Assembly (NCBI RefSeq): GCF_012317045.1
Contig: NZ_CP051154.1
Span: 620,001 to 684,000, forward strand
Direction: 5' to 3'
DNA length: 64,000 bases
From: Leifsonia sp. PS1209
GTDB lineage: Bacteria > Actinomycetota > Actinomycetes > Actinomycetales > Microbacteriaceae
The position numbers and the translations under genes are program-made. The notes beneath the pieces are model-generated. The model was not told where the DNA came from, made no database searches, and was given only the letters and a program-made list of their open reading frames with translations. This document shows, one piece after another, positions 1 to 64,000 of this stretch (position 1 is the first letter of the stretch; every line of letters starts with the position of its first letter).

Positions 1-57
1 GCGCATCTAGTGTCGTCTCTGTCGACCATGCACCACCACACGAGAACGAGGAACGCT

Positions 58-1425
58 ATGAGCTATGCCGTGACCAATCCCGCCACCGGTGAGACGGTCA
101 AGACCTACGACACCATCAGCGATGCCGACCTGCAGGCGGCCATCGCGGCGGCCGACAACGCATACCGCACCTGGGCCAAGAGCACGACCGTCGAGGACAG
201 GGCTGTCCTCGTGCGTCGCGTCGGTGAGCTGCACGTCGAGCGCAGGCAGGAACTCGCCGAGATCATCGTGCGCGAGATGGGTAAGCCGATCGAGCAGGCG
301 CTGGGCGAGGTCGACTTCGCCGGCGCCATCTACGAGTACTACGCCGACCACGCCGCCGAGTTCCTGAAGGACGAGCCGATCACGCTGCTCGACGGGGACG
401 GCTCCGCGGTCATCCGCCGCTCCGGTCTCGGCGTGCTGCTCGGGATCATGCCGTGGAACTTCCCGTACTACCAGGTGGCCCGCTTCGCAGCGCCCAACCT
501 TATCATCGGCAACACCATCCTGCTGAAGCACGCGGAGCAGTGCCCGGAGTCCGCCGCAGCGATCGAGCAGATGATGCTCGATGCCGGCTTCCCCGAGGGC
601 GCGTACGTGAACATCTACGCCGGTCACGACCAGATCGAGCAGGTCATCGCCGACCCGCGCGTCCAGGGCGTCTCCCTCACCGGTTCGGAGCGTGCCGGCG
701 CGAAGGTCGCCGAGATCGCCGGACGCAACCTGAAGAAGGTCGTGCTGGAGCTGGGCGGCTCCGACCCGTTCATCCTGCTGTCCACCGACGACCTGGATGC
801 GACCGTGCAGAACGCCGTCGACGCGCGGCTGGACAACAGCGGCCAGTCCTGCAACGCCGCCAAGCGGTTCGTCGTGGCCGACGAGCTGTACGACGCGTTC
901 CTCACCAAGTTCACCGAGAAGCTCGCCGAGGTCGAGGCCACCGACCCGACCAGCGACGACTCGGCGCTCGGGCCGCTCTCGTCGCTCCGCGCGGCGGAGA
1001 ACCTCGACGAGCAGGTCAAGCGGGCCGTGGAGAACGGCGCGACCCTGGTGCGCGGTGGAGGCCGCAACGGCGCCTTCTTCGAGACCACGGTCCTCACCGA
1101 CGTGTCCGAGGACAACCCGGCTTCCAAGGAGGAGTTCTTCGGACCGGTCGCGCAGGTGTTCCGCGCTGTGGACGAGGACGACGCCGTGCGCATCGCCAAC
1201 GACACCCCGTTCGGGCTCGGCTCCTACCTGTACACGACCGACCCCGCCCAGGCGGACAGGGTGGCCGACCGCATCGAGGCCGGGATGGTGTTCGTGAACG
1301 TCGTCCTCGCCGACGGCGCCGAGCTGCCGTTCGGCGGCGTCAAGCGCTCCGGTTCCGGCCGTGAGCTCGGCCGGTTCGGCGCCGACGAGTTCGTCAACAA
1401 GAAGCTCATCCGCATCGGCGGCTGA
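58..1425 (+). CDS. gabD: NAD(P)-dependent succinate-semialdehyde / aminoaldehyde dehydrogenase
   Basis: Aldehyde dehydrogenase superfamily, 455 aa, full length. It should oxidise succinate semialdehyde (or 4-aminobutanal) to the acid in the cytoplasm. Visible landmarks are the MPWNFPY segment (Asn134), the general-base Glu231 in LELGG and the nucleophile Cys265 in SGQSC. I start it at the ATG at 58, behind GAGGAA; the in-frame ATG at 10 would add a His-rich, non-family leader. It is followed at 78 bp by putrescine oxidase on the same strand, so its substrate may be the 4-aminobutanal made there. The sequence resembles the short SSADH (Sad/GabD1) type; which aldehyde it prefers cannot be read from the sequence. 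Confidence 0.9.
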   Translation: MSYAVTNPATGETVKTYDTISDADLQAAIAAADNAYRTWAKSTTVEDRAVLVRRVGELHVERRQELAEIIVREMGKPIEQALGEVDFAGAIYEYYADHAAEFLKDEPITLLDGDGSAVIRRSGLGVLLGIMPWNFPYYQVARFAAPNLIIGNTILLKHAEQCPESAAAIEQMMLDAGFPEGAYVNIYAGHDQIEQVIADPRVQGVSLTGSERAGAKVAEIAGRNLKKVVLELGGSDPFILLSTDDLDATVQNAVDARLDNSGQSCNAAKRFVVADELYDAFLTKFTEKLAEVEATDPTSDDSALGPLSSLRAAENLDEQVKRAVENGATLVRGGGRNGAFFETTVLTDVSEDNPASKEEFFGPVAQVFRAVDEDDAVRIANDTPFGLGSYLYTTDPAQADRVADRIEAGMVFVNVVLADGAELPFGGVKRSGSGRELGRFGADEFVNKKLIRIGG

Positions 1426-1438
1426 GTCCACGAACGTC

Positions 1439-1479
1439 GCGGCGCTCATCCATCGGCCAGGCCAGTGGATGGGCGCCGC
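1439..1479 (+). other. Intercistronic hairpin between gabD and puo
   Basis: Two 15-base arms (1439-1453 and 1465-1479) pair with 13 Watson-Crick and 2 G-U pairs around an 11-base loop. There is no T-run after it, and the puo ribosome binding site follows at about 1491. It may be an RNA-stability or attenuating element within a bicistronic message rather than a full terminator. Confidence 0.5.
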
Positions 1480-1502
1480 GCCCGGTGAACGAGAGACACA
1501 CC

Positions 1503-2855
1503 ATGAGCAGCATCGAACGCGACGTCGTGATCGTCGGAGCAGGAGCATCCGGGCTGACGGCGGCCACCGAGCTGAGGAAGGCCGGGCTCAGCGTCGCGGT
1601 CCTCGAAGCGCGCGACCGCGTCGGCGGACGGCTGTGGACGGACGACGTCGACGGCGCCACCCTCGAGATCGGCGGCCAGTGGGTCTCACCCGACCAGGAT
1701 GCGCTGATCGCCACCCTGGACGAGCTCGGCCTCGAGACGTACGAGCGCTACCGCGACGGCACCAACATCTACATCAGCCCCACCGGAGAGCGCCGCACCT
1801 TCGACGGCGAGATCTTCCCCGTGCCCCCGAAGACCGAGCACGAGATCGTCAGCCTGATCGACAAGCTCGACGCGCTGGTGGCGGAGATCGACCCAGACCG
1901 GCCTTGGGAGCACCCGCAGGCGGAGGAGCTGGACGAGATCTCGTTCCGTCGCTGGCTGGAGACCCAGACCGACGACGAGGAGGCCCGCCTCAACATCGGC
2001 ATGTTCATCGCCGGCGCCATGCTCACCAAGCCCGCCCACGCGTTCTCCGCGCTGCAGGCGCTGCTGATGGCCGCCTCCGCCGGCAGCTTCTCGCACCTGG
2101 TCGACGCCGACTTCATCCTGGACAAGCGGGTGAAGGGCGGCCTGCAGCAGGTTCCGCTGCTGCTCGCGGAGCGCCTCGGAGACGACCTGCACCTCAACGC
2201 GCCCGTGCGCACGATGCGCTGGAACGAGGAGGGCGTGACCGCCATCGCGGACGGCGTCGAGGTGAAGGCACGGTTCGCGATCCTCGCCCTTCCGCCCGTG
2301 CTGATCAGCCGCATCTCCTACGAGCCGCCGCTGCCGCGCCTCCAGCAGCAGCTCCACCAGCATCTCTCGATGGGCTTCGTCATCAAGGTGCACGCGGTCT
2401 ACGAGACGCCGTTCTGGCGCGAGGACGGATACTCGGGCACCGCGTTCAGCCCGTACGAGCTCGTCCACGAGGCGTACGACAACTGCTACGACGGCGACCA
2501 GCGCGGCACCCTCGTCGGCTTCGTGTCCGACGAGGCGGCGGATGCGGTGTTCCGCCTGTCTCCGGAGGAGCGGAAGGCGCGCATCCTGGAGTCGCTGTCG
2601 CACTACTACGGTCCGAAGGCGCTCGACACGGTGGTCTACTACGAGAGCGACTGGGGCAGCGAGGAGTGGACACGCGGCGCGTACGCCGCGAGCTTCGACA
2701 TGGGCGGGCTGGCGCGCTACGGCGCCGATCTGCGCACGCCGGTCGGGCCCATCCACTTCTCCTGCAGCGACATGGCAGGCAAGGGATACCAGCACGTCGA
2801 CGGCGCGATCCGGGTGGGTCGGGAGACGGCGGCGGCCATCGTCGCCCGCGCGTAG
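1503..2855 (+). CDS. puo: Putrescine oxidase (flavin monoamine oxidase)
   Basis: FAD-dependent amine oxidase, 450 aa. It oxidises putrescine with O2 to 4-aminobutanal, ammonia and H2O2. The N-terminal dinucleotide fold VVIVGAGASG (residues 8-17) is followed by EARDRVGGR and GGQWVSPDQ. The stretches LTKPAH.FSALQ, AGSFSHLVD, YESDWGSEEWTRGAY and GPIHFSCSD are, from memory, almost identical to Rhodococcus/Kocuria putrescine oxidase, so the call is specific rather than generic. The ATG at 1503 follows a GAGAG ribosome binding site; an upstream in-frame GTG (1485) is less likely. It is convergent with aguA (10 bp gap), which makes its substrate upstream in the pathway. The H2O2 it produces fits with a catalase gene further on at 22.5 kb. 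Confidence 0.93.
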   Translation: MSSIERDVVIVGAGASGLTAATELRKAGLSVAVLEARDRVGGRLWTDDVDGATLEIGGQWVSPDQDALIATLDELGLETYERYRDGTNIYISPTGERRTFDGEIFPVPPKTEHEIVSLIDKLDALVAEIDPDRPWEHPQAEELDEISFRRWLETQTDDEEARLNIGMFIAGAMLTKPAHAFSALQALLMAASAGSFSHLVDADFILDKRVKGGLQQVPLLLAERLGDDLHLNAPVRTMRWNEEGVTAIADGVEVKARFAILALPPVLISRISYEPPLPRLQQQLHQHLSMGFVIKVHAVYETPFWREDGYSGTAFSPYELVHEAYDNCYDGDQRGTLVGFVSDEAADAVFRLSPEERKARILESLSHYYGPKALDTVVYYESDWGSEEWTRGAYAASFDMGGLARYGADLRTPVGPIHFSCSDMAGKGYQHVDGAIRVGRETAAAIVARA

Positions 2856-2865
2856 CCCGGCTCTG

Positions 2866-3885
2866 CTAGCGGGCTGGCTGCTGCTGCGTGATGCAGTGGA
2901 TGCCGCCGCCGCGGGCGAACAGCGGGCGCGCATCCACGGTCACCACGCGACGGCCGGGGTATGCGTCGGCGAGGATGCCGGCCGCCTCCTCGTCGTTGTC
3001 GTCGCCGAAGCTGCACGCGATCACGCCGTCGTTGACGAGCAGGTGGTTGATGTAGCTGTAGTCGGTCCAGCCGTCGTCGTCGCGGAGGGTCGCGGGCGCG
3101 GGCACCTCGACGATCTCGAACGGCCTGCCCGCCGCATCCCGTGCCGCCTCCAGGGTCTCCCGGATCTCGCGCGTCACCGCGTGGTCGGGATGCTCGCTGT
3201 CGCGCTGGGTGTGCAGCAGCACGACGCCCGGCCGGGCGAACGCCGCGACGATGTCCACGTGACCGCGGGTGCCGAAGCACTCGGAGTCGCGGGTGAGGCC
3301 GCGCGGCAGCCAGACGGTGGTGGTCGCGCCGATGGTGCGCGCGAACTCCGCCTCGACCTCCGCGCGGGTGATGCCGGGGTTGCGTCCGGGATCGAGCTGG
3401 ACGGTCTCGGTGGCGAGCACGGTTCCCTCGCCGTCGACGTGGATGCCTCCGCCCTCGTTCACCAGGGCGCTCGACACGATGGATGCTCCGGCCAGCGAGC
3501 CGACTACGCTGCCGATGCGCGCATCCAGGTCCCACTGCGCCCAGTCCTGGGCGCCCCAGCCGTTGAAGACCCAGTCGACGGCGCCGAGCTCTCCGTCGTC
3601 GCCGAACACGAACGTCGGGCCCATGTCGCGCATCCACGCGTCGTTGAGCGGCGCCTCGTGCAGCTCGATGTCCCCGGAGAGGTAGCGCGGGGCGATGGCG
3701 CGGTCGCGCGGGTCGATCACGACGGACACCGGCTCGAACTCGGCAATCGCGTTCGCGACGGCCGCCCAGGTGCTGCGCGCCTCCTCGGCGTCCTCGGCCG
3801 TGTCGCCGAGCGTGTATCCCGCGGTCGGGAAGGCGAGCCAGGTGCGTTCGTGCCGGGCGCCCTCGTGCGGCATCCGCCAGCTCAT
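2866..3885 (-). CDS. aguA: Agmatine deiminase
   Basis: Peptidyl-arginine-deiminase-like family, 339 aa. It hydrolyses agmatine to N-carbamoylputrescine and ammonia. The family signature is clear: MPHEGARHERTWLAFP at the N-terminus, NDAWMRDMGPTF, EGGGIHVDGEGT, TRDSECFGTRGHVD, and the C-terminal GGGIHCITQQQP containing the catalytic Cys (about residue 331). The start ATG overlaps the stop of aguB (ATGA, 3882-3885), so the two are translationally coupled and form one aguB-aguA operon transcribed from about 4.9 kb. Confidence 0.94.
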   Translation of the reverse strand: MSWRMPHEGARHERTWLAFPTAGYTLGDTAEDAEEARSTWAAVANAIAEFEPVSVVIDPRDRAIAPRYLSGDIELHEAPLNDAWMRDMGPTFVFGDDGELGAVDWVFNGWGAQDWAQWDLDARIGSVVGSLAGASIVSSALVNEGGGIHVDGEGTVLATETVQLDPGRNPGITRAEVEAEFARTIGATTTVWLPRGLTRDSECFGTRGHVDIVAAFARPGVVLLHTQRDSEHPDHAVTREIRETLEAARDAAGRPFEIVEVPAPATLRDDDGWTDYSYINHLLVNDGVIACSFGDDNDEEAAGILADAYPGRRVVTVDARPLFARGGGIHCITQQQPAR

Positions 3886-4889
3886 CGGGCGGTCCCCGCG
3901 GCCACGGTCGCGGAGCCGGTGCCGTCGGCGCCGAGCACGCCGTACGTGTCCGGGCGGCGGGTCGACAGGAACGGGAACAGCTCCAGCCAGTCGGAACGCT
4001 GCGGCAGGTCGAGGTCGACCACGAGCACGGCCTTCTCGTCCCGCGGGGCCTCGGCGAGGATGCGGCCGTACGGGTCGCTCACGAACGACGAACCGTAGAA
4101 GGTGTTGCCCGGCGTGCCGTCCGGGCGCGTCTCCGAGCCCGTCCGGTTCGGGACGACCATGAAGGTGCCGTTGGCGATGCCGTTCCCGACGATCACCTGG
4201 CGCCACAGCGGCTGCGTGTCGAACTCGGGATGGTCGGGCTCCGACCCGATGGCCGTCGGGTACACCAGCACGTCCGCTCCCTGCAGGCTGTACGCGCGTG
4301 CGACCTCGGGGAACCACTCGTCCCAGCAGGTCGGCAGCCCGAGCTTGGCCGGGATGCCCGGGATGCTGTGCACGGGATACGGCGTCTCTGCCGGTCCGGC
4401 GCGGAAGTACTTGTCCTCGTAGTATCCGGCGGTGACCGGGATGTGGAGCTTGTGGGTCTTCGCCACGATCTCACCGGTCGGAGCGACGACGATGGCCGTG
4501 TTGAGGCCGCGTCCGTCGTCGTCCCCGGTGCGCTCGTAGAGGGACGCGTGCACGAAGACGTCGTTCGCCGCAGCGGCCGCTGCCGCCCACGCGCGGGTCG
4601 GGCCGGTCTCGAGGTCTTCGGCGAGCACGTCCGCACGGCCGTCCGGCAGGGTGTCCGCCGGGTAGCGGGAGAGCGTCAGCTCGGGGAGGAAGACGATCTG
4701 CGCTCCCTCCGCGGCCGCGAGGGCGACGGCCTCGTCCAGCTCGGCGGTGAGGGCCGCGATGTCCGGCTGCCAGGCGTGCTGCACGACGCCGATGCGCAGG
4801 GGAGCGGCGTCGTCGCGGCTGCCTGCGACGCGGGCGAGGGAGGTGGGCGGGGTCGTCGCGCGGACGAGTGCGAAAGTCATCTGGGCCAT
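3882..4889 (-). CDS. aguB: N-carbamoylputrescine amidase
   Basis: Nitrilase-superfamily hydrolase, 335 aa. It splits N-carbamoylputrescine into putrescine, CO2 and ammonia. The Glu-Lys-Cys triad is visible: Glu70 in FLPELTLSRYP, Lys147 in KTHKLHIP and Cys188 in LPTCWDEWFPE. The protein carries about 30 residues before the usual LRIGVVQH start of the fold. The start is uncertain between ATG 4889 and ATG 4880, since neither has a strong Shine-Dalgarno. It is the first gene of the aguB-aguA operon, divergent from a TetR gene whose putative operator sits 20 bp upstream. Confidence 0.92.
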   Translation of the reverse strand: MAQMTFALVRATTPPTSLARVAGSRDDAAPLRIGVVQHAWQPDIAALTAELDEAVALAAAEGAQIVFLPELTLSRYPADTLPDGRADVLAEDLETGPTRAWAAAAAAANDVFVHASLYERTGDDDGRGLNTAIVVAPTGEIVAKTHKLHIPVTAGYYEDKYFRAGPAETPYPVHSIPGIPAKLGLPTCWDEWFPEVARAYSLQGADVLVYPTAIGSEPDHPEFDTQPLWRQVIVGNGIANGTFMVVPNRTGSETRPDGTPGNTFYGSSFVSDPYGRILAEAPRDEKAVLVVDLDLPQRSDWLELFPFLSTRRPDTYGVLGADGTGSATVAAGTAR

Positions 4890-4909
4890 CCCGTTCGAGG
4901 AACGTGCTA

Positions 4910-4928
4910 AAACGAATAGTGTTCGTTT
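4910..4928. promoter_or_regulatory. Perfect 19-bp palindromic operator between aguB and tetR
   Basis: AAACGAA-TAGTG-TTCGTTT has perfect 7-bp arms with a 5-bp centre, lying in the 82-bp divergent region. Its right edge runs into TATTAT (4928-4933), a good -10 element for the TetR gene. Position and symmetry fit a TetR-family site that represses both directions, probably relieved by agmatine or a related polyamine (inferred). Confidence 0.75.
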
Positions 4929-4971
4929 ATTATGCACAGGAGACGTCACCGACGGAAGAGGGGGAGCAGAG

Positions 4972-5592
4972 ATGCCACGGCCGTCATCGCCCATCCTGAG
5001 CCCCGACCGCATCGCGGACGCCGCCATCGAGCTCGTCGACGCCGGCAAGCCGTTCGGTGTGAACGCGCTCGCCCGGCAGCTCGGCGTCACGCCGTCGTCG
5101 CTCTACAACCACGTGGACGGGCGGGATGCGATCGTCGAGCTGATGCGCGGGCGGCTGGCGGAGCGCGCCGCCATCGTGGTGCCGGACGGCCTGGCCTGGG
5201 ATGCGGTGGTGGAGTACGTGGTGCGGGAGCAGCGCGCGATGTTCTCCGCGCATCCACTCGTACTGCCGCTGCTGGTCGGCAAGCCGGTCACCGATGCGAC
5301 CGTGCTCGGCTACTACGAAGCGCTCGCCGAGGCGCTGCTCGACGCCGGTTTCCCCGAGGGCGACGTGCTGGTGATCGTGGCGATCCTGGATGCGTTCGCG
5401 CTCGGATCAGGGCTCGACCTGTCCGCCCCTCCGCAGGTGTGGCGGGCGCGGCAGGGAACGGCCCTCGCCCGCCTCGTCGAGAACGGCGAGCCGGGCGACG
5501 TGCGGGCCGATCGCGCCTTCGACCTCGGGGTCGAACTCCTCCTCGGATCGCTGCGCGCGCGCCTGGCAGGGCGTGACGACTTCGGGCATTGA
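4972..5592 (+). CDS. TetR-family transcriptional regulator of the agmatine operon
   Basis: 206 aa DNA-binding protein. The N-terminal helix-turn-helix is visible in VNALARQLGVTPSSLYNHV (residues about 29-47), followed by a helical C-terminal domain with the SAHPLVLPLLVG pattern seen in TetR_C ligand-binding domains. The ATG at 4972 follows GAGGGGGAGC. The gene is divergent from aguB with a perfect palindrome between them, so local autoregulation and control of aguBA are likely. The ligand is unknown. Confidence 0.85.
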   Translation: MPRPSSPILSPDRIADAAIELVDAGKPFGVNALARQLGVTPSSLYNHVDGRDAIVELMRGRLAERAAIVVPDGLAWDAVVEYVVREQRAMFSAHPLVLPLLVGKPVTDATVLGYYEALAEALLDAGFPEGDVLVIVAILDAFALGSGLDLSAPPQVWRARQGTALARLVENGEPGDVRADRAFDLGVELLLGSLRARLAGRDDFGH

Positions 5593-5633
5593 TGACCTGA
5601 AACGCCTTCATAGCGCGGACACGGTCGTAAAAT

Positions 5634-5662
5634 TTGGCATCCGGCATGTAGGATGGACTAAA
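5634..5662 (+). promoter_or_regulatory. Possible promoter for a small RNA
   Basis: TTGGCA (5634-5639), a 17-bp spacer, then ACTAAA (5657-5662); a second -10-like TAGGAT lies at 5649-5654. It sits in a locally AT-richer stretch after the tetR stop and points toward the structured, terminated segment at 5676-5788. The -10 match is weak. Confidence 0.3.
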
Positions 5663-5664
5663 CG

Positions 5665-5795
5665 AGACCGTGAGTAATCCGGACCTCGAACGGACGGATC
5701 GCCTGAACGGGTACGGGCACCGTCCGGATTGCGCGAGCGTCCTAGCGCCGCGTCGGTGCCCCCAGCTGTTTCGGGTTCAGCTGGGGGCATCCCTT
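5665..5795 (+). ncRNA. Candidate small structured RNA
   Basis: No convincing reading frame lies between tetR and the epimerase gene. The segment holds a perfect 9-bp pairing, AATCCGGAC (5676-5684) with GTCCGGATT (5722-5730), enclosing 37 bases, followed by a strong 11-bp terminator-like hairpin (5758-5788). A closed stem followed by a terminator is the layout of a small RNA. It matches no family I recognise, and the hairpin could simply end tetR transcription. Confidence 0.35.
5758..5788. terminator. Strong hairpin terminator between convergent genes
   Basis: GCCCCCAGCTG (5758-5768) and CAGCTGGGGGC (5778-5788) form a perfect 11-bp stem with a 9-base loop. CATCCCTTCGTTT follows as a weak T-rich tail. 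It lies between tetR (+) and the epimerase gene (-), where it can serve both directions. Confidence 0.7.
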
Positions 5796-5800
5796 CGTTT

Positions 5801-5861
5801 GCGCCAGATGCCTGCGCCAGATGCCTGCGTCAGATGCCTGCGTCAGATGTCTGCGTCAGAT
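5801..5861. repeat. 13-bp tandem repeat overlapping the 3' end of the epimerase gene
   Basis: About 4.7 copies of GCG(C/T)CAGATGCCT are stacked head to tail. Units start at 5801, 5814, 5827, 5840 and 5853, and the last is partial. The final copy contains the stop codon of the epimerase gene (5856-5858, minus strand). Because 13 is not a multiple of three, a copy-number change inside the coding end would alter the C-terminus. Confidence 0.85.
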
Positions 5862-6779
5862 CCCGCGGATGGTCCATCCGGCGGTCGTGGAGGCGCCGGG
5901 GGCGAGGACGACGAGGTCGGTGCCGGAGTTGAAGGCGTCCGGCGGGCAGGTCATCGGCTCGACGGCGAGGCCGATGCGGTTCGTCGCCTCGTCGTCCGTG
6001 TCTGCCGTGTGGACTTGCACCCACGGGCAGGCGTCGTCCCAGCTCATCGCGACTCCGCTTCCGTCCGCGGCGCGCAGCCAGACCGTCGCCGTGTCCGTCT
6101 CGTCGCGCTGCAGCCCGGTGAAGGCGTGGTCGATGAAGGTGTCGCCGATCGGCCGCGGTTCGCGGAAGTCGAAGACGCCGTCTCCCTCTGCCGCCACGTC
6201 GGCGAGGCCGACCGGGATCAGGCGATCCTCCGTGACAGTGAGGACGGTGGCCGCGGGAAGGGTCAGGGTCCACTCGTCGACGCGTCCGTCGCCCGCCACC
6301 AGGTATGGATGCGGTCCGGTGCCCCAGGGGGCGTCGTCGTGTCCGGTGTTCGTCGCGGTGACCGCGGTATGCAGGCCGTCCTCGTCGAGTTCGAAGGCCA
6401 CCACGACGTCGACGCGGTGCGGGTAGCCGGCCTGTGCCTCGATGGTGGCGGTGAAGGTTACGCTGCTCGCCGAGCGGTCGACGGCGGCGAAGTCGAGCCA
6501 GGTCGCGAGACCGTGCAGCGCATGACCGCGGTTCGGCTCCGTGAGTGGCAGCTGCTGCTCGACCCCGGCGAACGTGTACTTCCCGTCGACCACGCGGTTC
6601 GGCCACGGCGCGAGCGTCGCCCCGCGGTATGCCGGGCGCACCTCGTCCGCGTCGAAGGGCACGACGAGCGGCCGCCCCTTGTACTCGAGCGTGCGCAGCG
6701 ATGCACCGACGGAGGCGATCGTGGCGTGGTAGTCGCCGGCGGTCAGGCCGAAATGCGTTCCGGAGAGGGGAGTAGTCAT
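5856..6779 (-). CDS. Aldose 1-epimerase family protein
   Basis: GalM-like mutarotase, 307 aa, expected to interconvert alpha and beta anomers of an aldohexose in the cytoplasm. Landmarks are GATLAPWPNRV near residue 53, the catalytic histidines in GHALHG (about 86) and GPHPYL (about 155), and the catalytic Glu in AVEPMTCPPDAFNSG near the C-terminus. The length is normal. It stands alone on its strand, downstream of and separate from the PucR gene, whose terminator precedes it. The sugar is not determined. Confidence 0.87.
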   Translation of the reverse strand: MTTPLSGTHFGLTAGDYHATIASVGASLRTLEYKGRPLVVPFDADEVRPAYRGATLAPWPNRVVDGKYTFAGVEQQLPLTEPNRGHALHGLATWLDFAAVDRSASSVTFTATIEAQAGYPHRVDVVVAFELDEDGLHTAVTATNTGHDDAPWGTGPHPYLVAGDGRVDEWTLTLPAATVLTVTEDRLIPVGLADVAAEGDGVFDFREPRPIGDTFIDHAFTGLQRDETDTATVWLRAADGSGVAMSWDDACPWVQVHTADTDDEATNRIGLAVEPMTCPPDAFNSGTDLVVLAPGASTTAGWTIRGI

Positions 6780-6884
6780 CCGTCCATTCTGTTGTACGGG
6801 CGCGTGCCGCGTACACCCGCAGCCACGAGTCTCGCATCAGGAAGGCATACGGAACGCGCTGATCCCGCGACACCGAGCATGACC

Positions 6885-6922
6885 CTGAGCGGGGTGGACG
6901 TTGAGCCGTCCACCCCGCTCAG
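6885..6922 (-). terminator. Terminator hairpin downstream of the PucR regulator
   Basis: CTGAGCGGGGTGGACG (6885-6900) pairs perfectly over 16 bp with its complement at 6907-6922 around the loop TTGAGC. It lies 43 bp after the regulator's stop codon. The rest of the 186-bp gap (6780-6884) shows nothing beyond the epimerase upstream region. Confidence 0.8.
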
Positions 6923-6965
6923 TCGTGCGTCCGGAAGGTCGGGCTGGGGAGGCTGGTCGGGCCGG

Positions 6966-8483
6966 TCAGGCGTGCGCGGCGCGGAGCGCCGCGAAGAGGT
7001 CGGCGCGGGCGGCGAAGCTGCCGAGGTCGACGCCGAGGATGCGTTCTGCCTCCGCCACGCGCGTGCGGAGGGTGTGCCTGTGCATCCCGAGCTCGCGGGC
7101 GGCCACGTCGTAGACGCCGTTGTGGTCCAGCCAGACGAGGAGCACGCGGGGGAGGTCGGCGTCGGCCGAGCCGAGCGGGGCGATGGCCGCCGTGGCGACG
7201 GCGCGGGCGTCCGGAGTGTCCAGCAGGGCGAGCATCCCGCCGCCCGCGATGTCGTCGAAGCCGCGGAGGGGCCGGTCGGCGTCCGCCCGGTCGCGCGCGG
7301 CGGAGGCCTGCGCGAGCGCCGACGCGAGCTCGGTGAGCGGTCCGGCCGCCGAGATGCCGCCGCGGAGGTCGAAGCGGGCGGCGAGCTCCGGCAGGCCGGA
7401 CGGGGCGGCATCCTCTTCGAGCACCATCAGGTCGTGCCCGTCGCGGGCGAAGAACAGTCCTGGCCGGGACTCGAGGATGTCGGCGGCGGACGCGATGGCC
7501 GTGCCGCCGAGCACGGCCACGCGCACGGGGCCGGAGGGGAGCGCGCCGAGCACCGGCTCCGCCACCGTCTCCGCGAGCGCCCTGTCTCCGGCGAGCAGCG
7601 CCCGCCACACCGCGGTGCGCAGGCGGGTCCGCGCCGCATCCGTCGCCCTGCTCTGTTCGAGAGCGAGACCGGCCAGTGCAACGACGCCGGTGACCACCTG
7701 CTGCGCGGCCTGGTCCAGCGCCGCTGACCCGACGGCGAGCACCCCGCGCAGCCGCCCGGCGGCGCCGAGGGTCTGCAGGGCGAACGTCGCGCTCGCGCTC
7801 GCGCCGTCGTCGGCGTCGTCGTCTCCCGCCCCTGCGCCACCACCTGCGCCACCACCCGTCGTCCCCGCCGCGCGGCGGCGCGCCCGCAGCAGCGGCTCGG
7901 CCGCCGTCGTGATCGCCGCGCGATCCTGCGTGGACAGTCCGCCGGGCGGATACGCCCTGTCCAGTTCGCCGTCCGCGCCGACGAGGGCGACAGGGCGGTC
8001 GATCTGCCTGGCGAGTTCCGCGAGCACCGCGCCGAGCGCATCCGGTCGGAGCGCCGCCAGCGAGATGGCCCTGGATGCGCGGAGCGCCCAGGTGTTGCGG
8101 GCGTAGGTGTCCGCCGCCACCCGATCGGCGACGAACCGCGCGATGGCGATGAACGGCGTGCGGTACGGCACCTCGAACAGCGGCAGGCCGTGGCGGGTGC
8201 AGGCGTCGACCAAGGCGTCCGGCGTCCCGGCGCGCACCACCTCCGTGCCGAAGCCGAGGCCGGCGATGCCGTGCGCGACCAGGCGGGACACGTACGGCTC
8301 GACGTCGTCCGGCGCCCCCGTGATCAGGAGCACCTGGCCGGGCGCGAGGAACGGCGTCGGGTCTTCGAGGTCGGAGCTGTGCGCCCAGTGGATGCGCGCA
8401 TCCAGCTCGGCGGCCCCGCTCGGGGTGAGCAGCCGCAGCCCGAGATCCTGCCGGGCGAGCAGCTGGGCGACGGTGGCGGGCAC
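6966..8483 (-). CDS. PucR-family transcriptional regulator, probable GABA regulator (GabR-like)
   Basis: 505 aa. An N-terminal PucR ligand-sensing domain (VPATVAQLLARQDLGLRLLT onward, to about residue 130) is joined by a GGDEF-like middle and a Gly/Ala/Asp-rich linker to a C-terminal PucR helix-turn-helix (VYDVAARELGMHRHTLRTRVAEAE). It is divergent from gabT, and in Corynebacterium glutamicum a PucR-type activator, GabR, controls gabTDP. I take the GTG at 8483, behind GGAG, as the start: the longer TTG-initiated reading to 8534 would translate through the promoter (TTGTAC-17-TATACA). Confidence 0.85.
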   Translation of the reverse strand: MPATVAQLLARQDLGLRLLTPSGAAELDARIHWAHSSDLEDPTPFLAPGQVLLITGAPDDVEPYVSRLVAHGIAGLGFGTEVVRAGTPDALVDACTRHGLPLFEVPYRTPFIAIARFVADRVAADTYARNTWALRASRAISLAALRPDALGAVLAELARQIDRPVALVGADGELDRAYPPGGLSTQDRAAITTAAEPLLRARRRAAGTTGGGAGGGAGAGDDDADDGASASATFALQTLGAAGRLRGVLAVGSAALDQAAQQVVTGVVALAGLALEQSRATDAARTRLRTAVWRALLAGDRALAETVAEPVLGALPSGPVRVAVLGGTAIASAADILESRPGLFFARDGHDLMVLEEDAAPSGLPELAARFDLRGGISAAGPLTELASALAQASAARDRADADRPLRGFDDIAGGGMLALLDTPDARAVATAAIAPLGSADADLPRVLLVWLDHNGVYDVAARELGMHRHTLRTRVAEAERILGVDLGSFAARADLFAALRAAHA

Positions 8484-8499
8484 GAGCGACTCCGATCCG

Positions 8500-8534
8500 C
8501 CAGTCTGTATAAAACCGGCGAGGCGATTGTACAA
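8500..8534 (-). promoter_or_regulatory. Promoter of the PucR-type regulator, with TTGTACAA palindrome
   Basis: On the minus strand TTGTAC, a 17-bp spacer and TATACA form a near-consensus sigma70-type promoter ending about 20 bp before the GTG start. The -35 lies inside the 8-bp palindrome TTGTACAA (8527-8534), which may be part of a regulator site. The divergent gabT start is 43 bp away, so both promoters share this 94-bp region. Confidence 0.7.
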
Positions 8535-8577
8535 CGTGGCTGATGGCCTGCGTCGGGCGCGTCCTTACGATTCCAGC

Positions 8578-9933
8578 ATGAGCATCGTCGAGTCCCCTTC
8601 CGCCGTCCTCGGCGGGCCATCGCTCCCTCAGGAGCGCAGGCTCGTCACGTCCATCCCCGGTCCGGAGTCGCGCAAGCGCGCCGAGCGCAAAGCCCAGGCC
8701 GTCGCGGCAGGCGTCGGCACCACGCTGCCGGTGTACACGGTCGCCGCCGGCGGAGGTGTGCTCGTCGACGTCGACGGGAACTCGCTGATCGACTTCGGCT
8801 CGGGCATCGCCGTGACCGGCGTCGGCAACTCGGCGCCGCGCGTCGTGGAGGCCGTCACCGCGCAGGTCGCCCAGTTCACCCACACCTGCTTCACCATCAC
8901 CCCGTACGACTCGTACGTCGAGGTGGCGGAGGCGCTCAACCGGCTGACGCCCGGCGACCACGCCAAGCGCAGCGCCCTGTTCAACTCCGGCGCCGAAGCC
9001 GTGGAGAACGCGGTCAAGATCGCCAGGCACCACACCGGCAAGCAGGCCGTCGTCGCGTTCGACCACGCGTATCACGGCCGCACCAACCTCACGATGGGGC
9101 TGACCGCCAAGAACCAGCCGTACAAGAACGGCTTCGGCCCGTTCGCGCCCGAGATCTACCGCGCTCCGCTCAGCTACCCGCTGCGCGACGGCGGCCTGAC
9201 CGGGGCGGAGGCTGCGAAGCGTGCCATCACCATGATCGAGAAGCAGGTGGGCGCCTCCAACCTCGCCGCCATCATCATCGAGCCGATCCAGGGCGAGGGC
9301 GGCTTCATTGTGCCGGCGGACGGCTTCCTCCCCGCGCTCGCGGAGTGGGCTGCCGCGAACGGCGTGGTCTTCATCGCCGACGAGGTGCAGACCGGGTTCG
9401 CCCGCACGGGCACGATGTTCGCCTCCGAGCAGTTCGGCATCGTGCCCGACCTGATCGTCACCGCCAAGGGCATCGCGGGCGGCCTTCCGCTGTCCGCCGT
9501 GACCGGCCGCGCCGAGATCATGGACGCCCCGCACGTCGGCGGCCTCGGCGGAACGTACGGAGGCAACCCGCTCGCCTGCGTCGCGGCGCTCGCCGCGATC
9601 GAGACGTACGAGACGGACGACCTCGCCGCGCGCGCCCGCGAGATCGGCGCCATCCTGTTCGAGAAGCTCGGCGCGTTGCGCGATGCCGACCCGCGCGTCG
9701 CAGAGGTGCGCGGCCTCGGCGCGATGGTCGCCATCGAGCTGGTCGACGAGAACGGCGAACCGGATGCGGCACTCACCTCCGCCGTCGCGGCCGCCGTCCA
9801 CGCCGTCGGCGTCGTGCTGCTCACCTGCGGAACCTACGGGAACGTCATCCGGTTCCTTCCGCCGCTGAGCATCCCGGACCACCTCCTCATCGAAGGACTC
9901 GACATCGTCGCGGAAGCATTGGAGAACGCATGA
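8578..9933 (+). CDS. gabT: 4-aminobutyrate--2-oxoglutarate transaminase
   Basis: Class-III PLP aminotransferase, 451 aa. It converts GABA and 2-oxoglutarate to succinate semialdehyde and glutamate. Landmarks are FNSGAEAVENAVKIAR (phosphate cup, about 136-150), Asp268 in VVFIADEVQTGFARTG and the Schiff-base Lys297 in TAKGIAGGLPLSAV. The HAYHGRTNLTM stretch is typical of GabT. Its stop overlaps the next gene's ATG (9930-9933), so gabT and the dehydrogenase are coupled in one operon. A PucR-type regulator is divergent. Confidence 0.95.
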   Translation: MSIVESPSAVLGGPSLPQERRLVTSIPGPESRKRAERKAQAVAAGVGTTLPVYTVAAGGGVLVDVDGNSLIDFGSGIAVTGVGNSAPRVVEAVTAQVAQFTHTCFTITPYDSYVEVAEALNRLTPGDHAKRSALFNSGAEAVENAVKIARHHTGKQAVVAFDHAYHGRTNLTMGLTAKNQPYKNGFGPFAPEIYRAPLSYPLRDGGLTGAEAAKRAITMIEKQVGASNLAAIIIEPIQGEGGFIVPADGFLPALAEWAAANGVVFIADEVQTGFARTGTMFASEQFGIVPDLIVTAKGIAGGLPLSAVTGRAEIMDAPHVGGLGGTYGGNPLACVAALAAIETYETDDLAARAREIGAILFEKLGALRDADPRVAEVRGLGAMVAIELVDENGEPDAALTSAVAAAVHAVGVVLLTCGTYGNVIRFLPPLSIPDHLLIEGLDIVAEALENA

Positions 9934-11423
9934 GCATCGCAGAGCAGACCACAGCATCCACCCTGTCCGAGCGGGAGAGCGACCTGCTCTCGCGCGTGCC
10001 GGACGGCCTGTACATCGACGGGCGCTGGGAGCAGGGGACGCGCGACCCCATCGAGGTCAGCGACCCGGCCACCGGACGCGTGATCAAGCGCATTGCGAAC
10101 GCGACGCCGGAGGACGGCATCCGGGCGCTGGATGCGGCGGACGCGGCCGCGGAGGCGTGGGCGGCGACCCCGCCCCGCACCCGCGCAGAGATCCTGCGGA
10201 AGGCGTTCGACCTCCTGCAGGAGCGCCGTGACGACTTCGCCCTGCTGATGACACTCGAGATGGGCAAGCCGCTGGCGGAGGCCAACGGCGAGGTCACGTA
10301 CGGCGGCGAGTTCCTGCGCTGGTTCAGCGAGGAGGCCGTGCGCATCGGCGGTCGCTACGGGCAGAACCCGGAGGGCACGGGCACGATGGTCGTCTCGCAG
10401 CGCCCGGTCGGGCCGTGCTTCCTGATCACGCCGTGGAACTTCCCGCTGGCGATGGCCACCCGCAAGATCGCGCCTGCGCTGGCCGCGGGATGCACGGTCG
10501 TGGTCAAGCCGGCGGAACTCACCCCGCTGACCACCCTGTTCTTCGCGCAGCTGCTCGAAGACGCCGGCGTGCCGGCCGGTGTCGTGAACGTCGTGCAGAC
10601 GAGCACGTCGAGCACGGTGTCCGGTCCGATCATCGCCGACCCGCGCCTCCGGAAGCTGTCGTTCACCGGCTCGACCCCGGTCGGCCAGCGACTGATCGCG
10701 CAGGCGGCGCAGAACGTGCTGCGCACCTCGATGGAGCTGGGCGGCAACGCGCCGTTCGTCGTGTTCGACGACGCCGACGTCGACAAGGCCGTCGAGGGCG
10801 CGATGCTCGCGAAGTTCCGCAACATCGGCCAGGCCTGCACCGCGGCCAACCGGTTCATCGTGCACGAGTCCGTCGCCGACGAGTTCGCGCAGAAGGTCAC
10901 CGCCAAGGTGAACGCCCTGCGGCTCGGCCGAGGCACGGAGGACGGCGTGACCATCGGGCCGCTCATCGACGCCAAGGCCGTCGCATCCATGCAGGAGCTG
11001 GTGAGGGATGCGGTCTCCCGCGGCGCCCGCGTGCTCACCGGAGGAAACGCGCCGGAGGGCGACGGGCACTTCTTCGAGCCGACGGTGATCACCGACGTGC
11101 AGCCGGGCAGCACCATCCTGAGCGAGGAGATCTTCGGGCCGGTGCTCGCGATCACCACGTTCGCCACCGAGGAGGAGGGCGTCGCCCGCGCCAACGAGAC
11201 CGAGTACGGCCTGGTCGGCTACGTCTTCACCGAGGACCTGGCGCGCGGTCAGCGCATGATCGACGCCATCGCCACCGGCATGATGGGGCTCAACACGGGC
11301 CTCGTCTCCAACGCGGCGGCCCCCTTCGGCGGCATCAAGCAGTCCGGCCTCGGCCGTGAGGGCGGCGCGGAGGGCATCCACGAGTACCTCTCGACGAAGT
11401 ACACCCTCATCCCGGCCAGCTAG
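9930..11423 (+). CDS. gabD: NAD(P)-dependent succinate-semialdehyde dehydrogenase
   Basis: Aldehyde dehydrogenase, 497 aa, the usual long GabD2 form. It completes GABA degradation by oxidising succinate semialdehyde to succinate. Asn170 (ITPWNFPLAMATRKIAPAL), Glu269 (MELGGNAPFVVF) and nucleophile Cys303 (NIGQACTAANRF) are all present. The ATG overlaps the gabT stop by 4 bases, the strongest context for an SSADH role. This leaves the enzyme at 58 free to act on 4-aminobutanal, though the two could be redundant. Confidence 0.94.
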   Translation: MSIAEQTTASTLSERESDLLSRVPDGLYIDGRWEQGTRDPIEVSDPATGRVIKRIANATPEDGIRALDAADAAAEAWAATPPRTRAEILRKAFDLLQERRDDFALLMTLEMGKPLAEANGEVTYGGEFLRWFSEEAVRIGGRYGQNPEGTGTMVVSQRPVGPCFLITPWNFPLAMATRKIAPALAAGCTVVVKPAELTPLTTLFFAQLLEDAGVPAGVVNVVQTSTSSTVSGPIIADPRLRKLSFTGSTPVGQRLIAQAAQNVLRTSMELGGNAPFVVFDDADVDKAVEGAMLAKFRNIGQACTAANRFIVHESVADEFAQKVTAKVNALRLGRGTEDGVTIGPLIDAKAVASMQELVRDAVSRGARVLTGGNAPEGDGHFFEPTVITDVQPGSTILSEEIFGPVLAITTFATEEEGVARANETEYGLVGYVFTEDLARGQRMIDAIATGMMGLNTGLVSNAAAPFGGIKQSGLGREGGAEGIHEYLSTKYTLIPAS

Positions 11424-11430
11424 ACGCAAA

Positions 11431-11488
11431 CGAGTCCGGACTCATGCACGGTCACGCTCGGCGTGTCGCGTGCATAAGTCCGGACTCG
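11431..11488. terminator. Bidirectional terminator, 19-bp inverted repeat
   Basis: Arms 11431-11449 and 11470-11488 match over 19 bp with one mismatch. The loop holds a further small stem, and each arm contains the 12-bp palindrome GAGTCCGGACTC. It lies 8 bp after the gabD stop and about 20 bp before the GH1 gene end, which is convergent. Confidence 0.8.
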
Positions 11489-11508
11489 ATTGTTGTGGAG
11501 GGGTGGGG

Positions 11509-12681
11509 TCAGAGGGCGTTGGCGCGGGCGACGGAGCCGAGCCAGGCCAGCGACGGCTTGGGGGTGCGGACGAAGGTCTCGCGGTCGACGGCGATCAGGC
11601 CGAAGGTCGGCCGGAAGCCGCTCGCCCACTCGTAGTTGTCGAGGGCACTCCAGTGCAGGTAGCCCTCCAGCTGGATGCCGTCCTCGATGGTGGCGTGCAG
11701 CTCCCGCAGCGCGGCGTCCGTGTACGCGATCCTGCGCTCGTCGTCGCTGGTCGCGATCCCGTTCTCGGTGATCATCACCGGGACGCCGCCGGACAGCTCC
11801 CACGCGCTCCGCACGCCCTCTGCGGCGGCGGGCGGGTAGAACTCCCAGCCGGTCAGCGTGGTCTCGACGTCGTCGGCCACCGGCAGCGGTCCGTTCGGGC
11901 CGATGAACGTGCGCGTGTACGCCTGCACTCCGACGAAGTCGTCGCCGGCCGACTGCTCCAGGTACCAGTCGTCGCGCGGGTAGCCGTACTCGCGCAGCAT
12001 CTCCTCCGAGCCGGGTTCTCCGTTGGAGCGGAACGCCTGGGTCGCGATGGTCCAGCCCGACTTCAGCCCGGAAACCTGCGACAGCACCTCCCTGGAGCGT
12101 TTGTGGGACGCGAGCAGCGCATCCGCGACCCCGAGGTCCGGGTTCGGCAGGCCGTACGCGACCAGGTTGGCCGCGTCCTCTCCACCCGCGAGCATCGCCG
12201 CGATGTTCGGCTCGTTGATGGTGCAGACGTATTCGACGCCGTCGGAGACGATGGGGAGCGCGAGCTCGGTGTACCTCGCGAACAGGTCCGCCGCATCCGG
12301 TGCCCGCCAGAAGCCGTCGCGGTCGAACCAGCGCGGCACGGTGAAGTGCATGAGCGTCACCACCGGCTTCAGGCCGAACTCGTGGGCGGTGTCCACCATG
12401 CGGCGGTAGTGGTCGATCTCCGCGCGGGAGACGAAGCCGCGCTCAGGTTCGATGCGCGCCCACTCGACGCTGAACCGGTAGGTGTTCAGTCCGGCGTCCG
12501 CCAGCAGCTTCATGTCTTCGCGGTAGCGGTGGTAGCTGTCCATCGCGTCTCCCGACGGTTCCACGATGGTCGTGCCCGGTGTGTGCTCGAGCACCCACCA
12601 ATTGCTGTTGATGTTGTTGCCTTCGATCTGGTGCGCAGCGGTCGCAGCGCCCCAGAGGAATCCGTCGGGGAAGGTGAGCAC
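11509..12681 (-). CDS. GH1 family beta-glycosidase
   Basis: Glycoside hydrolase family 1 TIM barrel, 390 aa, slightly shorter than the usual 440-470. It is a retaining enzyme that removes a beta-linked sugar from an oligosaccharide or glycoside; with no signal peptide it acts in the cytoplasm on imported substrate. Motifs: FPDGFLWGAATAAHQIEG at the N-terminus, acid/base Glu157 in TINEPN, nucleophile Glu306 in MITENG, and the C-terminal SALDNYEWASGF. The GTG start follows CAGGAG. It is the last gene of a six-gene ABC-importer operon, so it probably cleaves what that system brings in. The sugar specificity is not readable. Confidence 0.9.
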   Translation of the reverse strand: MLTFPDGFLWGAATAAHQIEGNNINSNWWVLEHTPGTTIVEPSGDAMDSYHRYREDMKLLADAGLNTYRFSVEWARIEPERGFVSRAEIDHYRRMVDTAHEFGLKPVVTLMHFTVPRWFDRDGFWRAPDAADLFARYTELALPIVSDGVEYVCTINEPNIAAMLAGGEDAANLVAYGLPNPDLGVADALLASHKRSREVLSQVSGLKSGWTIATQAFRSNGEPGSEEMLREYGYPRDDWYLEQSAGDDFVGVQAYTRTFIGPNGPLPVADDVETTLTGWEFYPPAAAEGVRSAWELSGGVPVMITENGIATSDDERRIAYTDAALRELHATIEDGIQLEGYLHWSALDNYEWASGFRPTFGLIAVDRETFVRTPKPSLAWLGSVARANAL

Positions 12682-12693
12682 AGTTCTCCTGTT

Positions 12694-13557
12694 TCAGTGG
12701 ATGGTCGAGAGGAAAGCGTCCAGCGCGGAGACGGTGGCCTCCGGCGCTTCGAGCTGGGGGGAGTGGTGGCCGCCGGGGATCACGGCGTAGCTCGCACCGA
12801 GCCGTTCCGCCATGTGCTGCTGCATCGGGATGGGCCACGCGTCGTCGAACTCGCCGTGGGCGACGAGGACGGGGACTCCGGATGCGCGCAGCGCGTCCGT
12901 CGTGTCGCGGTCCGCCCGCAGGATCTCGGCCCCGGCGAGCAGGTTCTCGCTCGACGTGCGCTCCGCACGCAGGCGGAGGAAGGCCTCGTCGGCGGTGAGG
13001 GCGGAGTCCGGCTGCCCGACGGTGTGCGGGTTGTCGCGGTTCCACATCCCGATCGAACCGGAGGCGGTGACGGTGTCCGTCGTCTCCTGGTGGCGGCCGG
13101 GCCAGCCGGTGGGGCCGGAGCAGAGCATGGTGTACGAGGCGAACGCCTCCGGTGCGGCGATGACCGCCTCGCGTCCGACGACGCCGCCGAGGCTGTGGCC
13201 GATCAGGTGGACGGGGCGGCCGTCGGCGATCAGGCGCGCCACCTCGACGGTGTCGGCGGCGAGGGCGTCGAGCCGGTAGCTGTCGATGCCGGAGGGGGCG
13301 GCGGAGTCCGCCTGGCCCCGCTGGCTGTACGCCCAGACGTCCCAGCCCTGCGCGGCGAGCAGCGGGAGGAAGGTGCGGAAGTCCTCTTTCGACCCCGTGA
13401 AGCCGGGGACGAAGAGCACCGTGCCCCGCGCATCCCGTGCCGGAGCGTGCAGCGCCGTGAGCGTGCCGACCGCGGCGGGGATGCCGACCACCTCGACGCC
13501 GTCCGGGATGGGCAGCGCACCGAACGCGGGGATCGGCGAGAACCGGGCGGCGGTCAT
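12694..13557 (-). CDS. Alpha/beta hydrolase
   Basis: 287 aa. The nucleophile elbow GHSLGG places Ser at about 122; the acid is in HGEFDDAWPIP and His in PGGHHSPQ. No signal peptide. Its ATG overlaps the ATPase stop (13554-13557) and GH1 follows after 12 bp, so it sits inside the transporter operon. It might remove an ester such as an acyl or acetyl group from the imported glycoside before GH1 acts (inference). The fold gives no substrate. Confidence 0.8.
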   Translation of the reverse strand: MTAARFSPIPAFGALPIPDGVEVVGIPAAVGTLTALHAPARDARGTVLFVPGFTGSKEDFRTFLPLLAAQGWDVWAYSQRGQADSAAPSGIDSYRLDALAADTVEVARLIADGRPVHLIGHSLGGVVGREAVIAAPEAFASYTMLCSGPTGWPGRHQETTDTVTASGSIGMWNRDNPHTVGQPDSALTADEAFLRLRAERTSSENLLAGAEILRADRDTTDALRASGVPVLVAHGEFDDAWPIPMQQHMAERLGASYAVIPGGHHSPQLEAPEATVSALDAFLSTIH

Positions 13558-15257
13558 GCGAGCGCCTCCCTGGCGCGGGCCGGGTTCGGGACGGCGTCGA
13601 GCAGCTCGACCGTGTACGGATCCGACGGGTGCCGCAGCACGTCCGCCGTCCTGCCCCGCTCGACGACGCGACCGGCGTTGAGCACCATGATGTCGTCGGT
13701 GACGAGCCGCGCGGAGAGCAGGTCGTGCGTGATGTAGAGCAGCGAGACGCCCCACCGCTCCCTGAGGTCTTCGAGCAGGGCGAGCACTCCGGCGCGCAGC
13801 GTCACGTCCAGCATGGAGACGGGCTCGTCGGCGATCAGCACCTGCGGGTCGCTGGCCAGAGCGCGCGCGATGACGACGCGCTGCCGCTGCCCGCCGGAGA
13901 GCTGGTGCGGCAACTTGGAGGCGAACTGCTCGACCGGCGTGAGGCCGACCGTCTCGAGCAGTTCGAGCACGCGGGCGCGGGCGGCAGAGCCGTGCAGACC
14001 GGTGAAGTTGACCACCGGACGCGTCAGGGCGTACTCGACGGTGTGCAGCGGGTTGAGGGCCGCATACGGATCCTGGAACACCATCTGCACGTTCTTGTGC
14101 AGGTCGCGCACGCCGCGGCGGCCGAGCTTCGCCACATCCGCGTCACCGAAGGTGACGGCGCCGGAGGTCGGCTTCTCGACGCCGGTGAGCAGCTTGGCGA
14201 TGGTCGACTTGCCGGAGCCGGATGCGCCGACGAGCGCGAGCGACTGGCCGGGTTCGAGGGTGAACGAGACGTTGTCGACCGCGGTCACCTCGCTCTCGCC
14301 GCGGCGGGGAGCCGGGTAGACCTTGGAGACCCCGTCGACCACGATGGCCGCCTGCGCGGCACGGCCGTCGCGCTCGCGCACCGCGGTGGTCGCGCCTGCA
14401 TCGGATGCGCCGGCACCGGTCGCGCCAGCACCCTCGCGCCTCGCGGGGAACCCTGGCAGCTCCACCACCTCGGCCCGCGGGTCGGCGTAGTGGCTCAGCA
14501 GCATCCGCGTGTACTCGTGCTGCGGTGCCTCGAGGATCTGTCTGCTCGACGCGTCCTCCACGATGCGCCCGTCGTGCATCACGAGCACGCGCTGCGTCGC
14601 TTCGAGCACGACGCCCAGGTCGTGGCTGATCAGGATGGCGGTGAAGCCCTCCGACTGCTGCAGTTCGGTGATCGTGTCCATGATCGCGTGCTGCACGAGC
14701 ACGTCGAGCGCGGTGGTCGGCTCGTCGAACACCATCAGGCGGGGTTCGAGCGACAGGGCGAGCGCGATCGAGACGCGCTGGCGCATCCCGCCGGAGAGTT
14801 CGCCGGGGAAACGGGCGAGCACCTGCTCTGTCAGCCCGACCTTGCCCACGAGTTCGCGCATCCTGGCGTCCCACCGCTCCTTCGGCACGTGGCCGTGGGC
14901 GCGGAAGATGTCGGCGAAGTGCTTGCGGATCGTGCGGACCGGGTTGAGGGCGTTCATGCCGGACTGCAGCACCATCGCGAAACCGCCCTGGCGCTGGCGG
15001 CGCAGCTGCTCGGCGTCGAGCTCCCGGATGTCCTGCCCGCCGAATAGGATCTCGCCGCCGTTCGTGCGCGCCGGCGGCTTCTGCAGCCGGGTGAGCGCGA
15101 AGCCCAGCGTCGACTTGCCGGAGCCGGACTCGCCGACCAGGCCGATGAACTCGCCGGCACCGACGGTGAACGAGACGTGGTCGACAGCCTGCACGGGCGT
15201 CTGCCCGGCCGACTCGTAGATGACGGAGAGGTCGCGGACCTCGAGAAGCTCGCTCAT
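13554..15257 (-). CDS. Fused double ATP-binding subunit of oligopeptide/oligosaccharide ABC importer
   Basis: 567 aa with two complete ABC cassettes, a DppD-DppF fusion. The first has Walker A GESGSGKST, signature LSGGMRQR and Walker B LMVFDEPTTALD; the second has GASGSGKST, LSGGQRQR and VLIADEPVSMLD. A Gly/Ala-rich linker joins them. It powers the two permeases encoded just upstream. Start and stop both overlap neighbours by 4 bases. Confidence 0.93.
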   Translation of the reverse strand: MSELLEVRDLSVIYESAGQTPVQAVDHVSFTVGAGEFIGLVGESGSGKSTLGFALTRLQKPPARTNGGEILFGGQDIRELDAEQLRRQRQGGFAMVLQSGMNALNPVRTIRKHFADIFRAHGHVPKERWDARMRELVGKVGLTEQVLARFPGELSGGMRQRVSIALALSLEPRLMVFDEPTTALDVLVQHAIMDTITELQQSEGFTAILISHDLGVVLEATQRVLVMHDGRIVEDASSRQILEAPQHEYTRMLLSHYADPRAEVVELPGFPARREGAGATGAGASDAGATTAVRERDGRAAQAAIVVDGVSKVYPAPRRGESEVTAVDNVSFTLEPGQSLALVGASGSGKSTIAKLLTGVEKPTSGAVTFGDADVAKLGRRGVRDLHKNVQMVFQDPYAALNPLHTVEYALTRPVVNFTGLHGSAARARVLELLETVGLTPVEQFASKLPHQLSGGQRQRVVIARALASDPQVLIADEPVSMLDVTLRAGVLALLEDLRERWGVSLLYITHDLLSARLVTDDIMVLNAGRVVERGRTADVLRHPSDPYTVELLDAVPNPARAREALA

Positions 15258-16207
15258 CGTGCGCTCTTTTCTTTCGCGGGGCGGCCTTCGCGGAGGCGCG
15301 GGTTGCTGATGGCGTCGACGCCGAAGTTGATGAGCGTGAGGCTCATCGCGAGCAGCGCGATGCAGAGACCGGGGGCGAACAGCAGGATCCACTGGCCGGT
15401 GAGGAGGGCGTTGGAGTTCTGCGCCCAGTAGAGGATGGTGCCCCAGCTGACGATCGAGGAGTCTCCGAGTCCGAGGAACTCCAGACCGGCCTCCGCCAGG
15501 ATCGCCGCCGTCGCCGCTCCGAAGAAGCTGCCGGTGATGAGCGAGGTCATGTTGGGCAGGATCTCGTTGAACACGATCCGGAACGGCCGGTCGCCGGAGA
15601 ACCGGGCGGCGGTGACGAAGTCGCGCGACCGCAAGGATTGCGTCTGGCTGCGCAGCACTCGGGCGCCCCACGCCCATCCGGTGATCACGATCACCGTCAC
15701 GATCATGAACAGGCCGCCGTTCTGCAGGTATGCGGCGATCACGATCATCAGCGGCAGGCCGGGGATCACGAGGAAGAGGTTGACGAAGAAGTTGACCACC
15801 TCGGCGCCGAAGCCCCGGATGTAGCCCCAGCTGAGTCCGATCAGCACGGCGACGACCGTGGAGAGGAAGCCGGCGATGAACCCGACGGCCACGCTCACCC
15901 GAGCGCCGTAGATGAGCTGGCTGAGCACGTCCTCTCCGGCGGCGGTGGTGCCGAACCAGTGCTCGGGGCTCGAGTCCGCGTTGCGGGGGAAGCCGTCCTG
16001 CGTCGCGCCGTACGGTGCGAGCAGCGGGGCGAAGATCGCGACGAGCACGAAGAACGCCAGGATGATGAGGCCGAGCCTGGACTTCCAGTTCGACCAGAGC
16101 GTCGACGCCGCCCGCCCGATGAATGCGAGCCTGTGCGGCGGCTTCGACCCTCCGGATGCGGAGGCCGCGTCCGTGGAAATGGACTTGAAACTCTGTGTCG
16201 TGGTCAT
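15254..16207 (-). CDS. ABC transporter permease, DppC type
   Basis: 317 aa inner-membrane subunit. A cytoplasmic tail of about 40 residues precedes the first transmembrane helix (LGLIILAFFVLVAIFAPLLAP), followed by the N-terminal DppC extracellular piece (HWFGTTAAGEDVLSQLIYGARVS) and five further helices. The EAA-like loop RSRDFVTAARFSGDRP docks on the ATPase. The start is the ATG at 16207, overlapping the upstream permease stop. Confidence 0.9.
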   Translation of the reverse strand: MTTTQSFKSISTDAASASGGSKPPHRLAFIGRAASTLWSNWKSRLGLIILAFFVLVAIFAPLLAPYGATQDGFPRNADSSPEHWFGTTAAGEDVLSQLIYGARVSVAVGFIAGFLSTVVAVLIGLSWGYIRGFGAEVVNFFVNLFLVIPGLPLMIVIAAYLQNGGLFMIVTVIVITGWAWGARVLRSQTQSLRSRDFVTAARFSGDRPFRIVFNEILPNMTSLITGSFFGAATAAILAEAGLEFLGLGDSSIVSWGTILYWAQNSNALLTGQWILLFAPGLCIALLAMSLTLINFGVDAISNPRLREGRPAKEKSAR

Positions 16208-17196
16208 CGGCGGGTCCTTGGGTCGAGTACGCCGTACAGAATGTCGACGAGGAAGTTGGCGACGAGAACGCTGACGGTGATGAGGAGGAACAGCGCCTGC
16301 ATGAGCGGGTAGTCCTGCCCGATCACCGCGTTGAACAGCAGGAAGCCGATGCCCGGGTATCCGAACACCTGCTCCACCAGGATGGAGCCGCCGACCACGC
16401 CGCCGAGGGCCAGCCCGAACCCGGTGAGGTTCGGCAGGATCGCGTTGCGGGCCGCGTACTTCATGGCGACCGTGCGGCCCTTGAGACCGTTGGCCTCCGC
16501 GAACGTCACGTAGTCGTCGCCGAGGGTGTTGATCATGGCGTTGCGCATCCCGAGGATCCAGCCGCCGATCGACGTGATCAGGATGGTGATCGCGGGAAGC
16601 ACGGCGTGGTACGCCACATCGACGATGAAGTCCCAGCTCCACGCCGGCGTCGCCGTCGGGCCGAACGCCCCGGAGGTGGGGAACCAGTGCAGCACGTAGC
16701 CGAGGAAGAACAGCAGGAGCAGCGCCGTCCAGAAGTACGGGAACGTGCTGGCGAACGTGCCGGTCAGGGTCGGCAGCGAATCGAGCCAGGTGTTGCGGCG
16801 CCAGGCGGCGAGCACGCCGAGCAGGGTGCCGAGCACGAAGGCCACGATGGTCACGATGCCGAGCAGCACGATCGTGTACGGGAACGCCTGGCCGACGAGC
16901 TCGGACACGCTCTGCGGATAGAACGTGTACGAGACGCCGAAGTCGAACGTGACCACCTGGTGCAGGTAGCTCACGTACTGGTCCCAGAGGTTGCCGCCCG
17001 GGACACCGAGCTGGGCTTCGATGGCCGCGCGGGTGGCGGCGGTGACAGGGCCGTTCTGCGAGAGCTTCGCGATGGCGGCGTCGGTGGGGGAGCCGGGCAT
17101 GAGCCTCGGCAGGATGAAGTTCAGCGTGACCGCCGCCCACAGGGTGAGGACGAACAGGCCGAGCTTGCGGAGCGCGTACGCCATCGGCCTACTCAC
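16204..17196 (-). CDS. ABC transporter permease, DppB type
   Basis: 330 aa, six predicted transmembrane helices beginning with KLGLFVLTLWAAVTLNFILPRLMPG, the classic DppB start. The cytoplasmic EAA loop is DDYVTFAEANGLKGRTVAMKYAARNAILP. I use the GTG at 17196 (GGAAGGAC spaced just upstream), which overlaps the binding-protein stop by 8 bases; the ATG at 17184 is the alternative. Confidence 0.9.
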   Translation of the reverse strand: MSRPMAYALRKLGLFVLTLWAAVTLNFILPRLMPGSPTDAAIAKLSQNGPVTAATRAAIEAQLGVPGGNLWDQYVSYLHQVVTFDFGVSYTFYPQSVSELVGQAFPYTIVLLGIVTIVAFVLGTLLGVLAAWRRNTWLDSLPTLTGTFASTFPYFWTALLLLFFLGYVLHWFPTSGAFGPTATPAWSWDFIVDVAYHAVLPAITILITSIGGWILGMRNAMINTLGDDYVTFAEANGLKGRTVAMKYAARNAILPNLTGFGLALGGVVGGSILVEQVFGYPGIGFLLFNAVIGQDYPLMQALFLLITVSVLVANFLVDILYGVLDPRTRR

Positions 17197-18856
17197 CGTC
17201 CTTCCGGAGCTTCAGATGGGTGAACACGAGCAGCGGGGTCTGGTCGTAGGTCTGCGGCGGAGCGTAGGGGTTCTTCGCATCCGGCCAGCCGGTGAACTTG
17301 GCGTCGTTGTACAGCCCCCAGAGGCCGCCGTAGTAGAGGCCGATCACGGGCAGCTGGTCGTAGACGACGCGCTGCAGTTCGTGGCTGAGCTGCAGGCGGG
17401 CGGTCTCGTCGGTGGTGACCTTGTACTCCTGGAGCAGCTGGTCGGTCGCCGGGTTGCTGTACCTGCCGAAGTTGCTGGCGGTCGCCTTCCCCATCGGGGT
17501 GGCGAACTCGCTGGAAAGCAGGCCGTTGAACGCCTGGAAGATGATGCCGCCTCCCATGCCGCCCATCGCCACCTGGAAGTCGCCGTTCTGGATGGCCGCC
17601 TGATATCCCGGCGGCTGCGGCTGCTTGATCGAGACGTCGATGCCGATGGCGCCGAGCTCTTTGCGGACCTCCTGCACGGCACGCAGCCAGTCGGAGTATC
17701 CGTTCGCGGTGGTGATGGAGAACGAGAACTGCTTGCCGTTCGCATCCACCAGCTTGTCGCCCTGCTTGGTGTATCCGGCCTTCGCGAACGCCTCCAGCGC
17801 CGCCTGGGTGTTCTGGGACATGATCCCCTGGTCCGGGATGCTCGGGTCGAGCTCCGCCTGCTGGTTGGGCAGCATGAGCCCGGTCTGTCCCGCCGCCTTC
17901 ATGTAGCCCTCGGTGGCGGAGTCGGCGATCTTGTCCCTGTCGAGGGCGAGCGCGATGCCGCGGCGCACATCCAGGTTGTCGAACGGCTTCACCGTGAGGT
18001 TGGGCATCAGGCTGATGACACCGCCCGGCGGGAACCAGTACTTGTTGTTCTTGTTGGCGGAGACCCAGGTGCCCTGCACGTCGCTCATGAAGGCGTACGC
18101 CCAGTCGAAGCCCTTGGTGGCGATGTCGAGCTCGCTGGTGGCGGAGGGGAGCACGAGGTGCTTCACCTCGACCTTGTCCGCCTGCCAGTACGACTCGTTC
18201 TTGTCCATCGTGTACTGCTGCGAGGAGAAGTTGCCGAGCGTGTACGGGCCGGTGCCGACCGGGTTCGGGTCGCGCCAGGTGTCCGGGTTCTTGACGTCCT
18301 TCCAGATGTGCTGGGGCACGATGAGCGTCTGGGAGATGATGTCGGATGCCGGGGCGTCCGCCTCCTTGAGGTGCACGATCAGGTGATCGCCCTTCACCTC
18401 CAGGCTCTTGATGTGCTGCCACGCGCCCTTGAGGTCGAGCGTCGGGAACTTCTTGATGAGGTCGAGAGTGAACTTCACATCCTGGACGGTGAACGGTGTG
18501 CCGTCCGACCAGGTCGCACCGCTCCGGATGGTGTAGTCGATCGTCTGCGGGTCGGGGAGCTCGATCTTCGAGGCCAGCCAGGGCGTTCCTTTGCCGTCGA
18601 GCACGTTGATGACCACGAGGGGCTCGTAGATGTAGCTCGATGCCGCCCTCTTGTTGACGAGGTACGGGTTGAAGTTGCGCTCCATCATCGGAGTGCCTTT
18701 GTCTGCGGCCAGCAGCATGGTGTCCGCCGGGATCGACGGGTCCTGCTGGCTCTGGATCTTGATGCTGCAGCCCGAGAGGGCCAGCGCGGCCGCGGCCAGC
18801 GTCGCGAGCATCGCGAGTCCCCGGCGCCGGGCGCCGGTTTGTTTCGTGTGCGTCAT
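17189..18856 (-). CDS. ABC transporter substrate-binding lipoprotein, SBP family 5
   Basis: 555 aa, exported and lipid-anchored: positively charged N-terminus, hydrophobic core, lipobox LSGC at about residue 29. Family-5 features include NFNPYL, a YEPLVV-type strand and the SDGTPFTVQDVKFTLDLIK segment. Family-5 proteins bind peptides or oligosaccharides; the GH1 gene and the LacI regulator favour an oligosaccharide here. Start ATG 18856 is 9 bases after AGGA; the ATG at 18865 is too close to the same site. First gene of the operon. Confidence 0.9.
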   Translation of the reverse strand: MTHTKQTGARRRGLAMLATLAAAALALSGCSIKIQSQQDPSIPADTMLLAADKGTPMMERNFNPYLVNKRAASSYIYEPLVVINVLDGKGTPWLASKIELPDPQTIDYTIRSGATWSDGTPFTVQDVKFTLDLIKKFPTLDLKGAWQHIKSLEVKGDHLIVHLKEADAPASDIISQTLIVPQHIWKDVKNPDTWRDPNPVGTGPYTLGNFSSQQYTMDKNESYWQADKVEVKHLVLPSATSELDIATKGFDWAYAFMSDVQGTWVSANKNNKYWFPPGGVISLMPNLTVKPFDNLDVRRGIALALDRDKIADSATEGYMKAAGQTGLMLPNQQAELDPSIPDQGIMSQNTQAALEAFAKAGYTKQGDKLVDANGKQFSFSITTANGYSDWLRAVQEVRKELGAIGIDVSIKQPQPPGYQAAIQNGDFQVAMGGMGGGIIFQAFNGLLSSEFATPMGKATASNFGRYSNPATDQLLQEYKVTTDETARLQLSHELQRVVYDQLPVIGLYYGGLWGLYNDAKFTGWPDAKNPYAPPQTYDQTPLLVFTHLKLRKDGE

Positions 18857-18884
18857 TGCCACCATCCTTGTTGGTACGCGGACC

Positions 18885-18913
18885 ACTGTAAGCGCATACA
18901 TTAAGTTTTGCAA
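18885..18913 (-). promoter_or_regulatory. Promoter of the ABC/GH1 operon with embedded LacI-type operator
   Basis: Minus-strand TTGCAA (18908-18913), a 17-bp spacer and TACAGT (18885-18890) form a good promoter. The spacer contains most of the near-palindrome TGTAAGCGCATACA (18887-18900), which also covers the -10, so bound repressor would block polymerase. Its 11-bp core TGTATGCGCTT recurs at the start of the lacI gene at 20704-20714. Confidence 0.75.
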
Positions 18914-18955
18914 GATGCCCCCGAATGGGGGTCCGCACAATGGAGGACAGACCGC

Positions 18956-19106
18956 TATAGTCGGGGTACGTCATCGGCTTCCCGAAAAGCCGGTGGAGTC
19001 CTCTCGGCACCGTCGAGAGCGTTTACCCGCTTCGTCTGTTCGATGCGGTGCATGGGGGAACGTGCTAGGGAAGCGTCTCCGTGACCCATCAATCGGCGTG
19101 AATTCA
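18956..19106 (+). promoter_or_regulatory. Putative -10 box and structured leader upstream of a hypothetical gene
   Basis: TATAGT (18956-18961) is a near-consensus -10 with no good -35. The following leader of about 140 bases contains two stacked hairpins: CGGCTT/AAGCCG (18972-18989) and CTCTCG/CGAGAG (about 19001-19019). No riboswitch class was recognised. It fills the 250-bp gap between the two divergent genes. Confidence 0.35.
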
Positions 19107-19583
19107 ATGGAAAGTACCCGAACTTCCATGTCCACAATCTCTGACACCCCTATGCCCGCACCCCTCCTGTCCGTGATCGACGACGTCGCCCCCGGCCGGT
19201 GGATCGCCATCTCGTCGCTCGACGCCTCCCGCGGCGCCGGGCTCGCGAGCGGCGTCTCGATCGAACGGCTGACGGCCGCACTGTTCCTCGTCCTCCCGAT
19301 CAGCGCCGCGACGGCCACGCCGCTCGTCGGCTGGCTCGCCGACCCGAGCGACGACGCCAGCGTCGACGCGTTCTACACGGTGCAGGGCACCGCGCGCGAC
19401 GCCGAACGGCGCTCGTTCGAGATGCTCAGCCTCGCCGCCCTGCCCGAGGACGTCTGGCACGCGGTGGATGCGGTCATCACGGTCGACGCGCAGGAAGACT
19501 TCGTCTTCTTCGTCTGCGTCGGCGGCCGCACCCCGCACACCGTCACCGACCTCCTCCTCGAAAGCGTCGTCCTCGCCGCCTGA
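19107..19583 (+). CDS. Hypothetical protein
   Basis: 158 aa, not recognised. The frame shows strong G/C third-position bias and ends in a hydrophobic, acidic C-terminus. There is one moderately hydrophobic stretch (LTAALFLVLPISAATATPLVGWL) near the middle and no obvious signal peptide. The start is uncertain between the ATG at 19107, 19128 or 19152, and none has a clear ribosome binding site. It lies between the ABC operon promoter and lacI, convergent with lacI. Confidence 0.5.
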   Translation: MESTRTSMSTISDTPMPAPLLSVIDDVAPGRWIAISSLDASRGAGLASGVSIERLTAALFLVLPISAATATPLVGWLADPSDDASVDAFYTVQGTARDAERRSFEMLSLAALPEDVWHAVDAVITVDAQEDFVFFVCVGGRTPHTVTDLLLESVVLAA

Positions 19584-19600
19584 CCCGCTGTCACTGGGCG

Positions 19601-20704
19601 TCAGGCGGGCTCGGAGCTCTCGCGGAGGTAGACCTCGACGGGGAGACGGACGGAGCCCGCAGGGCGCGTGGGGTCGGCGAGCCGCCGCACCAGGAGCTGC
19701 ACGGCCGCGCGGCCGAGCAGCTCCATCGGCTGCTTCACCGTGGTGAGGCGCGGCGTGGAGAGCCGGCCGGCGTCGATGCCGTCGAAACCGGTCACGATGA
19801 GGTCGGCCGGCACCTCCACGCCGCCGATGCGCGCAGCGTCGATGACGCCGAGCGCCATCTGGTCGTTGGCGCACACCACAGCGCGCGGCAGCGTGCCGGA
19901 GGCGAGCAGTTCGCGGCCGACCCTGCGGCCGCCGTCGCGGGTGAAGTCGCCGCGGAGCAGCGGGGCGTCCGGCGCAGGCATCCCGCGCTCAGCGAGGGCC
20001 GACCGGTAGCCGCCCCAGCGCTCCGCGTCGTCCGGCGAGTCGATGCTTCCCGCGACGTACACGAGATCGTGCACACCGAGATCGTCGACGAGATGGCCGA
20101 CGAGGGCGCGCATCCCCTCGCTGTTGCTGACGGAGACGTGGTCGAACGTGTCGCCGCCGCGGGCCCCCGCCATCACGACGACCGGGATGCGCCTGGCCAG
20201 CTGCGCCAGCTCGTCCTCGCTCGCGCTCCCCGCCAGCACCACCAGCCCGTCGACCCGGCCGGCCATCTCCCTGACCGTCTCGGCCGACGTGGTGCCGCGG
20301 CCGACGCCGACGAGCAGCACGAAGCCGTTGCGCCACGCCTCCAGCTCGCTTCCGCGGAGCACTTCGTCGAAGTACAGGTTCAGCGGCCTGGTGTCCGCGA
20401 CGCCGCCGACATCCCGGATGATCGTGGTGCGGCTGGCGTCGTCGTCCTCGCCGTCGATGGGCACGTCGGAGATGTCGTCCATCGCGTCGAGGCCGGGGAA
20501 GAACAGGCCGAGCACGCCGGTCTTGCGGGCGGCGAGTCCACGGGCGGCTCCGCTCGGGACGTAGCCGAGGGCATCCACGGAGGCCTGCACGCGTTCGCGC
20601 GTCTCCTGCTTCACGGTGTCCGGGCGGCTGAACACGCGCGACACCGTCGCGATGGACACACCGGCGTGCGTCGCAACATCGTAGACGGTCGGATTCCGGC
20701 CCAT
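19601..20704 (-). CDS. LacI-family transcriptional regulator
   Basis: 367 aa. The N-terminal helix-turn-helix TVYDVATHAGVSIATVSRVF is followed by the hinge helix (YVPSGAARGLAARKTG) and a periplasmic-binding-protein-like sugar domain ending in VTGFDGIDAGRLSTPRLTTVKQP. An acidic insert (PIDGEDDDASR, about residue 82) is unusual. The operator half TGTATGCGCTT begins at its start codon and recurs at the ABC/GH1 promoter. That supports it as the sugar-responsive repressor of that operon and of itself. Confidence 0.9.
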   Translation of the reverse strand: MGRNPTVYDVATHAGVSIATVSRVFSRPDTVKQETRERVQASVDALGYVPSGAARGLAARKTGVLGLFFPGLDAMDDISDVPIDGEDDDASRTTIIRDVGGVADTRPLNLYFDEVLRGSELEAWRNGFVLLVGVGRGTTSAETVREMAGRVDGLVVLAGSASEDELAQLARRIPVVVMAGARGGDTFDHVSVSNSEGMRALVGHLVDDLGVHDLVYVAGSIDSPDDAERWGGYRSALAERGMPAPDAPLLRGDFTRDGGRRVGRELLASGTLPRAVVCANDQMALGVIDAARIGGVEVPADLIVTGFDGIDAGRLSTPRLTTVKQPMELLGRAAVQLLVRRLADPTRPAGSVRLPVEVYLRESSEPA

Positions 20705-20714
20705 GTATGCGCTT
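20704..20714. promoter_or_regulatory. LacI operator core at the lacI start
   Basis: TGTATGCGCTT is identical to the minus-strand core of the operator at 18887-18900. It directly abuts the lacI start codon, suggesting autoregulation. Confidence 0.55.
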
Positions 20715-20786
20715 CCTCACTGCTTCGAGCACCCCCACTATACGCAGGAGCATCCGCACGCGCCGCGTTCGTGGGAGGCTGGCTGC

Positions 20787-21494
20787 ATGGACGAATCGAT
20801 CGAGGTAGTGGTGGTGCGCGTCTTCACGGACGATCGTGGCGCGAACGGCAACGAGCTGGGCATCGTGCGCAGTTCGACGGCGACGGCCGGGCGGGAGCAG
20901 GCGATCGCCTCTGCGCTCGGTTTCAGCGAGACGGTGTTCCTGGATGCGCTGAGCGAGGACGGCGAACTCGGCCGCGTCGCGACCATCCGCATCTTCACCC
21001 CGGCCGCCGAGCTGCCGTTCGCCGGTCACCCGAGCGTGGGCACCGCCTGGTGGCTCTCCGAGCAGGGCACGCCGATCACGATGCTGCGCGAGCCCGCCGG
21101 GATCGTGGATGTGACGTACGGCTCGGAGGACGAGCCCACCTGGATCACGGCGGAGGCGGAGTGGGCGCCGACGTTCGAGTGGCTGCCGCTGGAGTCCCCG
21201 GCCGACGTGGATGCGCTCGACGCGTACGCGTTCACCGAGGGCAAGCACTACGCGTACGCCTGGATCGACGAGTCGGTCGCCCACCTGCGCTCGCGCATGT
21301 TCGCCCCGGCGATGGGCATCATCGAGGATGAGGCCACCGGCGCCGCCGCCATCGCACTGACGGCGCGGCTCGGCCGCGACCTGCACATCAGCCAGGGCGA
21401 GGGCTCCGAGCTGGTCACCGCCATCGAGGGCGACGACCGCATCGGCGTCGGCGGCCGCACGGTGTACGACCGCACGATCACCGCGACGCTGTGA
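20787..21494 (+). CDS. PhzF-family isomerase-like protein
   Basis: 235 aa, a little shorter than typical PhzF proteins (260-300). It has the diaminopimelate-epimerase-like fold: VVRVFTDD.GANGNELGIV, the catalytic Glu48 in GFSETVFL, IRIFTPAAELPFAGHPSVGTAW, and the C-terminal DEATGAAAIAL. The actual reaction is unknown; the family includes isomerases far beyond phenazine synthesis. Start ATG follows GGGAGG. It overlaps the next gene by 4 bases (GTGA). Confidence 0.8.
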   Translation: MDESIEVVVVRVFTDDRGANGNELGIVRSSTATAGREQAIASALGFSETVFLDALSEDGELGRVATIRIFTPAAELPFAGHPSVGTAWWLSEQGTPITMLREPAGIVDVTYGSEDEPTWITAEAEWAPTFEWLPLESPADVDALDAYAFTEGKHYAYAWIDESVAHLRSRMFAPAMGIIEDEATGAAAIALTARLGRDLHISQGEGSELVTAIEGDDRIGVGGRTVYDRTITATL

Positions 21495-22396
21495 CGGCGG
21501 AGGTTTCGGCGGTGCGCGTGATCGAGCATCCGGTCGGCGAGCCGGGTGACGGCCCGTACGGCGTCGCCGTCACCCGCGACGGTGGCGTGTGGTTCACGCT
21601 CGTGCACGGCGGCAGGGTGGGGAGGCTGTCCCCGGACGGCACGGTCGCGTACCTGTCGCTCGGCGACGGGTCGCAGCCGTCGCTGCTGGCCGCCGCCACC
21701 GAGTCGACGGTGTGGGTGACCGACAGCACGGGCAACCGCCTGGTGCACCTCGGGGTGCGGGATGCGCGCGTCGAGCTGATCGGCGAGGTCGCCGTGCCGA
21801 CTCCGGATGCTCAGCCGTTCGGCGTGGTCGCGCTCGACGACGGCACGGCCTGGTTCACCGAGCTTGGCGCCGACGCCCTCGGCCGCATCGACATCCTCGG
21901 CAGGGTGGAGGAGTTCCCGGTGGGGCGGGAAGGCTCGTTCGTGTCGATGATCGCGACGACGGGGGACAGCCTCTGGTTCACCCTCAACGCCGCCGGGCTG
22001 GTCGGCCACGTGCGCGGAGGGGATGCGGCGATCGCGTTCACCGAGCTGCCGGGCGACCCGTCCGGTCCCGTCGGGATCGCGGTCGCCTCGGACGGCGGCG
22101 TGTGGGTGGCGCTGATTCTCGGGGACGCACTGGCGCGCATCCACCGGGGAGAACTGAGCACGGTGCAGCTGGCGCAGGGCGCGAAGCCGCACGCGGTGGC
22201 AGCGGACAGCGACGGCGGCGTGTGGGCGACGCTCTGGGGAGCGAACCAGCTCGCGTACGTCACGGCGGCGGGCGAGCTGACGCTGCACGACCTGCCGACC
22301 GCGGACTCCGAGCCGCACGGCCTGGCCGTCGCAGCGGACGGCACCGTGTGGGTCGCGCTCGAATCCGGGGCGCTCGCCGACGTCGTGCCCTCCTAG
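21491..22396 (+). CDS. Virginiamycin B lyase-like beta-propeller protein
   Basis: 301 aa, seven-bladed propeller built from repeats of the type GVWFTL..GGRVGRLSPDG. The family enzyme Vgb opens the ring of streptogramin B antibiotics by elimination. Aligned by eye to the staphylococcal enzyme, its four key residues (His228, Glu268, His270, Glu284) correspond to His234 (KPHAV), Glu274 and His276 (SEPHG) and Glu291 (ALES), so the active site looks intact. The GTG start overlaps the PhzF gene stop. No signal peptide. The native role in this organism may differ. Confidence 0.78.
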   Translation: MTAEVSAVRVIEHPVGEPGDGPYGVAVTRDGGVWFTLVHGGRVGRLSPDGTVAYLSLGDGSQPSLLAAATESTVWVTDSTGNRLVHLGVRDARVELIGEVAVPTPDAQPFGVVALDDGTAWFTELGADALGRIDILGRVEEFPVGREGSFVSMIATTGDSLWFTLNAAGLVGHVRGGDAAIAFTELPGDPSGPVGIAVASDGGVWVALILGDALARIHRGELSTVQLAQGAKPHAVAADSDGGVWATLWGANQLAYVTAAGELTLHDLPTADSEPHGLAVAADGTVWVALESGALADVVPS

Positions 22397-22414
22397 CCGC
22401 ACCGGCCGCAGACG

Positions 22415-22457
22415 GGAACGGCCCCGGACCGCCGTGGAGGCGATCCGGGGCCGTTCC
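22415..22457. terminator. Strong bidirectional terminator hairpin
   Basis: GGAACGGCCCCGGA (22415-22428) pairs perfectly over 14 bp with 22444-22457 around a 15-base loop. It lies between the convergent vgb-like and catalase genes. Confidence 0.8.
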
Positions 22458-22460
22458 GGT

Positions 22461-22499
22461 GGAGGCGCTGGAGGCGCTGGAGGCGCTGGATGCGCTGGA
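22461..22499. repeat. 9-bp tandem repeat abutting the catalase stop codon
   Basis: GGAGGCGCT is repeated three times, then once as GGATGCGCT, then GGA, ending exactly at the catalase stop codon (22500-22502, minus strand). Nine bases is three codons, so a stop-loss would read through in frame as a Ser/Ala-rich tail. Confidence 0.85.
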
Positions 22500-23993
22500 C
22501 TAGCCGGCGACGCCGACGTACTCCGCGGACTCGTCCGGGGTCGTGCCGCCGTTCTCCAGGTTGGCGCGGAGGGCGGCGCCGAGCGTCGCATCCACGTTGG
22601 TCCAGTACTGGATGGCGCGCTCGCGGATCTCGGCGCTCTTCACGCCGCCGACCGCTCCCGTGATGGTCTCGAGGAAGCGCTCCTTGGCCGCGGCGTCGTA
22701 GACATCGCGGTAGAGGGTTCCCGCCTGGCCGAAGTCGGAGTCCTCGGCGTGCAGGGTCGCCGCCGCACGCACCAGGGCGCCGTCCGACTCCCACGAGCCC
22801 TCACCGGCGCGGTCCGCGTCGGCGACGGGTCCGCCCTTCGAGTTGGGCGCGTACACCGGGGCGGACGCGGCCTTGAAGCCGTGACGGCCCGCGCCGTCCT
22901 GTGAGTAGTTGTGCACGGGGGCGACCGGGGCGTTGACCGGCAGCTCGTTGTAGTTGGTGCCGACCCGGTATCGCTGGGCGTCCGGGTAGGAGAACACGCG
23001 AGCCATCAGCATCTTGTCCGGGCTGATGTCGATGCCGGGCACCGTGTTGGCCGGCGAGAACGCCGCCTGCTCGATCTGGGCGAAGAAGTTCTCCGGGTTC
23101 TTGTTGAGCGTGTGAACGCCCACCTCGATCAGCGGGTAGTCGCTGTGCGGCCACACCTTGGTGAGGTCGAATGGGTTGAATCGGTAGGTCTTCGCGTCCT
23201 CGAACGGCATGACCTGCACGGACACCTTCCACGCGGGGAACTCGCCGCGCTCGATCGCCTCGTAGAGGTCGCGGCGGTAGTAGTCGGCGTCCGCGCCGGC
23301 GATGGCCTCGGCCTCCGCACCGTGCATCTCCTCGTTGCCCTGCATGGCGTGGAAGTGGTACTTGACCCAGAAGCGCTCACCGGCCGCGTTGATCCACTGG
23401 TAGGTGTGCGAGCCGTAGCCGGGCATGTGCCGCCACGAGCGCGGGATGCCGCGGTCGCCCATCAGGTAGGTCACCTGGTGCGCGGACTCGGGGGAGAGGG
23501 TCCAGAAGTCCCACTGCATGTCCGCATCCCGCAGCCCGGAGCCCGGAAGGCGCTTCTGCGAGTGGATGAAGTCGGGGAACTTGATGCCGTCGCGGATGAA
23601 GAACACGGGGGTGTTGTTGCCGACGATGTCGTAGTTGCCCTCGGAGGTGTAGAACTTCACCGAGAAGCCGCGGACGTCGCGCCAGGTGTCCGGGGAGCCC
23701 TGCTCGCCGGCGACCGACGAGAACCGCTGCACGGTCTCCGTGGTGGTGCCGGGCTGGAACACGGCGGCCTTGGTGTACTGCGACACGTTCCCGGTGACCA
23801 CGAAGGTGCCGAACGCTCCGCCGCCCTTGGCGTGGACGATGCGCTCCGGGATGCGCTCCCGGTTGAACTGCGCGAGCTTCTCCACCAGGTAGCGGTCATG
23901 CAGCGCGGTGACGCCGTTCTCTCCTGCGGTCAGCGAGTGTGCGTCGCTGCCGACCGGGGTACCGGTCTGGGTGGTCGTGTAGTTCTCCGACAT
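22500..23993 (-). CDS. katA: Catalase (monofunctional heme)
   Basis: 497 aa small-subunit catalase that breaks down H2O2. The active-site His54 is in [12 protein letters not shown], the distal Asn in [24 protein letters not shown], and the proximal heme Tyr in [14 protein letters not shown] (about 340). Start ATG follows AAGGAG. It lies 13 bp downstream of a Fur-family gene on the same strand, a typical regulator-catalase operon. It would also deal with peroxide from putrescine oxidase. Confidence 0.96.
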
Positions 23994-24006
23994 GCAATCT
24001 CCTTCG

Positions 24007-24453
24007 TCACTCGACGCGCGACGGGGCTTTCGCCGCGCGCTCCTGGCAGGACGGGCACAGTCCCCAGAACGTCACCTCGGCCGTGCTCACCGCGAAGCCG
24101 GACGCATCCGACGGGGTGAGGCACGGCGCGTGGCCGACGACGCAGTCCACATCGGCGACGGCTCCGCACGAGGTGCAGACGACGTGATGGTGGTTGTCGC
24201 CGATGCGCCGCTCGTACAGCGCCGGCGAGCCGGCGGGCTCGATGCGCCGCACGAGTCCGGCTTCGGTCAGGTCGCCCAAAACGTTGTGCACGTTCTGGAT
24301 CGACGTCCCCGGCAGCGCGTCGAGCACGCTGCGGAAGACCGTATCGGCGTTCGCGTGGGGGTGAGTGGCAAGGGTCCCGAGAACCGCGACGCGGCCCGCC
24401 GTGACCCGGAGCCCAGAGGCGCGCAGTGCGCTCTCGAGCTGTGCCGTGTCCAT
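24007..24453 (-). CDS. Fur-family peroxide/metal regulator
   Basis: 148 aa. Winged helix in the N-terminal half ([47 protein letters not shown]), then the metal-sensing His cluster HHHVVC and two CxxC pairs (CTSC, CPSC) that form the structural zinc site. The first gene of the fur-katA operon, with a perfect palindrome upstream, so it is probably a PerR/FurA-type repressor of catalase rather than an iron regulator. Confidence 0.88.
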
Positions 24454-24471
24454 GCGGACGAGCCTAGCCTG

Positions 24472-24488
24472 TTTTGAATGATTCAAAA
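24472..24488. promoter_or_regulatory. 17-bp perfect palindrome, Fur/PerR-type box
   Basis: TTTTGAATGATTCAAAA has perfect 7-bp arms around TGA and lies 18 bp upstream of the fur start. Size, AT content and position fit a Fur-family operator for autoregulation of fur-katA. Confidence 0.8.
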
Positions 24489-24500
24489 AATGTTGGCATT

Positions 24501-24517
24501 TGTCGCGCGTGTCAGTG
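24501..24517 (+). repeat. 17-bp direct repeat, left copy
   Basis: TGTCGCGCGTGTCAGTG is identical to 25953-25969. The pair brackets the DUF4143 gene and its repeat array. It could be an attachment core or target-site duplication. Confidence 0.7.
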
Positions 24518-24526
24518 CCGCGCAGG

Positions 24527-25801
24527 TCAGTGGCCGAGGAGCGCCAGCGGGACGACGGCGACGCCGTCGTCGCGCCGATATGCGTACGGCCCCGTGTTGA
24601 GCACGACCATGTCCGCAAGATCGTCGCCGAGCTGCTGCTTCAGCCAGAGCAGGTGTTTGACGTGTCTCGGCTCGACCGTTCGTGCGAGCTTCACTTCGAT
24701 CGCGACGTGCGCGCCGTTGTCGTCCACGACGATGAAGTCGATCTCGCGGTCGCCGTTGGGTGATCTGTAGTGGAACACCTCCGCGTCGTTCGCTTGAGCG
24801 TACGTGCGGAGGCTGAGCGCGACGAGCCCTTCGAAGAGGGCGCCGATGGCCGTGCCGTCATGGGGGCGCAGTTCCGCCGGGCTTGACAGATCGAGGAGTC
24901 TGGCCTGATTCAGCTTCAGGAGCCGCGCGGCCAGGGCCGGGTCTGCGAGGAAGTGCTTCTCGGCCTGGGCGAGACGCTTGAACGCATTGTGGTTCGGCAG
25001 CCACGCGGGAACGGGATCGAGAATCCACAGCTCGGCGAGGATGTCGCGGTAGCGGGCGATCGTCGGGCGGGAAGGTAATGCAGGTTCGCCCGGCTGGGAG
25101 GCTCTCGCGATCTGGTTCATCGAGGACGTCGTGGCGGTCGCGGCGGCGTAGGCAGTCATCCAGTGCCGAAGCGCCTCCGGCCGGCGCAGCGCCGTTCCTT
25201 CCTGCTCGGGGTAATCCGTGGAGATGGCCCGAGTGAGATAGGAATCGAGCTGTGATCTGCGCGCGCGAGGTGCGAGCTCGCGGATGGCGGGAAAGCCGGA
25301 CGCGAGGATCTCCTCCACGTACGTCACCGTGTCGACGTCCGTGACGCCGTCCGGCTCGGCCGTGCCGGCCAGGAGGTCGCCGAGTCTGACCGTCGGCGCC
25401 TGGATGCCGCGCTCGGAGAACGCGAGCGGGCGCATCCTTCTGATGTCGATCCGGCCGGCGCCCGAATGCAGGTCGATGCCGCCCGTGGCGGCAGCGCTCC
25501 CGGTGAGGAGATATCGCCCGCCCGTCGCGTCGGCGTCGACTAGGCGCTTGACGTGATTCCACAGTTCCGGTGCGTTCTGCCACTCGTCGAGGAGTATCGG
25601 CGTCGGCAACTGGTCGAGCCCGCTGAGGGATGCACGGAGCAGGTCGCGCACGGCCGGATCGTCGACCCGGAGGGTGGTGGCGGCGCGTTGACTCGCCGTC
25701 GCCGTCTTGCCGATAGCTTTCGGGCCTTCGATGGCGATGGCCGCGAGGTGGGGGAAGAGTTCGTCCAGCTCGTCGTCGATGATTCGCCGTGCGTACGCCA
25801 T
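24527..25801 (-). CDS. AAA ATPase with DUF4143 (nuclease-like C-terminus)
   Basis: 424 aa. N-terminal P-loop ATPase (Walker A GPKAIGKT at about 28-35; Walker B ILLDEWQNAPELW), the sensor-like RYLLTGSAA and the conserved RPLAFSERGI segment. The C-terminal DUF4143 has a PD-(D/E)XK-like core: GDREIDFIV, then AIEVK. The cellular role of this family is not established. Start ATG 25801 follows GAGGAGG. GC content looks lower than in its neighbours. The gene and its upstream repeat array lie within a 17-bp direct repeat, suggesting arrival as a small module. Confidence 0.85.
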   Translation of the reverse strand: MAYARRIIDDELDELFPHLAAIAIEGPKAIGKTATASQRAATTLRVDDPAVRDLLRASLSGLDQLPTPILLDEWQNAPELWNHVKRLVDADATGGRYLLTGSAAATGGIDLHSGAGRIDIRRMRPLAFSERGIQAPTVRLGDLLAGTAEPDGVTDVDTVTYVEEILASGFPAIRELAPRARRSQLDSYLTRAISTDYPEQEGTALRRPEALRHWMTAYAAATATTSSMNQIARASQPGEPALPSRPTIARYRDILAELWILDPVPAWLPNHNAFKRLAQAEKHFLADPALAARLLKLNQARLLDLSSPAELRPHDGTAIGALFEGLVALSLRTYAQANDAEVFHYRSPNGDREIDFIVVDDNGAHVAIEVKLARTVEPRHVKHLLWLKQQLGDDLADMVVLNTGPYAYRRDDGVAVVPLALLGH

Positions 25802-25825
25802 CCCGCACCTCCTCACTGCTTCTAC

Positions 25826-25940
25826 TTTACCGTTCACCGAGTCTTTAGTTTACCGTTTACCGAATAAATAGCTTCCCTTTTACCGAGGAAATCGTTTCCC
25901 GTTTCCCTAGTGCGAGCTTTACCGTTTACCGTGACGAGAG
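25826..25940. repeat. Array of five 23-bp units upstream of the DUF4143 ATPase
   Basis: Units begin at exactly 25826, 25849, 25872, 25895 and 25918. Each has a 14-bp conserved part, consensus TTTACCGTTTACCG (itself two copies of TTTACCG), plus 9 variable bases. Units two and five are perfect, unit one has one change, three and four are degenerate (TTCCC for TTACC). It fills the promoter region of the ATPase gene and ends 12 bp before the 17-bp direct repeat. An iteron-like operator is the likeliest role. Confidence 0.85.
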
Positions 25941-25952
25941 CTTGGGCGCGCC

Positions 25953-25969
25953 TGTCGCGCGTGTCAGTG
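25953..25969 (+). repeat. 17-bp direct repeat, right copy, overlapping the antiporter stop
   Basis: Second copy of TGTCGCGCGTGTCAGTG, containing the stop codon of the Na+/H+ antiporter gene (25964-25966, minus strand). Insertion at the 3' end of a gene that stays intact is typical of site-specific integration. Confidence 0.7.
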
Positions 25970-27703
25970 GCGCACATTGCGGGATTGCAGCCTGGTCTCC
26001 TCCAGGTCGAGCATCGACTCTGCCTCCTCCAGGATGCGCGAGGGGTATGCGCCGCGCGTCCGCTCTTCGAGCAGCCTGTCGCGTTCGGCGTTGACCACGG
26101 CGAGGCGCAGGGTGCGGTAGAGCTGGTGCGGGCGGCTGTCTGCCGGGACGTCGTTGATCAGGATGCGCTCCCAGGCCGACTCCGCACGGAGGTAGGAGGA
26201 CTGGCGCACGCGTTCGACCACCTCGGGGTCGATCGGGTCTGCGACGCCGGCGGCGCCCTCCGGGTCGTCGAGCACCGCGAGGCCGTCGTTGCTGAGGTCG
26301 TCGAGCAGACGGGCGAGCTGCTGGCGGTCCGACTTGGTGTCGATGCCCTCGATCTTGAGCAGGCGGATCAGCCAGGGCAGCGTCCCGCCCTGCACCACGA
26401 GGCTGACCACCGCGACTGTGAACGCGATCAGGATGAGCTGGGGTCGGTACGGGATGCTGCCGTCGTCCGGCAGGGACTGCGCAGCGGCCAGGGTGACCAC
26501 TCCGCGCATCCCGGACCAGCCGAGCACGACACCGCCTCGCCAGTCGATGTCCTCCTGTCTGAGCTGTTCCAGGTCGGCGCGGCGTCGCGCGTACCGGGCT
26601 TCGAGGCGCTGCTTGCGGAAGGCTTCGCGCCTGGTGCGCACCGGATGGTCGCGGAAGTAGCTGATCATCAGCCACTCCCGGAAGGTGGCGTTCTCCGCCA
26701 GCCGTGCGCGTTGCCGGAGCGCGAGCACGAGGGGACCGATCAGGATGTACCGGATGATCACGAGGGCGAGCGTGGCGAGCAGGCCGATGCCCACCGCATC
26801 CCAGACGCTGAGGATCTCGGGGTGCTCGACGTCGGCGACGAGGGTGCGGATCTCGAGGCCGATGAGCAGGAAGACGCCGTTCTCCAGCAGGAACTGGATG
26901 GTGCGCCAGTTGATGCGGTCGGTGATCCTGGCCTGGGCGGTGAAGTGCTTCGGTGCGGAGTGGCCGGTGTACAGGCCGGCGATCACCACGGCGAGGACGC
27001 CGGAGCCGTGCGCGGCCTCCGTGGGCATGAACGCCGCGAACGGCACGGCGATCGACAGCGCCGTGTCGAGCACGGGGTCGTTCAGCTTGGAGCGCACCCA
27101 GACCGAGACGATTCCGGCGACGAGGCCGATCACGAGGGCCACCACCACGGCGTAGAAGAAGTCGAAGACACCGGCCCAGGGCGTCGCCAGTGCGCCGACT
27201 GCCGCGGCGATGGCGGTGCGGAGCAGCACCAGGGCCGTCGCGTCGTTGACCAGTCCCTCGCCTTCGAGCACGGTGAGGAGGCGGGGAGGGAGCCCGAGCT
27301 TGCGTCCGATCGAGGTCGCGGCCACCGCATCCGGAGGGCTGATGATCGCACCAAGCGCCACGGCGGCGGCGAGGTTGAGGTCGGGCAGCATCGTGTAGAG
27401 GAGGAAGCCGGAGGCGAACGCCGTGATGATCACCAGGATCACGGAGAGCCCGGCGATCGGCGCGAGGTTGCGCCGGAAATCGGTGAGCGGCACGCTGATC
27501 GCCGCCGCGTAGAGGATGGGCGGCAGCAGTCCGTCGAGGATGATCTCGTGCGGGACCTCGATCTCCGGCACCCCGGGCAGGTAGGAGAGCCCGACACCCA
27601 CCAGGACCAGGATGATCGGCGCGGCGACGCCGAGCTTTCTGGCGAAGGCGGCGACACCGACGATCACTGAGATGGCAATGACCGCGTAGAAGCCGAGTTC
27701 CAT
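25964..27703 (-). CDS. Na+/H+ antiporter, CPA1/NhaP family
   Basis: 579 aa membrane protein with about 12 helices in the first 400 residues, starting MELGFYAVIAISVIVGVAAF. The ion-binding Asp is in the GAIISPPDAVAATSIGRKLGLP motif, and LEGEGLVNDATALVL and LGWSGMRGVVTLAAAQSLP are conserved. A cytoplasmic helical tail of about 150 residues follows. It expels Na+ (or K+) in exchange for protons. The start ATG at 27703 has no strong ribosome binding site. It is the only gene in its transcription unit that I can define. Confidence 0.92.
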   Translation of the reverse strand: MELGFYAVIAISVIVGVAAFARKLGVAAPIILVLVGVGLSYLPGVPEIEVPHEIILDGLLPPILYAAAISVPLTDFRRNLAPIAGLSVILVIITAFASGFLLYTMLPDLNLAAAVALGAIISPPDAVAATSIGRKLGLPPRLLTVLEGEGLVNDATALVLLRTAIAAAVGALATPWAGVFDFFYAVVVALVIGLVAGIVSVWVRSKLNDPVLDTALSIAVPFAAFMPTEAAHGSGVLAVVIAGLYTGHSAPKHFTAQARITDRINWRTIQFLLENGVFLLIGLEIRTLVADVEHPEILSVWDAVGIGLLATLALVIIRYILIGPLVLALRQRARLAENATFREWLMISYFRDHPVRTRREAFRKQRLEARYARRRADLEQLRQEDIDWRGGVVLGWSGMRGVVTLAAAQSLPDDGSIPYRPQLILIAFTVAVVSLVVQGGTLPWLIRLLKIEGIDTKSDRQQLARLLDDLSNDGLAVLDDPEGAAGVADPIDPEVVERVRQSSYLRAESAWERILINDVPADSRPHQLYRTLRLAVVNAERDRLLEERTRGAYPSRILEEAESMLDLEETRLQSRNVRH

Positions 27704-27753
27704 ATATCCAATCCTAGAGGGTCACCTCAGCGGCCGACGGCCCGCGGAGGGGG

Positions 27754-28317
27754 TCAGCGGGGTCGGAGGCCGTCCATCGCGATGGCGATCACGCGGTCGC
27801 GCTGCTCGTCGTCGTCGAACGCGACGCTCGCGATCCCGGAGAGCATGCGGACCACATCTTGGATCTGCGCGTCGTCGCGCATCTCGCCGGCCTGCTTGGC
27901 GCGTTCGAGGAGCGGCTCGCCGGCGTCGTACAGGGACGTGCGGCAGGTGAGCAGCACGGGGGAGTCCTTGTTCAGGCCGTCGACCAGGGCCTTCTTGGTG
28001 CCGATGTAGCTGACGAACCTGCGCACCCAGGTCTCGACGGCCGCCCACGGTTCGAGGGAGGTGGTGGCCTCCGCCGCGGCGACGACCGCATCCACTTCGT
28101 CGACGTAGACGGCCTCGACGAGGGCGTCGCGGGTGGGGAAGTTGCGGTAGAGGGTGCCGATGCCGACCCCGGCCCTGCGCGCGATGTCTTCGAGGGATGC
28201 GCTGGTGCCGTTCGCCGCGAACGCCTCACGCGCGGCGGCGAGCAGCGCGTCGAAGTTGCGGCGCGCGTCGGCCCTGAGCGGGCGGTTCGACACGGCGGTC
28301 GGGGTGGTGCTGGCCAA
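27754..28317 (-). CDS. TetR-family regulator of the adjacent efflux pump
   Basis: 187 aa. The helix-turn-helix ASLEDIARRAGVGIGTLYRNF (about 40-60) is well formed; the C-terminal domain is TetR type. It begins with TTG, five bases after GGAGG, the only start with a good ribosome binding site. It is divergent from an MFS exporter with GGAGG-type palindromes between them, the usual arrangement of a drug-responsive repressor. Confidence 0.87.
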   Translation of the reverse strand: MASTTPTAVSNRPLRADARRNFDALLAAAREAFAANGTSASLEDIARRAGVGIGTLYRNFPTRDALVEAVYVDEVDAVVAAAEATTSLEPWAAVETWVRRFVSYIGTKKALVDGLNKDSPVLLTCRTSLYDAGEPLLERAKQAGEMRDDAQIQDVVRMLSGIASVAFDDDEQRDRVIAIAMDGLRPR

Positions 28318-28322
28318 TTTCT

Positions 28323-28392
28323 CCTCCGGGAGGGTTGCAAAGTGGAGGGGCCCTCCGCTAATGTCTTAAAGCGGAGGTTGCCTCCGATCGGA
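28323..28392. promoter_or_regulatory. Cluster of GGAGG-based palindromic operators between tetR and mfs
   Basis: Four symmetric elements lie in the 131-bp divergent region: CCTCCGGGAGG (28323-28333), GGAGGGGCCCTCC (28344-28356), CGGAGGTTGCCTCCG (28372-28386) and TCCGATCGGA (28383-28392). They probably bind the TetR regulator and control both genes. The first also supplies the tetR ribosome binding site. Confidence 0.65.
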
Positions 28393-28448
28393 GCCAGCCT
28401 CCATTCTAGCCGATATCTCGGCACATCCCTCGAGAACGGAAGAACTCA

Positions 28449-29951
28449 ATGTCTCGAACCCGCCCCAGCCTCACTTTCGCCGTGCTGGCGCTGAGCGCAG
28501 GCTCCTTCGCCACTCTGCAATCCCTCGTCGTCCCCGTGCTGCCCGTCATCCAGACCGACCTCGGCACCACCACCTCCGGCGTCACCTGGACGATGACCGC
28601 CTGGCTCATCTCCGCCGCCGTCGCCACCCCGCTGCTCGGCCGGGTGGGAGACATGGTCGGCAAGCGCCGCATCCTCGTCCTCGCCCTCCTGGCCGTCGCG
28701 CTCGGAAGCGTGGTCGCCGCCGTCGCGCCGACCATCGGCGTGCTGATCGGCGCCCGCATCATCCAGGGCCTCGGCGGCGCCATGTTCCCGCTCGCCTTCG
28801 GCATCATCCGCGACGAGTTCCCCGCACACCGGCTGCCGTCCGCCATCGGCGCGATCGCCTCCATCATCGCCATCGGCAGCGGGCTCGGCACCGTCCTCGC
28901 CGGGCCGCTCGCCGACGTCCTGAGCTGGCGCGGGCTGTTCCTGGTCCCCGCGGTGTTCACCGTCGCGGGCGCCGTGCTCGCCATGCTGTTCATCCCCGAA
29001 TCGCCCACCCGCGCAGCGGGAGGGGTCAACCCGTGGTCGGCCGTGCTGCTGTCCGGCTGGCTCGTCGCCCTCCTGCTCCCGCTCAGCACGGGAGCGCAGT
29101 GGGGCTGGGGATCGCCGGCCGTGATCGGCCTGCTCGTGCTCGCCGCCGTGCTGCTCGCCGCCTGGATCCTCGTGGAGCTGCGCTCCCGCACGCCGCTCGT
29201 CGACATGCGCCTGATGCGCGAGCACGGGGTGTGGACGATGAACGCGGCAGCCGTCTTCGTCGGTGCATCGATGTTCGCAGTGTTCGCCTTCTTCCCGCGC
29301 TTCGTGCAGACGCCGGTCTCGACCGGGTACGGGCTCGGCGCATCCGTCGCCGAATCCGGGATGCTCATGCTCCCGATGCTCGTCACGATGGCCGTCACCG
29401 GGTTCCTCAGCGGACCGCTCGCCCGGTGGGTGGGCTTCCGCGCCCAGATCGTGATCGCCGCCGGGCTGATGGCCGTGGCCGCGGTGTCGCTCGGCCTGCT
29501 GCACAGCAGCCTGGCCGAGGTGGCCGTCGCATCCGGAGTGTTCGGCATCGGACTCGGGCTCGTCTACGCGGCGATCACCAGCGTGGTCGTGCAGAGCGTC
29601 CCTGCGACCCAGACCGGGGTGGCCAGCGGGATGAACGCCAACCTGCGCACGGTCGGCTCCGCCATCGGCGCTGCCGTGATGACCGCGCTGGTCACCGGGT
29701 CGACGGCGGCGGACGGACTGCCGACCGAGGCCGGGTACAGCGACGGCTTCGTCGTGGCCGGGCTGCTGTCCGCCGGGGCGCTCGTGGTGACCGTGGTGGC
29801 GATCGTGCTGATGCGGGCATCGCGGATCGCGGCGGCCGTCGGTGATCACGCGGCGGTTGCCGCGCCGATCGCCGGGGAGCCGGCGCAGGGGATCCCGGGG
29901 TCGGCGCAGCACGCACCCGAGCAGGAGCAGGAGCTCGTCCCGGCGGCCTGA
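28449..29951 (+). CDS. MFS multidrug exporter, DHA2 (EmrB/QacA) type
   Basis: 500 aa proton-driven efflux protein with 14 apparent membrane helices. The motif-A loop is GRVGDMVGKRR (residues about 64-74), and motif C-like Gly/Pro residues occur in helix 5 (GSGLGTVLAGPLADVLSWRGLF). The C-terminal tail of about 40 residues is Ala/Glu/Gln-rich. It is divergent from a TetR regulator. The substrate is unknown. Confidence 0.9.
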   Translation: MSRTRPSLTFAVLALSAGSFATLQSLVVPVLPVIQTDLGTTTSGVTWTMTAWLISAAVATPLLGRVGDMVGKRRILVLALLAVALGSVVAAVAPTIGVLIGARIIQGLGGAMFPLAFGIIRDEFPAHRLPSAIGAIASIIAIGSGLGTVLAGPLADVLSWRGLFLVPAVFTVAGAVLAMLFIPESPTRAAGGVNPWSAVLLSGWLVALLLPLSTGAQWGWGSPAVIGLLVLAAVLLAAWILVELRSRTPLVDMRLMREHGVWTMNAAAVFVGASMFAVFAFFPRFVQTPVSTGYGLGASVAESGMLMLPMLVTMAVTGFLSGPLARWVGFRAQIVIAAGLMAVAAVSLGLLHSSLAEVAVASGVFGIGLGLVYAAITSVVVQSVPATQTGVASGMNANLRTVGSAIGAAVMTALVTGSTAADGLPTEAGYSDGFVVAGLLSAGALVVTVVAIVLMRASRIAAAVGDHAAVAAPIAGEPAQGIPGSAQHAPEQEQELVPAA

Positions 29952-30003
29952 CGCCGGTCGCGCATCCGGTGCCACACTGGATGCAGCGATAAAGGGGGTT
30001 CCG

Positions 30004-30621
30004 ATGGGCATCTTCCGCCGGGGCCGCCGGGTGGACATGCGGCCGTTCGATGCGGCAGCCATCGAATCGCCGCGGCCCACCACCCTGGAGCACGCGCTCG
30101 AGGAGGGGCTGCTCATCGCCGACTACGCGGTGCGCATGGCCGTCCGCAACCGGATGATGACCGAACTCCTCACCACCGACCGCGCCTTCGACGCCGAGCA
30201 CTACCGTGAGGTCGCAGCGGAGGCCGTGCTGCGGCTGGCGGAGGAGGCGGACGCCTCCGAGGCCAGGATCGTGCGCGAGCAGGCGTGGGCGGAGGTGCAG
30301 GACGGCCGTGCGGAGCACACCCACGACTACCGCACGGCGGACTCGCTCAACCTCCGCAGGCGCGAAGCCCTCGCGAAGGCGACGGCGCGGGCCCTCCGCT
30401 CACGCGCAGCGGACCCCGACTACCTCGCAGACATCGTCGAGCACTCCCGCCAGGACGCCTGGCGGGAGTTGTCGTCTGTGGTGGAGGAGACGGTGCGCGT
30501 GCAGTCGGTCGGCGGCGACGAGCGTGGGCGGCAGCAGCGGATGGATGCGCTGCGCTCAGACATCGAGGCGCTGCGGAAGTCGCGCACGGCGCGCAAGCGG
30601 CGCCGGCCGGCCCACGGTTAG
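30004..30621 (+). CDS. Hypothetical protein
   Basis: 205 aa, not recognised. Start ATG follows AAAGGGGG. It is highly charged with no membrane segment, and the second half is predicted almost entirely helical (RREALAKATARALRSRAADPDYL...), ending in a basic KSRTARKRRRPAHG tail that could bind nucleic acid. Its stop overlaps the convergent GntR gene by 4 bases. Confidence 0.7.
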   Translation: MGIFRRGRRVDMRPFDAAAIESPRPTTLEHALEEGLLIADYAVRMAVRNRMMTELLTTDRAFDAEHYREVAAEAVLRLAEEADASEARIVREQAWAEVQDGRAEHTHDYRTADSLNLRRREALAKATARALRSRAADPDYLADIVEHSRQDAWRELSSVVEETVRVQSVGGDERGRQQRMDALRSDIEALRKSRTARKRRRPAHG

Positions 30622-31301
30622 CTCGCCGGATTTCCCTCGTCGTCCACCACGCTCGTCGTGATGCGTCGCGCGGCGATCTCGACGTGGTCGGCCATCGCCT
30701 GGGCCGCACGGTCGGTGTCGCCGCTCGCCAGCGCATCCACGAGGGCGTCGTGCGAGCGGGCGTGGGCCACGAGCTCGTCAGGGGCGAGGCTGGCGTTCGC
30801 CGCGCGGAGGAACCCGTTGATCCTGCTGCGGAGCTGGGAGGCGATGGTGAGGAGCGTGCGGTTGTCCGCCATCTCCCAGAGCGTCTCGTGGAAGCGGCGG
30901 TCGAGGGCGAACATCGTGTCGATGTTCTTGCGCTCCGCGGCGGCGACCATCGAATCGACGACCTTGCGCAGCTGCGCTTCCGTCTTCGGGGTCCAGGTCT
31001 GCTGCACGCGCTGGGCGACGTACTGTTCGAGCACGATGCGGAGGCTGGAGATCTCGGCGAGCTCCTTGTCCGTGAGCAGCGCGACGCGGGCTCCCCGGCG
31101 GGGCGTCCGTTCGATCAGTCCCTCCTCGGCGAGCTTCGCGAGGGCTTCCCTGACCGGGATGTGGCTGACGCCGAGCCGGTCGGCCAGCTTGCGTTCGACC
31201 AGTCTCTCGCCGGGTTCGAACGTGCCGTTCTGAATGGCCTCGCGCAGTTCGTCGGCCACCTTCGCCGAGATGTTCCTGTCGGAAACGCTCCCGAGTGTCA
31301 T
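30618..31301 (-). CDS. GntR/FadR-family regulator of the carbohydrate region
   Basis: 227 aa. The winged helix (VADELREAIQNGTFEPGERL...LADRLGVSHIPVREALAKLAEEGLIERTPRRGARV) is followed by an all-helical FCD ligand domain whose metal-binding histidines are in DRRFHETLWEMA, SHDALVDAL and DHVEIAARRI. ATG follows GGAGGAG. The repeated GCTATAGC-type site occurs between this gene and the divergent sugar operon, and again at 50.7 kb. This regulator is therefore the best candidate to control the whole 31-53 kb region in response to a sugar acid or similar effector. Confidence 0.9.
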   Translation of the reverse strand: MTLGSVSDRNISAKVADELREAIQNGTFEPGERLVERKLADRLGVSHIPVREALAKLAEEGLIERTPRRGARVALLTDKELAEISSLRIVLEQYVAQRVQQTWTPKTEAQLRKVVDSMVAAAERKNIDTMFALDRRFHETLWEMADNRTLLTIASQLRSRINGFLRAANASLAPDELVAHARSHDALVDALASGDTDRAAQAMADHVEIAARRITTSVVDDEGNPAS

Positions 31302-31366
31302 CGTTCTCCTCCGTTGGCGGACGCCGGCCGACGGCCTGTTCCTGCGAACCACCGTGATTATGCTTT

Positions 31367-31381
31367 GCTACAAGCTATAGG
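31367..31381. promoter_or_regulatory. GntR operator, site A
   Basis: GCTACAAGCTATAGG. It lies just upstream of a -10-like CATAAT for the gntR gene (minus strand), suggesting autoregulation. It matches site B at 12 of 15 positions. Confidence 0.65.
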
Positions 31382-31465
31382 ACGCGAGGATGGATTCGCG
31401 CCATCTCTCTCTGCGCCTTCTCAATGTTTCGAGCGGGTAAATCTTGCTTCCCGACCTTTTCATTT

Positions 31466-31480
31466 GCTACATGCTATAGC
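31466..31480. promoter_or_regulatory. GntR operator, site B, at the sugar-operon promoter
   Basis: GCTACATGCTATAGC, with a further half-site ATGCTATC at 31485-31492. It sits in an AT-rich stretch 79 bp before the first gene of the operon. It shares ATGCTATAGC with sites C and D at 50.7 kb. The remaining bases of this 257-bp gap show no gene. Confidence 0.75.
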
Positions 31481-31558
31481 AATAATGCTATCGTGGGAGC
31501 GTTCGACGGCGAACCCTCCCGGGCACAGCCGCAGCGATGAAGAGAAGGCCTAGGAGCG

Positions 31559-32833
31559 ATGGAAAACACCCCAGAGAGCACACGACCGGTGCGCATCGCA
31601 CTGATCGGCGCCGGCAACAGGGGGCAGTCGTACACGCGCTGGATCCACGCCAACCCCGAGAGGGCGCAGCTCGTCGCCGTCGCAGACCCGCGGGCGTTCC
31701 AGCGCGAGCTCGTCTCGCAGGGGAATGAGGGCATCCGGCAGTTCGACGACTGGCGTGAGCTGCTCGCTCTGCCGGAGCGGATCGCGGACGCGGTCATCAT
31801 CGCCACCCAGGACAGGCAGCACGTCGAACCGGCCATCGCCTGCGCCGAGCGCGGTTACGCGATCCTGATGGAGAAGCCGCTCGCCCCCACCGAGGAGGAG
31901 AGCAGGCGCATCGTCGATGCCGTCGATGCGAGCGGAGTGCTGTTCGGCGTCTGTCACGTGATGCGGTACATGCCGTACACCGATCTGGTGAAGAGCATCG
32001 TGGACACCGGGGTGCTCGGGGACATCATCAACGTGCAGCACCTCGAGCCCGTCGGCTGGTGGCACATGGCCCACTCGTACGTGCGCGGACCGTGGCGCAG
32101 GGAGGACCTGGCGGCCCCGATGCTGCTGGCGAAGTCCAGCCACGACCTCGACTGGATCAGGTACGTCACCGGCAAGCGCATCGCCGGCGTCGCGAGCTTC
32201 GGCTCCCGCCACCACTTCCGCCACGAGAACCGTCCGGCGGAAGCGGCGGACCGGTGCCTCGACTGCCCGCTCCAGAACAGCTGCCCGTATGCGGCGCAGA
32301 AGCTCTACCTCCCGGTCGTGCGCGACGAGGGAGCGGTCTGGCCGGTGACCGTCATCACCGACGACGCGACGGAGGCCGGAGTGATCGAGGCACTCAGGAC
32401 CGGTCCGTACGGCGTCTGCGTCTACGCCGCGGACAACACGGTCGTCGACAACCAGGTCGTCGCCCTGCAGTTCGAGGACGGAACAGCCGGCACCTTCGTC
32501 ATGACCGCGTTCAGCGAGCAGGAGCACCGGAAGACCCAGCTCTTCGGCTCGCACGGGATGCTCGACGGCGACGGGGAGCGGGTCACCGTCACAGACTTCC
32601 GCACCGGAGAGTCCGCCGTCTACGAGACGGCGCCGACGGGTGCGGCCAACGCCGGGGGAGACCACGGCGGAGGAGACGGCGGCGTCATGAACGCCTTCGT
32701 CGCAGCGGTCGCCACCGGCGACCCGTCGTACATCCGGTCAGGACCGCGCGAGTCGCTCGACAGCCATCTCGCCGTCTTCGCCGCAGAGCGGTCACGGCAC
32801 CACGGCACCGTGGAGTCCGTTCCCCGAGCCTGA
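31559..32833 (+). CDS. Gfo/Idh/MocA family oxidoreductase
   Basis: 424 aa NAD(P)-dependent sugar dehydrogenase fold. The Rossmann motif is LIGAGNRG (about 15-22), the catalytic Lys106 lies in MEKPLAPT, and a His is in KSSHDLDW (195). A Cys cluster (Cys233, Cys236, Cys242 in CLDCPLQNSC) suggests a metal site, as in one subset of this family. Good ribosome binding site (AGGAG). First gene of the 14-gene carbohydrate run. Confidence 0.88.
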   Translation: MENTPESTRPVRIALIGAGNRGQSYTRWIHANPERAQLVAVADPRAFQRELVSQGNEGIRQFDDWRELLALPERIADAVIIATQDRQHVEPAIACAERGYAILMEKPLAPTEEESRRIVDAVDASGVLFGVCHVMRYMPYTDLVKSIVDTGVLGDIINVQHLEPVGWWHMAHSYVRGPWRREDLAAPMLLAKSSHDLDWIRYVTGKRIAGVASFGSRHHFRHENRPAEAADRCLDCPLQNSCPYAAQKLYLPVVRDEGAVWPVTVITDDATEAGVIEALRTGPYGVCVYAADNTVVDNQVVALQFEDGTAGTFVMTAFSEQEHRKTQLFGSHGMLDGDGERVTVTDFRTGESAVYETAPTGAANAGGDHGGGDGGVMNAFVAAVATGDPSYIRSGPRESLDSHLAVFAAERSRHHGTVESVPRA

Positions 32834-32888
32834 CAGCGTTCCACCCCACCCGAGCGACATCCGTGTCGCGCCACCGAGAAGGAGCAGC

Positions 32889-34133
32889 ATGCGGTACAAG
32901 AAAATGATCACGGCGACCGCCGTGGCAGCGACGGCAGCGATCGCTCTGGCGGGCTGCAGCGGAGGGTCCGGCGAGTCCGACACCTCCAAGAAGACCGTCA
33001 CGATGTGGATCTACCCGGTCATCGCCGACGAGAAGGCGCACAAGACCTTCTGGGACTCGACGATCAAGGCGTTCGAGGCCGAGCACAAGAACATCACCGT
33101 CAAGTACGAGATCTACCCCTGGGCCAACCGCGACGAGTCACTGGCGACGGCGATCGCGGCAGGCAAGGGGCCCGACCTGGTGTATCTCATCCCGGACCAG
33201 CTCTCCACGTACCAGAAGTCGATCGAGCCGATGGACGCGTACCTTCCCTCCGCACAGAAGAAGGACATCCTCGACAACGTCACGAAGTCGATCACCATCG
33301 ACGGCAAGCTGATGGGGGCGCCGATCCTCACCAGTGCCAACGCGCTGATGTGCGACGCCAAGGCGTTCGACGCCGCAGGCATCACGGAGTACCCCAAGAC
33401 CTGGGACGACCTCGAAGCCCTCGCCCCGAAGTTCAAGGAGAAGGGCATCTACGTCACCAACTACTTCGGCTCGCCGGATGTGACCCTCAACATGACCTTC
33501 TACCCGCTGCTCTGGCAGGCGGGAGGCTCCGTCTACAACAAGGACGGAAGCAAGGTCGCCTTCGACAGCGCGGCGGGCGAGAAGGCGCTCAGCCTGATCT
33601 CCGGCTTCGCCAAGGACGGCTACATCGAGAAGGACCTCATCTCCACGATGCCGAGCCTCGAGCAGACCGCGCTGGCGAGCAACAAGGTCGCGTGCACCTG
33701 GCAGTCCGGCCCGGCGGACGTCACCTCGTTCTGGGGTGAGGACGCGATCAAGATCCTCCCGCCGCTCACCGACAAGGAGTCGGTCTCGTACGGCACCGTC
33801 GGCTCCCTGGCGATGCTGAAGGGCGCGACGTCAAAGGATGCGGCCGGCGAGTTCGCCGCGTACGCGACCGACGCGGAGAACTCCAAGAAGTTCGACCTGG
33901 CGTCCAACTTCTTCTCCCCGCTGAAGTCCACGGGCGAGCTCTACGCGGACGACCCCATCCAGAGCGCCATCGAGAAGACCATCCCGACCAGCAGGGTCGG
34001 CGAACTGCAGCCGAGTGCTCGTGCGGTGATGGGTGTTCTCGCACCGGAGATCCAGGCGGCGCTCCTCGGCACCAAGACGCCGAAGCAGGCGCTGAAGGAT
34101 GCGGCAGCCGCCGCCCAGCCCCTCATCAAGTAA
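32889..34133 (+). CDS. Sugar ABC transporter substrate-binding lipoprotein
   Basis: 414 aa, family 1 (CUT1) binding protein. Signal peptide with lipobox LAGC at about residue 20, then TVTMWIYPVI...FEAEHKNITVKYE, DLVYLIPDQL and the TWDDLEALAPKFKEKG pattern. It captures a sugar outside the membrane for the two permeases that follow. A stable hairpin follows it, which may raise its mRNA level above that of the permeases. No ATPase gene is present nearby, so it probably shares a general MsiK-type ATPase. Confidence 0.92.
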   Translation: MRYKKMITATAVAATAAIALAGCSGGSGESDTSKKTVTMWIYPVIADEKAHKTFWDSTIKAFEAEHKNITVKYEIYPWANRDESLATAIAAGKGPDLVYLIPDQLSTYQKSIEPMDAYLPSAQKKDILDNVTKSITIDGKLMGAPILTSANALMCDAKAFDAAGITEYPKTWDDLEALAPKFKEKGIYVTNYFGSPDVTLNMTFYPLLWQAGGSVYNKDGSKVAFDSAAGEKALSLISGFAKDGYIEKDLISTMPSLEQTALASNKVACTWQSGPADVTSFWGEDAIKILPPLTDKESVSYGTVGSLAMLKGATSKDAAGEFAAYATDAENSKKFDLASNFFSPLKSTGELYADDPIQSAIEKTIPTSRVGELQPSARAVMGVLAPEIQAALLGTKTPKQALKDAAAAAQPLIK

Positions 34134-34144
34134 CAAGCCCTTTG

Positions 34145-34174
34145 CTCGGGGCGGGGAGCGATCCCCGCCCCGAG
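34145..34174 (+). other. Intercistronic hairpin after the binding-protein gene
   Basis: CTCGGGGCGGGGA pairs perfectly over 13 bp with 34162-34174 around a GCGA tetraloop. No T-run follows; the ribosome binding site of the permease (AAGGAGGAGG) follows at once. Such hairpins often protect the upstream binding-protein message and reduce downstream expression. Confidence 0.75.
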
Positions 34175-34191
34175 AAGGAGGAGGAATCCCC

Positions 34192-35154
34192 GTGACAACG
34201 ACCAGACCGGCCCCGGCGGCGTCCAGACCCCCGGAGCAGCGCGAGCAGCGTGAGCAGCGCAGAGACGCCGGGCGACCGCCAGGCCTGACCAAGCGCATCC
34301 TGGCCAGGCGTGAGGCCCGCATCGGTCTCTTCTTCGTGCTTCCCGCGTTCCTGCTGTTCCTGGCGTTCCGCTTCGGACCGGCGCTGGCCGGCGTCGGCCT
34401 GAGCTTCTTCGACTACGACATCTCCGGAGAGCTCGACTGGAAGGGCGTCGGCAACTTCCAGCGGATGTTCGCCGACCCGGTGTTCTGGCAGGCGCTGCGG
34501 GTCACGCTGATCTACTCCGTGCTGGCCGTGCCGATCTCGGTGGCCCTGTCGATCGCGATGGCGCTCGGTGTTCGGAGGGCGTTCCGCGGCTCGCGGATCT
34601 TCCGCTCGGTGTTCTTCCTCCCGGTGATCACCTCGCTGGTGCTCGCGGGGGCCATCTTCAAGTGGATCTTCTCCAGCGACGGCCCGTGGTCGACGCTGAT
34701 GACGCCGCTCGGTCTCGGCGGCTCGTGGCTGAACTCGACCGTCCTGGTCATCCCCGCGCTGGTGATCGTGGGCGTGTGGTCCCGGTTCGGCTACGGGATG
34801 CTCATCGTCATCGCCGCGCTCCAGGACGTGCCGAGAGAGCTGGAGGAGGCGGCGCTGATGGACGGGGCGAGCGCGTGGGCGCGGTTCAGGTTCATCGTGC
34901 TCCCGTACCTCAAGCCCACCGTGTTCTTCCTCGCCGTCATCGAGACGACGGCGTCGTTCCAGGTGTTCGACCTGGTCTACGTGATGACCCAGGGCGGACC
35001 GGCGCACGGCAGCTACTCGCTCGTCTACATGCTCTACGACCAGGGCTTCAAGTACACCGACTACGGGTACGCCGCCGCCATCGGCGTCGCCCTGTTCGTC
35101 ATGACACTCGTCGTCGCGCTCATCCAGCGCCGCGTGATCGGGAGGCAGAAATGA
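34192..35154 (+). CDS. Sugar ABC transporter permease, MalF-like
   Basis: 320 aa CUT1 inner-membrane protein. A 40-residue charged, Glu/Arg/Gln-rich N-terminus precedes six helices (LFFVLPAFLLFLAFRFGPAL first). The EAA loop is EEAALMDGASAWARFRFIVLPYLKP. GTG start behind AAGGAGGAGGAA. It overlaps the next permease by 4 bases. Confidence 0.92.
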   Translation: MTTTRPAPAASRPPEQREQREQRRDAGRPPGLTKRILARREARIGLFFVLPAFLLFLAFRFGPALAGVGLSFFDYDISGELDWKGVGNFQRMFADPVFWQALRVTLIYSVLAVPISVALSIAMALGVRRAFRGSRIFRSVFFLPVITSLVLAGAIFKWIFSSDGPWSTLMTPLGLGGSWLNSTVLVIPALVIVGVWSRFGYGMLIVIAALQDVPRELEEAALMDGASAWARFRFIVLPYLKPTVFFLAVIETTASFQVFDLVYVMTQGGPAHGSYSLVYMLYDQGFKYTDYGYAAAIGVALFVMTLVVALIQRRVIGRQK

Positions 35155-36020
35155 CCGCCGCGACCCAACGCATCCCGCGCACCAGGCGTGCGTACCGGGC
35201 GCTCGAGCCGAGCAGGATGGGCCTCGTCGTGCGCTACATCTGGCTGACGATCGCCGCCGTCGTGTGCTTCTTCCCGTTCTACGCGATGGTGATCCTCAGC
35301 CTGAAGCCCGGCCTCGCCGTCGACTTCCCCGCGAGCCTGATGCCGTGGAACCTGTCGACCGCGTCGTACGAGCAGGTGCTCGGCGGGCAGAACATCCTAG
35401 TCTGGGTGGGCAACACGCTGATCTACGCCCTGGTCAGCGTCGTCGCCGTGCTGCTGCTGTCCGCGATGGCGGGCTACGCGTTCGCGAAGAAGCGGTTCCG
35501 GGGCAAGGAGACGATGTTCTGGTCGTTCCTCGCCATGGTGATGGTGCCGTTCCACGTGACCCTCATCCCCACGTTCATCGTGCTGGCGAAGCTCGGCGGC
35601 GTGGACACGTACTGGGGCCTGATCCTGCCGACGCTCGCGAACGCGCAGGCGGTGTTCCTGATGCGACAGTTCATCCAGGGTCTCCCGGACGAGCTGTTCG
35701 AGGCGGCGAGGATCGACGGCGCAGGCGAGTTCCGGATCTTCCTCACCATCGTGCTCCCGCTCTGCAAGCCGGTGCTCGCCACCCTCGGCGTCTTCATCTT
35801 CCTCTGGCACTGGAACGACTTCCTCTGGCCGCTGATCATGGCCAAGAGCTCCGACATGTGGACGCTCACCGTCGGCGTCGCGTCGCTGCAGCAGCAGAAC
35901 GTCCCGCTCAGCGTGATGCTCGCCGGCTCGGTCGTCGCCCTCGTCCCCATCTTCTTCGCCTATGCCGTGGCTCAGCGCTACGTGCAGGAAGGCGTCACAT
36001 CGGCGGGCATCAAGGGATGA
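35151..36020 (+). CDS. Sugar ABC transporter permease, MalG-like
   Basis: 289 aa partner permease with six helices; EAA loop ELFEAARIDGAGEFRIFLTIVLPLCKP, and the family ending QRYVQEGVTSAGIKG. ATGA overlap with the MalF-like gene. It forms the channel with that protein. Confidence 0.92.
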   Translation: MTAATQRIPRTRRAYRALEPSRMGLVVRYIWLTIAAVVCFFPFYAMVILSLKPGLAVDFPASLMPWNLSTASYEQVLGGQNILVWVGNTLIYALVSVVAVLLLSAMAGYAFAKKRFRGKETMFWSFLAMVMVPFHVTLIPTFIVLAKLGGVDTYWGLILPTLANAQAVFLMRQFIQGLPDELFEAARIDGAGEFRIFLTIVLPLCKPVLATLGVFIFLWHWNDFLWPLIMAKSSDMWTLTVGVASLQQQNVPLSVMLAGSVVALVPIFFAYAVAQRYVQEGVTSAGIKG

Positions 36021-36046
36021 CCGGCCGTCCAGCAGGAAAGGCAGCC

Positions 36047-37069
36047 ATGTTCACCTCAGAGATCGAGCTCGAAGACGCCCTCGCCACCCCGCGCCCCGAG
36101 CTGGTCGCCGACCTGGCGGAGTCGTCCGGCGACATCGTCATCCTCGGCGCCGGCGGCAAGATGGGCCCGAGCCTGTCCAGGCTCGCCCGCAACGCCCTCG
36201 ACCAGGCCGGCCGCTCGTCCGACATCGTCTACGCCGTCTCCCGGTTCTCGAACCAGGAGGCGCGCAGCGGCCTGGAGGAGAAGGGGGTGACGACGGTGCC
36301 GTTCGACCTGCTCTCCGACGACGACTTCGCTGCGCTGCCGGATGCGCAGAACGTGGTGTTCATGGTCGGTGCAAAGTTCGGGGCGGCGACCAACGCATCC
36401 TGGGCGTGGGCGGTCAACGCCGCGCTTCCCGACCGGGTGGCCAGGCGGTACAGGGACAGCGCGATCACCGCGATGTCCACCGGCAACGTCTATCCGTTCG
36501 TGTCGCCGGCGAGCGGAGGGTCGGTCGAGACCGATGCGCCAGCTCCCGTCGGCGAGTACGCCATGTCGTGCCTTGGCAGGGAGCGCGTGTTCGAGTTCGC
36601 CGCGCTCACCCGCGCGACGCCGGTCTCCGTCGTGCGGCTCAACTACGCCATCGACCTCCGCTACGGGGTGCTGGCGGACATCGCGTCGACCGTGCTCGCC
36701 GGGGAGCCGGTGTCGCTGACGACGGGAACGGCGAACGTGGTGTGGCAGGGCTACGCCAACGAGGTGGTCCTCCGGTCGATGCGGCACGCGAGCGAGTCGG
36801 TGTTCACCGTCAACCTGACCGGGCCGGAGCAGCTCTCCGTGCGGGCGGTCGCGCAGCGCTTCGGGGAGCTGTTCGACCGCGAGGTGCAGTTCGACGGCAC
36901 GGAGGCGCCGACAGCACTGCTCAACAACGCCGGCAGGTGCTTCGAGCTGTTCGGCTACCCGTCCGTTCCGGCCGGCACACTCGTCGAGTGGCAGGCTGAC
37001 TGGCTCTCCCGCGGGCTCCCCACCTCCGGCAAACCCACCAAGTGGGCCGTCAGGGACGGGAGGTTCTGA
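36047..37069 (+). CDS. NAD-dependent epimerase/dehydratase family protein
   Basis: 340 aa Rossmann protein. Nucleotide motif VILGAGGKMGPSL lies at about residues 35-47. The expected YxxxK catalytic pair is not obvious: the equivalent region reads EYAMSCLGRERVFEF, with Tyr but Gly-Arg instead of Lys. The chemistry may therefore differ. I start it at ATG 36047 behind AGGAAAGG; an ATG at 36017 overlapping the permease stop is possible. It is cotranscribed with the importer, so a role in sugar modification is inferred. Confidence 0.8.
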   Translation: MFTSEIELEDALATPRPELVADLAESSGDIVILGAGGKMGPSLSRLARNALDQAGRSSDIVYAVSRFSNQEARSGLEEKGVTTVPFDLLSDDDFAALPDAQNVVFMVGAKFGAATNASWAWAVNAALPDRVARRYRDSAITAMSTGNVYPFVSPASGGSVETDAPAPVGEYAMSCLGRERVFEFAALTRATPVSVVRLNYAIDLRYGVLADIASTVLAGEPVSLTTGTANVVWQGYANEVVLRSMRHASESVFTVNLTGPEQLSVRAVAQRFGELFDREVQFDGTEAPTALLNNAGRCFELFGYPSVPAGTLVEWQADWLSRGLPTSGKPTKWAVRDGRF

Positions 37070-37070
37070 G

Positions 37071-38147
37071 GTGCTGTCCACTCCGCTCACCGCTCCCGCC
37101 CTCCCGGAGGAGATCGCGGCGCTGCTCGCGCGCGGCACGGTCGTCCCCGCGCATCCACTGGCTCTGGATGCGCACCGCAGGCTCGACGAGCGCCGCCAGC
37201 GCGCGCTCACCCGCTACTATCTCGCTGCCGGAGCGGGCGGCATCGCCATCGCCGTGCACACGACGCAGTTCGAGATCCACGAACCGGAGCGCGGACTGCT
37301 CGAACCGGTGCTCGCCCTCACCGCCGACGTGCTCGACAGGGAGGCGGACCGCCCGCTGGTCAGGATCGCCGGAGTTGTCGGCGACACCGCCCAGGCGGTG
37401 CGGGAGGCGCAGCTCGCCGCCGGGCTCGGCTACCACGCCGTGCTGCTCAGCCCCCGGGTCGCCGGGGCGGACGACGACGCGCTGATCGAACGCGCGCGCG
37501 CCGTGGGCGAGGTGCTGCCGGTGGTCGGCTTCTACCTGCAGGAGGCCATCGGAGGGCCGGTGCTCTCGCGCTCGTTCTGGCGCAGATTCGCCGATCTGCC
37601 GTCGGTGGTGGCCGTCAAGGCCGCTCCGTTCGACCGGTACCGCACCGCCGAACTCGTGCGCGGCGTCTCGGAGTCCGACCGTGCGGACGCCGTGAGCCTC
37701 TACACCGGCAACGACGACGCGATCGTCGCCGACCTCACCGCCGTCCACCACGTCGAGACGCCGTCCGGGATGCGCGAGGCGCGCTTCGTCGGAGGGCTGC
37801 TCGGGCAGTGGGCGGTTGGCACGCGTGCGGCGACGCAGGTGCTGGCGCTCGCCCACCGGGCGGCGGACGGCGACCGCGAGGCCGGAGCGGAGCTCAGCGG
37901 CCTCGCCGCCGACCTCACCGACCTCAACTCCGCCGTGTTCGACCCGGCCAACGGGTTCGCCGGAGTGATCGCCGGGGTGCACGAGATGCTGCGCCAGCAG
38001 GGGCTGCTCGACGGCATCTGGTGCCTCGACGAGCACGAGACGCTGTCGCCGGGGCAGGCGGAGGAGATCGAACGGGTGCGGCGGCAGTACCCGCACCTCA
38101 ACGACGACGCGTTCATCGCGGAGCACCGCGACGAGTGGCTGCGCTGA
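37071..38147 (+). CDS. Dihydrodipicolinate synthase-like aldolase/lyase
   Basis: 358 aa, longer than DapA (about 295). TIM-barrel DapA/N-acetylneuraminate-lyase fold, with the Schiff-base Lys in SVVAVKAAPFDRYRT and a partner Tyr in GFYLQEAIGGPVL. In sugar-acid pathways such proteins cleave or dehydrate 2-keto-3-deoxy acids; the exact substrate is unknown. GTG start immediately after the epimerase gene, and its stop overlaps the next ATG by one base. Confidence 0.8.
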   Translation: MLSTPLTAPALPEEIAALLARGTVVPAHPLALDAHRRLDERRQRALTRYYLAAGAGGIAIAVHTTQFEIHEPERGLLEPVLALTADVLDREADRPLVRIAGVVGDTAQAVREAQLAAGLGYHAVLLSPRVAGADDDALIERARAVGEVLPVVGFYLQEAIGGPVLSRSFWRRFADLPSVVAVKAAPFDRYRTAELVRGVSESDRADAVSLYTGNDDAIVADLTAVHHVETPSGMREARFVGGLLGQWAVGTRAATQVLALAHRAADGDREAGAELSGLAADLTDLNSAVFDPANGFAGVIAGVHEMLRQQGLLDGIWCLDEHETLSPGQAEEIERVRRQYPHLNDDAFIAEHRDEWLR

Positions 38148-39166
38148 TGACCGCATCCCCGTCCGTCATCGTGGCCGTGCCCTCCGGGCTCCGCGCCGAG
38201 TTCTTCACGGAGGACGACCTCGCACTGCTCGGTGCGGCCGCGGCAGGTCTGGCCGGCGACGGTCTCGCGGTCGCCGAGTCCGTCGAGGACGCCGCAGCCC
38301 GGTTCGACCTGGCCGCCGTGCAGGTGGTCGTCATCGCCTGGGGCGCACCGCGCTTCGACGACGGACTGCTCGACCGGCTGCCGTCGCTGCGGCTGATCGC
38401 GCACACCGGCGCGAGCGTGAAGCCGTTCGTGTCCGAGGCGTGCTTCGAGCGCGGCGTGGCCGTGACGCAGGCCGGCGCGGGCATGGCCAGGTCGGTCGCC
38501 GAGGTCTCGCTGGCGTTCACGCTCGCGCTGCTGCATCGCATCCCGCGGTTCGACCACGCGCTGCACGCCGGCGCAGAGTGGGCGGACGCCGAGGACGCGC
38601 CGGCCAGGCACGAGCTGCTGGATGCGCCGGTCGGCGTGGTGGGGGCATCGCGCACCGGGCGTGCCTACCTCGGGATGCTGCGGGCGCTCGGCGCCCGCGT
38701 GCTGCTGGCCGACCCGACCATCGACGATGCAGAGGCGGAGGCGCTCGGCGCGACCCTCGTTCCCCTGTCCACGCTGCTCGCGGAGAGCAGGATCGTCGCG
38801 CTGCACGCCCCGTCGCTCCCCGAGACCAGGGGGATGATCGGCGCGACGGAGCTCGCGACGATGCCGGATGGCGCAGCACTGGTCAACACGGCCAGGTCGT
38901 GGCTGGTCGACGAGAACGCCATGATCGCCGAACTGCGCTCGGGCAGGATCGATGCCGCCCTCGACGTGTTCGACGACGAGCCGCTGCCCGCCGGCCACGA
39001 ACTGCGAACGCTTCCGAACGTGCTGCTCGTACCGCACAAGGCGGCGGGGACAGTCGAAGGGCGGCTGCGCCAGGGACGGATCGTGGTCGACGAGGTCGGC
39101 CGGTTCTGCGCGGGGGAGAGCCTGCTGCACGCGGTCTCCGCCGCCGACCTGGAACGGATGGCGTGA
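38147..39166 (+). CDS. D-isomer-specific 2-hydroxyacid dehydrogenase
   Basis: 339 aa NAD-dependent enzyme that interconverts a 2-hydroxy acid and a 2-keto acid. Coenzyme motif GVVGASRTGRAYLG; catalytic Arg in VNTARSWLVDE, Glu in DVFDDEPLPAGHEL and His in LVPHKAAGT. A second member of the family lies at 50795 in the same regulon. Overlaps both neighbours. Confidence 0.87.
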   Translation: MTASPSVIVAVPSGLRAEFFTEDDLALLGAAAAGLAGDGLAVAESVEDAAARFDLAAVQVVVIAWGAPRFDDGLLDRLPSLRLIAHTGASVKPFVSEACFERGVAVTQAGAGMARSVAEVSLAFTLALLHRIPRFDHALHAGAEWADAEDAPARHELLDAPVGVVGASRTGRAYLGMLRALGARVLLADPTIDDAEAEALGATLVPLSTLLAESRIVALHAPSLPETRGMIGATELATMPDGAALVNTARSWLVDENAMIAELRSGRIDAALDVFDDEPLPAGHELRTLPNVLLVPHKAAGTVEGRLRQGRIVVDEVGRFCAGESLLHAVSAADLERMA

Positions 39167-39234
39167 GCGTGAGCGTGAGCGGCGGCGGTGAGGGCGTGGG
39201 CGCAGGCGAGGGAACGGGCGTGAGCGTGAGCGTC
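39163..39234 (+). repeat. GTGAGC hexanucleotide repeats at a gene start
   Basis: Runs of GTGAGC occur at 39163-39180 (three copies) and again at 39220-39231 (two copies), separated by a Gly/Glu-coding GC-rich stretch. Each GTG is an in-frame potential start for the following dehydrogenase. Hexamer changes would add or remove Val-Ser pairs without a frameshift. Confidence 0.75.
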
Positions 39235-40146
39235 GCATTCGCCGGAGTCGCGCACTCGCATCCCTTCACGGATGCGGCGAACCTCACCGCCCTGGGCGCC
39301 GAGGTCGCCGGGGTCTGGGACGCGGACGACGCCGACCGGCTCTCCGCGTTCGCCGAGCGCTTCCGCGCGCCCGTCGTCGCCGACCTCGACGCGCTGCTCT
39401 CCCTCCGCCCTGACGTGGTCGTCGCGACCCCGCGCACCGCCCGCGCGGCCGACGTGGCGAGCGCCTGCGCGGCCGCCGGGGTGCCGGTCTTCCTGAACAA
39501 GACCATCGCGACCTCGGCGGCCGGCCTTCGCAGGTTCGAGGAGCTGCGAGGCGCCGCGCGCTGGGCCAGTTCCTCCGTGCTCCGGTTCGCGCCGGAGGCC
39601 GTCGCGTTCGGCTACCGGATGCGCGCAGAGCGCCCGCTGTCCATCCAGGTCGCCGCGCAGCACGACATCGGCGGGTTCCTGACGCCGGAGCGTCGCTGGC
39701 AGGACGAACACGACGGCGCGGGCGGCACCCTGCTCAACATCGGCATCCACGCGTTCGAACTGCTCGACCTGGTGACCGGCGGCGACGGCATCGAGATCGT
39801 GGGCGGCACGGTGGAGCGCGGCGCGCTCGACACGCGCTCCGAGTCGGCCGGCCTGGTCTGGGCGCGCACGTCGGGCGGTGTGCCGGTGACCGTCTCGGTG
39901 AGCGGTGTGCCGGGCCCGGACGAGTACAGCGTGCGGATCGTGGCGGAGAGCGGTGTGCACACGCTCGCGCTCGGCGACGCGTCCGACCTCGGGTACGCGG
40001 CGCTCGCCGCGGCGGTGGTCCGGTTCGCGGCGGGCGGGGATACGCCGGTCGTCCGGGAGCGCACGCTCGCCGTGTACCGCACCGCCCTCCTGGCGGCCGC
40101 CGTCGCACGCGGCGCGCTGCCGGAGACCGTGGGAGCGCGGGCATGA
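39220..40146 (+). CDS. Gfo/Idh/MocA family oxidoreductase, second copy
   Basis: 308 aa from the GTG at 39220, which follows GAGGGAACGG; starting at the overlapping GTG at 39163 would add 19 low-complexity Val/Ser/Gly residues. The fold begins VSVAFAGVAHSHPF. The usual EKP motif reads FLNKTIATS, so Lys is kept but in a different setting. NIGIHAFELLDLV carries the conserved His. It is quite divergent from the enzyme at 31559, so probably acts on another intermediate. Confidence 0.8.
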   Translation: MSVSVAFAGVAHSHPFTDAANLTALGAEVAGVWDADDADRLSAFAERFRAPVVADLDALLSLRPDVVVATPRTARAADVASACAAAGVPVFLNKTIATSAAGLRRFEELRGAARWASSSVLRFAPEAVAFGYRMRAERPLSIQVAAQHDIGGFLTPERRWQDEHDGAGGTLLNIGIHAFELLDLVTGGDGIEIVGGTVERGALDTRSESAGLVWARTSGGVPVTVSVSGVPGPDEYSVRIVAESGVHTLALGDASDLGYAALAAAVVRFAAGGDTPVVRERTLAVYRTALLAAAVARGALPETVGARA

Positions 40147-41099
40147 CGGGCACGGTGACGCTGCGGACCGCATCCACGTCGGACGACGCGGCGATCGCTG
40201 CGCTCTGGGCGGAGGCCTTCGCGGAGCCGGGGATGCTCGCCCAGTGGGAGCTCGATCCGAACAGGCACGCCTCCACCATCGTCGCCGAGGACGGCAGCGG
40301 GGTGATCGGGAGCGTGTATCTGCTCGATCACGGCCTGCGCAGCGCGGGCGGACGGATCGCGCGCGTGCTCGGGCTCGCGAATGTCGCCGTCGCCACGCGG
40401 GCACGCGGCAGGGGCGTCGCGCGGATGCTGACCGACGAGGCCGTGGCGTACGGCCGGCGCACCGGCTACGACTGGGCGCTCCTCTTCACCGGGACTCCGC
40501 ACGTCTATCGCGGTGCGGGGTTCGTGGTCTTCCAGCAGCGCAGGCGCCGGATCGGGTCGCTCGCATCCCCGGATGGCGACGGCGGGCGCCCGGGCGGGAT
40601 CGGCAGACGGCCCATCTCCGGCCTCGCGCCGGAACGCCTCTCCACCATCCATGACGCGGCGACGGCGGCGCTGCCGCTCAGTGCGGTGCGCGACGAACTC
40701 GGCTGGCGGCGCGCATACGGCTGGTATGCGGGCGCCGACGTCTACCTCGCGACCGGACGCGACGCCAGGGAGGCGGCGTACGCGATCGTCCGCACGGCGG
40801 GCACACAGCACGGCGGCGCCGACGCTGCCGTGCTCGAAGCGGGCGGCAGCGTCGAGGCCCTCTCCGCGATCGGCCGCACGGTGCGCTCCGATCTCGCGGC
40901 GGCCGGAGGAGTCGCGACCATCGAGTTCGACCTGCCGGGCGGCCAGCCGTTCGACGCCCTCGTGGATGCGGTCAGCGGCGACGCCGTCTGGCAGCCGGAC
41001 GGGACCGGCATGATCCACCCGCTCGACGGGACGCTCGCCGACGCGCTCGCCACGGCCGAGCATCCATCGGCCCACCACTGGACGGGAGACTACCTGTGA
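40143..41099 (+). CDS. GNAT-family N-acetyltransferase
   Basis: 318 aa. The acetyl-CoA binding motif is ATRARGRGVARMLTDEAV (about 83-100). The protein is double length, with a C-terminal half that does not show the motif, a layout resembling Eis-like acetyltransferases. ATG overlaps the preceding stop. Why an acetyltransferase sits in a sugar operon is unknown; it might acetylate an amino sugar or detoxify an intermediate. Confidence 0.78.
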   Translation: MTGTVTLRTASTSDDAAIAALWAEAFAEPGMLAQWELDPNRHASTIVAEDGSGVIGSVYLLDHGLRSAGGRIARVLGLANVAVATRARGRGVARMLTDEAVAYGRRTGYDWALLFTGTPHVYRGAGFVVFQQRRRRIGSLASPDGDGGRPGGIGRRPISGLAPERLSTIHDAATAALPLSAVRDELGWRRAYGWYAGADVYLATGRDAREAAYAIVRTAGTQHGGADAAVLEAGGSVEALSAIGRTVRSDLAAAGGVATIEFDLPGGQPFDALVDAVSGDAVWQPDGTGMIHPLDGTLADALATAEHPSAHHWTGDYL

Positions 41100-42475
41100 C
41101 AGCACTCGGAGCACGGCAGGCTGTGCCGCACACGGACGCCGCGATCGGCATCGCCCGGCGCGACATCACGCCCCCGGCCGGGATCAGGGCGAAGAACTGG
41201 GGACCGGCGGACTGGGAGCGCTCGGAGGGAGCGCACCGTCCGATGACGCTGACGGCGCTCGCCGTGGGCGACGCAGAGCCCGTGCTGCTGATCGCGGTCG
41301 ACGGGACGTGGTGGCGCAGGGTCGACGACGAATGGTCGGTGCGCTCGCGGGTGCTCGACGCGCTGGGGCTCCGCGACGACCAGCTGATGATCGCCCTGTC
41401 GCACACGCACGCCGGTCCGGTGCTCTGCTCTGCAGACGCCGACCTCGACGGCGGCGACCTCATCCCCGGCTATTTGGACGGGCTCGCCGAGGCCGCCACG
41501 GACGCCGGCCGCGAGGCGCTGCAGTCCGCGGAGCCCGCCAGCATCGACTGGACCACCGGACGGTGCTCGCTCGCGGCCGACCGCGAACTCGACCTCGACG
41601 GACGCGCGCTCGTCGGGTTCAACCCCGACGCGGAGACCGCTGACGACACGGTGCTGGTGGGCAGGGTCAGCGCGGCGGACGGCACGGCGCTCGCGACCAT
41701 CGTCAACTACGCCTGCCACCCGACCACGCTGGCCTGGCAGAACAGGCTGGTGTCTCCGGACTATGTCGGCGCGATGCGCGAACTCGTCGAAGAGCAGACC
41801 GGGGCGGCCTGCCTCTTCCTGCAGGGCGCATCCGGCGAGCTGGCCCCGCGCGAGCAGTACACGGGAGACCTCGGCGTCGCCGACCGGCACGGCAGGGCGC
41901 TCGGGCACGCGGTGCTCTCCGCCCTCGACCTCCTCCCTGCGCCTGCGCACGAACTCGAACTGTCCGCGGTGGTCGAGTCCGGCGCCCCGCTCGCGATGTG
42001 GACAGAGACCAGGCAAACCCGGAGCGACGCCATCGCGACCAGCAGGGATGCGGTGCTCCTCGACCTCGCGCCCCTCCCCACCATCGAGGAACTGGAAGAG
42101 CGGTGGGCGGACATCGACCCGCGCAGCAGGGCCGAACGGCTCGGCAGGGCGCGCAACCTGCGCGACGGCTACGTCCTGGGCGACCGGGTCGAGCATCCGG
42201 TGTGGACGTGGCTGCTCGGAGACGCTGTGGTCGTCGCGCATCCCGGAGAGGCGTACTCGCGGCTGCAGCGCACGCTCCGCTCCGCGTTCCCCGGCCGCCC
42301 CGTCGTCGTGATGAACCTCACCAACGGGCCGGGCTTCGTCTACCTCCCAACGCGCGACGCGTACGAGCGCGGCGCGTACCAGGCCTGGCAGACCCCGCTC
42401 GCCCCCGGCTCCCTCGACAGGCTCGAGGAGGCAGCCGTGTCCGCCATCCGCACGATCATCGAGGAGCAGCAATGA
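41096..42475 (+). CDS. Neutral/alkaline ceramidase-fold hydrolase
   Basis: 459 aa, matching the N-terminal catalytic domain of neutral ceramidases. Putative zinc ligands are His103/His105 in LSHTHAGP and His208 in NYACHPTT, followed by LFLQGASGELAPRE, which contains the region of the nucleophilic Ser. There is no signal peptide and no C-terminal immunoglobulin-like domain, so lipid cleavage is unlikely. In bacterial sugar clusters such proteins may hydrolyse an amide or ester of a carbohydrate (inference). GTG start overlaps the GNAT stop. Confidence 0.75.
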   Translation: MTALGARQAVPHTDAAIGIARRDITPPAGIRAKNWGPADWERSEGAHRPMTLTALAVGDAEPVLLIAVDGTWWRRVDDEWSVRSRVLDALGLRDDQLMIALSHTHAGPVLCSADADLDGGDLIPGYLDGLAEAATDAGREALQSAEPASIDWTTGRCSLAADRELDLDGRALVGFNPDAETADDTVLVGRVSAADGTALATIVNYACHPTTLAWQNRLVSPDYVGAMRELVEEQTGAACLFLQGASGELAPREQYTGDLGVADRHGRALGHAVLSALDLLPAPAHELELSAVVESGAPLAMWTETRQTRSDAIATSRDAVLLDLAPLPTIEELEERWADIDPRSRAERLGRARNLRDGYVLGDRVEHPVWTWLLGDAVVVAHPGEAYSRLQRTLRSAFPGRPVVVMNLTNGPGFVYLPTRDAYERGAYQAWQTPLAPGSLDRLEEAAVSAIRTIIEEQQ

Positions 42476-44664
42476 CAGCGTCACCCGTTCCACCTCGCAC
42501 CCCCGCAAGCACGCGTCGTGGGCTGATCGTCGGTCTGAGCGCCGCTGCGCTCGGCGGCGTCGGCGTGCTCAACGCCGCCGCTCCGGCGGAGGCGACCGCA
42601 CCGCAGAAGCCGGGCGCGTCCGGGGAGGTGCAGCAGGCGAGGACCGTCGCCGACCTCGGCAGGATCCAGGCGAAGGACGGCCAGCTCGCCATCGCGGCCG
42701 GATACCGCACGCCTGGCGACGCAGGACGGCTGATCTACCGGGGCGCCAGCGCGAAGGGCACGAAGGTCAACGGCGGCACCGTCGTCCCCGGCAAGAACGG
42801 GACCGTCTGGGTGCTGCAGCACGACGGCACCCTCGACTTCCGCGTCTTCGGCATCGACGGGCCGGGCCGGGCGGCGGACGACGCGCTCGACGCGATGGTC
42901 GGCGACCCCACCGTCGAGCGGATCGAGGCGCACACCGACCTCAACTTCGTGCGGCGTCACGTCTTCACCCGCTCCCGCATCGAACTCGACTTCGGCGGCC
43001 ATCTCATCACCACGGAGGGCATCGCGGCGAACAGCCACGACAACCCGTTCGGTGCCGTCCTCTTCTTCACGGGAACGCCGGAGGGTGCTGCCGTGCAGTA
43101 CACGCTGGCGGAGGCGTGGCCGGAGCTGACGGACGCGGTCTCCGTGCCGGACGCCTCGGTGTTCCCCGTCGACAGCTGGTGGGCGGTGCAGTGCGCACCC
43201 GTCGCGGGCGGAGGAGGGGACGAGCGGGAGCTGCAGCGCTTCGTCCGCGTGACACAGCAGCTCGACGCCACGCACATCCGGGTCGACTACCTGAACGGCT
43301 GGCCACTCGAAGCCGGCCGCAGCCTCAGCTGGCGCAAGGTCGCGCCGGTGGAGCGCGTGCGGGTGCGCAACATGCGCTTCGTGGGGTCGGGGCCGTACAC
43401 CGGGCCGACGGACGGCTCGCTCCCCGACGCCCGCGAACTCACCGGATCGCACCCGACGGCCTTCGAGTACGCCGTGCACTGCGACGTGTCCGACATCCAC
43501 GCGACGCACACCTGGTGGCCGGTGGTGATGCGCCGCTGGAACACCCACTTCGTCACGGAACGCTGCTCGATCGAGAACCCGCCGACCGTCTTCTACGGCG
43601 GCGCCGGCTACCTCACCCAGCAGATCTACTGCCTCTACGGGCACGTCCGCGACTGCACGTCCTCGAACGCCAGGCACCTCAACGACCTCACCGCGAGTGC
43701 ATACTGCATGGTGGAGAACTGCCACGGCGACGGCGACGACCAGGGCGGCAACCCGTTCACCACGCACGGCCAGTACGAGCACGACCTCACGTTCATCGGA
43801 TGCTCGGGGCTGATGGACATCGCCAACTCCGGAGCGCAGTGGGGCACGTCGGCGAAACGCATCACGGTGCGCGACCATGTCTGCTCCTGGTTCGTCGCCG
43901 GTACCAAGATCACCGACCTGACCCTCGAGAACGTGCGGGTCATCGGGCGGTCCACTTTCGACCCCCAGGCGACGCTCACGATCAACGCGGACGGCGCCCA
44001 GCTGCGTGGATGCACGGCAGGGCTTTTCGCCGTCGGCCAGCGCAGCGCGCGCTCCACCCGCCCGACGGTGATCGAGGACTGCACGTTCTCGCTGCCGAAG
44101 GGGCAGGTGCTGGTGCAGACGCCCGTGACGGCGACCGTCTCGTTCGTGCGCTGCCGCATCGACGGTATCGACGGCACCGTCGCCAGGGGGAGCGGGGCCG
44201 TCCGCTTCCACGACTGCGACCTGAGCGGCCCGGCGAAGGGCGACCCGTTCCAGCTCGCGGGAGCGGAGGTGACCGTGCGCGGAGGGACGCTCACCGGGGT
44301 CGCGCTGGTCGCGACGGCGGCGAAGGATCAGGTCGTCACCGTCGACGGCGCCCGGCTGAGCACAGACCGCACCGGCGGTGCGACGCTGAGCAGGGCGGCG
44401 GGGGCCGGCGTGGTCACCTGGCGGATCGACGGCGTGACCTCCTCAGCGCCGACGGGCACCCCGCACCTCGCGATCGAGTCCGGCGTGAACCACGCCAGAA
44501 TCGTCGGCTCCCAGTTCGGCGGGGGACGCCTCCACTTGCCGGACGCCGGCTTCGCGGCACCATCCACCCTGCTCTACGACGCGGCGATCGAGCGCGGCGT
44601 GGAGCGAACAGTTCCCGAACAGACGAAACGCATCATCGTCGGCGACAGCATCGTCGCCGACTGA
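42472..44664 (+). CDS. Tat-exported right-handed beta-helix protein, copy 1
   Basis: 730 aa. Twin-arginine signal STRRGLIVGLSAAALGGVGV (Arg15-Arg16) with cleavage near AEA-TA at about 41. The mature part has repeated short beta strands ending in Asn/Asp/Cys turns (IENPPTVFYGG, VENCHGDGDDQGG, FVRCRIDGIDG), typical of parallel beta-helix polysaccharide lyases and tailspikes. Conserved polar blocks include HTDLNFVRRH, SNARHLNDLTASAY and THGQYEHDLT. It probably binds or cleaves a polysaccharide outside the cell. ATGA overlap with the previous gene. No exact family recognised. Confidence 0.78.
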   Translation: MTASPVPPRTPASTRRGLIVGLSAAALGGVGVLNAAAPAEATAPQKPGASGEVQQARTVADLGRIQAKDGQLAIAAGYRTPGDAGRLIYRGASAKGTKVNGGTVVPGKNGTVWVLQHDGTLDFRVFGIDGPGRAADDALDAMVGDPTVERIEAHTDLNFVRRHVFTRSRIELDFGGHLITTEGIAANSHDNPFGAVLFFTGTPEGAAVQYTLAEAWPELTDAVSVPDASVFPVDSWWAVQCAPVAGGGGDERELQRFVRVTQQLDATHIRVDYLNGWPLEAGRSLSWRKVAPVERVRVRNMRFVGSGPYTGPTDGSLPDARELTGSHPTAFEYAVHCDVSDIHATHTWWPVVMRRWNTHFVTERCSIENPPTVFYGGAGYLTQQIYCLYGHVRDCTSSNARHLNDLTASAYCMVENCHGDGDDQGGNPFTTHGQYEHDLTFIGCSGLMDIANSGAQWGTSAKRITVRDHVCSWFVAGTKITDLTLENVRVIGRSTFDPQATLTINADGAQLRGCTAGLFAVGQRSARSTRPTVIEDCTFSLPKGQVLVQTPVTATVSFVRCRIDGIDGTVARGSGAVRFHDCDLSGPAKGDPFQLAGAEVTVRGGTLTGVALVATAAKDQVVTVDGARLSTDRTGGATLSRAAGAGVVTWRIDGVTSSAPTGTPHLAIESGVNHARIVGSQFGGGRLHLPDAGFAAPSTLLYDAAIERGVERTVPEQTKRIIVGDSIVAD

Positions 44665-44683
44665 CACGAAAAGGAATCCACGG

Positions 44684-46852
44684 ATGAACAGTGTTCAGGG
44701 CACCACCACCGATGCAGCATCCACCGCAGGGGCCCCGGCGTCCGGCACGAGACGCGGCCTGATCGTCGGCCTCGGCGCCGTCGTGCTCGGCGGCGCGACC
44801 GCGATCGGTGCCGCCACCCCGGCCGACGCGGCCGTCGCGGCGAAGAGCAGCGGCTCCGGCTCGATCCGCCAGGTGCGGCTCGTGCGCGACCTCGCCGGCG
44901 TCAAGGCGTCCGACGGCGAGCTGATCGCGGTCGCCGGGTACAGCGTGCCGGGGGACGCGGGCGATCTCGTCTACCGCGGAGCGTCGCGCTTCGACGGCAA
45001 GCCCAACGGCGGCACCGTCATCGCGGGCAAGAACGGCACGGTCTGGCTGCTGCAGCACTCCGGCACCGTCGACTTCCGGCAGTTCGGCGTCTTCGGGCCG
45101 GACAAGCCCGCCGACGACGCTCTGGATGCGATGGTCGGCGACCCGGCCGTCTCGCGCATCGAGGCGCACACCGACCTGAACTTCGTGCGCAGGCACATCT
45201 TCACCCGCTCCGGACTCGAACTCGATTTCGGCGATCACTTGATGACCACGGAGGGCATCGCCGCCAACACGTACGACAACCCGTTCGGCGCCGTGATGTT
45301 CTTCTCCGGGGTGGTGACCAAGGACGTCCAGGTGGCCACTCTCGCCGAGGCCGTGCCCGATCTCGGCGACATCTTCCCGGTCGCCGACGCCAGCTGGTTC
45401 GCCGTGGACTCCTGGTACGCCGCCGACGTGAACGCGCTCAGCGGGCGCTGGGAGAAAGAGCTGCAGAAGCTCGTCCAGGTGACTCAGATCGTCGACCAGA
45501 CCCACATCCGGGTGAACTACAAGAACGGCTGGCCGCTCGCCGAGGGCCGCACCATCACCTGGACCCGCGTCGAGCCCGTGCAGAACATCCGGATCAGCAA
45601 CCTCGTCTTCCGGGGCAAGGGCACCGACCAGTACACCGGCTCGCACCCGATCGCGTTCGAGTACGCGGTGCGCTGCGACGTGGAGAGGGTGGTCGGCTCC
45701 CTCACCTTCTGGCCGCTGATCATGCGGCGCTGGAACACCTTCTACTCGACCATCGAGTGCACCCTCTCGAACCCCACATCCGTGACGTACGGCGGGGCGG
45801 GCTACCTGACCCAGCAGATCTACTGCCTCTACGGCTACGTCGCCAACTGCCACACCTCCAACGCCAGGCACCTCAACGACTTCACCGCGAGCGCGTACTC
45901 GATGGTCGAGAACTGCCACGGCGACGGAGACGACCAGGGCCCGTTCGTCACCCACGGCCAGTACGAGCACGACCTCACGTACACGGGCAACTCCGGGCTG
46001 ATGACGTTCGCCAACTCGGGAGCGGCCTGGGGCTCGGCGGCCAAGCGCATCACGGTGCGCAAGCACGTCTGCTCCTGGTTCGTCGCGAGGGTCCGCATCA
46101 CCGACCTCACCCTCGAAGACGTCAAGGTCATCGGCAAACCGTCGCTCGCGGGATCCGGGATGCTCTGGATCAACGCAGACGGCGCCCAGCTCACCGGATG
46201 CACGGCGGACAGCACGCTGGTGATCACGCAGTCGTCGTCCGCGTCGTCGCGGCCCACCGTGATCCGGGACTCCTGGTTCCGGTTCGCGGCGCCGGGCAAC
46301 CTCACCGACGCCAGCGTGAAGGCTCCCGTCCTGTTCGACGCGACGACGCTCGAGAACGTGGGCGGCGTGAAGATCCTCGGCGCGGGCGACATCACCTTCC
46401 GCGACAGCAGGCTCGGCGCGGCGGCCGGTGCCGACGCCCTGCAGACCTCCTCCGCGAACACCCGTTTCGAGGGCACCGTGCTCGACGGAGTCTCCGTGCT
46501 CGCCGCCGGAACCGCCGCCCAGACCGTCGAGGTCGTCGGCGGGAGCCGCGTGTCCGGTGCGGGAGGGACGGGCATCGGCCGCGGCGGCAGCGCAGCGGTC
46601 ACCGTGCTCTTCGCCGACAGCACCTTCGCCCGCTCGGACAACGGGGGTGCCCACGTGTCGCTGACCGGAGGGACGAACCACTACCGCGCATCCGGTTGCC
46701 GCTTCGACGGTGGCAAGCTCGAGTTGTCCGCCGCAGGCTTCGGGTCGGGATCGACCCTCCTGCATACGGCGAACGTCGAGACATCGGTGAAGCGCGTCGG
46801 CTTCCCCGACGACTCGGACCGGGTCATCACCGCGGGCAACATCTCCGTCTGA
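44684..46852 (+). CDS. Tat-exported right-handed beta-helix protein, copy 2
   Basis: 722 aa paralogue of the preceding gene, clearly from tandem duplication. The Tat signal TRRGLIVGLGAVVLGGATAI is nearly the same, and HTDLNFVRRHIFTRS, MTTEGIAAN.YDNPFGAV, GGAGYLTQQIYCLYG, SNARHLNDFTASAY and HGDGDDQG are shared. The last 200 residues diverge most. Start ATG follows AAAAGGAA. Two related exported proteins beside an importer suggest a polymer that needs two specificities. Confidence 0.78.
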   Translation: MNSVQGTTTDAASTAGAPASGTRRGLIVGLGAVVLGGATAIGAATPADAAVAAKSSGSGSIRQVRLVRDLAGVKASDGELIAVAGYSVPGDAGDLVYRGASRFDGKPNGGTVIAGKNGTVWLLQHSGTVDFRQFGVFGPDKPADDALDAMVGDPAVSRIEAHTDLNFVRRHIFTRSGLELDFGDHLMTTEGIAANTYDNPFGAVMFFSGVVTKDVQVATLAEAVPDLGDIFPVADASWFAVDSWYAADVNALSGRWEKELQKLVQVTQIVDQTHIRVNYKNGWPLAEGRTITWTRVEPVQNIRISNLVFRGKGTDQYTGSHPIAFEYAVRCDVERVVGSLTFWPLIMRRWNTFYSTIECTLSNPTSVTYGGAGYLTQQIYCLYGYVANCHTSNARHLNDFTASAYSMVENCHGDGDDQGPFVTHGQYEHDLTYTGNSGLMTFANSGAAWGSAAKRITVRKHVCSWFVARVRITDLTLEDVKVIGKPSLAGSGMLWINADGAQLTGCTADSTLVITQSSSASSRPTVIRDSWFRFAAPGNLTDASVKAPVLFDATTLENVGGVKILGAGDITFRDSRLGAAAGADALQTSSANTRFEGTVLDGVSVLAAGTAAQTVEVVGGSRVSGAGGTGIGRGGSAAVTVLFADSTFARSDNGGAHVSLTGGTNHYRASGCRFDGGKLELSAAGFGSGSTLLHTANVETSVKRVGFPDDSDRVITAGNISV

Positions 46853-46911
46853 CCGGCACCGGCTCCAGCACGGCACGCACCAGCACATCAGCTCCACCAG
46901 AAAGGATCACC

Positions 46912-47685
46912 ATGACCGCAACCCCCGCATCCACCCCCGTCGCCGTCGTCACCGGAGGGGCGGCCGGGATCGGCTGGGAGATCGGCCGCCGCCTGGCAGC
47001 GGACGGATACACGGTGGTCGCCGGCGACCTGGTGCCCGGCTTCACCGAGTCTGCGCCGGTCGACGGGATCGTGCACCGCAGGCTCGACGTGACCGACCCG
47101 GAGGACGTCGCAGCAGTCTTCGACGGGATCGCGGCCGAGTTCGGCAGGATCGACGTGGTCGTGAACAACGCGGGCATCCAGCGTCACCGTGCGATCGAAG
47201 ACCTGGCCTGGGACGAGTGGCGCGCGGTGGTCGACGTGAACCTGCACGGCGTCTTCCTCAGCCTGCAGGCGGCCGGACGGCACATGCTCGCGGCGGGAGG
47301 CGGACGCATCGTCAACATCTCCTCGATCTCGTCGCGCGGCTCGGCCGGGCGCGCGCCGTACGCGGCGACGAAGGCGGCGGTGATCGGCCTCACGGCCACG
47401 GCAGGCGCCGAGTGGGCGGCGCGCGGAGTCCGGGTGAACGCGGTGGCGCCCGGCTACGTGGACACCGGCGTCTTCCGCCAGGGGGTGGCAGCTGGCACCC
47501 TGAACGAGCAGACGATCCTCGCGCGCATCCCGGCCGGCCGTCTCGCCCAGGCCGAGGAGATCGCGGCGGCGGTGTCGTTCCTCGTCTCCGATCAGGCGTC
47601 GTACATGAACGGCCAGACCATCTACGTGGACGGCGGCTTCATGGTCGACTACGGGGTGCCGCTGGCCTCGGTGCCGAAGCCGTGA
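46912..47685 (+). CDS. SDR family oxidoreductase
   Basis: 257 aa classical short-chain dehydrogenase. Cofactor motif TGGAAGIG (about 15-22) with Asp in the DLVPG position after beta-2, favouring NAD; NNAG; catalytic Ser in ISSISSRG and YAATK. It would oxidise a sugar or deoxy-sugar acid hydroxyl. AAAGGA ribosome binding site; GTGA overlap with the next gene. Confidence 0.88.
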   Translation: MTATPASTPVAVVTGGAAGIGWEIGRRLAADGYTVVAGDLVPGFTESAPVDGIVHRRLDVTDPEDVAAVFDGIAAEFGRIDVVVNNAGIQRHRAIEDLAWDEWRAVVDVNLHGVFLSLQAAGRHMLAAGGGRIVNISSISSRGSAGRAPYAATKAAVIGLTATAGAEWAARGVRVNAVAPGYVDTGVFRQGVAAGTLNEQTILARIPAGRLAQAEEIAAAVSFLVSDQASYMNGQTIYVDGGFMVDYGVPLASVPKP

Positions 47686-48803
47686 GCACCGTCGTCTCCT
47701 CCGCACCGGATGCGGTGGTGCGCGACCTCCGCACCTCCACCGTCTCCCTGCCGCTCGCCCGGCCCCTGCACCTCGGCGCGATGACCGTCACCCGGCGCGA
47801 GTACGCCGCCGTGCGGATCTCCGACGGCGAGGGCAGCACCGGGATCGCGTACGGGCTCACCCGCGAGGCTCCGATGGCCGAGCTGGTCGAACGGCTGATC
47901 GCGCAGCACGTCGTCGGCGGAGAGCTGGATGTGCCGGCGCTCTGGGACCGCGCACTGCGGGGGAGCGCCATCGTGGGTCGCGTCGGACTCGTGCGCCGGG
48001 CGATCGGCCTCGTGGACATCGCGCTCTGGGATCTGCTCGGACGCCGCAGCGGACGCCCGGTCTGGCAACTCGTCGGCGCAGACGACAGCCCGCGCCAGGC
48101 GATGCTGGTCGCCGCGTACCCGACACCGGGGCGCACTGTGAACGACCTCGTGGACGAGGTCGTCTCGCAGTCCGCCGACGGCTGGCCGCTCGTCAAGCTG
48201 TCGCGCTCGCCGGACACGGCGCTGATGCGCGAGTTGCTCTCCACGCTGCGCAGGGAACTGCCGGCGACCACCGGCATCGTCGTGGACGTCGGCTTCGGCT
48301 GGCCGGACGCCGACACGGCCATCGCCGAGGTCGCCGAGTGGGGCGACCCGGAACTCGCCTGGCTGGAAGACCCCCTGCTGCCGGAGGACGTGACCGGATG
48401 TGCGCGCCTGCGCAGCGCGACCGGCCTCCGCGTCGGAGTCGGTGACGAGGTCACGGACCCCGGCGTCCTCAAAGCTCTCGCCGATGGCGGCGCCATCGAC
48501 CTGGCGCGGCTCGACGTCGTCGCCATCGGCGGGATCACCCCTGCGCTCGAGTTCGCCGCGTGGGCGGAGGACAGGGGGCTCCCGGTGTCCTGTCACATCA
48601 GCCCGGAGACGAGCGTGCACCTCGGCCACGGCGTCGGCGTCGAGACGTTCGGGCGCGGGCTAGGCGGCAACCCGTACGACCCGTCGCCGCAGCTGGTGGT
48701 CGGCGGTCCGGTCTTCGCGGACGGCACGGCGCGGCCGACGGCGGAGCCCGGCCTCGGGTTCTCCTTCGCGCCGGGTACCTTCGACTTCGGGAGGAACGCA
48801 TGA
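47682..48803 (+). CDS. Mandelate racemase/enolase-superfamily enzyme
   Basis: 373 aa, expected to dehydrate or epimerise a sugar acid using Mg2+. Metal ligands are Asp in VVDVGFGW, Glu in WLEDPL and Asp/Glu in VGDEV. The Lys motif is KLS (in PLVKLSRS) instead of the usual KxK, so one base Lys is missing. His in VSCHISPETS could be the alternative base. L-fuconate, galactarate and similar dehydratases belong here, but the altered motif prevents a firm call. Confidence 0.82.
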   Translation: MSTVVSSAPDAVVRDLRTSTVSLPLARPLHLGAMTVTRREYAAVRISDGEGSTGIAYGLTREAPMAELVERLIAQHVVGGELDVPALWDRALRGSAIVGRVGLVRRAIGLVDIALWDLLGRRSGRPVWQLVGADDSPRQAMLVAAYPTPGRTVNDLVDEVVSQSADGWPLVKLSRSPDTALMRELLSTLRRELPATTGIVVDVGFGWPDADTAIAEVAEWGDPELAWLEDPLLPEDVTGCARLRSATGLRVGVGDEVTDPGVLKALADGGAIDLARLDVVAIGGITPALEFAAWAEDRGLPVSCHISPETSVHLGHGVGVETFGRGLGGNPYDPSPQLVVGGPVFADGTARPTAEPGLGFSFAPGTFDFGRNA

Positions 48804-49585
48804 ATCGCAGCGTCGTCGTCACCGGGAGCGGCAAAGGCATCGGCAGAGGGATCGCGGAACGGCTCACCGCGGACGGCTGGACCGTCGTGGGGGTCGAGCG
48901 GAGCGCGTCCCGATCGGTGGAGGACGGCGTCTGCGCTGCCGTCGTGATCGGAGACAGCGCGGACAGGGCCACCCACCTGCGCGCGGCCGACGAAGCGAGA
49001 GCTCTCGCGCCGCTCGGCGGCTGGGTCAACAACGCCGGGATCACCCGCCGCACCCCGCTGCACGACCTGGACGAGGCCGCCGTGCGCGAGCTCGTCGACA
49101 TCAACGGCCTCGGCTACCTGTGGGGATGCTCGGCCGCGGTCTCCGCATTCGTCGACCAGGGCACGCCGGGCGCCATCGTCAACGTCGGCTCCATCCACGG
49201 CCGCGCGAGCTTCGTCGACCACGCGGCGTACGAGTTCACCAAGGGTGGCATCGACGCCCTGACCCGTAGCGTCGCCGTGACCTACGGGCCGTACGGGATC
49301 CGTGCGAACACCGTCGCTCCCGGCGGTGTGCGCACGCCCCACCTGGATGCGCAGATCGCCGCGGCCGCCGACCCGGCCGCCGAGGAGCGCGCCCTCGCAG
49401 ACGGGCCGCCGATGCGCAGGATCGCCACCGTCGAGGAGGTCGCGGCGCTCGCCGCGTTCCTGCTCGGAGACGAGGCGTCGTATCTCAGCGGCCAGTCGAT
49501 CGCGGTGGACGGCGCCTGGACGGCGGCGTTCGGCGCACCGCAGGCCGACGCCGCCATCGCGGAACGGTTCGGGCTCAGGCCTTGA
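48800..49585 (+). CDS. SDR family oxidoreductase
   Basis: 261 aa. TGSGKGIGRG cofactor motif, NNAG, Ser in NVGSIHG and YEFTK catalytic pair; C-terminal GQSIAVDGAWT. Glu after beta-2 (VGVERS) suggests NAD. Last gene of the long forward run; its 3' end overlaps the convergent NTF2-like gene by 11 bases. Confidence 0.87.
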   Translation: MNRSVVVTGSGKGIGRGIAERLTADGWTVVGVERSASRSVEDGVCAAVVIGDSADRATHLRAADEARALAPLGGWVNNAGITRRTPLHDLDEAAVRELVDINGLGYLWGCSAAVSAFVDQGTPGAIVNVGSIHGRASFVDHAAYEFTKGGIDALTRSVAVTYGPYGIRANTVAPGGVRTPHLDAQIAAAADPAAEERALADGPPMRRIATVEEVAALAAFLLGDEASYLSGQSIAVDGAWTAAFGAPQADAAIAERFGLRP

Positions 49586-49910
49586 GCATGGAGGCGCGGC
49601 GGATCAGACCGCCGTGCACGTCGAATGTCGCGATGGTCTCCGTGCCGACGCCGTCGTTGACCACGTTCTCCCTGGCCACCACCCAGCGGTCGCCGAACAG
49701 GGCCGTCGCGTCGATGCTGCAGCTCAGCAGCGGGTTGTCGAGGCGTCCGGCGTAGAACGCGCGGATGGCCTCCCTGCCCACCAGCGGCGCGTCGGCGACG
49801 CCGGTCACCACCGCATCGTCGGCGTACGTGGCGACGAAGGCCTCGAGGTCGTGCGCGTTGAACGCATCCACCTGTGCTGTCACGGTCTGAAGCGCGGCGA
49901 GTGCCGTCAT
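49575..49910 (-). CDS. SnoaL/NTF2-like protein
   Basis: 111 aa, a single cone-shaped NTF2 domain (VDAFNAHDLEAFVATYADDAVV, then GREAIRAFYAG). Such proteins may be small isomerases, lactonases or ligand-binding partners; no catalytic residue can be assigned. AAGGAG ribosome binding site. It follows the SDR at 49957 in a two-gene unit of the GntR regulon. Confidence 0.75.
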   Translation of the reverse strand: MTALAALQTVTAQVDAFNAHDLEAFVATYADDAVVTGVADAPLVGREAIRAFYAGRLDNPLLSCSIDATALFGDRWVVARENVVNDGVGTETIATFDVHGGLIRRASMLKA

Positions 49911-49956
49911 CCGGTGTCTCCTTCTGTGTGCGGGTCGCGCGGTCGTCGGCTGTCGG

Positions 49957-50706
49957 TCAGTCGATGCGGACGCCGCCGTTGACGTCGTAGGTCGCGCCGG
50001 TCACGAAGCCCGCCTTCGGTGAAGCGAGGGTGCCGATGATCCAGGCCACGTCGTTCGGCGCGCCGAAGCGGCCGAGCGGGATGGAGGATTCGAGCGCGTC
50101 GTGCCCGTCGTCCGAGAGCTGGTCGGTGATCGCGCTCGTCACGGGTCCGGGGGTGACGGCGTTGACGCGGATGCCCTCGGCGGAGAGGTGCCTGGCGAAG
50201 CTGCGCGTGATCGCCAGGATGGCGCCCTTGCTCGCCGCGTAGTGCATCCCGGTCTGCAGCGCGCCGACCTGGCCGGCGATGGAGGAGAGGTTGATGACGG
50301 AGCGGTCGCCCTCGGCCGCGCGCAGCAGGGGGAGGGCAGCCCTGGTGAGCAGGAAGGTGCCTCGGCCGTTGGTCTCCATGACCGCATCCCACTCGTCGAT
50401 GTCGATGTCGTCGAAGTGGCGGTACGGGCAGACGCCTCCGTTGTTGACGAGGACGTGCAGGTCTCCCCACGCCTCCGCGACCTCCGCCACGAGCGCGTCG
50501 ATGGATGCGGGGGAGCGGAGGTCGAGCCTGCTGACGTGCACCTCCGGTGCGCCCGCCGCGGTGCAGAGCTCGGCGACGCGGAGCGCTGCCGCCTCTCCCG
50601 AGGTGTACGTGAGCCAGACGGCGTTGCCGTCGGTGGCGAGTTGCACGGCGGTCGCCGCGCCGATTCCGGAGCTGGCCCCTGTGACGAGTGTACGGCGAGG
50701 ATTCAT
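49957..50706 (-). CDS. SDR family oxidoreductase
   Basis: 249 aa. TGASSGIGAAT motif, NNGG in place of NNAG, Ser in NLSSIAG and YAASK. The ATG has no ribosome binding site and lies 7 bases after a minus-strand -10-like TAGCGT, so the message is probably leaderless. It is divergent from a hydroxyacid dehydrogenase, with GntR operators between. Confidence 0.86.
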   Translation of the reverse strand: MNPRRTLVTGASSGIGAATAVQLATDGNAVWLTYTSGEAAALRVAELCTAAGAPEVHVSRLDLRSPASIDALVAEVAEAWGDLHVLVNNGGVCPYRHFDDIDIDEWDAVMETNGRGTFLLTRAALPLLRAAEGDRSVINLSSIAGQVGALQTGMHYAASKGAILAITRSFARHLSAEGIRVNAVTPGPVTSAITDQLSDDGHDALESSIPLGRFGAPNDVAWIIGTLASPKAGFVTGATYDVNGGVRID

Positions 50707-50715
50707 ACCCAGAAC

Positions 50716-50786
50716 GCTATAGCATTTCGTCCGGATCTGCCGCGAAGAGCGTGGGGATGTGGCGATAAAACGCTAGATGCTATAGC
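50716..50786. promoter_or_regulatory. Divergent leaderless promoters with GntR operators C and D
   Basis: Site C GCTATAGCAT (50716-50725) and site D GCTAGATGCTATAGC (50772-50786) share the ATGCTATAGC core of site B at 31.47 kb. Each overlaps a -10-like TAGCGT placed 6-7 bases before a start codon (50706 minus, 50795 plus). The geometry is mirror-symmetric and both genes lack ribosome binding sites, fitting leaderless transcripts blocked by the regulator. Confidence 0.7.
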
Positions 50787-50794
50787 GTTTTGAC

Positions 50795-51775
50795 ATGACT
50801 TCCGACCTTGTCGTGATCACCGACTACGACCTGCCGGGCAGCGCTGCGGACGACACGCTGCGCGCCGCGGGCCTGACAGCGCGCCGGGCCGCCTCCGCCT
50901 CCGCCGACGACATCGTCGCCGCGGCAGAGGACGCATCCGCCCTGATCGTGCAGTGGGCGCCGGTCACCGCCGACCTGCTCGACCGCCTCCCCTCCGTGCG
51001 CTTCATCAGCAGGCTGGGCATCGGCTACGACATGATCGACGTTGCAGCGGCGAGCGAGCGCGGCGTGCTCGTCGCCAACACCCCGGCGTACTGCATCGAC
51101 GAGGTCGCGACGCACACCATCGCGATGATCCTCACGCTCGGCCGCGGCCTGGTCGGCTACGACCGCGCCGTGCGCAGCGGCGAATGGTCGGCCGTCGCCG
51201 CATCCCCGATGGCCATGCGCCCGTCGGCGACCACCGTCGCCGTGGTCGGCTACGGCCGCATCGGCTCCCTCGTCGCCCTCCGCTGCCGGGCGCTCGGGTT
51301 CCGGGTGATCGTGGCGGACCCGGTCGTCCCTGCCGCGCGCATCCTGGCGGACGGACTGGAGCCCGTCACCCTCGCCGACGCCGTAGCCCAGGCCGACGTG
51401 CTCACGCTGCACGCCCCGCTCACCGCCGCGACGCACCACCTGATCGGCCAGACGGCGCTCTCGTCGATGAAGCAGGGAAGCGTCATCGTCAACACCTGCC
51501 GCGGCCCGCTCATCGACGAGGAGGCCCTGGCCGACGCGCTCGAAGCTGGCAGGCTCGCCGGGGCGGCCATCGACGTCTTCGCGACGGAACCGCTCCCGTC
51601 CAGCAGCAGGCTCAGGATGCTCGACAACGTGCTGCTCACCCCACACGCCGCCTGGTACTCTCCTCAGGCGCTCGCCGACCTGCCGGTGCACGCAGCGAAC
51701 AACATCATCGACCACTGGGCAGGCCGTCCTGTGCCCGCCGTCGTGAACGCGGCGGCCGCGCAGCCGGTGCGCTGA
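50795..51775 (+). CDS. D-isomer-specific 2-hydroxyacid dehydrogenase
   Basis: 326 aa, close to the phosphoglycerate-dehydrogenase/CtBP group. VVGYGRIGSLVA coenzyme motif (about 150), catalytic Arg in NTCRGPLIDEEAL, Glu in DVFATEPLP and His in LLTPHAAWYS. It probably starts at a leaderless ATG. Tandem with an FAH-family hydrolase 37 bp downstream. Confidence 0.87.
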   Translation: MTSDLVVITDYDLPGSAADDTLRAAGLTARRAASASADDIVAAAEDASALIVQWAPVTADLLDRLPSVRFISRLGIGYDMIDVAAASERGVLVANTPAYCIDEVATHTIAMILTLGRGLVGYDRAVRSGEWSAVAASPMAMRPSATTVAVVGYGRIGSLVALRCRALGFRVIVADPVVPAARILADGLEPVTLADAVAQADVLTLHAPLTAATHHLIGQTALSSMKQGSVIVNTCRGPLIDEEALADALEAGRLAGAAIDVFATEPLPSSSRLRMLDNVLLTPHAAWYSPQALADLPVHAANNIIDHWAGRPVPAVVNAAAAQPVR

Positions 51776-51812
51776 ACGCCCGCCAGACCCGCTCGAACGA
51801 GGAGACAACCGG

Positions 51813-52676
51813 ATGCGCTTCCTGCGACTCGGAGACCACGGCGCCGAACGCCCCCACCTGCGTGACACGGACGGCACCGTGTACGACCTGAGCGGCGTGA
51901 CCGACGACATCGACCCTGCGTTCTTCGCCGCGGACGGCGTCGCCCGTGCCCGCGCCGCGCTGCAGGCCGGGGAGCTCCCCGTCGCGACCGGCTGGCAGGA
52001 TCTCCGCGTCGGCGCGCCCGTCGCCCGCCCGGCGGCGATCGTCTGCATCGGCCAGAACTACGCGGCGCACGCCGCAGAGTCCGGGGCCGAGCCGCCCGAG
52101 CATCCCATCGTCTTCTTCAAGCACCCCAACACGCTCGTCGGCCCCGACGACGACGTGCTGCTGCCGCCGGGCGCCCAGCGCGCGGACTGGGAGGTGGAGC
52201 TCGCCGTCGTCATCGGCCGCAGGGCGCGCTACCTCTCCTCTCCCGCCGATGCGCTCGACCACATCGCCGGCTTCGCCGTTTCCAACGACGTGTCGGAGCG
52301 CGAATACCAGCTCGACGTCTCCGGCGGCCAGTGGTCCAAGGGCAAGTCGAGCGAGACGTTCAACCCGTTCGGCCCGGAACTGGTCACCCCGGACGAGGTC
52401 GACCACCGCGCACTCCGCCTCCGCTCCTCGGTGAACGGGTCGCCCAGGCAGGACTCGACGACGGCCGACATGATCTTCGGCGTCGAGCACCTGATCTGGC
52501 ACCTCAGCCAGTTCATGGTCCTCGACCCGGGCGACATCATCAACACGGGAACCCCGCAGGGCGTCGCGCTCTCCGGACGCTTCCCGTACCTCGCAGACGA
52601 GGACACGATGGAGCTGACGATCGACGGGCTCGGAACGCAGCGCCAGCGGGTGCGCAGGGTGGTGCTCGCGGGCTAG
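51813..52676 (+). CDS. Fumarylacetoacetate hydrolase-family protein
   Basis: 287 aa. Conserved CIGQNYAAHAAESG, metal-binding Glu pair in DWEVELAVVIGR, Asp in GFAVSNDVSERE and the GTPQGVAL C-terminal motif. The family cleaves C-C bonds of acylpyruvates or diketo acids, such as 2,4-diketo-3-deoxy-L-fuconate, which would give pyruvate plus an acid. With SDR and enolase-type genes in the same regulon it fits the last step of an oxidative deoxy-sugar-acid route (inference). GAGGAG ribosome binding site. Confidence 0.87.
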   Translation: MRFLRLGDHGAERPHLRDTDGTVYDLSGVTDDIDPAFFAADGVARARAALQAGELPVATGWQDLRVGAPVARPAAIVCIGQNYAAHAAESGAEPPEHPIVFFKHPNTLVGPDDDVLLPPGAQRADWEVELAVVIGRRARYLSSPADALDHIAGFAVSNDVSEREYQLDVSGGQWSKGKSSETFNPFGPELVTPDEVDHRALRLRSSVNGSPRQDSTTADMIFGVEHLIWHLSQFMVLDPGDIINTGTPQGVALSGRFPYLADEDTMELTIDGLGTQRQRVRRVVLAG

Positions 52677-52723
52677 GTCCGCTGTGGCCCATCGCTTCCG
52701 GCCGGGGGACACACAATAGAGGC

Positions 52724-53254
52724 ATGACCTTCCACGCCTCCGATCGGGTGGTGCCCGTCACGGTGAACCGCATCGAGATCACGGCGCACATCCCGTTCGA
52801 GACGCTGCGCCACGCGTTCGAGGCCGAGGTGCCGCTCGTCGACGCCGCCCGGTTCGAGCAGCTCGTCGCATCCGGGGCGGAGTGGAAACGGTTCGCGCAG
52901 GAGGCGGAAGGCGCGGGCATCCACCGGTTCGTCGCGTTCTGGCGCAACTACCCGACGCCGATCATGCGCGTGGGCGGTGCGGACATCCCGAGTGCCGTCT
53001 ACCTGATCGGCGACTACATCACGGCATCCAGAGTCTTCCGGCACGACCCGGCCGCGATGCTCTACACGCCGACCAGACTCGAACTGCACGCCGGCCGCGA
53101 CGGAGGAACCATCCTCACCGTCGACCAGCCCAGCTCGCAGCTGGTCAGCCTCGGCAACAACAAGATCACCCAGGCGGGCTTCGAACTCGACAGGATGCTC
53201 GGCGACCTGCTCGAAGAGCTGGGCCTGCCGCGGCCGGAGGCGCTGCGGCGGTAG
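52724..53254 (+). CDS. DUF302 domain-containing protein
   Basis: 176 aa. The pattern IPFETLRHAFEAEVPL and the end region YTPTRLELHAGRDGGTILTVDQPSSQL.SLGN fit the DUF302 fold. The function of this family is unknown. It begins 47 bp after the FAH-family gene on the same strand, but without a GntR site of its own. Soluble, no signal peptide. Confidence 0.7.
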   Translation: MTFHASDRVVPVTVNRIEITAHIPFETLRHAFEAEVPLVDAARFEQLVASGAEWKRFAQEAEGAGIHRFVAFWRNYPTPIMRVGGADIPSAVYLIGDYITASRVFRHDPAAMLYTPTRLELHAGRDGGTILTVDQPSSQLVSLGNNKITQAGFELDRMLGDLLEELGLPRPEALRR

Positions 53255-53322
53255 GGCTCGCTGCACGGGCCGTGGTGGCGACCCCGGGACGGCGCCCGAC
53301 CAGGCATTCGGGCGAAGATTGC

Positions 53323-53365
53323 TTGACAGACGTTTGGTACCGAATGAAAATAGTACGGTACCGAA
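53323..53365 (+). promoter_or_regulatory. Promoter and double GGTACC operator of the SDR/MarR operon
   Basis: TTGACA (53323-53328), 17-bp spacer, GAAAAT (53346-53351). Two near-palindromes, TTTGGTACCGAA (53333-53344) and CGGTACCGAA (53356-53365), have centres 21 bp apart, i.e. two helical turns. One lies in the spacer and one just after the -10. Probably bound by the MarR protein encoded in the same operon. Confidence 0.75.
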
Positions 53366-53380
53366 CAGACGGGAGCAGGC

Positions 53381-54139
53381 ATGTCACACGAACGCATCGC
53401 GCTCATCACCGGCGCCAATCAGGGCGTCGGATTCCAGGTTGCGAAAGAACTGGTCGCCGCAGGGGTCACGGTCCTGCTGGGGTCGCGGGACCTCGCGCGC
53501 GGGCAGGCCGCCGCAGCTCAGATCGGCGACGGCGCGATCCCCGTCCAGATCGACGTGACCGACACCGACTCCATCGCGGCGGCGGCGCGCTGGGTCGAGG
53601 ACGAGTTCGGGCGGCTGGACCTGCTCGTCAACAACGCCGGGATCTCCCGCGCCGTCCAGACCGAAGGCGACTTCCTGGCGGACTACGAGACCAGGAACAG
53701 GGCGAGCACCGCATCGCTGGCAGAGATCAGGACGGTGTGGGAGACCAACGTCTTCGGCACGCTCGCCGTGTATCAGGCCATGCTGCCGCTCCTGCGGAAG
53801 TCGCAGGATGCACGCATCGTGAACGTCTCGAGCGGGGTGGGGTCACTGACCGCGAACGCCGATCCCTCCTACCCGTATCACTCCATGTTCGGCCCGGTCT
53901 ATCCCGCATCGAAGGCAGCAGAGAACGCGATCACGCTGGCGATGATGGTCGAGCTCGAGTCCACCGACATCAAGATCAACCTCGTCTCGCCGGCCTTCAC
54001 GGCGACCAATCTCAACGGGTTCGCGGGCACGGAATCGCTCGAAGACGGCTCGCGCGAGGTGGTCCGCGTGTGTCTGCTCGGTCCTGACGGGCCGAGCGGC
54101 ACATTCACCCGCTGGGAGAACACGCCCATCCCCTGGTGA
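53381..54139 (+). CDS. SDR family oxidoreductase
   Basis: 252 aa. TGANQGVGFQVAKEL motif, Arg in GSRDLARG after beta-2 (NADP preference), NNAG, Ser in NVSSGVG and YPASK. It resembles carbonyl-reductase-like SDRs next to MarR regulators. GGGAG ribosome binding site. The stop overlaps the MarR start. Confidence 0.87.
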   Translation: MSHERIALITGANQGVGFQVAKELVAAGVTVLLGSRDLARGQAAAAQIGDGAIPVQIDVTDTDSIAAAARWVEDEFGRLDLLVNNAGISRAVQTEGDFLADYETRNRASTASLAEIRTVWETNVFGTLAVYQAMLPLLRKSQDARIVNVSSGVGSLTANADPSYPYHSMFGPVYPASKAAENAITLAMMVELESTDIKINLVSPAFTATNLNGFAGTESLEDGSREVVRVCLLGPDGPSGTFTRWENTPIPW

Positions 54140-54588
54140 ATACTGGGCCCATGACGGATACCGGGGAGCCGACGCTCGGCTCGTGGGCCAAACGCTACTA
54201 CTACGCCAACCGGGCGGCCGTAGACGCGGTACTGCGCACTCACGGGATCGGCTCCACCCAGTGGGCGGTGCTCTACGAACTCGCCGGCAACGGCACCATG
54301 GCTCAGAGCGAACTCGGCCGCGCCCTGCACCTGGAGCGCGCGAGCCTCAGTGGAATCGTCACAACGCTCGTCCGCAAAGGTCTCGTCGAGCAGTCCCCTT
54401 CCCCCCGTGACCAGCGCCAGAGACTCCTCACCCTGACCGCCGCAGGGCACGACCTGTGGAACACCGTGCCTGACCCGTTCGCCGACGTCCGCGCCGTCGC
54501 CCTCGACGGCATCGACCCCGCGGAGATCGCCACGGCGATCCGCGTCCTGCGCCAGGCGACCACCACCCTCGACAACCACGCGTTCTGA
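54136..54588 (+). CDS. MarR-family regulator
   Basis: 150 aa winged helix: AQSELGRALHLERASLSGIVTTLVRKGLVEQSPSPRDQRQRLLTLTAAG is the recognition helix and wing. GTG at 54136 overlaps the SDR stop; ATG at 54151 is the alternative start. Likely represses its own SDR operon via the GGTACC sites. Confidence 0.85.
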   Translation: MNTGPMTDTGEPTLGSWAKRYYYANRAAVDAVLRTHGIGSTQWAVLYELAGNGTMAQSELGRALHLERASLSGIVTTLVRKGLVEQSPSPRDQRQRLLTLTAAGHDLWNTVPDPFADVRAVALDGIDPAEIATAIRVLRQATTTLDNHAF

Positions 54589-54617
54589 CCGGACTTCGTC
54601 GCCCGTTTCGAAGGTGT

Positions 54618-54645
54618 CGAGGCCGCCCAGGAGGAGCAGGCCTCG
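54618..54645. terminator. Short hairpin between convergent genes
   Basis: CGAGGCC (54618-54624) and GGCCTCG (54639-54645) pair over 7 bp around a 14-base loop, between the MarR gene and the convergent oxidase gene. Weak, with no T-run. Confidence 0.4.
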
Positions 54646-54656
54646 AAGCGGTAGCC

Positions 54657-55919
54657 CTACCCCTCCGCCCGCACCCCCGCATCCGGCGCCGCGACCGGCA
54701 CCAGGCGTCGCAGCTGAGTCACGTGCTTCGGGCTCAGCTCGTCCAGGCTCGCCACTTCGAGGAGCTGCATCGTGCGCACGATCTGGTCGCGCAGGATCTC
54801 GATGGTGCGATCGACGCCGCCGCGGCCTCCGGCCATCAGGCCGTAGAGGTATGCGCGGCCGATCAGGGTGAATTTCGCGCCGAGCGCGTAGGCCGCCACG
54901 ATGTCCGCACCGTTCATGATGCCGGTGTCGATCGCGATCTCGGTGTCTGCTCCGACCTCGCGCACCACCTGGGGGAGCAGGTGGAACGGGATGGGCGCTC
55001 GGTCGAGCTGGCGGCCTCCGTGGTTGGAGAGCACGATGCCGTCGACGCCGAGGTCGACCAGGCGGCGGGAGTCTTCGACGTTCTGGACGCCCTTGATGAC
55101 GATTTTGCCCGGGAACAGGTCGCGGATGATCGCGAGGTCGTCGAAGCTGATGGAGGGGTCCATCGCCGCGTTGAGGAGGTCGCCGACCGTGCCGCCCGTC
55201 GCGGAGAGCGAGGCGAATTCGAGTTTCGGCGTGGTGAGGAAGTCGTACCACCACCAGGGGCGCGGGATCGCGTTGACGATCGTGCCGAGCGTCAGCTGCG
55301 GCGGGATGGAGAAGCCGTTGCGCTTGTCGCGGAGGCGGGCGCCGGCGACCGGCGTGTCGACGGTGAAGAACAGGGTGTCGAAATCGCTCGCGGCCGCGCG
55401 GCGGACGAGTTCGTAGGAGATCTCGCGGTCGCGCATCACATACAGCTGGAACCAGTTGCGGCCGTGCGGGTTGGCGGCCTTCACGTCCTCGATCGAGGTG
55501 GTGCCCAGCGTCGACAGCGTGAACGGGATCCCGGCGGCGGCAGCTGCCCCCGCCCCGGCCGTCTCGCCCTCCGTCTGCATCAGCCGGGTGAAGCCGGTCG
55601 GGGCGATGCCGAACGGCAGCGACGACGGGCCGCCCCAGATCGTGCACGACGTGTCGACCGTCGACACGTCGCGGAGGATCGACGGGTGGAACTCGATGTC
55701 CTCGAACGCCTGGCGCGCACGGGCGAGCGAGAGCTCCCCTTCCGCAGCGCCCTCGGTGTAGTCGAACGCGGCCTTCGGGGTACGGCGCTTGGCGATCGTG
55801 CGCAGATCGCCGATGGTGAGCGCGCCCTGCAGGCGGCGCTTCTTCGCGTCGAGTTCCGGCTTCTTGAACTTCATGAGCTCCAGAAGCTCGGCGGGTTTGG
55901 GGACCTGGCGAGTGACCAT
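54657..55919 (-). CDS. lldD: FMN-dependent alpha-hydroxy-acid oxidase (L-lactate dehydrogenase-like)
   Basis: 420 aa flavoprotein TIM barrel. It oxidises an L-2-hydroxy acid such as L-lactate to the keto acid. Signatures are [38 protein letters not shown] and the active-site SNHGGRQLD with its catalytic His and Arg. The longer N-terminus ([20 protein letters not shown]) is typical of actinobacterial LldD-like proteins. It lies 8 bp after a FadR-type regulator in the same operon, whose operator matches the known LldR consensus, so lactate is the favoured substrate. Confidence 0.86.
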
Positions 55920-55927
55920 GATGCTGC

Positions 55928-56659
55928 CTAACGGGGTTCGTGGTGGACGGGAACGGGGAGAACGGAGGAGGCGTCGCGGTAGTAGCCGCTGATGTGGTCG
56001 TGGATCCTGGACTGCGCACCGGCCCTGTCGCCGGAGGTGATCGCATCCACGATCGCGCGGTGCTCGCCGCGCAGCCGGGCGGCCATCGCCTCCCAGTCCT
56101 GGATGCGGCCGAGCCCGGAGACGACGTAGCTCTCGATGGAGGTGCGCAGCCCGGCCATCATCGCGGCGACCACGGAGTTTCCGGATGCGTCGGCGAGCGC
56201 CAGGTGGAACTGCGCGTCGAGCGCCAGGAACTCCTCGGGCGTGAGCGTCGGGTCGTCCATCGCATCCAGCAGCTGCTCTGCATCGTCGAGCCGGATGCCG
56301 GACGGCCGCTCGGCGAGGTCGACCGCCACGGCCGTCTCCAGCAGGAGACGGGTGCGCACCACGTCGGCGACGGGGAAGTTGCTCGCGGCGACCTGCAGCC
56401 GCATGAGGGCCTGCATCCCGCCGACGGGACGCGCGACGATGATCGCGCCGGAGCTCGGACCGGAGCCGGTCTGGGTGCGGACCAGTCCCATCGCTTCGAG
56501 GACGCGGATCGCCTCGCGCACGCTCGACCTGGCCACGCCCAGCTCGGCCGCGAGGGTGCGCTCGGGCGGGAGGTGGTCGCCGACGCGCAGCTCGCCGTCG
56601 ACGAGCCGAGCTTCGATGGAGGCGAGCACGCCCTCCCAGGCGCGGGGCTCGGTGGTCAT
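55928..56659 (-). CDS. FadR/LldR-type GntR regulator
   Basis: 243 aa. Winged helix [31 protein letters not shown] (about 30-60), then an FCD ligand domain with [23 protein letters not shown] and IHDHI histidines for metal/effector binding. It precedes and is cotranscribed with the alpha-hydroxy-acid oxidase. Upstream lies TGGTCAGACCA, which fits the LldR consensus TNGTNNNACNA described in Corynebacterium. Confidence 0.87.
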
Positions 56660-56675
56660 CGCGCTCTCCCTCGTG

Positions 56676-56701
56676 TGGTCAGACCATGTGGTCCGTCCAC
56701 A
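56676..56701. promoter_or_regulatory. LldR-type operators upstream of the fadR/lldD operon
   Basis: TGGTCAGACCA (56676-56686) is a perfect 11-bp palindrome matching TNGTNNNACNA. Directly adjacent is TGTGGTCCGTCCACA (56687-56701), with TGTGG/CCACA arms. Both lie within 45 bp of the regulator's start. Confidence 0.75.
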
Positions 56702-56704
56702 CTA

Positions 56705-56740
56705 GCGACGGGCCGCCCGGATGTCCAGGCGGCCCGTCGC
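56705..56740 (-). terminator. Terminator hairpin after the MATE gene
   Basis: GCGACGGGCCGCC (56705-56717) pairs perfectly over 13 bp with 56728-56740 around a 10-base loop. It lies 26 bp past the MATE stop codon and insulates the following fadR/lldD unit. Confidence 0.8.
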
Positions 56741-56765
56741 GGTCAGGCAATCAGGCGGTACACGG

Positions 56766-58202
56766 TTACGCCGTCACCGCCGCGCCCTCCTCCGCCACCG
56801 CAGCGCTCGCCGCGGCCACCGCATCCTGCGACGGCGCGGAAGCCAGCGCCTTCCGCGACCCGAGGAACAGCACGGCGCCGAGCGCGAACGTGAGCAGTTC
56901 GGTCGCCGTCATCGCCCAGATCACGCCGTTCAGCCCGAAGACCGCATTGCCGACCAGCACCACCGGGATGAACAGGATGCCCTGCGACACGGCCATGATC
57001 GTCGCGTTCCTGATCTGCTCCGTCGCCTGGAACACTGCGATCACCAGACCGGTGAACCCGTTGAACAGGGTGGAGATGAGCATGGCGGTGAGGATGAGCG
57101 TGCCGTCGGAGATCACGGACGGGTCCGCGCTGAACAGGGCGAAGACCTGGTCGCGGAACAGGAACACGATGGACGAGAACACGAGCGTGATCCCGGCGAT
57201 GGCCACCGCGCTGCCGACGATCGCGCCGCGCAGCCTGGCGTGGTTGCGGGCACCGTATGCGTAGGCGAACAGCGGTATGGCTCCCATGAACACGCCCATG
57301 CAGATCATCTCCGGCAGCTGCACGATGCGGAGGGCGACGCCCATCGCCGCCAGCAATGCGTCTCCGTATGCGATGGCGATCCAGTTCATGACGAGGGTCG
57401 TCACGATGAGGAACGACGACATCAGCAACTCGGAGGCTCCGACGCCGAACACGGTCTTCAGCATCTCCGGGTCCGCCCGGAAGTGGCGAGGGGCCAGCGA
57501 GACCGCGCTGCTCTTCTTCGTCAGCCACCAGATGTAGTAGCCGACGGTCACGACGTTGGACAGCCCGAGCGCGATGCCTGCGCCGAGCACGCCCCAGCCG
57601 AGCACGAGGATGAACAGCACGTCCAGCACCAGGTTGGCGACAGTGGATGCGATGAGCCCGGTCATCGAGGCGACGGCCGCGCCCTCCGCACGCACCAGCT
57701 GTTCGAGCGCGAACGCGGCGACCAGCACCGGCGCGAAGCCGAACATCGCCCCGATGTAGAGGGCCGTCGGTTCGAGGGATGCCCCGCTGGCGCCGACCGC
57801 CGTGGCGAGCGGCACGGCGAAGATCACGCCGAGCACGCCGATGACGACGCCGGCCGCCAGCGCACCCCACAGGGTGAACGACGACACCTGCTTGATCCTG
57901 GTGGCCGCACCGGCGGCGGAGGCCTGATCCGCATCCGGGTCGTCCTGCATCCCGAGCAGCCGCGAGACGAAGGTGCCTCCGCCGACGCCGAAGACGCCGC
58001 CGATCGCCATCACGAGGGCGAACACCGGGAGGGAGAAGGTGAGGGCGGCGAGCAGCGGTGTGGAGTGCAGTGCGCCGATGAAGCCGGCGTTGATGATGTT
58101 GTAGACGACGCCGACGGAGAAACCGGCGACCATGGGCACGCAGAGGTGCACCAGGGAGCGCCAGATGGGCGCAGAGGCGAGGTAGGTACGGTTCGAGGAC
58201 AT
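56766..58202 (-). CDS. MATE-family multidrug efflux transporter
   Basis: 478 aa, about 12 membrane helices in two homologous halves. Typical MATE segments are VGVVYNIINAGFIGAL, GGVFGVGGGTFVSRLLG (first half) and GVGASELLMSSFLIVTTLVMNWIA (second half). An inserted acidic loop (QDDPDADQ) joins helices 3 and 4, and the tail is Ala-rich. It exports organic cations using Na+ or H+. Cotranscribed with the MarR gene 64 bp upstream. Confidence 0.9.
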   Translation of the reverse strand: MSSNRTYLASAPIWRSLVHLCVPMVAGFSVGVVYNIINAGFIGALHSTPLLAALTFSLPVFALVMAIGGVFGVGGGTFVSRLLGMQDDPDADQASAAGAATRIKQVSSFTLWGALAAGVVIGVLGVIFAVPLATAVGASGASLEPTALYIGAMFGFAPVLVAAFALEQLVRAEGAAVASMTGLIASTVANLVLDVLFILVLGWGVLGAGIALGLSNVVTVGYYIWWLTKKSSAVSLAPRHFRADPEMLKTVFGVGASELLMSSFLIVTTLVMNWIAIAYGDALLAAMGVALRIVQLPEMICMGVFMGAIPLFAYAYGARNHARLRGAIVGSAVAIAGITLVFSSIVFLFRDQVFALFSADPSVISDGTLILTAMLISTLFNGFTGLVIAVFQATEQIRNATIMAVSQGILFIPVVLVGNAVFGLNGVIWAMTATELLTFALGAVLFLGSRKALASAPSQDAVAAASAAVAEEGAAVTA

Positions 58203-58266
58203 GACGGAACCTCCGTTCCGGGTAACGGCTTTTTTCGGTGGGTGTGAGGGTGGGGGAGGGTGCGCG

Positions 58267-58698
58267 CTACGAGTCGAGCGTGTCCGTGACGCGTCGGAGG
58301 AGCGCGATGAGGCGGTCCTGTTCCTCGGTGTCGAGAACGGAGAAGGTGCGTTCCTGCTCGGCGGCGAGGTCGTTCTGGAATCCAGCGACGACCTCTGCGC
58401 CCTCCGGGGTGACGCTGATGAGCTTCACCCGCGAGTCGTCCGGGGACGGCGTGCGCGTGATGTAGCCGCGTTCTTCCAGTCCCTGCAGGAGGCTGGCGAC
58501 ACTGGCCGGGGTGGTGCCGGACATCTCGGAGAGTTCCCGGGCGATCACGCCGTTCTCCTGATGCTCTTCGATGTATCCGAGCGTGAACGCCTGCGACCTG
58601 CTCAGGCCGCTGGTGCGCACCCAGGCGTCCGCCGTCGCTCGCTGGGCGAACGAGAGCGTGCGGATGAGGGCGGTCAGCTGTTCCGATCGGGATGACAT
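58267..58698 (-). CDS. MarR-family regulator of the MATE exporter
   Basis: 143 aa winged helix: IARELSEMSGTTPASVASLLQGLEERGYITRTPSPDDSRVKLISVTPEG. The ATG lies only 7 bases after a consensus -10, so it has no leader and no ribosome binding site: a leaderless message. First gene of the marR-MATE operon. Confidence 0.88.
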   Translation of the reverse strand: MSSRSEQLTALIRTLSFAQRATADAWVRTSGLSRSQAFTLGYIEEHQENGVIARELSEMSGTTPASVASLLQGLEERGYITRTPSPDDSRVKLISVTPEGAEVVAGFQNDLAAEQERTFSVLDTEEQDRLIALLRRVTDTLDS

Positions 58699-58734
58699 AG
58701 TTAGAAACCTAATAGTTAGAAATCAAACTGTCAA
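58697..58734 (-). promoter_or_regulatory. Consensus leaderless promoter with MarR repeats
   Basis: Minus-strand TTGACA (58729-58734), exact 17-bp spacer, TAGGTT (58706-58711), then the ATG at 58698. ATAGTTAGAAA occurs twice (58697-58707 and 58712-58722), 15 bp apart, covering the -10 and start. The repeats are the probable MarR binding sites. Confidence 0.8.
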
Positions 58735-58848
58735 GCAACGGATGAGCAGCCCGTCGCGATCAAGATGATGCCCCGGTCCCACACCGCCTCCGCGGCGCTG
58801 GCACCGCCGCCCGATTAGCAGGAGACGCCCGGCCCGTAGCGTCGAAGC

Positions 58849-59847
58849 ATGAGCGACAACACCCGTCCGACCACCGAGTCCGCCGCCCAGAATCCCCCGC
58901 CGAGGAAGCGGGGACGGAAGTTCCTTCGCGTCACCATCGTGACGATCGTCAGCATCGTTTCCGTGGTGGTGATCGCCCTCGCGACCACCACGACGATCAA
59001 CGCCATCGCCACCGCCTCCGAGGCGAACGAGATCAGGAAGTACGGCCGGCTGGTCGACGTCGACGGAAAGAAGATCAACGTCGACATCCAGGGAGCGGGC
59101 GCCCAGACCATCGTGCTGCTGCCCGGCTTCGGCACCGGCTCGCCCGTCATCGACTTCGCACCCCTCGTCGACAAACTGAAGGCGAACTACCGCACGGTCG
59201 TCGTCGAGCCGTTCGGATACGGCCTGAGCGACGAGACCGACCGGCCGCGCACCAACGCGAACATCGCCAGGGAGGTGCACAGTGCCCTGCAGGCGCTGCA
59301 CATCGACCGGTACGTCCTGGGCGGCCACTCCATCGCCGGGATCTACGGACTCCAGTATGTGAACACCTATCGCGACGAGGTGACCGCCTTCGTCGGCATC
59401 GACACCAGCGTTCCCACCCAGCCGGGCATCGACGAGGAGCTCAACGTCGCGGGACTCCGCACCCTCAAGACCCTCGGCCTCGTCCGGGTCCTGACCGCGC
59501 TGGGCGACGACCCGTACACCGGGCTCCCGTACACCGACGCGCAGAAGTACCAGTCGAAGATCATCTCCCTCCGCAACGGGTTCACCGACACGTACGCCGA
59601 CGAGATGGAGCGGTTCGGCTCCAACTTCCACGACGCACAGAAGCTGGCCTTCCCGAAAGACCTCCCACTCCTGCTGTTCGTGCAGTCGGACAACATCGAC
59701 GTCGAGGGCTGGATGACGCTGCACACGGAGCAGGTGGCCAGTGTCGAGCGCAGCGAACTCATCCCGCTCGACGCCGACCACTACCTGCACCACACGAAGT
59801 CGGCGGAGATCGCATCGGCGATGAACGCCTTCCTCACGGCCGGCTGA
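58849..59847 (+). CDS. Membrane-anchored alpha/beta hydrolase
   Basis: 332 aa. A 25-residue basic cytoplasmic tail and one transmembrane helix (VTIVTIVSIVSVVVIALATT, about 28-47) place the catalytic domain outside. Nucleophile Ser is in GGHSIAG; the active-site His is in LDADHYLHHTKS near the end. LLPGFGTGSPVIDFAPLV is the oxyanion strand region. Substrate unknown. The 150-bp gap upstream holds the marR promoter and nothing else I can define. Confidence 0.82.
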   Translation: MSDNTRPTTESAAQNPPPRKRGRKFLRVTIVTIVSIVSVVVIALATTTTINAIATASEANEIRKYGRLVDVDGKKINVDIQGAGAQTIVLLPGFGTGSPVIDFAPLVDKLKANYRTVVVEPFGYGLSDETDRPRTNANIAREVHSALQALHIDRYVLGGHSIAGIYGLQYVNTYRDEVTAFVGIDTSVPTQPGIDEELNVAGLRTLKTLGLVRVLTALGDDPYTGLPYTDAQKYQSKIISLRNGFTDTYADEMERFGSNFHDAQKLAFPKDLPLLLFVQSDNIDVEGWMTLHTEQVASVERSELIPLDADHYLHHTKSAEIASAMNAFLTAG

Positions 59848-59911
59848 CGCGCATCCGGCGACCTCGTGGCAGGATGCTTGCGATAGCCATCCACATCGCC
59901 AGGAGGTCGCC

Positions 59912-60859
59912 ATGCCGTCCCGCAACCACCGCGTCGCCGTCCTCGTCCTCGACGGCGCGAAACCCCTCGACGTCGGTATCCCGGCCCAGGTGTTCTCGCA
60001 CCGGCCGAGCATGCCGTACGAGGTGCGCGTCTGCGGGGCGGCGCCGGGTCTCGTGACCGGCGGGGACGGCCTCTCGTACCATGTTGCAGACGGCCTCGAT
60101 GCCCTCGCGGAGGCGGACACGGTGTTCGTCCCGGGATACCGGGAGCCGGCGACCACGGAGCCGTCCGCAGCGGTCGTGGCGGCGCTCCGGGCCGCCAACG
60201 AGCGCGGGGCGCGCCTCGCCGCGATCTCGACGGGAGCGTTCGCGCTCGCCGCAGCCGGACTCCTCGACGGCAAGCGCGCCACCACGCACTGGCACTACAC
60301 GAGGGCGCTCGCCGCCAGGTACCCGCTCGTGCAGGTGGACGAGAACGTGCTGTTCGTCGACGAGGGCGACGTGCTCACCTCGGCGGGTGCCGCCTCCGGG
60401 ATCGACCTGAGCCTGCACCTGGTGCGGCGCGACCACGGCGTCGGCCTGTCCAACCACGTCGCGCGCCGGCTGGTCGCCGCCCCGTATCGCAGCGGCGGGC
60501 AGGCGCAGTACGTGCCGCGCAGTGTTCCCGAGCCGCTCGGCGACCTGTTCGCGACGACCAGGGCGTGGGCGCTGGAGCACCTGGCCGAGCCGCTGACACT
60601 GGATGCGCTCGCCCGCAACGCCCGCGTGTCCCCGCGCACGTTCTCCCGCCGCTTCGTGGAGGACACCGGGTACACCCCGATGCAGTGGGTGCTCCGGGCG
60701 CGCGTCGACCTGGCCCGCGAGCTGCTCGAACGCAGCGACCTCGGCGTCGAGCAGATCGCCGACAGCGTCGGCCTCGGCAGCGGAGCGAACCTGCGGCTGC
60801 ACTTCCAGCGCATCCTGGGCACGTCGCCGACGGAGTACCGGCACACGTTCTCGGCCTAG
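59912..60859 (+). CDS. AraC-family regulator with DJ-1/PfpI domain (GlxA/FtrA type)
   Basis: 315 aa. The N-terminal class-I amidotransferase-like domain (VAVLVLDGAKPLDVGIPAQVFSH ... ISTGAFALAAAGLLDG) has Thr-Gly where an active Cys would be, so it is a sensor, not an enzyme. The C-terminal pair of AraC helix-turn-helices includes LDALARNARVSPRTFSRRF and GVEQIADSVGLGSGANLRLHF. Start ATG behind CAGGAGG. The target genes are unknown; the neighbours do not reveal them. Confidence 0.88.
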   Translation: MPSRNHRVAVLVLDGAKPLDVGIPAQVFSHRPSMPYEVRVCGAAPGLVTGGDGLSYHVADGLDALAEADTVFVPGYREPATTEPSAAVVAALRAANERGARLAAISTGAFALAAAGLLDGKRATTHWHYTRALAARYPLVQVDENVLFVDEGDVLTSAGAASGIDLSLHLVRRDHGVGLSNHVARRLVAAPYRSGGQAQYVPRSVPEPLGDLFATTRAWALEHLAEPLTLDALARNARVSPRTFSRRFVEDTGYTPMQWVLRARVDLARELLERSDLGVEQIADSVGLGSGANLRLHFQRILGTSPTEYRHTFSA

Positions 60860-60951
60860 GCGAGATCCTTGCGCACGCTGTCTTTCGAGCCACTGTCGCA
60901 TCCCGTCGCGGCGATCGAGCATGGAAGACGGAACGAAAGGAACCCCTCCCC

Positions 60952-61947
60952 ATGACCCGCATCGCCATCAACGGCTTCGGCCGCATCGGACGCAACACCC
61001 TCCGCGCACTGCTGGAGCGCGGCAGCGACCTGGAGGTCGTCGCCGTCAACGATCTGACCGCTCCGGAGACGCTCGCCCACCTGCTGAAGTACGACAGCAC
61101 GCTCGGCCGTCTGGGCCGCAGCGTCGAGGTGGATGGGACGGACCTCGTGGTCGACGGCCGCCGCATCCGGGTGCTGGCCGAGCGCGAGCCTGCCGACCTT
61201 CCCTGGGCGGAGCTGGGCGTGGAGCTCGTGCTCGAATCGACCGGGCGCTTCACGTCTGCGGAGTCCGCGCGCGCCCACCTGCGCGCCGGTGCCAAGCGCG
61301 TCCTGGTCAGCGCACCCTCCGACGGCGCGGACGTCACCCTCGCCTACGGCGTCAACACCGACGCGTACGACCCGGAGAAGCACGTCATCGTCTCCAACGC
61401 CTCCTGCACGACCAACGCCCTCGCGCCGCTCGCCTCCGTCCTGGACGACCTGGCCGGCATCGAACACGGCTTCATGACCACGGTCCACGCGTACACCCAG
61501 GAGCAGAACCTGCAGGACGGGCCGCACCGCGACCTCCGCAGGGCGCGCGCGGCCGGCGTGAACATCGTGCCGACCACCACGGGCGCGGCGAAGGCGATCG
61601 GCCTGGTGCTTCCGAACCTCGACGGCAAGCTCTCCGGGGACTCCATCCGCGTGCCCGTCCCCGTCGGCTCGATCGTGGAACTGAACACCACCGTCTCGCG
61701 CGAGGTGACGCTCGACGAGGTGCTCGCCGCCTACCGCGACGCGGCCGCCGGACCGCTGAACGGCGTGCTTGAGTACGCGGACGAGCCGCTGGTCTCCTCC
61801 GACATCACGGGCCAGCCCGCCTCCTCGATCTTCGACTCCGCGCTCACCAGGGTGAGCGGCAAGCACGTGAAGGTGGTCGCCTGGTACGACAACGAGTGGG
61901 GCTTCTCGAACCGGGTGGTGGACACGCTGGAGCTGCTCGCAGCGTGA
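60952..61947 (+). CDS. gap: Glyceraldehyde-3-phosphate dehydrogenase
   Basis: 331 aa glycolytic enzyme making 1,3-bisphosphoglycerate. INGFGRIGRN at the N-terminus, Asn-Asp (AVNDL) selecting NAD, catalytic Cys152 in SNASCTTNALAPL and His in TTVHAYTQEQNLQDGPHRD. It stands alone, not next to pgk and tpi, so it may be an accessory copy. AAAGGAA ribosome binding site, terminator after it. Confidence 0.95.
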   Translation: MTRIAINGFGRIGRNTLRALLERGSDLEVVAVNDLTAPETLAHLLKYDSTLGRLGRSVEVDGTDLVVDGRRIRVLAEREPADLPWAELGVELVLESTGRFTSAESARAHLRAGAKRVLVSAPSDGADVTLAYGVNTDAYDPEKHVIVSNASCTTNALAPLASVLDDLAGIEHGFMTTVHAYTQEQNLQDGPHRDLRRARAAGVNIVPTTTGAAKAIGLVLPNLDGKLSGDSIRVPVPVGSIVELNTTVSREVTLDEVLAAYRDAAAGPLNGVLEYADEPLVSSDITGQPASSIFDSALTRVSGKHVKVVAWYDNEWGFSNRVVDTLELLAA

Positions 61948-61983
61948 GCGCCGCATCCTGAGTCGCCGCATCCCGTCGCGCAC

Positions 61984-62023
61984 GGAACGGCCGAGCCCGC
62001 AACCGGTGGTGCCCGGCCGTTCC
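61984..62023 (+). terminator. Terminator hairpin after gap
   Basis: GGAACGGCCG (61984-61993) and CGGCCGTTCC (62014-62023) form a perfect 10-bp stem with a 20-base loop, 36 bp after the gap stop codon. Confidence 0.7.
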
Positions 62024-62041
62024 CGCGCGTAGAACGCAGGT

Positions 62042-63217
62042 ATGAAAGCACTCACCTGGCAAGCGAACAAGCGCGTCGACGTGGTCGACGTGCCCGACCC
62101 GCGGATCGAGCAGCCCACCGACGTCGTCATCCGCATCACCTCGACGGCCATCTGCGGCTCCGACCTGCACCTGTACGACGTGCTCGGCCCGTTCCTCTCA
62201 AAAGGGGATGTGCTCGGTCACGAGCCGATGGGCATCGTGGAGGAGGTGGGCTCTGCCGTCCGGTCGCTCAGCGTCGGTGACCGTGTCGTCATCCCGTTCG
62301 TGATCGCGTGCGGCGACTGCTACATGTGCAGGCTCGGGCTGACGACGCAGTGCGAGACCACCCAGAACCGCGAACACGGCACCGGGGCGTCCCTCTACGG
62401 CTACACCGAGCTGTACGGGTCCGTCCCCGGCGGCCAGGCGGAGCGCCTGCGCGTGCCGATGGCCGACTTCAACGCCCTCCGCGTCGGCAGCGAACTGCCG
62501 GACGACCGCTACCTCTTCCTCAGCGACATCCTGCCGACGGCCTGGCAGGGGGTGCAGTACGCGAACGTTCCGGAGGGCGGGACGCTTGGCGTGATCGGGC
62601 TCGGCCCCGTCGGCCAGTTCGCCAGCCGCATCGGCAAGCACCTCGGCTACCAGGTGGTCGCCGTCGACCCTGTGCCGGAGCGCAGGGAGATGGCCGAACG
62701 CCACGGCATCGACACCTTCGACCTCAGCGACGACGCGGCGGCCTGGCTCCGCGAGGCGACGGACGGCCGCGGGCCGGACGCCGTGGTCGACGCGGTCGGG
62801 ATGGAGGCGCACGGCAACACGGTGGCCGGTGTCGCCCAGTCCGCCGTCGGCCTGCTGCCAGACCCGGTGGCCAAGAAGCTGATGACGACCGTCGGCGTCG
62901 ACCGGCTCTCCGCGATGATGCTCGCCTTCGACGCGGTGCGCCGCGGGGGCACGGTCTCCCTCAGCGGCGTCTACGCGGGTGTCGCAGACCCTGTGCCGTT
63001 CATGAACCTGTTCGACAAGCAGGTCGCCATCCGGATGGGCCAGTGCAACGTGCACACCTGGCGCGACGACATCCTCCCCCTGGTCGAAGACCCCGCAGAC
63101 CCGCTCGGCACGGAAGACCTCGTCACCCACCGCGTCGGCCTGGAGGAGGCGCCGAGGATGTACGACCTGTTCCGCGACAAGGAGGACGGCTGCATCAAGG
63201 TGGTGCTCACGCCCTGA
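62042..63217 (+). CDS. Zinc-dependent alcohol dehydrogenase
   Basis: 391 aa medium-chain dehydrogenase. Catalytic zinc ligands are Cys38 (AICGSDLH), His in GHEPMG and its Glu; the structural zinc site is reduced to CGDCYMC rather than a full Cys4. Rossmann motif GVIGLGPVGQFASRIG. Length and the GHEPMGIVEEVG pattern resemble glutathione-independent formaldehyde dehydrogenase-like proteins. The substrate alcohol or aldehyde is unknown. Confidence 0.88.
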   Translation: MKALTWQANKRVDVVDVPDPRIEQPTDVVIRITSTAICGSDLHLYDVLGPFLSKGDVLGHEPMGIVEEVGSAVRSLSVGDRVVIPFVIACGDCYMCRLGLTTQCETTQNREHGTGASLYGYTELYGSVPGGQAERLRVPMADFNALRVGSELPDDRYLFLSDILPTAWQGVQYANVPEGGTLGVIGLGPVGQFASRIGKHLGYQVVAVDPVPERREMAERHGIDTFDLSDDAAAWLREATDGRGPDAVVDAVGMEAHGNTVAGVAQSAVGLLPDPVAKKLMTTVGVDRLSAMMLAFDAVRRGGTVSLSGVYAGVADPVPFMNLFDKQVAIRMGQCNVHTWRDDILPLVEDPADPLGTEDLVTHRVGLEEAPRMYDLFRDKEDGCIKVVLTP

Positions 63218-63229
63218 GGCGAAGAGGAA

Positions 63230-63267
63230 CCTGGCCGCCACCGCCGATGACTTCGGTGGCGGCCAGG
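63230..63267. terminator. Bidirectional terminator hairpin
   Basis: CCTGGCCGCCACCG (63230-63243) pairs perfectly over 14 bp with 63254-63267 around a 10-base loop. It lies between the convergent dehydrogenase and GH127 genes, ending 2 bp before the latter's stop codon. Confidence 0.8.
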
Positions 63268-63269
63268 AG

Positions 63270-64000
63270 CTAGGCGCCCGCGAGGGGGATGAACACCCGC
63301 ATGGTGCTCGGGCCACGGTTGGCCCATTGGAAGTAGGGGCGCAGTTCGACCACGGCTGCCGTGCGCGGGTCCGCGTGCGGCGCGGTCCCGTACGGCCAGC
63401 CGCCAAAGGCGGAGGAGACGAGGTCGACGGGAGCCGCCGCCCCGTCGGGCGTCGCGGTGGGCGCGGTGTCGGAGCGGAGGCGCACCGCATCCACGTGGTC
63501 GCCGTCCGGGAGGTCGGTCGACTCGACGCAGAGCACGAGCGGGCCGCGCTCGACGGCCGCCGTGCCGCGCAGCGCGTCGATCCGCGGGTCAGGGTAGGTG
63601 AGGCGCGGTGTCATGGGCAGGTCGAGGAGCAGCGGCTCTGCCGGATCGAAGACCCGGCGCACCCGCACGTAGCCGTCCTTCGGCAGCACCGGCTCGCCTC
63701 CCAGCGAGACGTCTGCGCCGGACGCCCACGACGGGATGCGCACGCTCAGCTCGATCTCCTCGGCAGCGTCCACGGTCACGGAGACCCGGCCGTCGAACGG
63801 GTAGCCGGGTGCGCGCACCTGGATGCGCACGGGCGACCCGGCGACGGACGTCTCGATGTCGATGTCGCCGAACTGGTGGAGCTGCACGCCGTCCGGCGAC
63901 GCCGTCGCCACGTAGGACGCGACGCTCGCCAGCGTGCGCGCAACGTTCGTCGGGCAGCACGAGACCTCGAACCACGGCGCGCGCAGGCTCGCCTCCGCGC
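63270..64000 (-). CDS. GH127 beta-L-arabinofuranosidase family protein (C-terminal part)
   Basis: The gene enters from beyond the window edge; only the last 242 residues or so are visible. WFEVSCCPTNVARTLASVASYVAT contains the adjacent Cys pair that, in HypBA1, carries the nucleophile and a zinc ligand. The C-terminal beta-sandwich (IELSVRIPSWASGADVSLGG, AAVERGPLVLCVESTD) follows. The enzyme releases L-arabinofuranose from plant or glycoprotein arabinans. The 5' end and start cannot be seen. Confidence 0.85.
   Translation of the reverse strand, partial: AEASLRAPWFEVSCCPTNVARTLASVASYVATASPDGVQLHQFGDIDIETSVAGSPVRIQVRAPGYPFDGRVSVTVDAAEEIELSVRIPSWASGADVSLGGEPVLPKDGYVRVRRVFDPAEPLLLDLPMTPRLTYPDPRIDALRGTAAVERGPLVLCVESTDLPDGDHVDAVRLRSDTAPTATPDGAAAPVDLVSSAFGGWPYGTAPHADPRTAAVVELRPYFQWANRGPSTMRVFIPLAGA

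Follow-up and report, generated by a model that had tools for sequence, protein, structure and literature searches.

A conserved operator family marks a putative polysaccharide-scavenging regulon in Leifsonia sp. PS1209

In the window, a 64,000-nucleotide stretch of the genome of Leifsonia sp. PS1209, 20 neighbouring genes apparently combine the cutting of a sugar polymer, the import of the resulting pieces and the breakdown of an unusual sugar under one switch. The corresponding operator family is single, confined to the cluster in this genome and kept at the same promoters across genera; the operator is unusually clean, and the same switch recurs in more than 30 related loci. On balance, the cluster is best read as a GntR/FCD-controlled scavenging regulon for an acidic polysaccharide, in which a deoxyhexose undergoes Route III-type breakdown, and we infer that the likely substrate is an acidic polysaccharide containing a 6-deoxyhexose.

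With respect to gene content, the preliminary description of 18 genes was broadly accurate, while the count rises to 20 with the GNAT-domain and SnoaL-like proteins, both absent from the first list. The genes and operators are as follows (window coordinates; Pfam scores in bits).

30618-31352, minus: gntR, GntR/FCD (FadR-subfamily) regulator, presumed repressor; reading frame as listed, true start maybe an internal ATG
31367-31381, no strand assigned: variant operator GCTACAAGCTATAGG, gntR side; one mismatch in the 8-mer core
31465-31491, no strand assigned: operator 1, TGCTA half-site, palindrome TGCTATAGCA and TGCTAT half-site, ahead of the long plus-strand operon
31559-32833, plus: gfo1, Gfo/Idh/MocA oxidoreductase; GFO_IDH_MocA 75
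32889-34133, plus: sbp, sugar-type solute-binding lipoprotein; SBP_bac_8 105.3
34192-35154, plus: perm1, ABC permease; BPD_transp_1 62.5 (longer frame from 34099 scanned)
35151-36020, plus: perm2, ABC permease; BPD_transp_1 61 (longer frame scanned)
36047-37069, plus: epim, NAD-binding epimerase/dehydratase-like; NAD_binding_10 17.3 of 27.2
37071-38147, plus: dapA-like, divergent DHDPS-type, possible aldolase or dehydratase
38144-39166, plus: hadh1, D-isomer-specific 2-hydroxyacid dehydrogenase; 2-Hacid_dh_C 156.8
39220-40146, plus: gfo2, second Gfo/Idh-type oxidoreductase; GFO_IDH_MocA 32.7 of 24
40143-41099, plus: GNAT-domain protein; Acetyltransf_9 51.1
41096-42475, plus: cer, ceramidase-fold putative hydrolase; no signal peptide by eye
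42472-44664, plus: bh1, beta-helix protein, predicted to be exported; leader of twin-Arg type by eye; 54% identical to bh2
44684-46852, plus: bh2, right-handed beta-helix protein, predicted to be exported; candidate depolymerase of polysaccharides
46912-47685, plus: sdr1, short-chain dehydrogenase (SDR); adh_short_C2 202.5; start picked from upstream GAAAGGA
47682-48803, plus: enol, enolase-superfamily (mandelate racemase type) acid-sugar dehydratase; MR_MLE_C 103.7
48800-49585, plus: sdr2, SDR; adh_short_C2 145
49575-49910, minus: snoaL, SnoaL-like protein; SnoaL_2 49.5
49957-50706, minus: sdr3, SDR, divergent from hadh2; adh_short_C2 197.5
50712-50727, minus: operator 2, holding TAGCGT (50714-50719, minus), 7 nt ahead of the sdr3 start codon
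50771-50790, plus: operator 3, with CGCTA half-site, holding TAGCGT (50783-50788), 6 nt ahead of the hadh2 start codon
50795-51775, plus: hadh2, D-isomer-specific 2-hydroxyacid dehydrogenase; 2-Hacid_dh_C 183.8
51813-52676, plus: fah, hydrolase of the FAH family, closest to 2,4-diketo-3-deoxy-L-rhamnonate hydrolase

One part of the analysis used 46921 as the start of sdr1, for which 46912 is the better choice.

Core sites had been claimed between gntR and the operon and in the divergent promoters, and exact copies of ATGCTATAGC indeed occupy these places (31471-31480, plus; 50716-50725, minus; 50777-50786, plus). These three are the sole copies in the 4,091,164-base genome, and a single regulon is well supported here. 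Frequent occurrence of the motif elsewhere, which would have spoken against the earlier claim, was not observed: the whole genome has five places with the 8-mer GCTATAGC, of which the two outside the cluster both lie within open reading frames, and its reversed control pattern gives 47 matches per strand. None of 100 window shuffles yielded three copies of ATGCTATAGC, and the probability that three random sites all land in the 22-kb stretch is about 1.6e-7, a figure for a stretch picked after the sites were known. A chance motif was rejected on the grounds of the shuffles, the genome-wide confinement of ATGCTATAGC and the rarity of GCTATAGC. The variant proposed at 31367, GCTACAAGCTATAGG, is unchanged in L004 and L012, the loci most similar to the window, in which the operator 1 block is conserved as well, but it has the core mismatch and a matrix score of 2.8 versus 23-26 at the exact sites and up to 13.2 in shuffles, on a matrix derived from exact-core sites that hence undervalues variants. 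With one mismatch permitted the 8-mer is not rare by itself, given six matches in the window versus 5.9 expected, and a badly framed pattern, TNTGCTANAGCNA, gave no matches. The literature, covered as titles and abstracts with few subscription papers, yielded no account of the motif, the cluster or cer beside sugar-acid dehydratases, and 10 of the 19 papers containing TGCTATAGCA appear unrelated judging from their titles.

In related loci, sites were gathered by the core GCTATAGC, TGCTATAG or CTATAGCA, so that the core letters are invariant by construction, while the flanks and the last T of the hexamer are not. In total, 116 sites were found in 33 of 38 loci; among the five without any site (L029, L032, L033, L034, L041), L029 and L032 are fragments below 5 kb and L041 matched just 40 residues of cer. 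Loci L001-L003, L051 and L083-L086 were left out of further analysis. None of the sites lies inside a gene, defined as a stretch matching a window protein, with other reading frames uncounted. The operator is present at hadh2 in all 31 loci having the gene and at sdr3 in 32 of 32, at sdr1 in 18 of 35 and at cer in 5 of 37, and for gntR no site lies closer than 600 bp in 6 loci out of 32 (L011, L020, L024, L026, L027, L030). A GCTA half-site on either side accompanies 57 of the 116 sites, including 29 of 31 at hadh2, and the extra half-site is therefore not general. A sample of 249 family genomes included three that have a close relative of hadh2, and these contain 3, 5 and 2 exact copies; of the 246 others 22 contain one and one contains two.

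In all 62 cases at sdr3 and hadh2, a TAGCRT -10 box lies within the palindrome, 6-8 nt upstream of the start codon, and hence operator and leaderless promoter appear to overlap at both genes. The regulator would accordingly cover the -10 boxes of the divergent pair, and both transcripts should start at or beside the start codon. The conservation in all 62 cases suggests that regulator site and -10 box are merged here. The rival view that GCTATAGC is a mere shared promoter element, not the regulator's operator, draws on exactly this -10 box and appears very improbable, considering that the full palindrome exceeds the box, that the T completing the hexamer is found in 62 of 62 cases at sdr3 and hadh2 versus 1 of 27 other sites, and that the exact 10-mer is confined to the cluster.

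The regulator combines a GntR helix-turn-helix (74.3 bits) with an FCD domain (85.7 bits), both above the Pfam cut-off, as in the FadR subfamily. The GT/AC boxes (TKGT/ACMA) usual in this subfamily are absent, and the core TGCTATAGCA has GC/GC where the consensus has GT/AC; since the consulted part of PMC4494728 names exceptions to the consensus, membership by domain stands. Both the FadR-subfamily regulons described there and the present one share the FCD domain and a palindromic site. Extra half-sites 7-12 nt off the site centre likewise occur in both (PMC4494728, PMC6608401, as far as consulted), and the FadR-subfamily regulator HypR also covers a -10 region (excerpts of PMC6608401). The position of the sites suggests that gntR probably acts as a repressor, not as an activator.

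The cluster comprises two separable modules, with the operator common to both only in some lineages. In the window, in Leifsonia L004 and L012, in Isoptericola L035 (from the genome that also contains L074) and in L076, the operator accompanies the importer/epimerase/DapA-like/hydroxyacid-dehydrogenase module. The module lacks it in L073 and L075, where IclR-type regulators precede the genes, and in Microbacterium loci L071 and L072, where even a search tolerating two mismatches gave no site ahead of the module's sbp; L072 has a ROK-family regulator at that place. Separation under different regulators, named beforehand as an argument against one regulon, thus applies to some relatives and not to the window and four further genomes. 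As L035 has separate sites ahead of gfo1, bh2, the GNAT gene, cer and the sdr3/hadh2 pair, accidental sharing of the motif by two unrelated clusters was rejected for the window. Within the module, epim adjoins dapA-like in 19 of 19 further loci. The DapA-like protein remains below the DHDPS gathering score of the class I aldolase family (15.3 of 22.1 bits) and matched nothing in PDB sequences below E 0.026; across 12 aligned sequences it is conserved, with an invariant Lys in VVAVKAAP.

The preliminary statement that the set matches no complete pathway is fair for the remainder of the cluster and finds no support in the 46.9-52.7 kb half, where dehydratase, SDR and FAH hydrolase genes form a recognisable Route III set. 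No cluster enzyme exceeds a curated NCBIfam equivalog cut-off: fah reaches 275.4 bits in NF053535 (cut-off 500) and matches structure 8gsr with 209.1 bits, sdr3 reaches 157.3 of 400 bits in RhamDHLra1, and the top match of enol is talarate/galactarate dehydratase with 107.8 of 500 bits. Solved structures gave generic matches for the SDRs. The nearest matches of enol include acid-sugar dehydratases; its His is kept and Ser replaces the second Lys of KxK, a pattern which we take to resemble L-rhamnonate dehydratase. Non-phosphorylative Route III has been published for deoxyhexoses (L-rhamnose, L-fucose) and pentoses, and shares with the cluster a dehydrogenase, an acid-sugar dehydratase, a second dehydrogenase and an FAH-family hydrolase; the cluster differs by its three SDRs, by a dehydrogenase for 2-hydroxyacids and by proteins of SnoaL-like and ceramidase-fold type, and the consulted passages do not describe regulator or operator (PMC6336799, in part). 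The end products of Route III are pyruvate together with lactate or glycolate. The two exported tailspike-like beta-helix proteins, the ceramidase-fold enzyme and the Gfo/importer/epimerase/DapA-like module come on top of the published route.

Three protein groups lack a Pfam family assignment here, and a role may be proposed for each from sequence: the beta-helix pair, the ceramidase-fold enzyme of sugar-acid clusters and the DapA-like/epimerase-like pair, the latter three proteins all scoring under Pfam cut-offs. By fold, cer belongs with neutral ceramidase (PF04734), though at 20.8 of 32.1 bits it does not reach the gathering score. Its HTH..G motif and a His further downstream are invariant; they can be aligned to 2zws (E 4.3e-4), in which they are presumably zinc ligands. 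Unlike neutral ceramidases (2zws, 4wgk), which share about 14-17% identity and have 630-670 residues versus 459, cer keeps the company of sugar-acid enzymes: divergent copies lie beside IlvD/EDD dehydratases in five of six cases examined, two of these neighbours resembling L-arabinonate dehydratase in NCBIfam scans.

As to the beta-helix pair, neither protein has a Pfam or PHROG family above cut-off, or a PHROG at E 0.01, and bh2 gave weak matches to maltose-binding-protein fusions among PDB sequences. The bh2 model (pLDDT 78.0, pTM 0.63) and its nearest Foldseek matches, phage capsule depolymerases, indicate the long right-handed beta-helix of tailspike-type depolymerases; by Z, depolymerases like the K1 lyase of Klebsiella (7w1c; PMC8822698, in part) match the model no better than do alginate epimerases and further enzymes with a beta-helix. 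The most conserved block of bh2 takes in the low-confidence residues 394-429. The K1 lyase is a phage protein (same excerpt), whereas bh1 and bh2 are chromosomal with a twin-Arg-type leader by eye.

In the favoured scavenging regulon, one GntR/FCD regulator, probably a repressor, would control the genes and would be released from DNA by a pathway acid. The two exported beta-helix proteins would cut an acidic polysaccharide, whose fragments the sugar ABC importer would take up; one part of these fragments would be processed by the Gfo/epimerase/DapA-like/hydroxyacid-dehydrogenase module. A freed sugar, which is most likely some 6-deoxyhexose and not L-rhamnose, would be converted by an SDR to a lactone, for the opening of which cer is the candidate enzyme; enol would dehydrate the acid to a 2-keto-3-deoxy acid, another SDR would oxidise C4, and fah would split the product into pyruvate and a lactate-type acid, which could be oxidised by hadh2 or the nearby LldD. 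The genome has RhaI above its cut-off and no fucose-isomerase domain, both of which count against L-rhamnose as the sugar. A bolder and distinctly more tentative version has the regulon consume fucose-containing acidic exopolysaccharides by means of chromosomal tailspike-like depolymerases and a cytosolic ceramidase-fold lactonase or sugar-amide hydrolase in a non-phosphorylative deoxyhexose route, under a GntR protein with a changed recognition helix, suited to an operator of GC type within leaderless -10 boxes.

A possible though weaker alternative is that a free sugar acid, a plain hexose or a pentose is degraded instead of a 6-deoxyhexose, with fah yielding pyruvate and glycerate or glycolate for hadh2. 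The best NCBIfam match of enol, the L-arabinonate-dehydratase-like neighbours of divergent cer and the service of Route III to pentoses (PMC6336799, in part) agree with it, as does an MFS gene adjoining gntR in 10 loci, which counts for the favoured reading too and of which one representative resembles a D-galactonate transporter (299.8 of 395 bits); fah, being nearest to a deoxyrhamnonate enzyme, and the exported beta-helix proteins, which suggest a polymer, speak against it. An L-rhamnose regulon that draws on rhamnogalacturonan or on glycosides of rhamnose, and beside which the isomerase route would be a further path, would explain the affinities of fah and sdr3 and the presumed L-rhamnonate-dehydratase-like pattern of enol, but is unlikely: RhaI scores above its cut-off elsewhere in the genome, which makes L-rhamnose less likely as substrate, and the cluster enzymes stay below their equivalog cut-offs. 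Hardly credible is a glycosphingolipid cluster pairing cer with endoglycoceramidase-like enzymes. The ceramidase fold fits, and in L049 a GH5 protein behind an operator and beside an importer has endoglycoceramidase as its sole NCBIfam match (164.7 of 700 bits); yet cer appears to lack a signal peptide and misses the PF04734 cut-off, its divergent copies lie beside sugar-acid dehydratases, and nothing else in the cluster points to lipid catabolism.

Some sites lie apart from the mapped genes: L011:19409 is near none of them, and three others are near genes outside the window's set. Moreover, four of the site-bearing family genomes without a close hadh2 relative, or their kin, possess a divergent cer without hadh2 (G016, G090, G170, G205).

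Three exact copies of the 10-mer operator core ATGCTATAGC lie in the window at the places where the preliminary description had located it, a number reached by none of 100 shuffles of the window, and the whole genome (4,091,164 bases) contains no further copy. Its 8-mer palindrome GCTATAGC occurs at five places genome-wide, while the reversed control gives 47 matches per strand; two of these lie away from the cluster (2.82 and 2.84 Mb), each within an ORF. Since ATGCTATAGC is confined to the window's cluster and both outside copies of GCTATAGC are located inside ORFs, the concern that the motif might be frequent elsewhere can be put aside. A shared operator is strongly supported and, taken for itself, very probable. 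A sample of 249 genomes from the family contains 26 with at least one exact ATGCTATAGC: the three genomes with a close relative of the 2-hydroxyacid dehydrogenase gene hadh2 (E 1e-80 or better) carry three, five and two copies, and among the remaining 246, 22 have one copy and one has two.

The stray GCTATAGC copies (C1:2818400-2838800; L042, L043) lie in mobile DNA and are not regulon sites. One is situated in a Vsr-like endonuclease gene adjoining a C5-cytosine methylase, the other in a relaxase-like ORF recognised by eye, with a phage-type integrase close by.

Searching species genomes once with the product of cer, the ceramidase-fold hydrolase gene, and including at most 10 kb of flank per side yielded 38 distinct loci, mostly from Microbacterium but also from Leifsonia, Leucobacter, Isoptericola and a few others; two Leifsonia loci (L004, L012) are closest to the window in gene order and identity. 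Mapping of the window proteins on these loci defines a conserved core comprising the regulator gene gntR, cer, the short-chain dehydrogenase genes sdr1, sdr2 and sdr3, the enolase-superfamily gene enol, snoaL, hadh2 and the FAH-family hydrolase gene fah, and a beta-helix relative is found in 29 of the 38. Across 739,685 bases, 116 operator sites occur in 33 of the 38 loci, none of them within stretches matching a window protein. Counted per loci having the gene, a site adjoins hadh2 in 31/31, the divergent sdr3 in 32/32, gntR in 26/32, sdr1 in 18/35 and cer in 5/37. In the window, no operator site precedes sdr1, which has a ribosome-binding-like GAAAGGA there instead and is therefore read as a member of a long operon. 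The region upstream of gntR contains three blocks that the window shares, with at most slight differences, with L004 and L012; one of the blocks holds the operator variant at 31367.

Clusters centred on cer also occur outside the GntR regulon: a Jiangella locus (L033) keeps cer with sdr2, a Nakamurella bin (L034) keeps it with fah and an oligopeptide-type importer, and neither locus has a GCTATAGC site. Between sdr2 and snoaL, many Microbacterium loci have an inserted DNA polymerase IV-type gene (L040:14166-15542; IMS 165.6 bits), and similar ORFs occur in 15 loci.

At 31 hadh2 and 31 sdr3 sites, the downstream half of the palindrome reads TAGCAT or TAGCGT and lies 6 to 8 nt 5' of the start codon in all 62 cases (in the window, the gap measures 7 nt at sdr3 and 6 nt at hadh2). 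The final T of this hexamer is invariant there (62/62), as opposed to 1/27 at sites before sdr1, cer, the Gfo/Idh gene gfo1 or the beta-helix gene bh1. Because a TANNNT box at such a distance gives no room for a ribosome-binding site, we infer from the sequence that the sdr3 and hadh2 transcripts are leaderless. Across 24 aligned regulators, including that of the window, the recognition helix keeps the stretch GVSHIPVREAL. Its His, placed by eye, presumably occupies the position of FadR Arg45. By its location, the operator would overlap the two divergent promoters at their -10 boxes; coverage of a -10 region is also described for HypR, a further FCD regulator (PMC6608401). A GCTA half-site precedes the palindrome at 29 of 31 hadh2 sites, but is found on either side in only 57 of the full set of 116. 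The GntR family is known to have weaker half-sites at 7-12 nt from the centre, and the FadR-subfamily consensus is GT/AC (PMC4494728), whereas the core here is GC/GC.

The genes for gfo1, the sugar importer, an epimerase-like protein (epim), a DapA-like protein and hadh1 form a separable unit, in which gfo2 and a GNAT gene are less constant. In a sample of 347 genomes of the order, 21 encode a DapA-like protein, and epim adjoins its gene in 19/19 further loci. Among 12 wider loci compared (L071-L082), an exact site lies ahead of gfo1 in L076 and in L074, which is from the same Isoptericola genome as L035. L071 and L072 (genomes of L025 and L011) have gntR nearby, but the module is preceded by no site there, even when two mismatches are allowed; L072 features a ROK-family regulator at this place, L073 and L075 IclR-type regulators, and L077-L082 the dapA-epim pair without importer. 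The preliminary description had considered that the clusters might occur separately under different regulators, and this holds by half: in the window, in Leifsonia and Isoptericola and in one further genome, the module is part of the GntR regulon, from which it is separate in others. Overall confidence is slightly lower because this module is tied less tightly to the operator.

In the catabolic half, the nearest solved structure to the fah product is L-2,4-diketo-3-deoxyrhamnonate hydrolase (209.1 bits), also its nearest NCBIfam entry (275.4 bits, cut-off 500). The enol product groups with talarate/galactarate dehydratase and mandelate racemase. An alignment of 34 proteins retains the His of the Asp-His pair and has a conserved Ser in place of the second KxK Lys, which we take to be the pattern of enzymes using only the His side. 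None of fah, enol and the SDRs passes a curated equivalog cut-off. Together they fit Route III, in which oxidation of a 2-keto-3-deoxy acid at C4 is followed by its cleavage into pyruvate and lactate or glycolate (PMC6336799). The earlier statement that the set matches no complete pathway is not supported for the catabolic half, recognised as of Route III type, and is reasonable for the remaining genes. Located 2 kb beyond fah are two genes:

54657-55919, minus strand, LldD-type lactate dehydrogenase (PRK11197, 287.7 of 376 bits)
55928-56659, minus strand, adjoining gene, by eye apparently the former's own GntR gene

The former could use a lactate product; no exact or one-mismatch GCTATAGC is present at this pair (54657-56659).

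The two exported beta-helix proteins, bh1 and bh2, share 54% identity. The model predicted for bh2 is a right-handed beta-helix (pLDDT 78.0, pTM 0.63), with low confidence for residues 394-429 within the most conserved block. Its best Foldseek matches are 9k4a, a Klebsiella phage depolymerase, and 7w1c, the Klebsiella K1 capsule lyase; by Z, Sf6 tailspike (21.5), alginate epimerases (about 20) and K1 lyase (20.0) are close together, and the superposition with the latter spans 483 residues at an rmsd of 7.3. The polymer cut by the K1 lyase consists of glucose, pyruvylated glucuronate and fucose (PMC8822698). These model-based matches fit, and do not prove, an acidic deoxyhexose polymer as target. 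Elsewhere the genome encodes the L-rhamnose isomerase RhaI (C1:269828-270943; 638.7 bits, over the cut-off of 531.35) and contains no fucose-isomerase domain, which indirectly makes a sugar other than L-rhamnose more likely. We lean slightly towards the account as a whole, including an acidic polysaccharide with a 6-deoxyhexose as substrate.

In relatives, an MFS gene (10 loci) or an ABC system of oligopeptide type (11-12 loci) takes the place of the sugar ABC importer, and an SMP-30 gene stands at the end of 15 loci, each type profiled on one representative. In genome G028 (L049), an operator site at L049:2594 is followed by a sugar importer and a GH5 protein (L049:6109-7593). Endoglycoceramidase is the sole NCBIfam match of the latter (164.7 of 700 bits), which may point to the glycoside used by G028.
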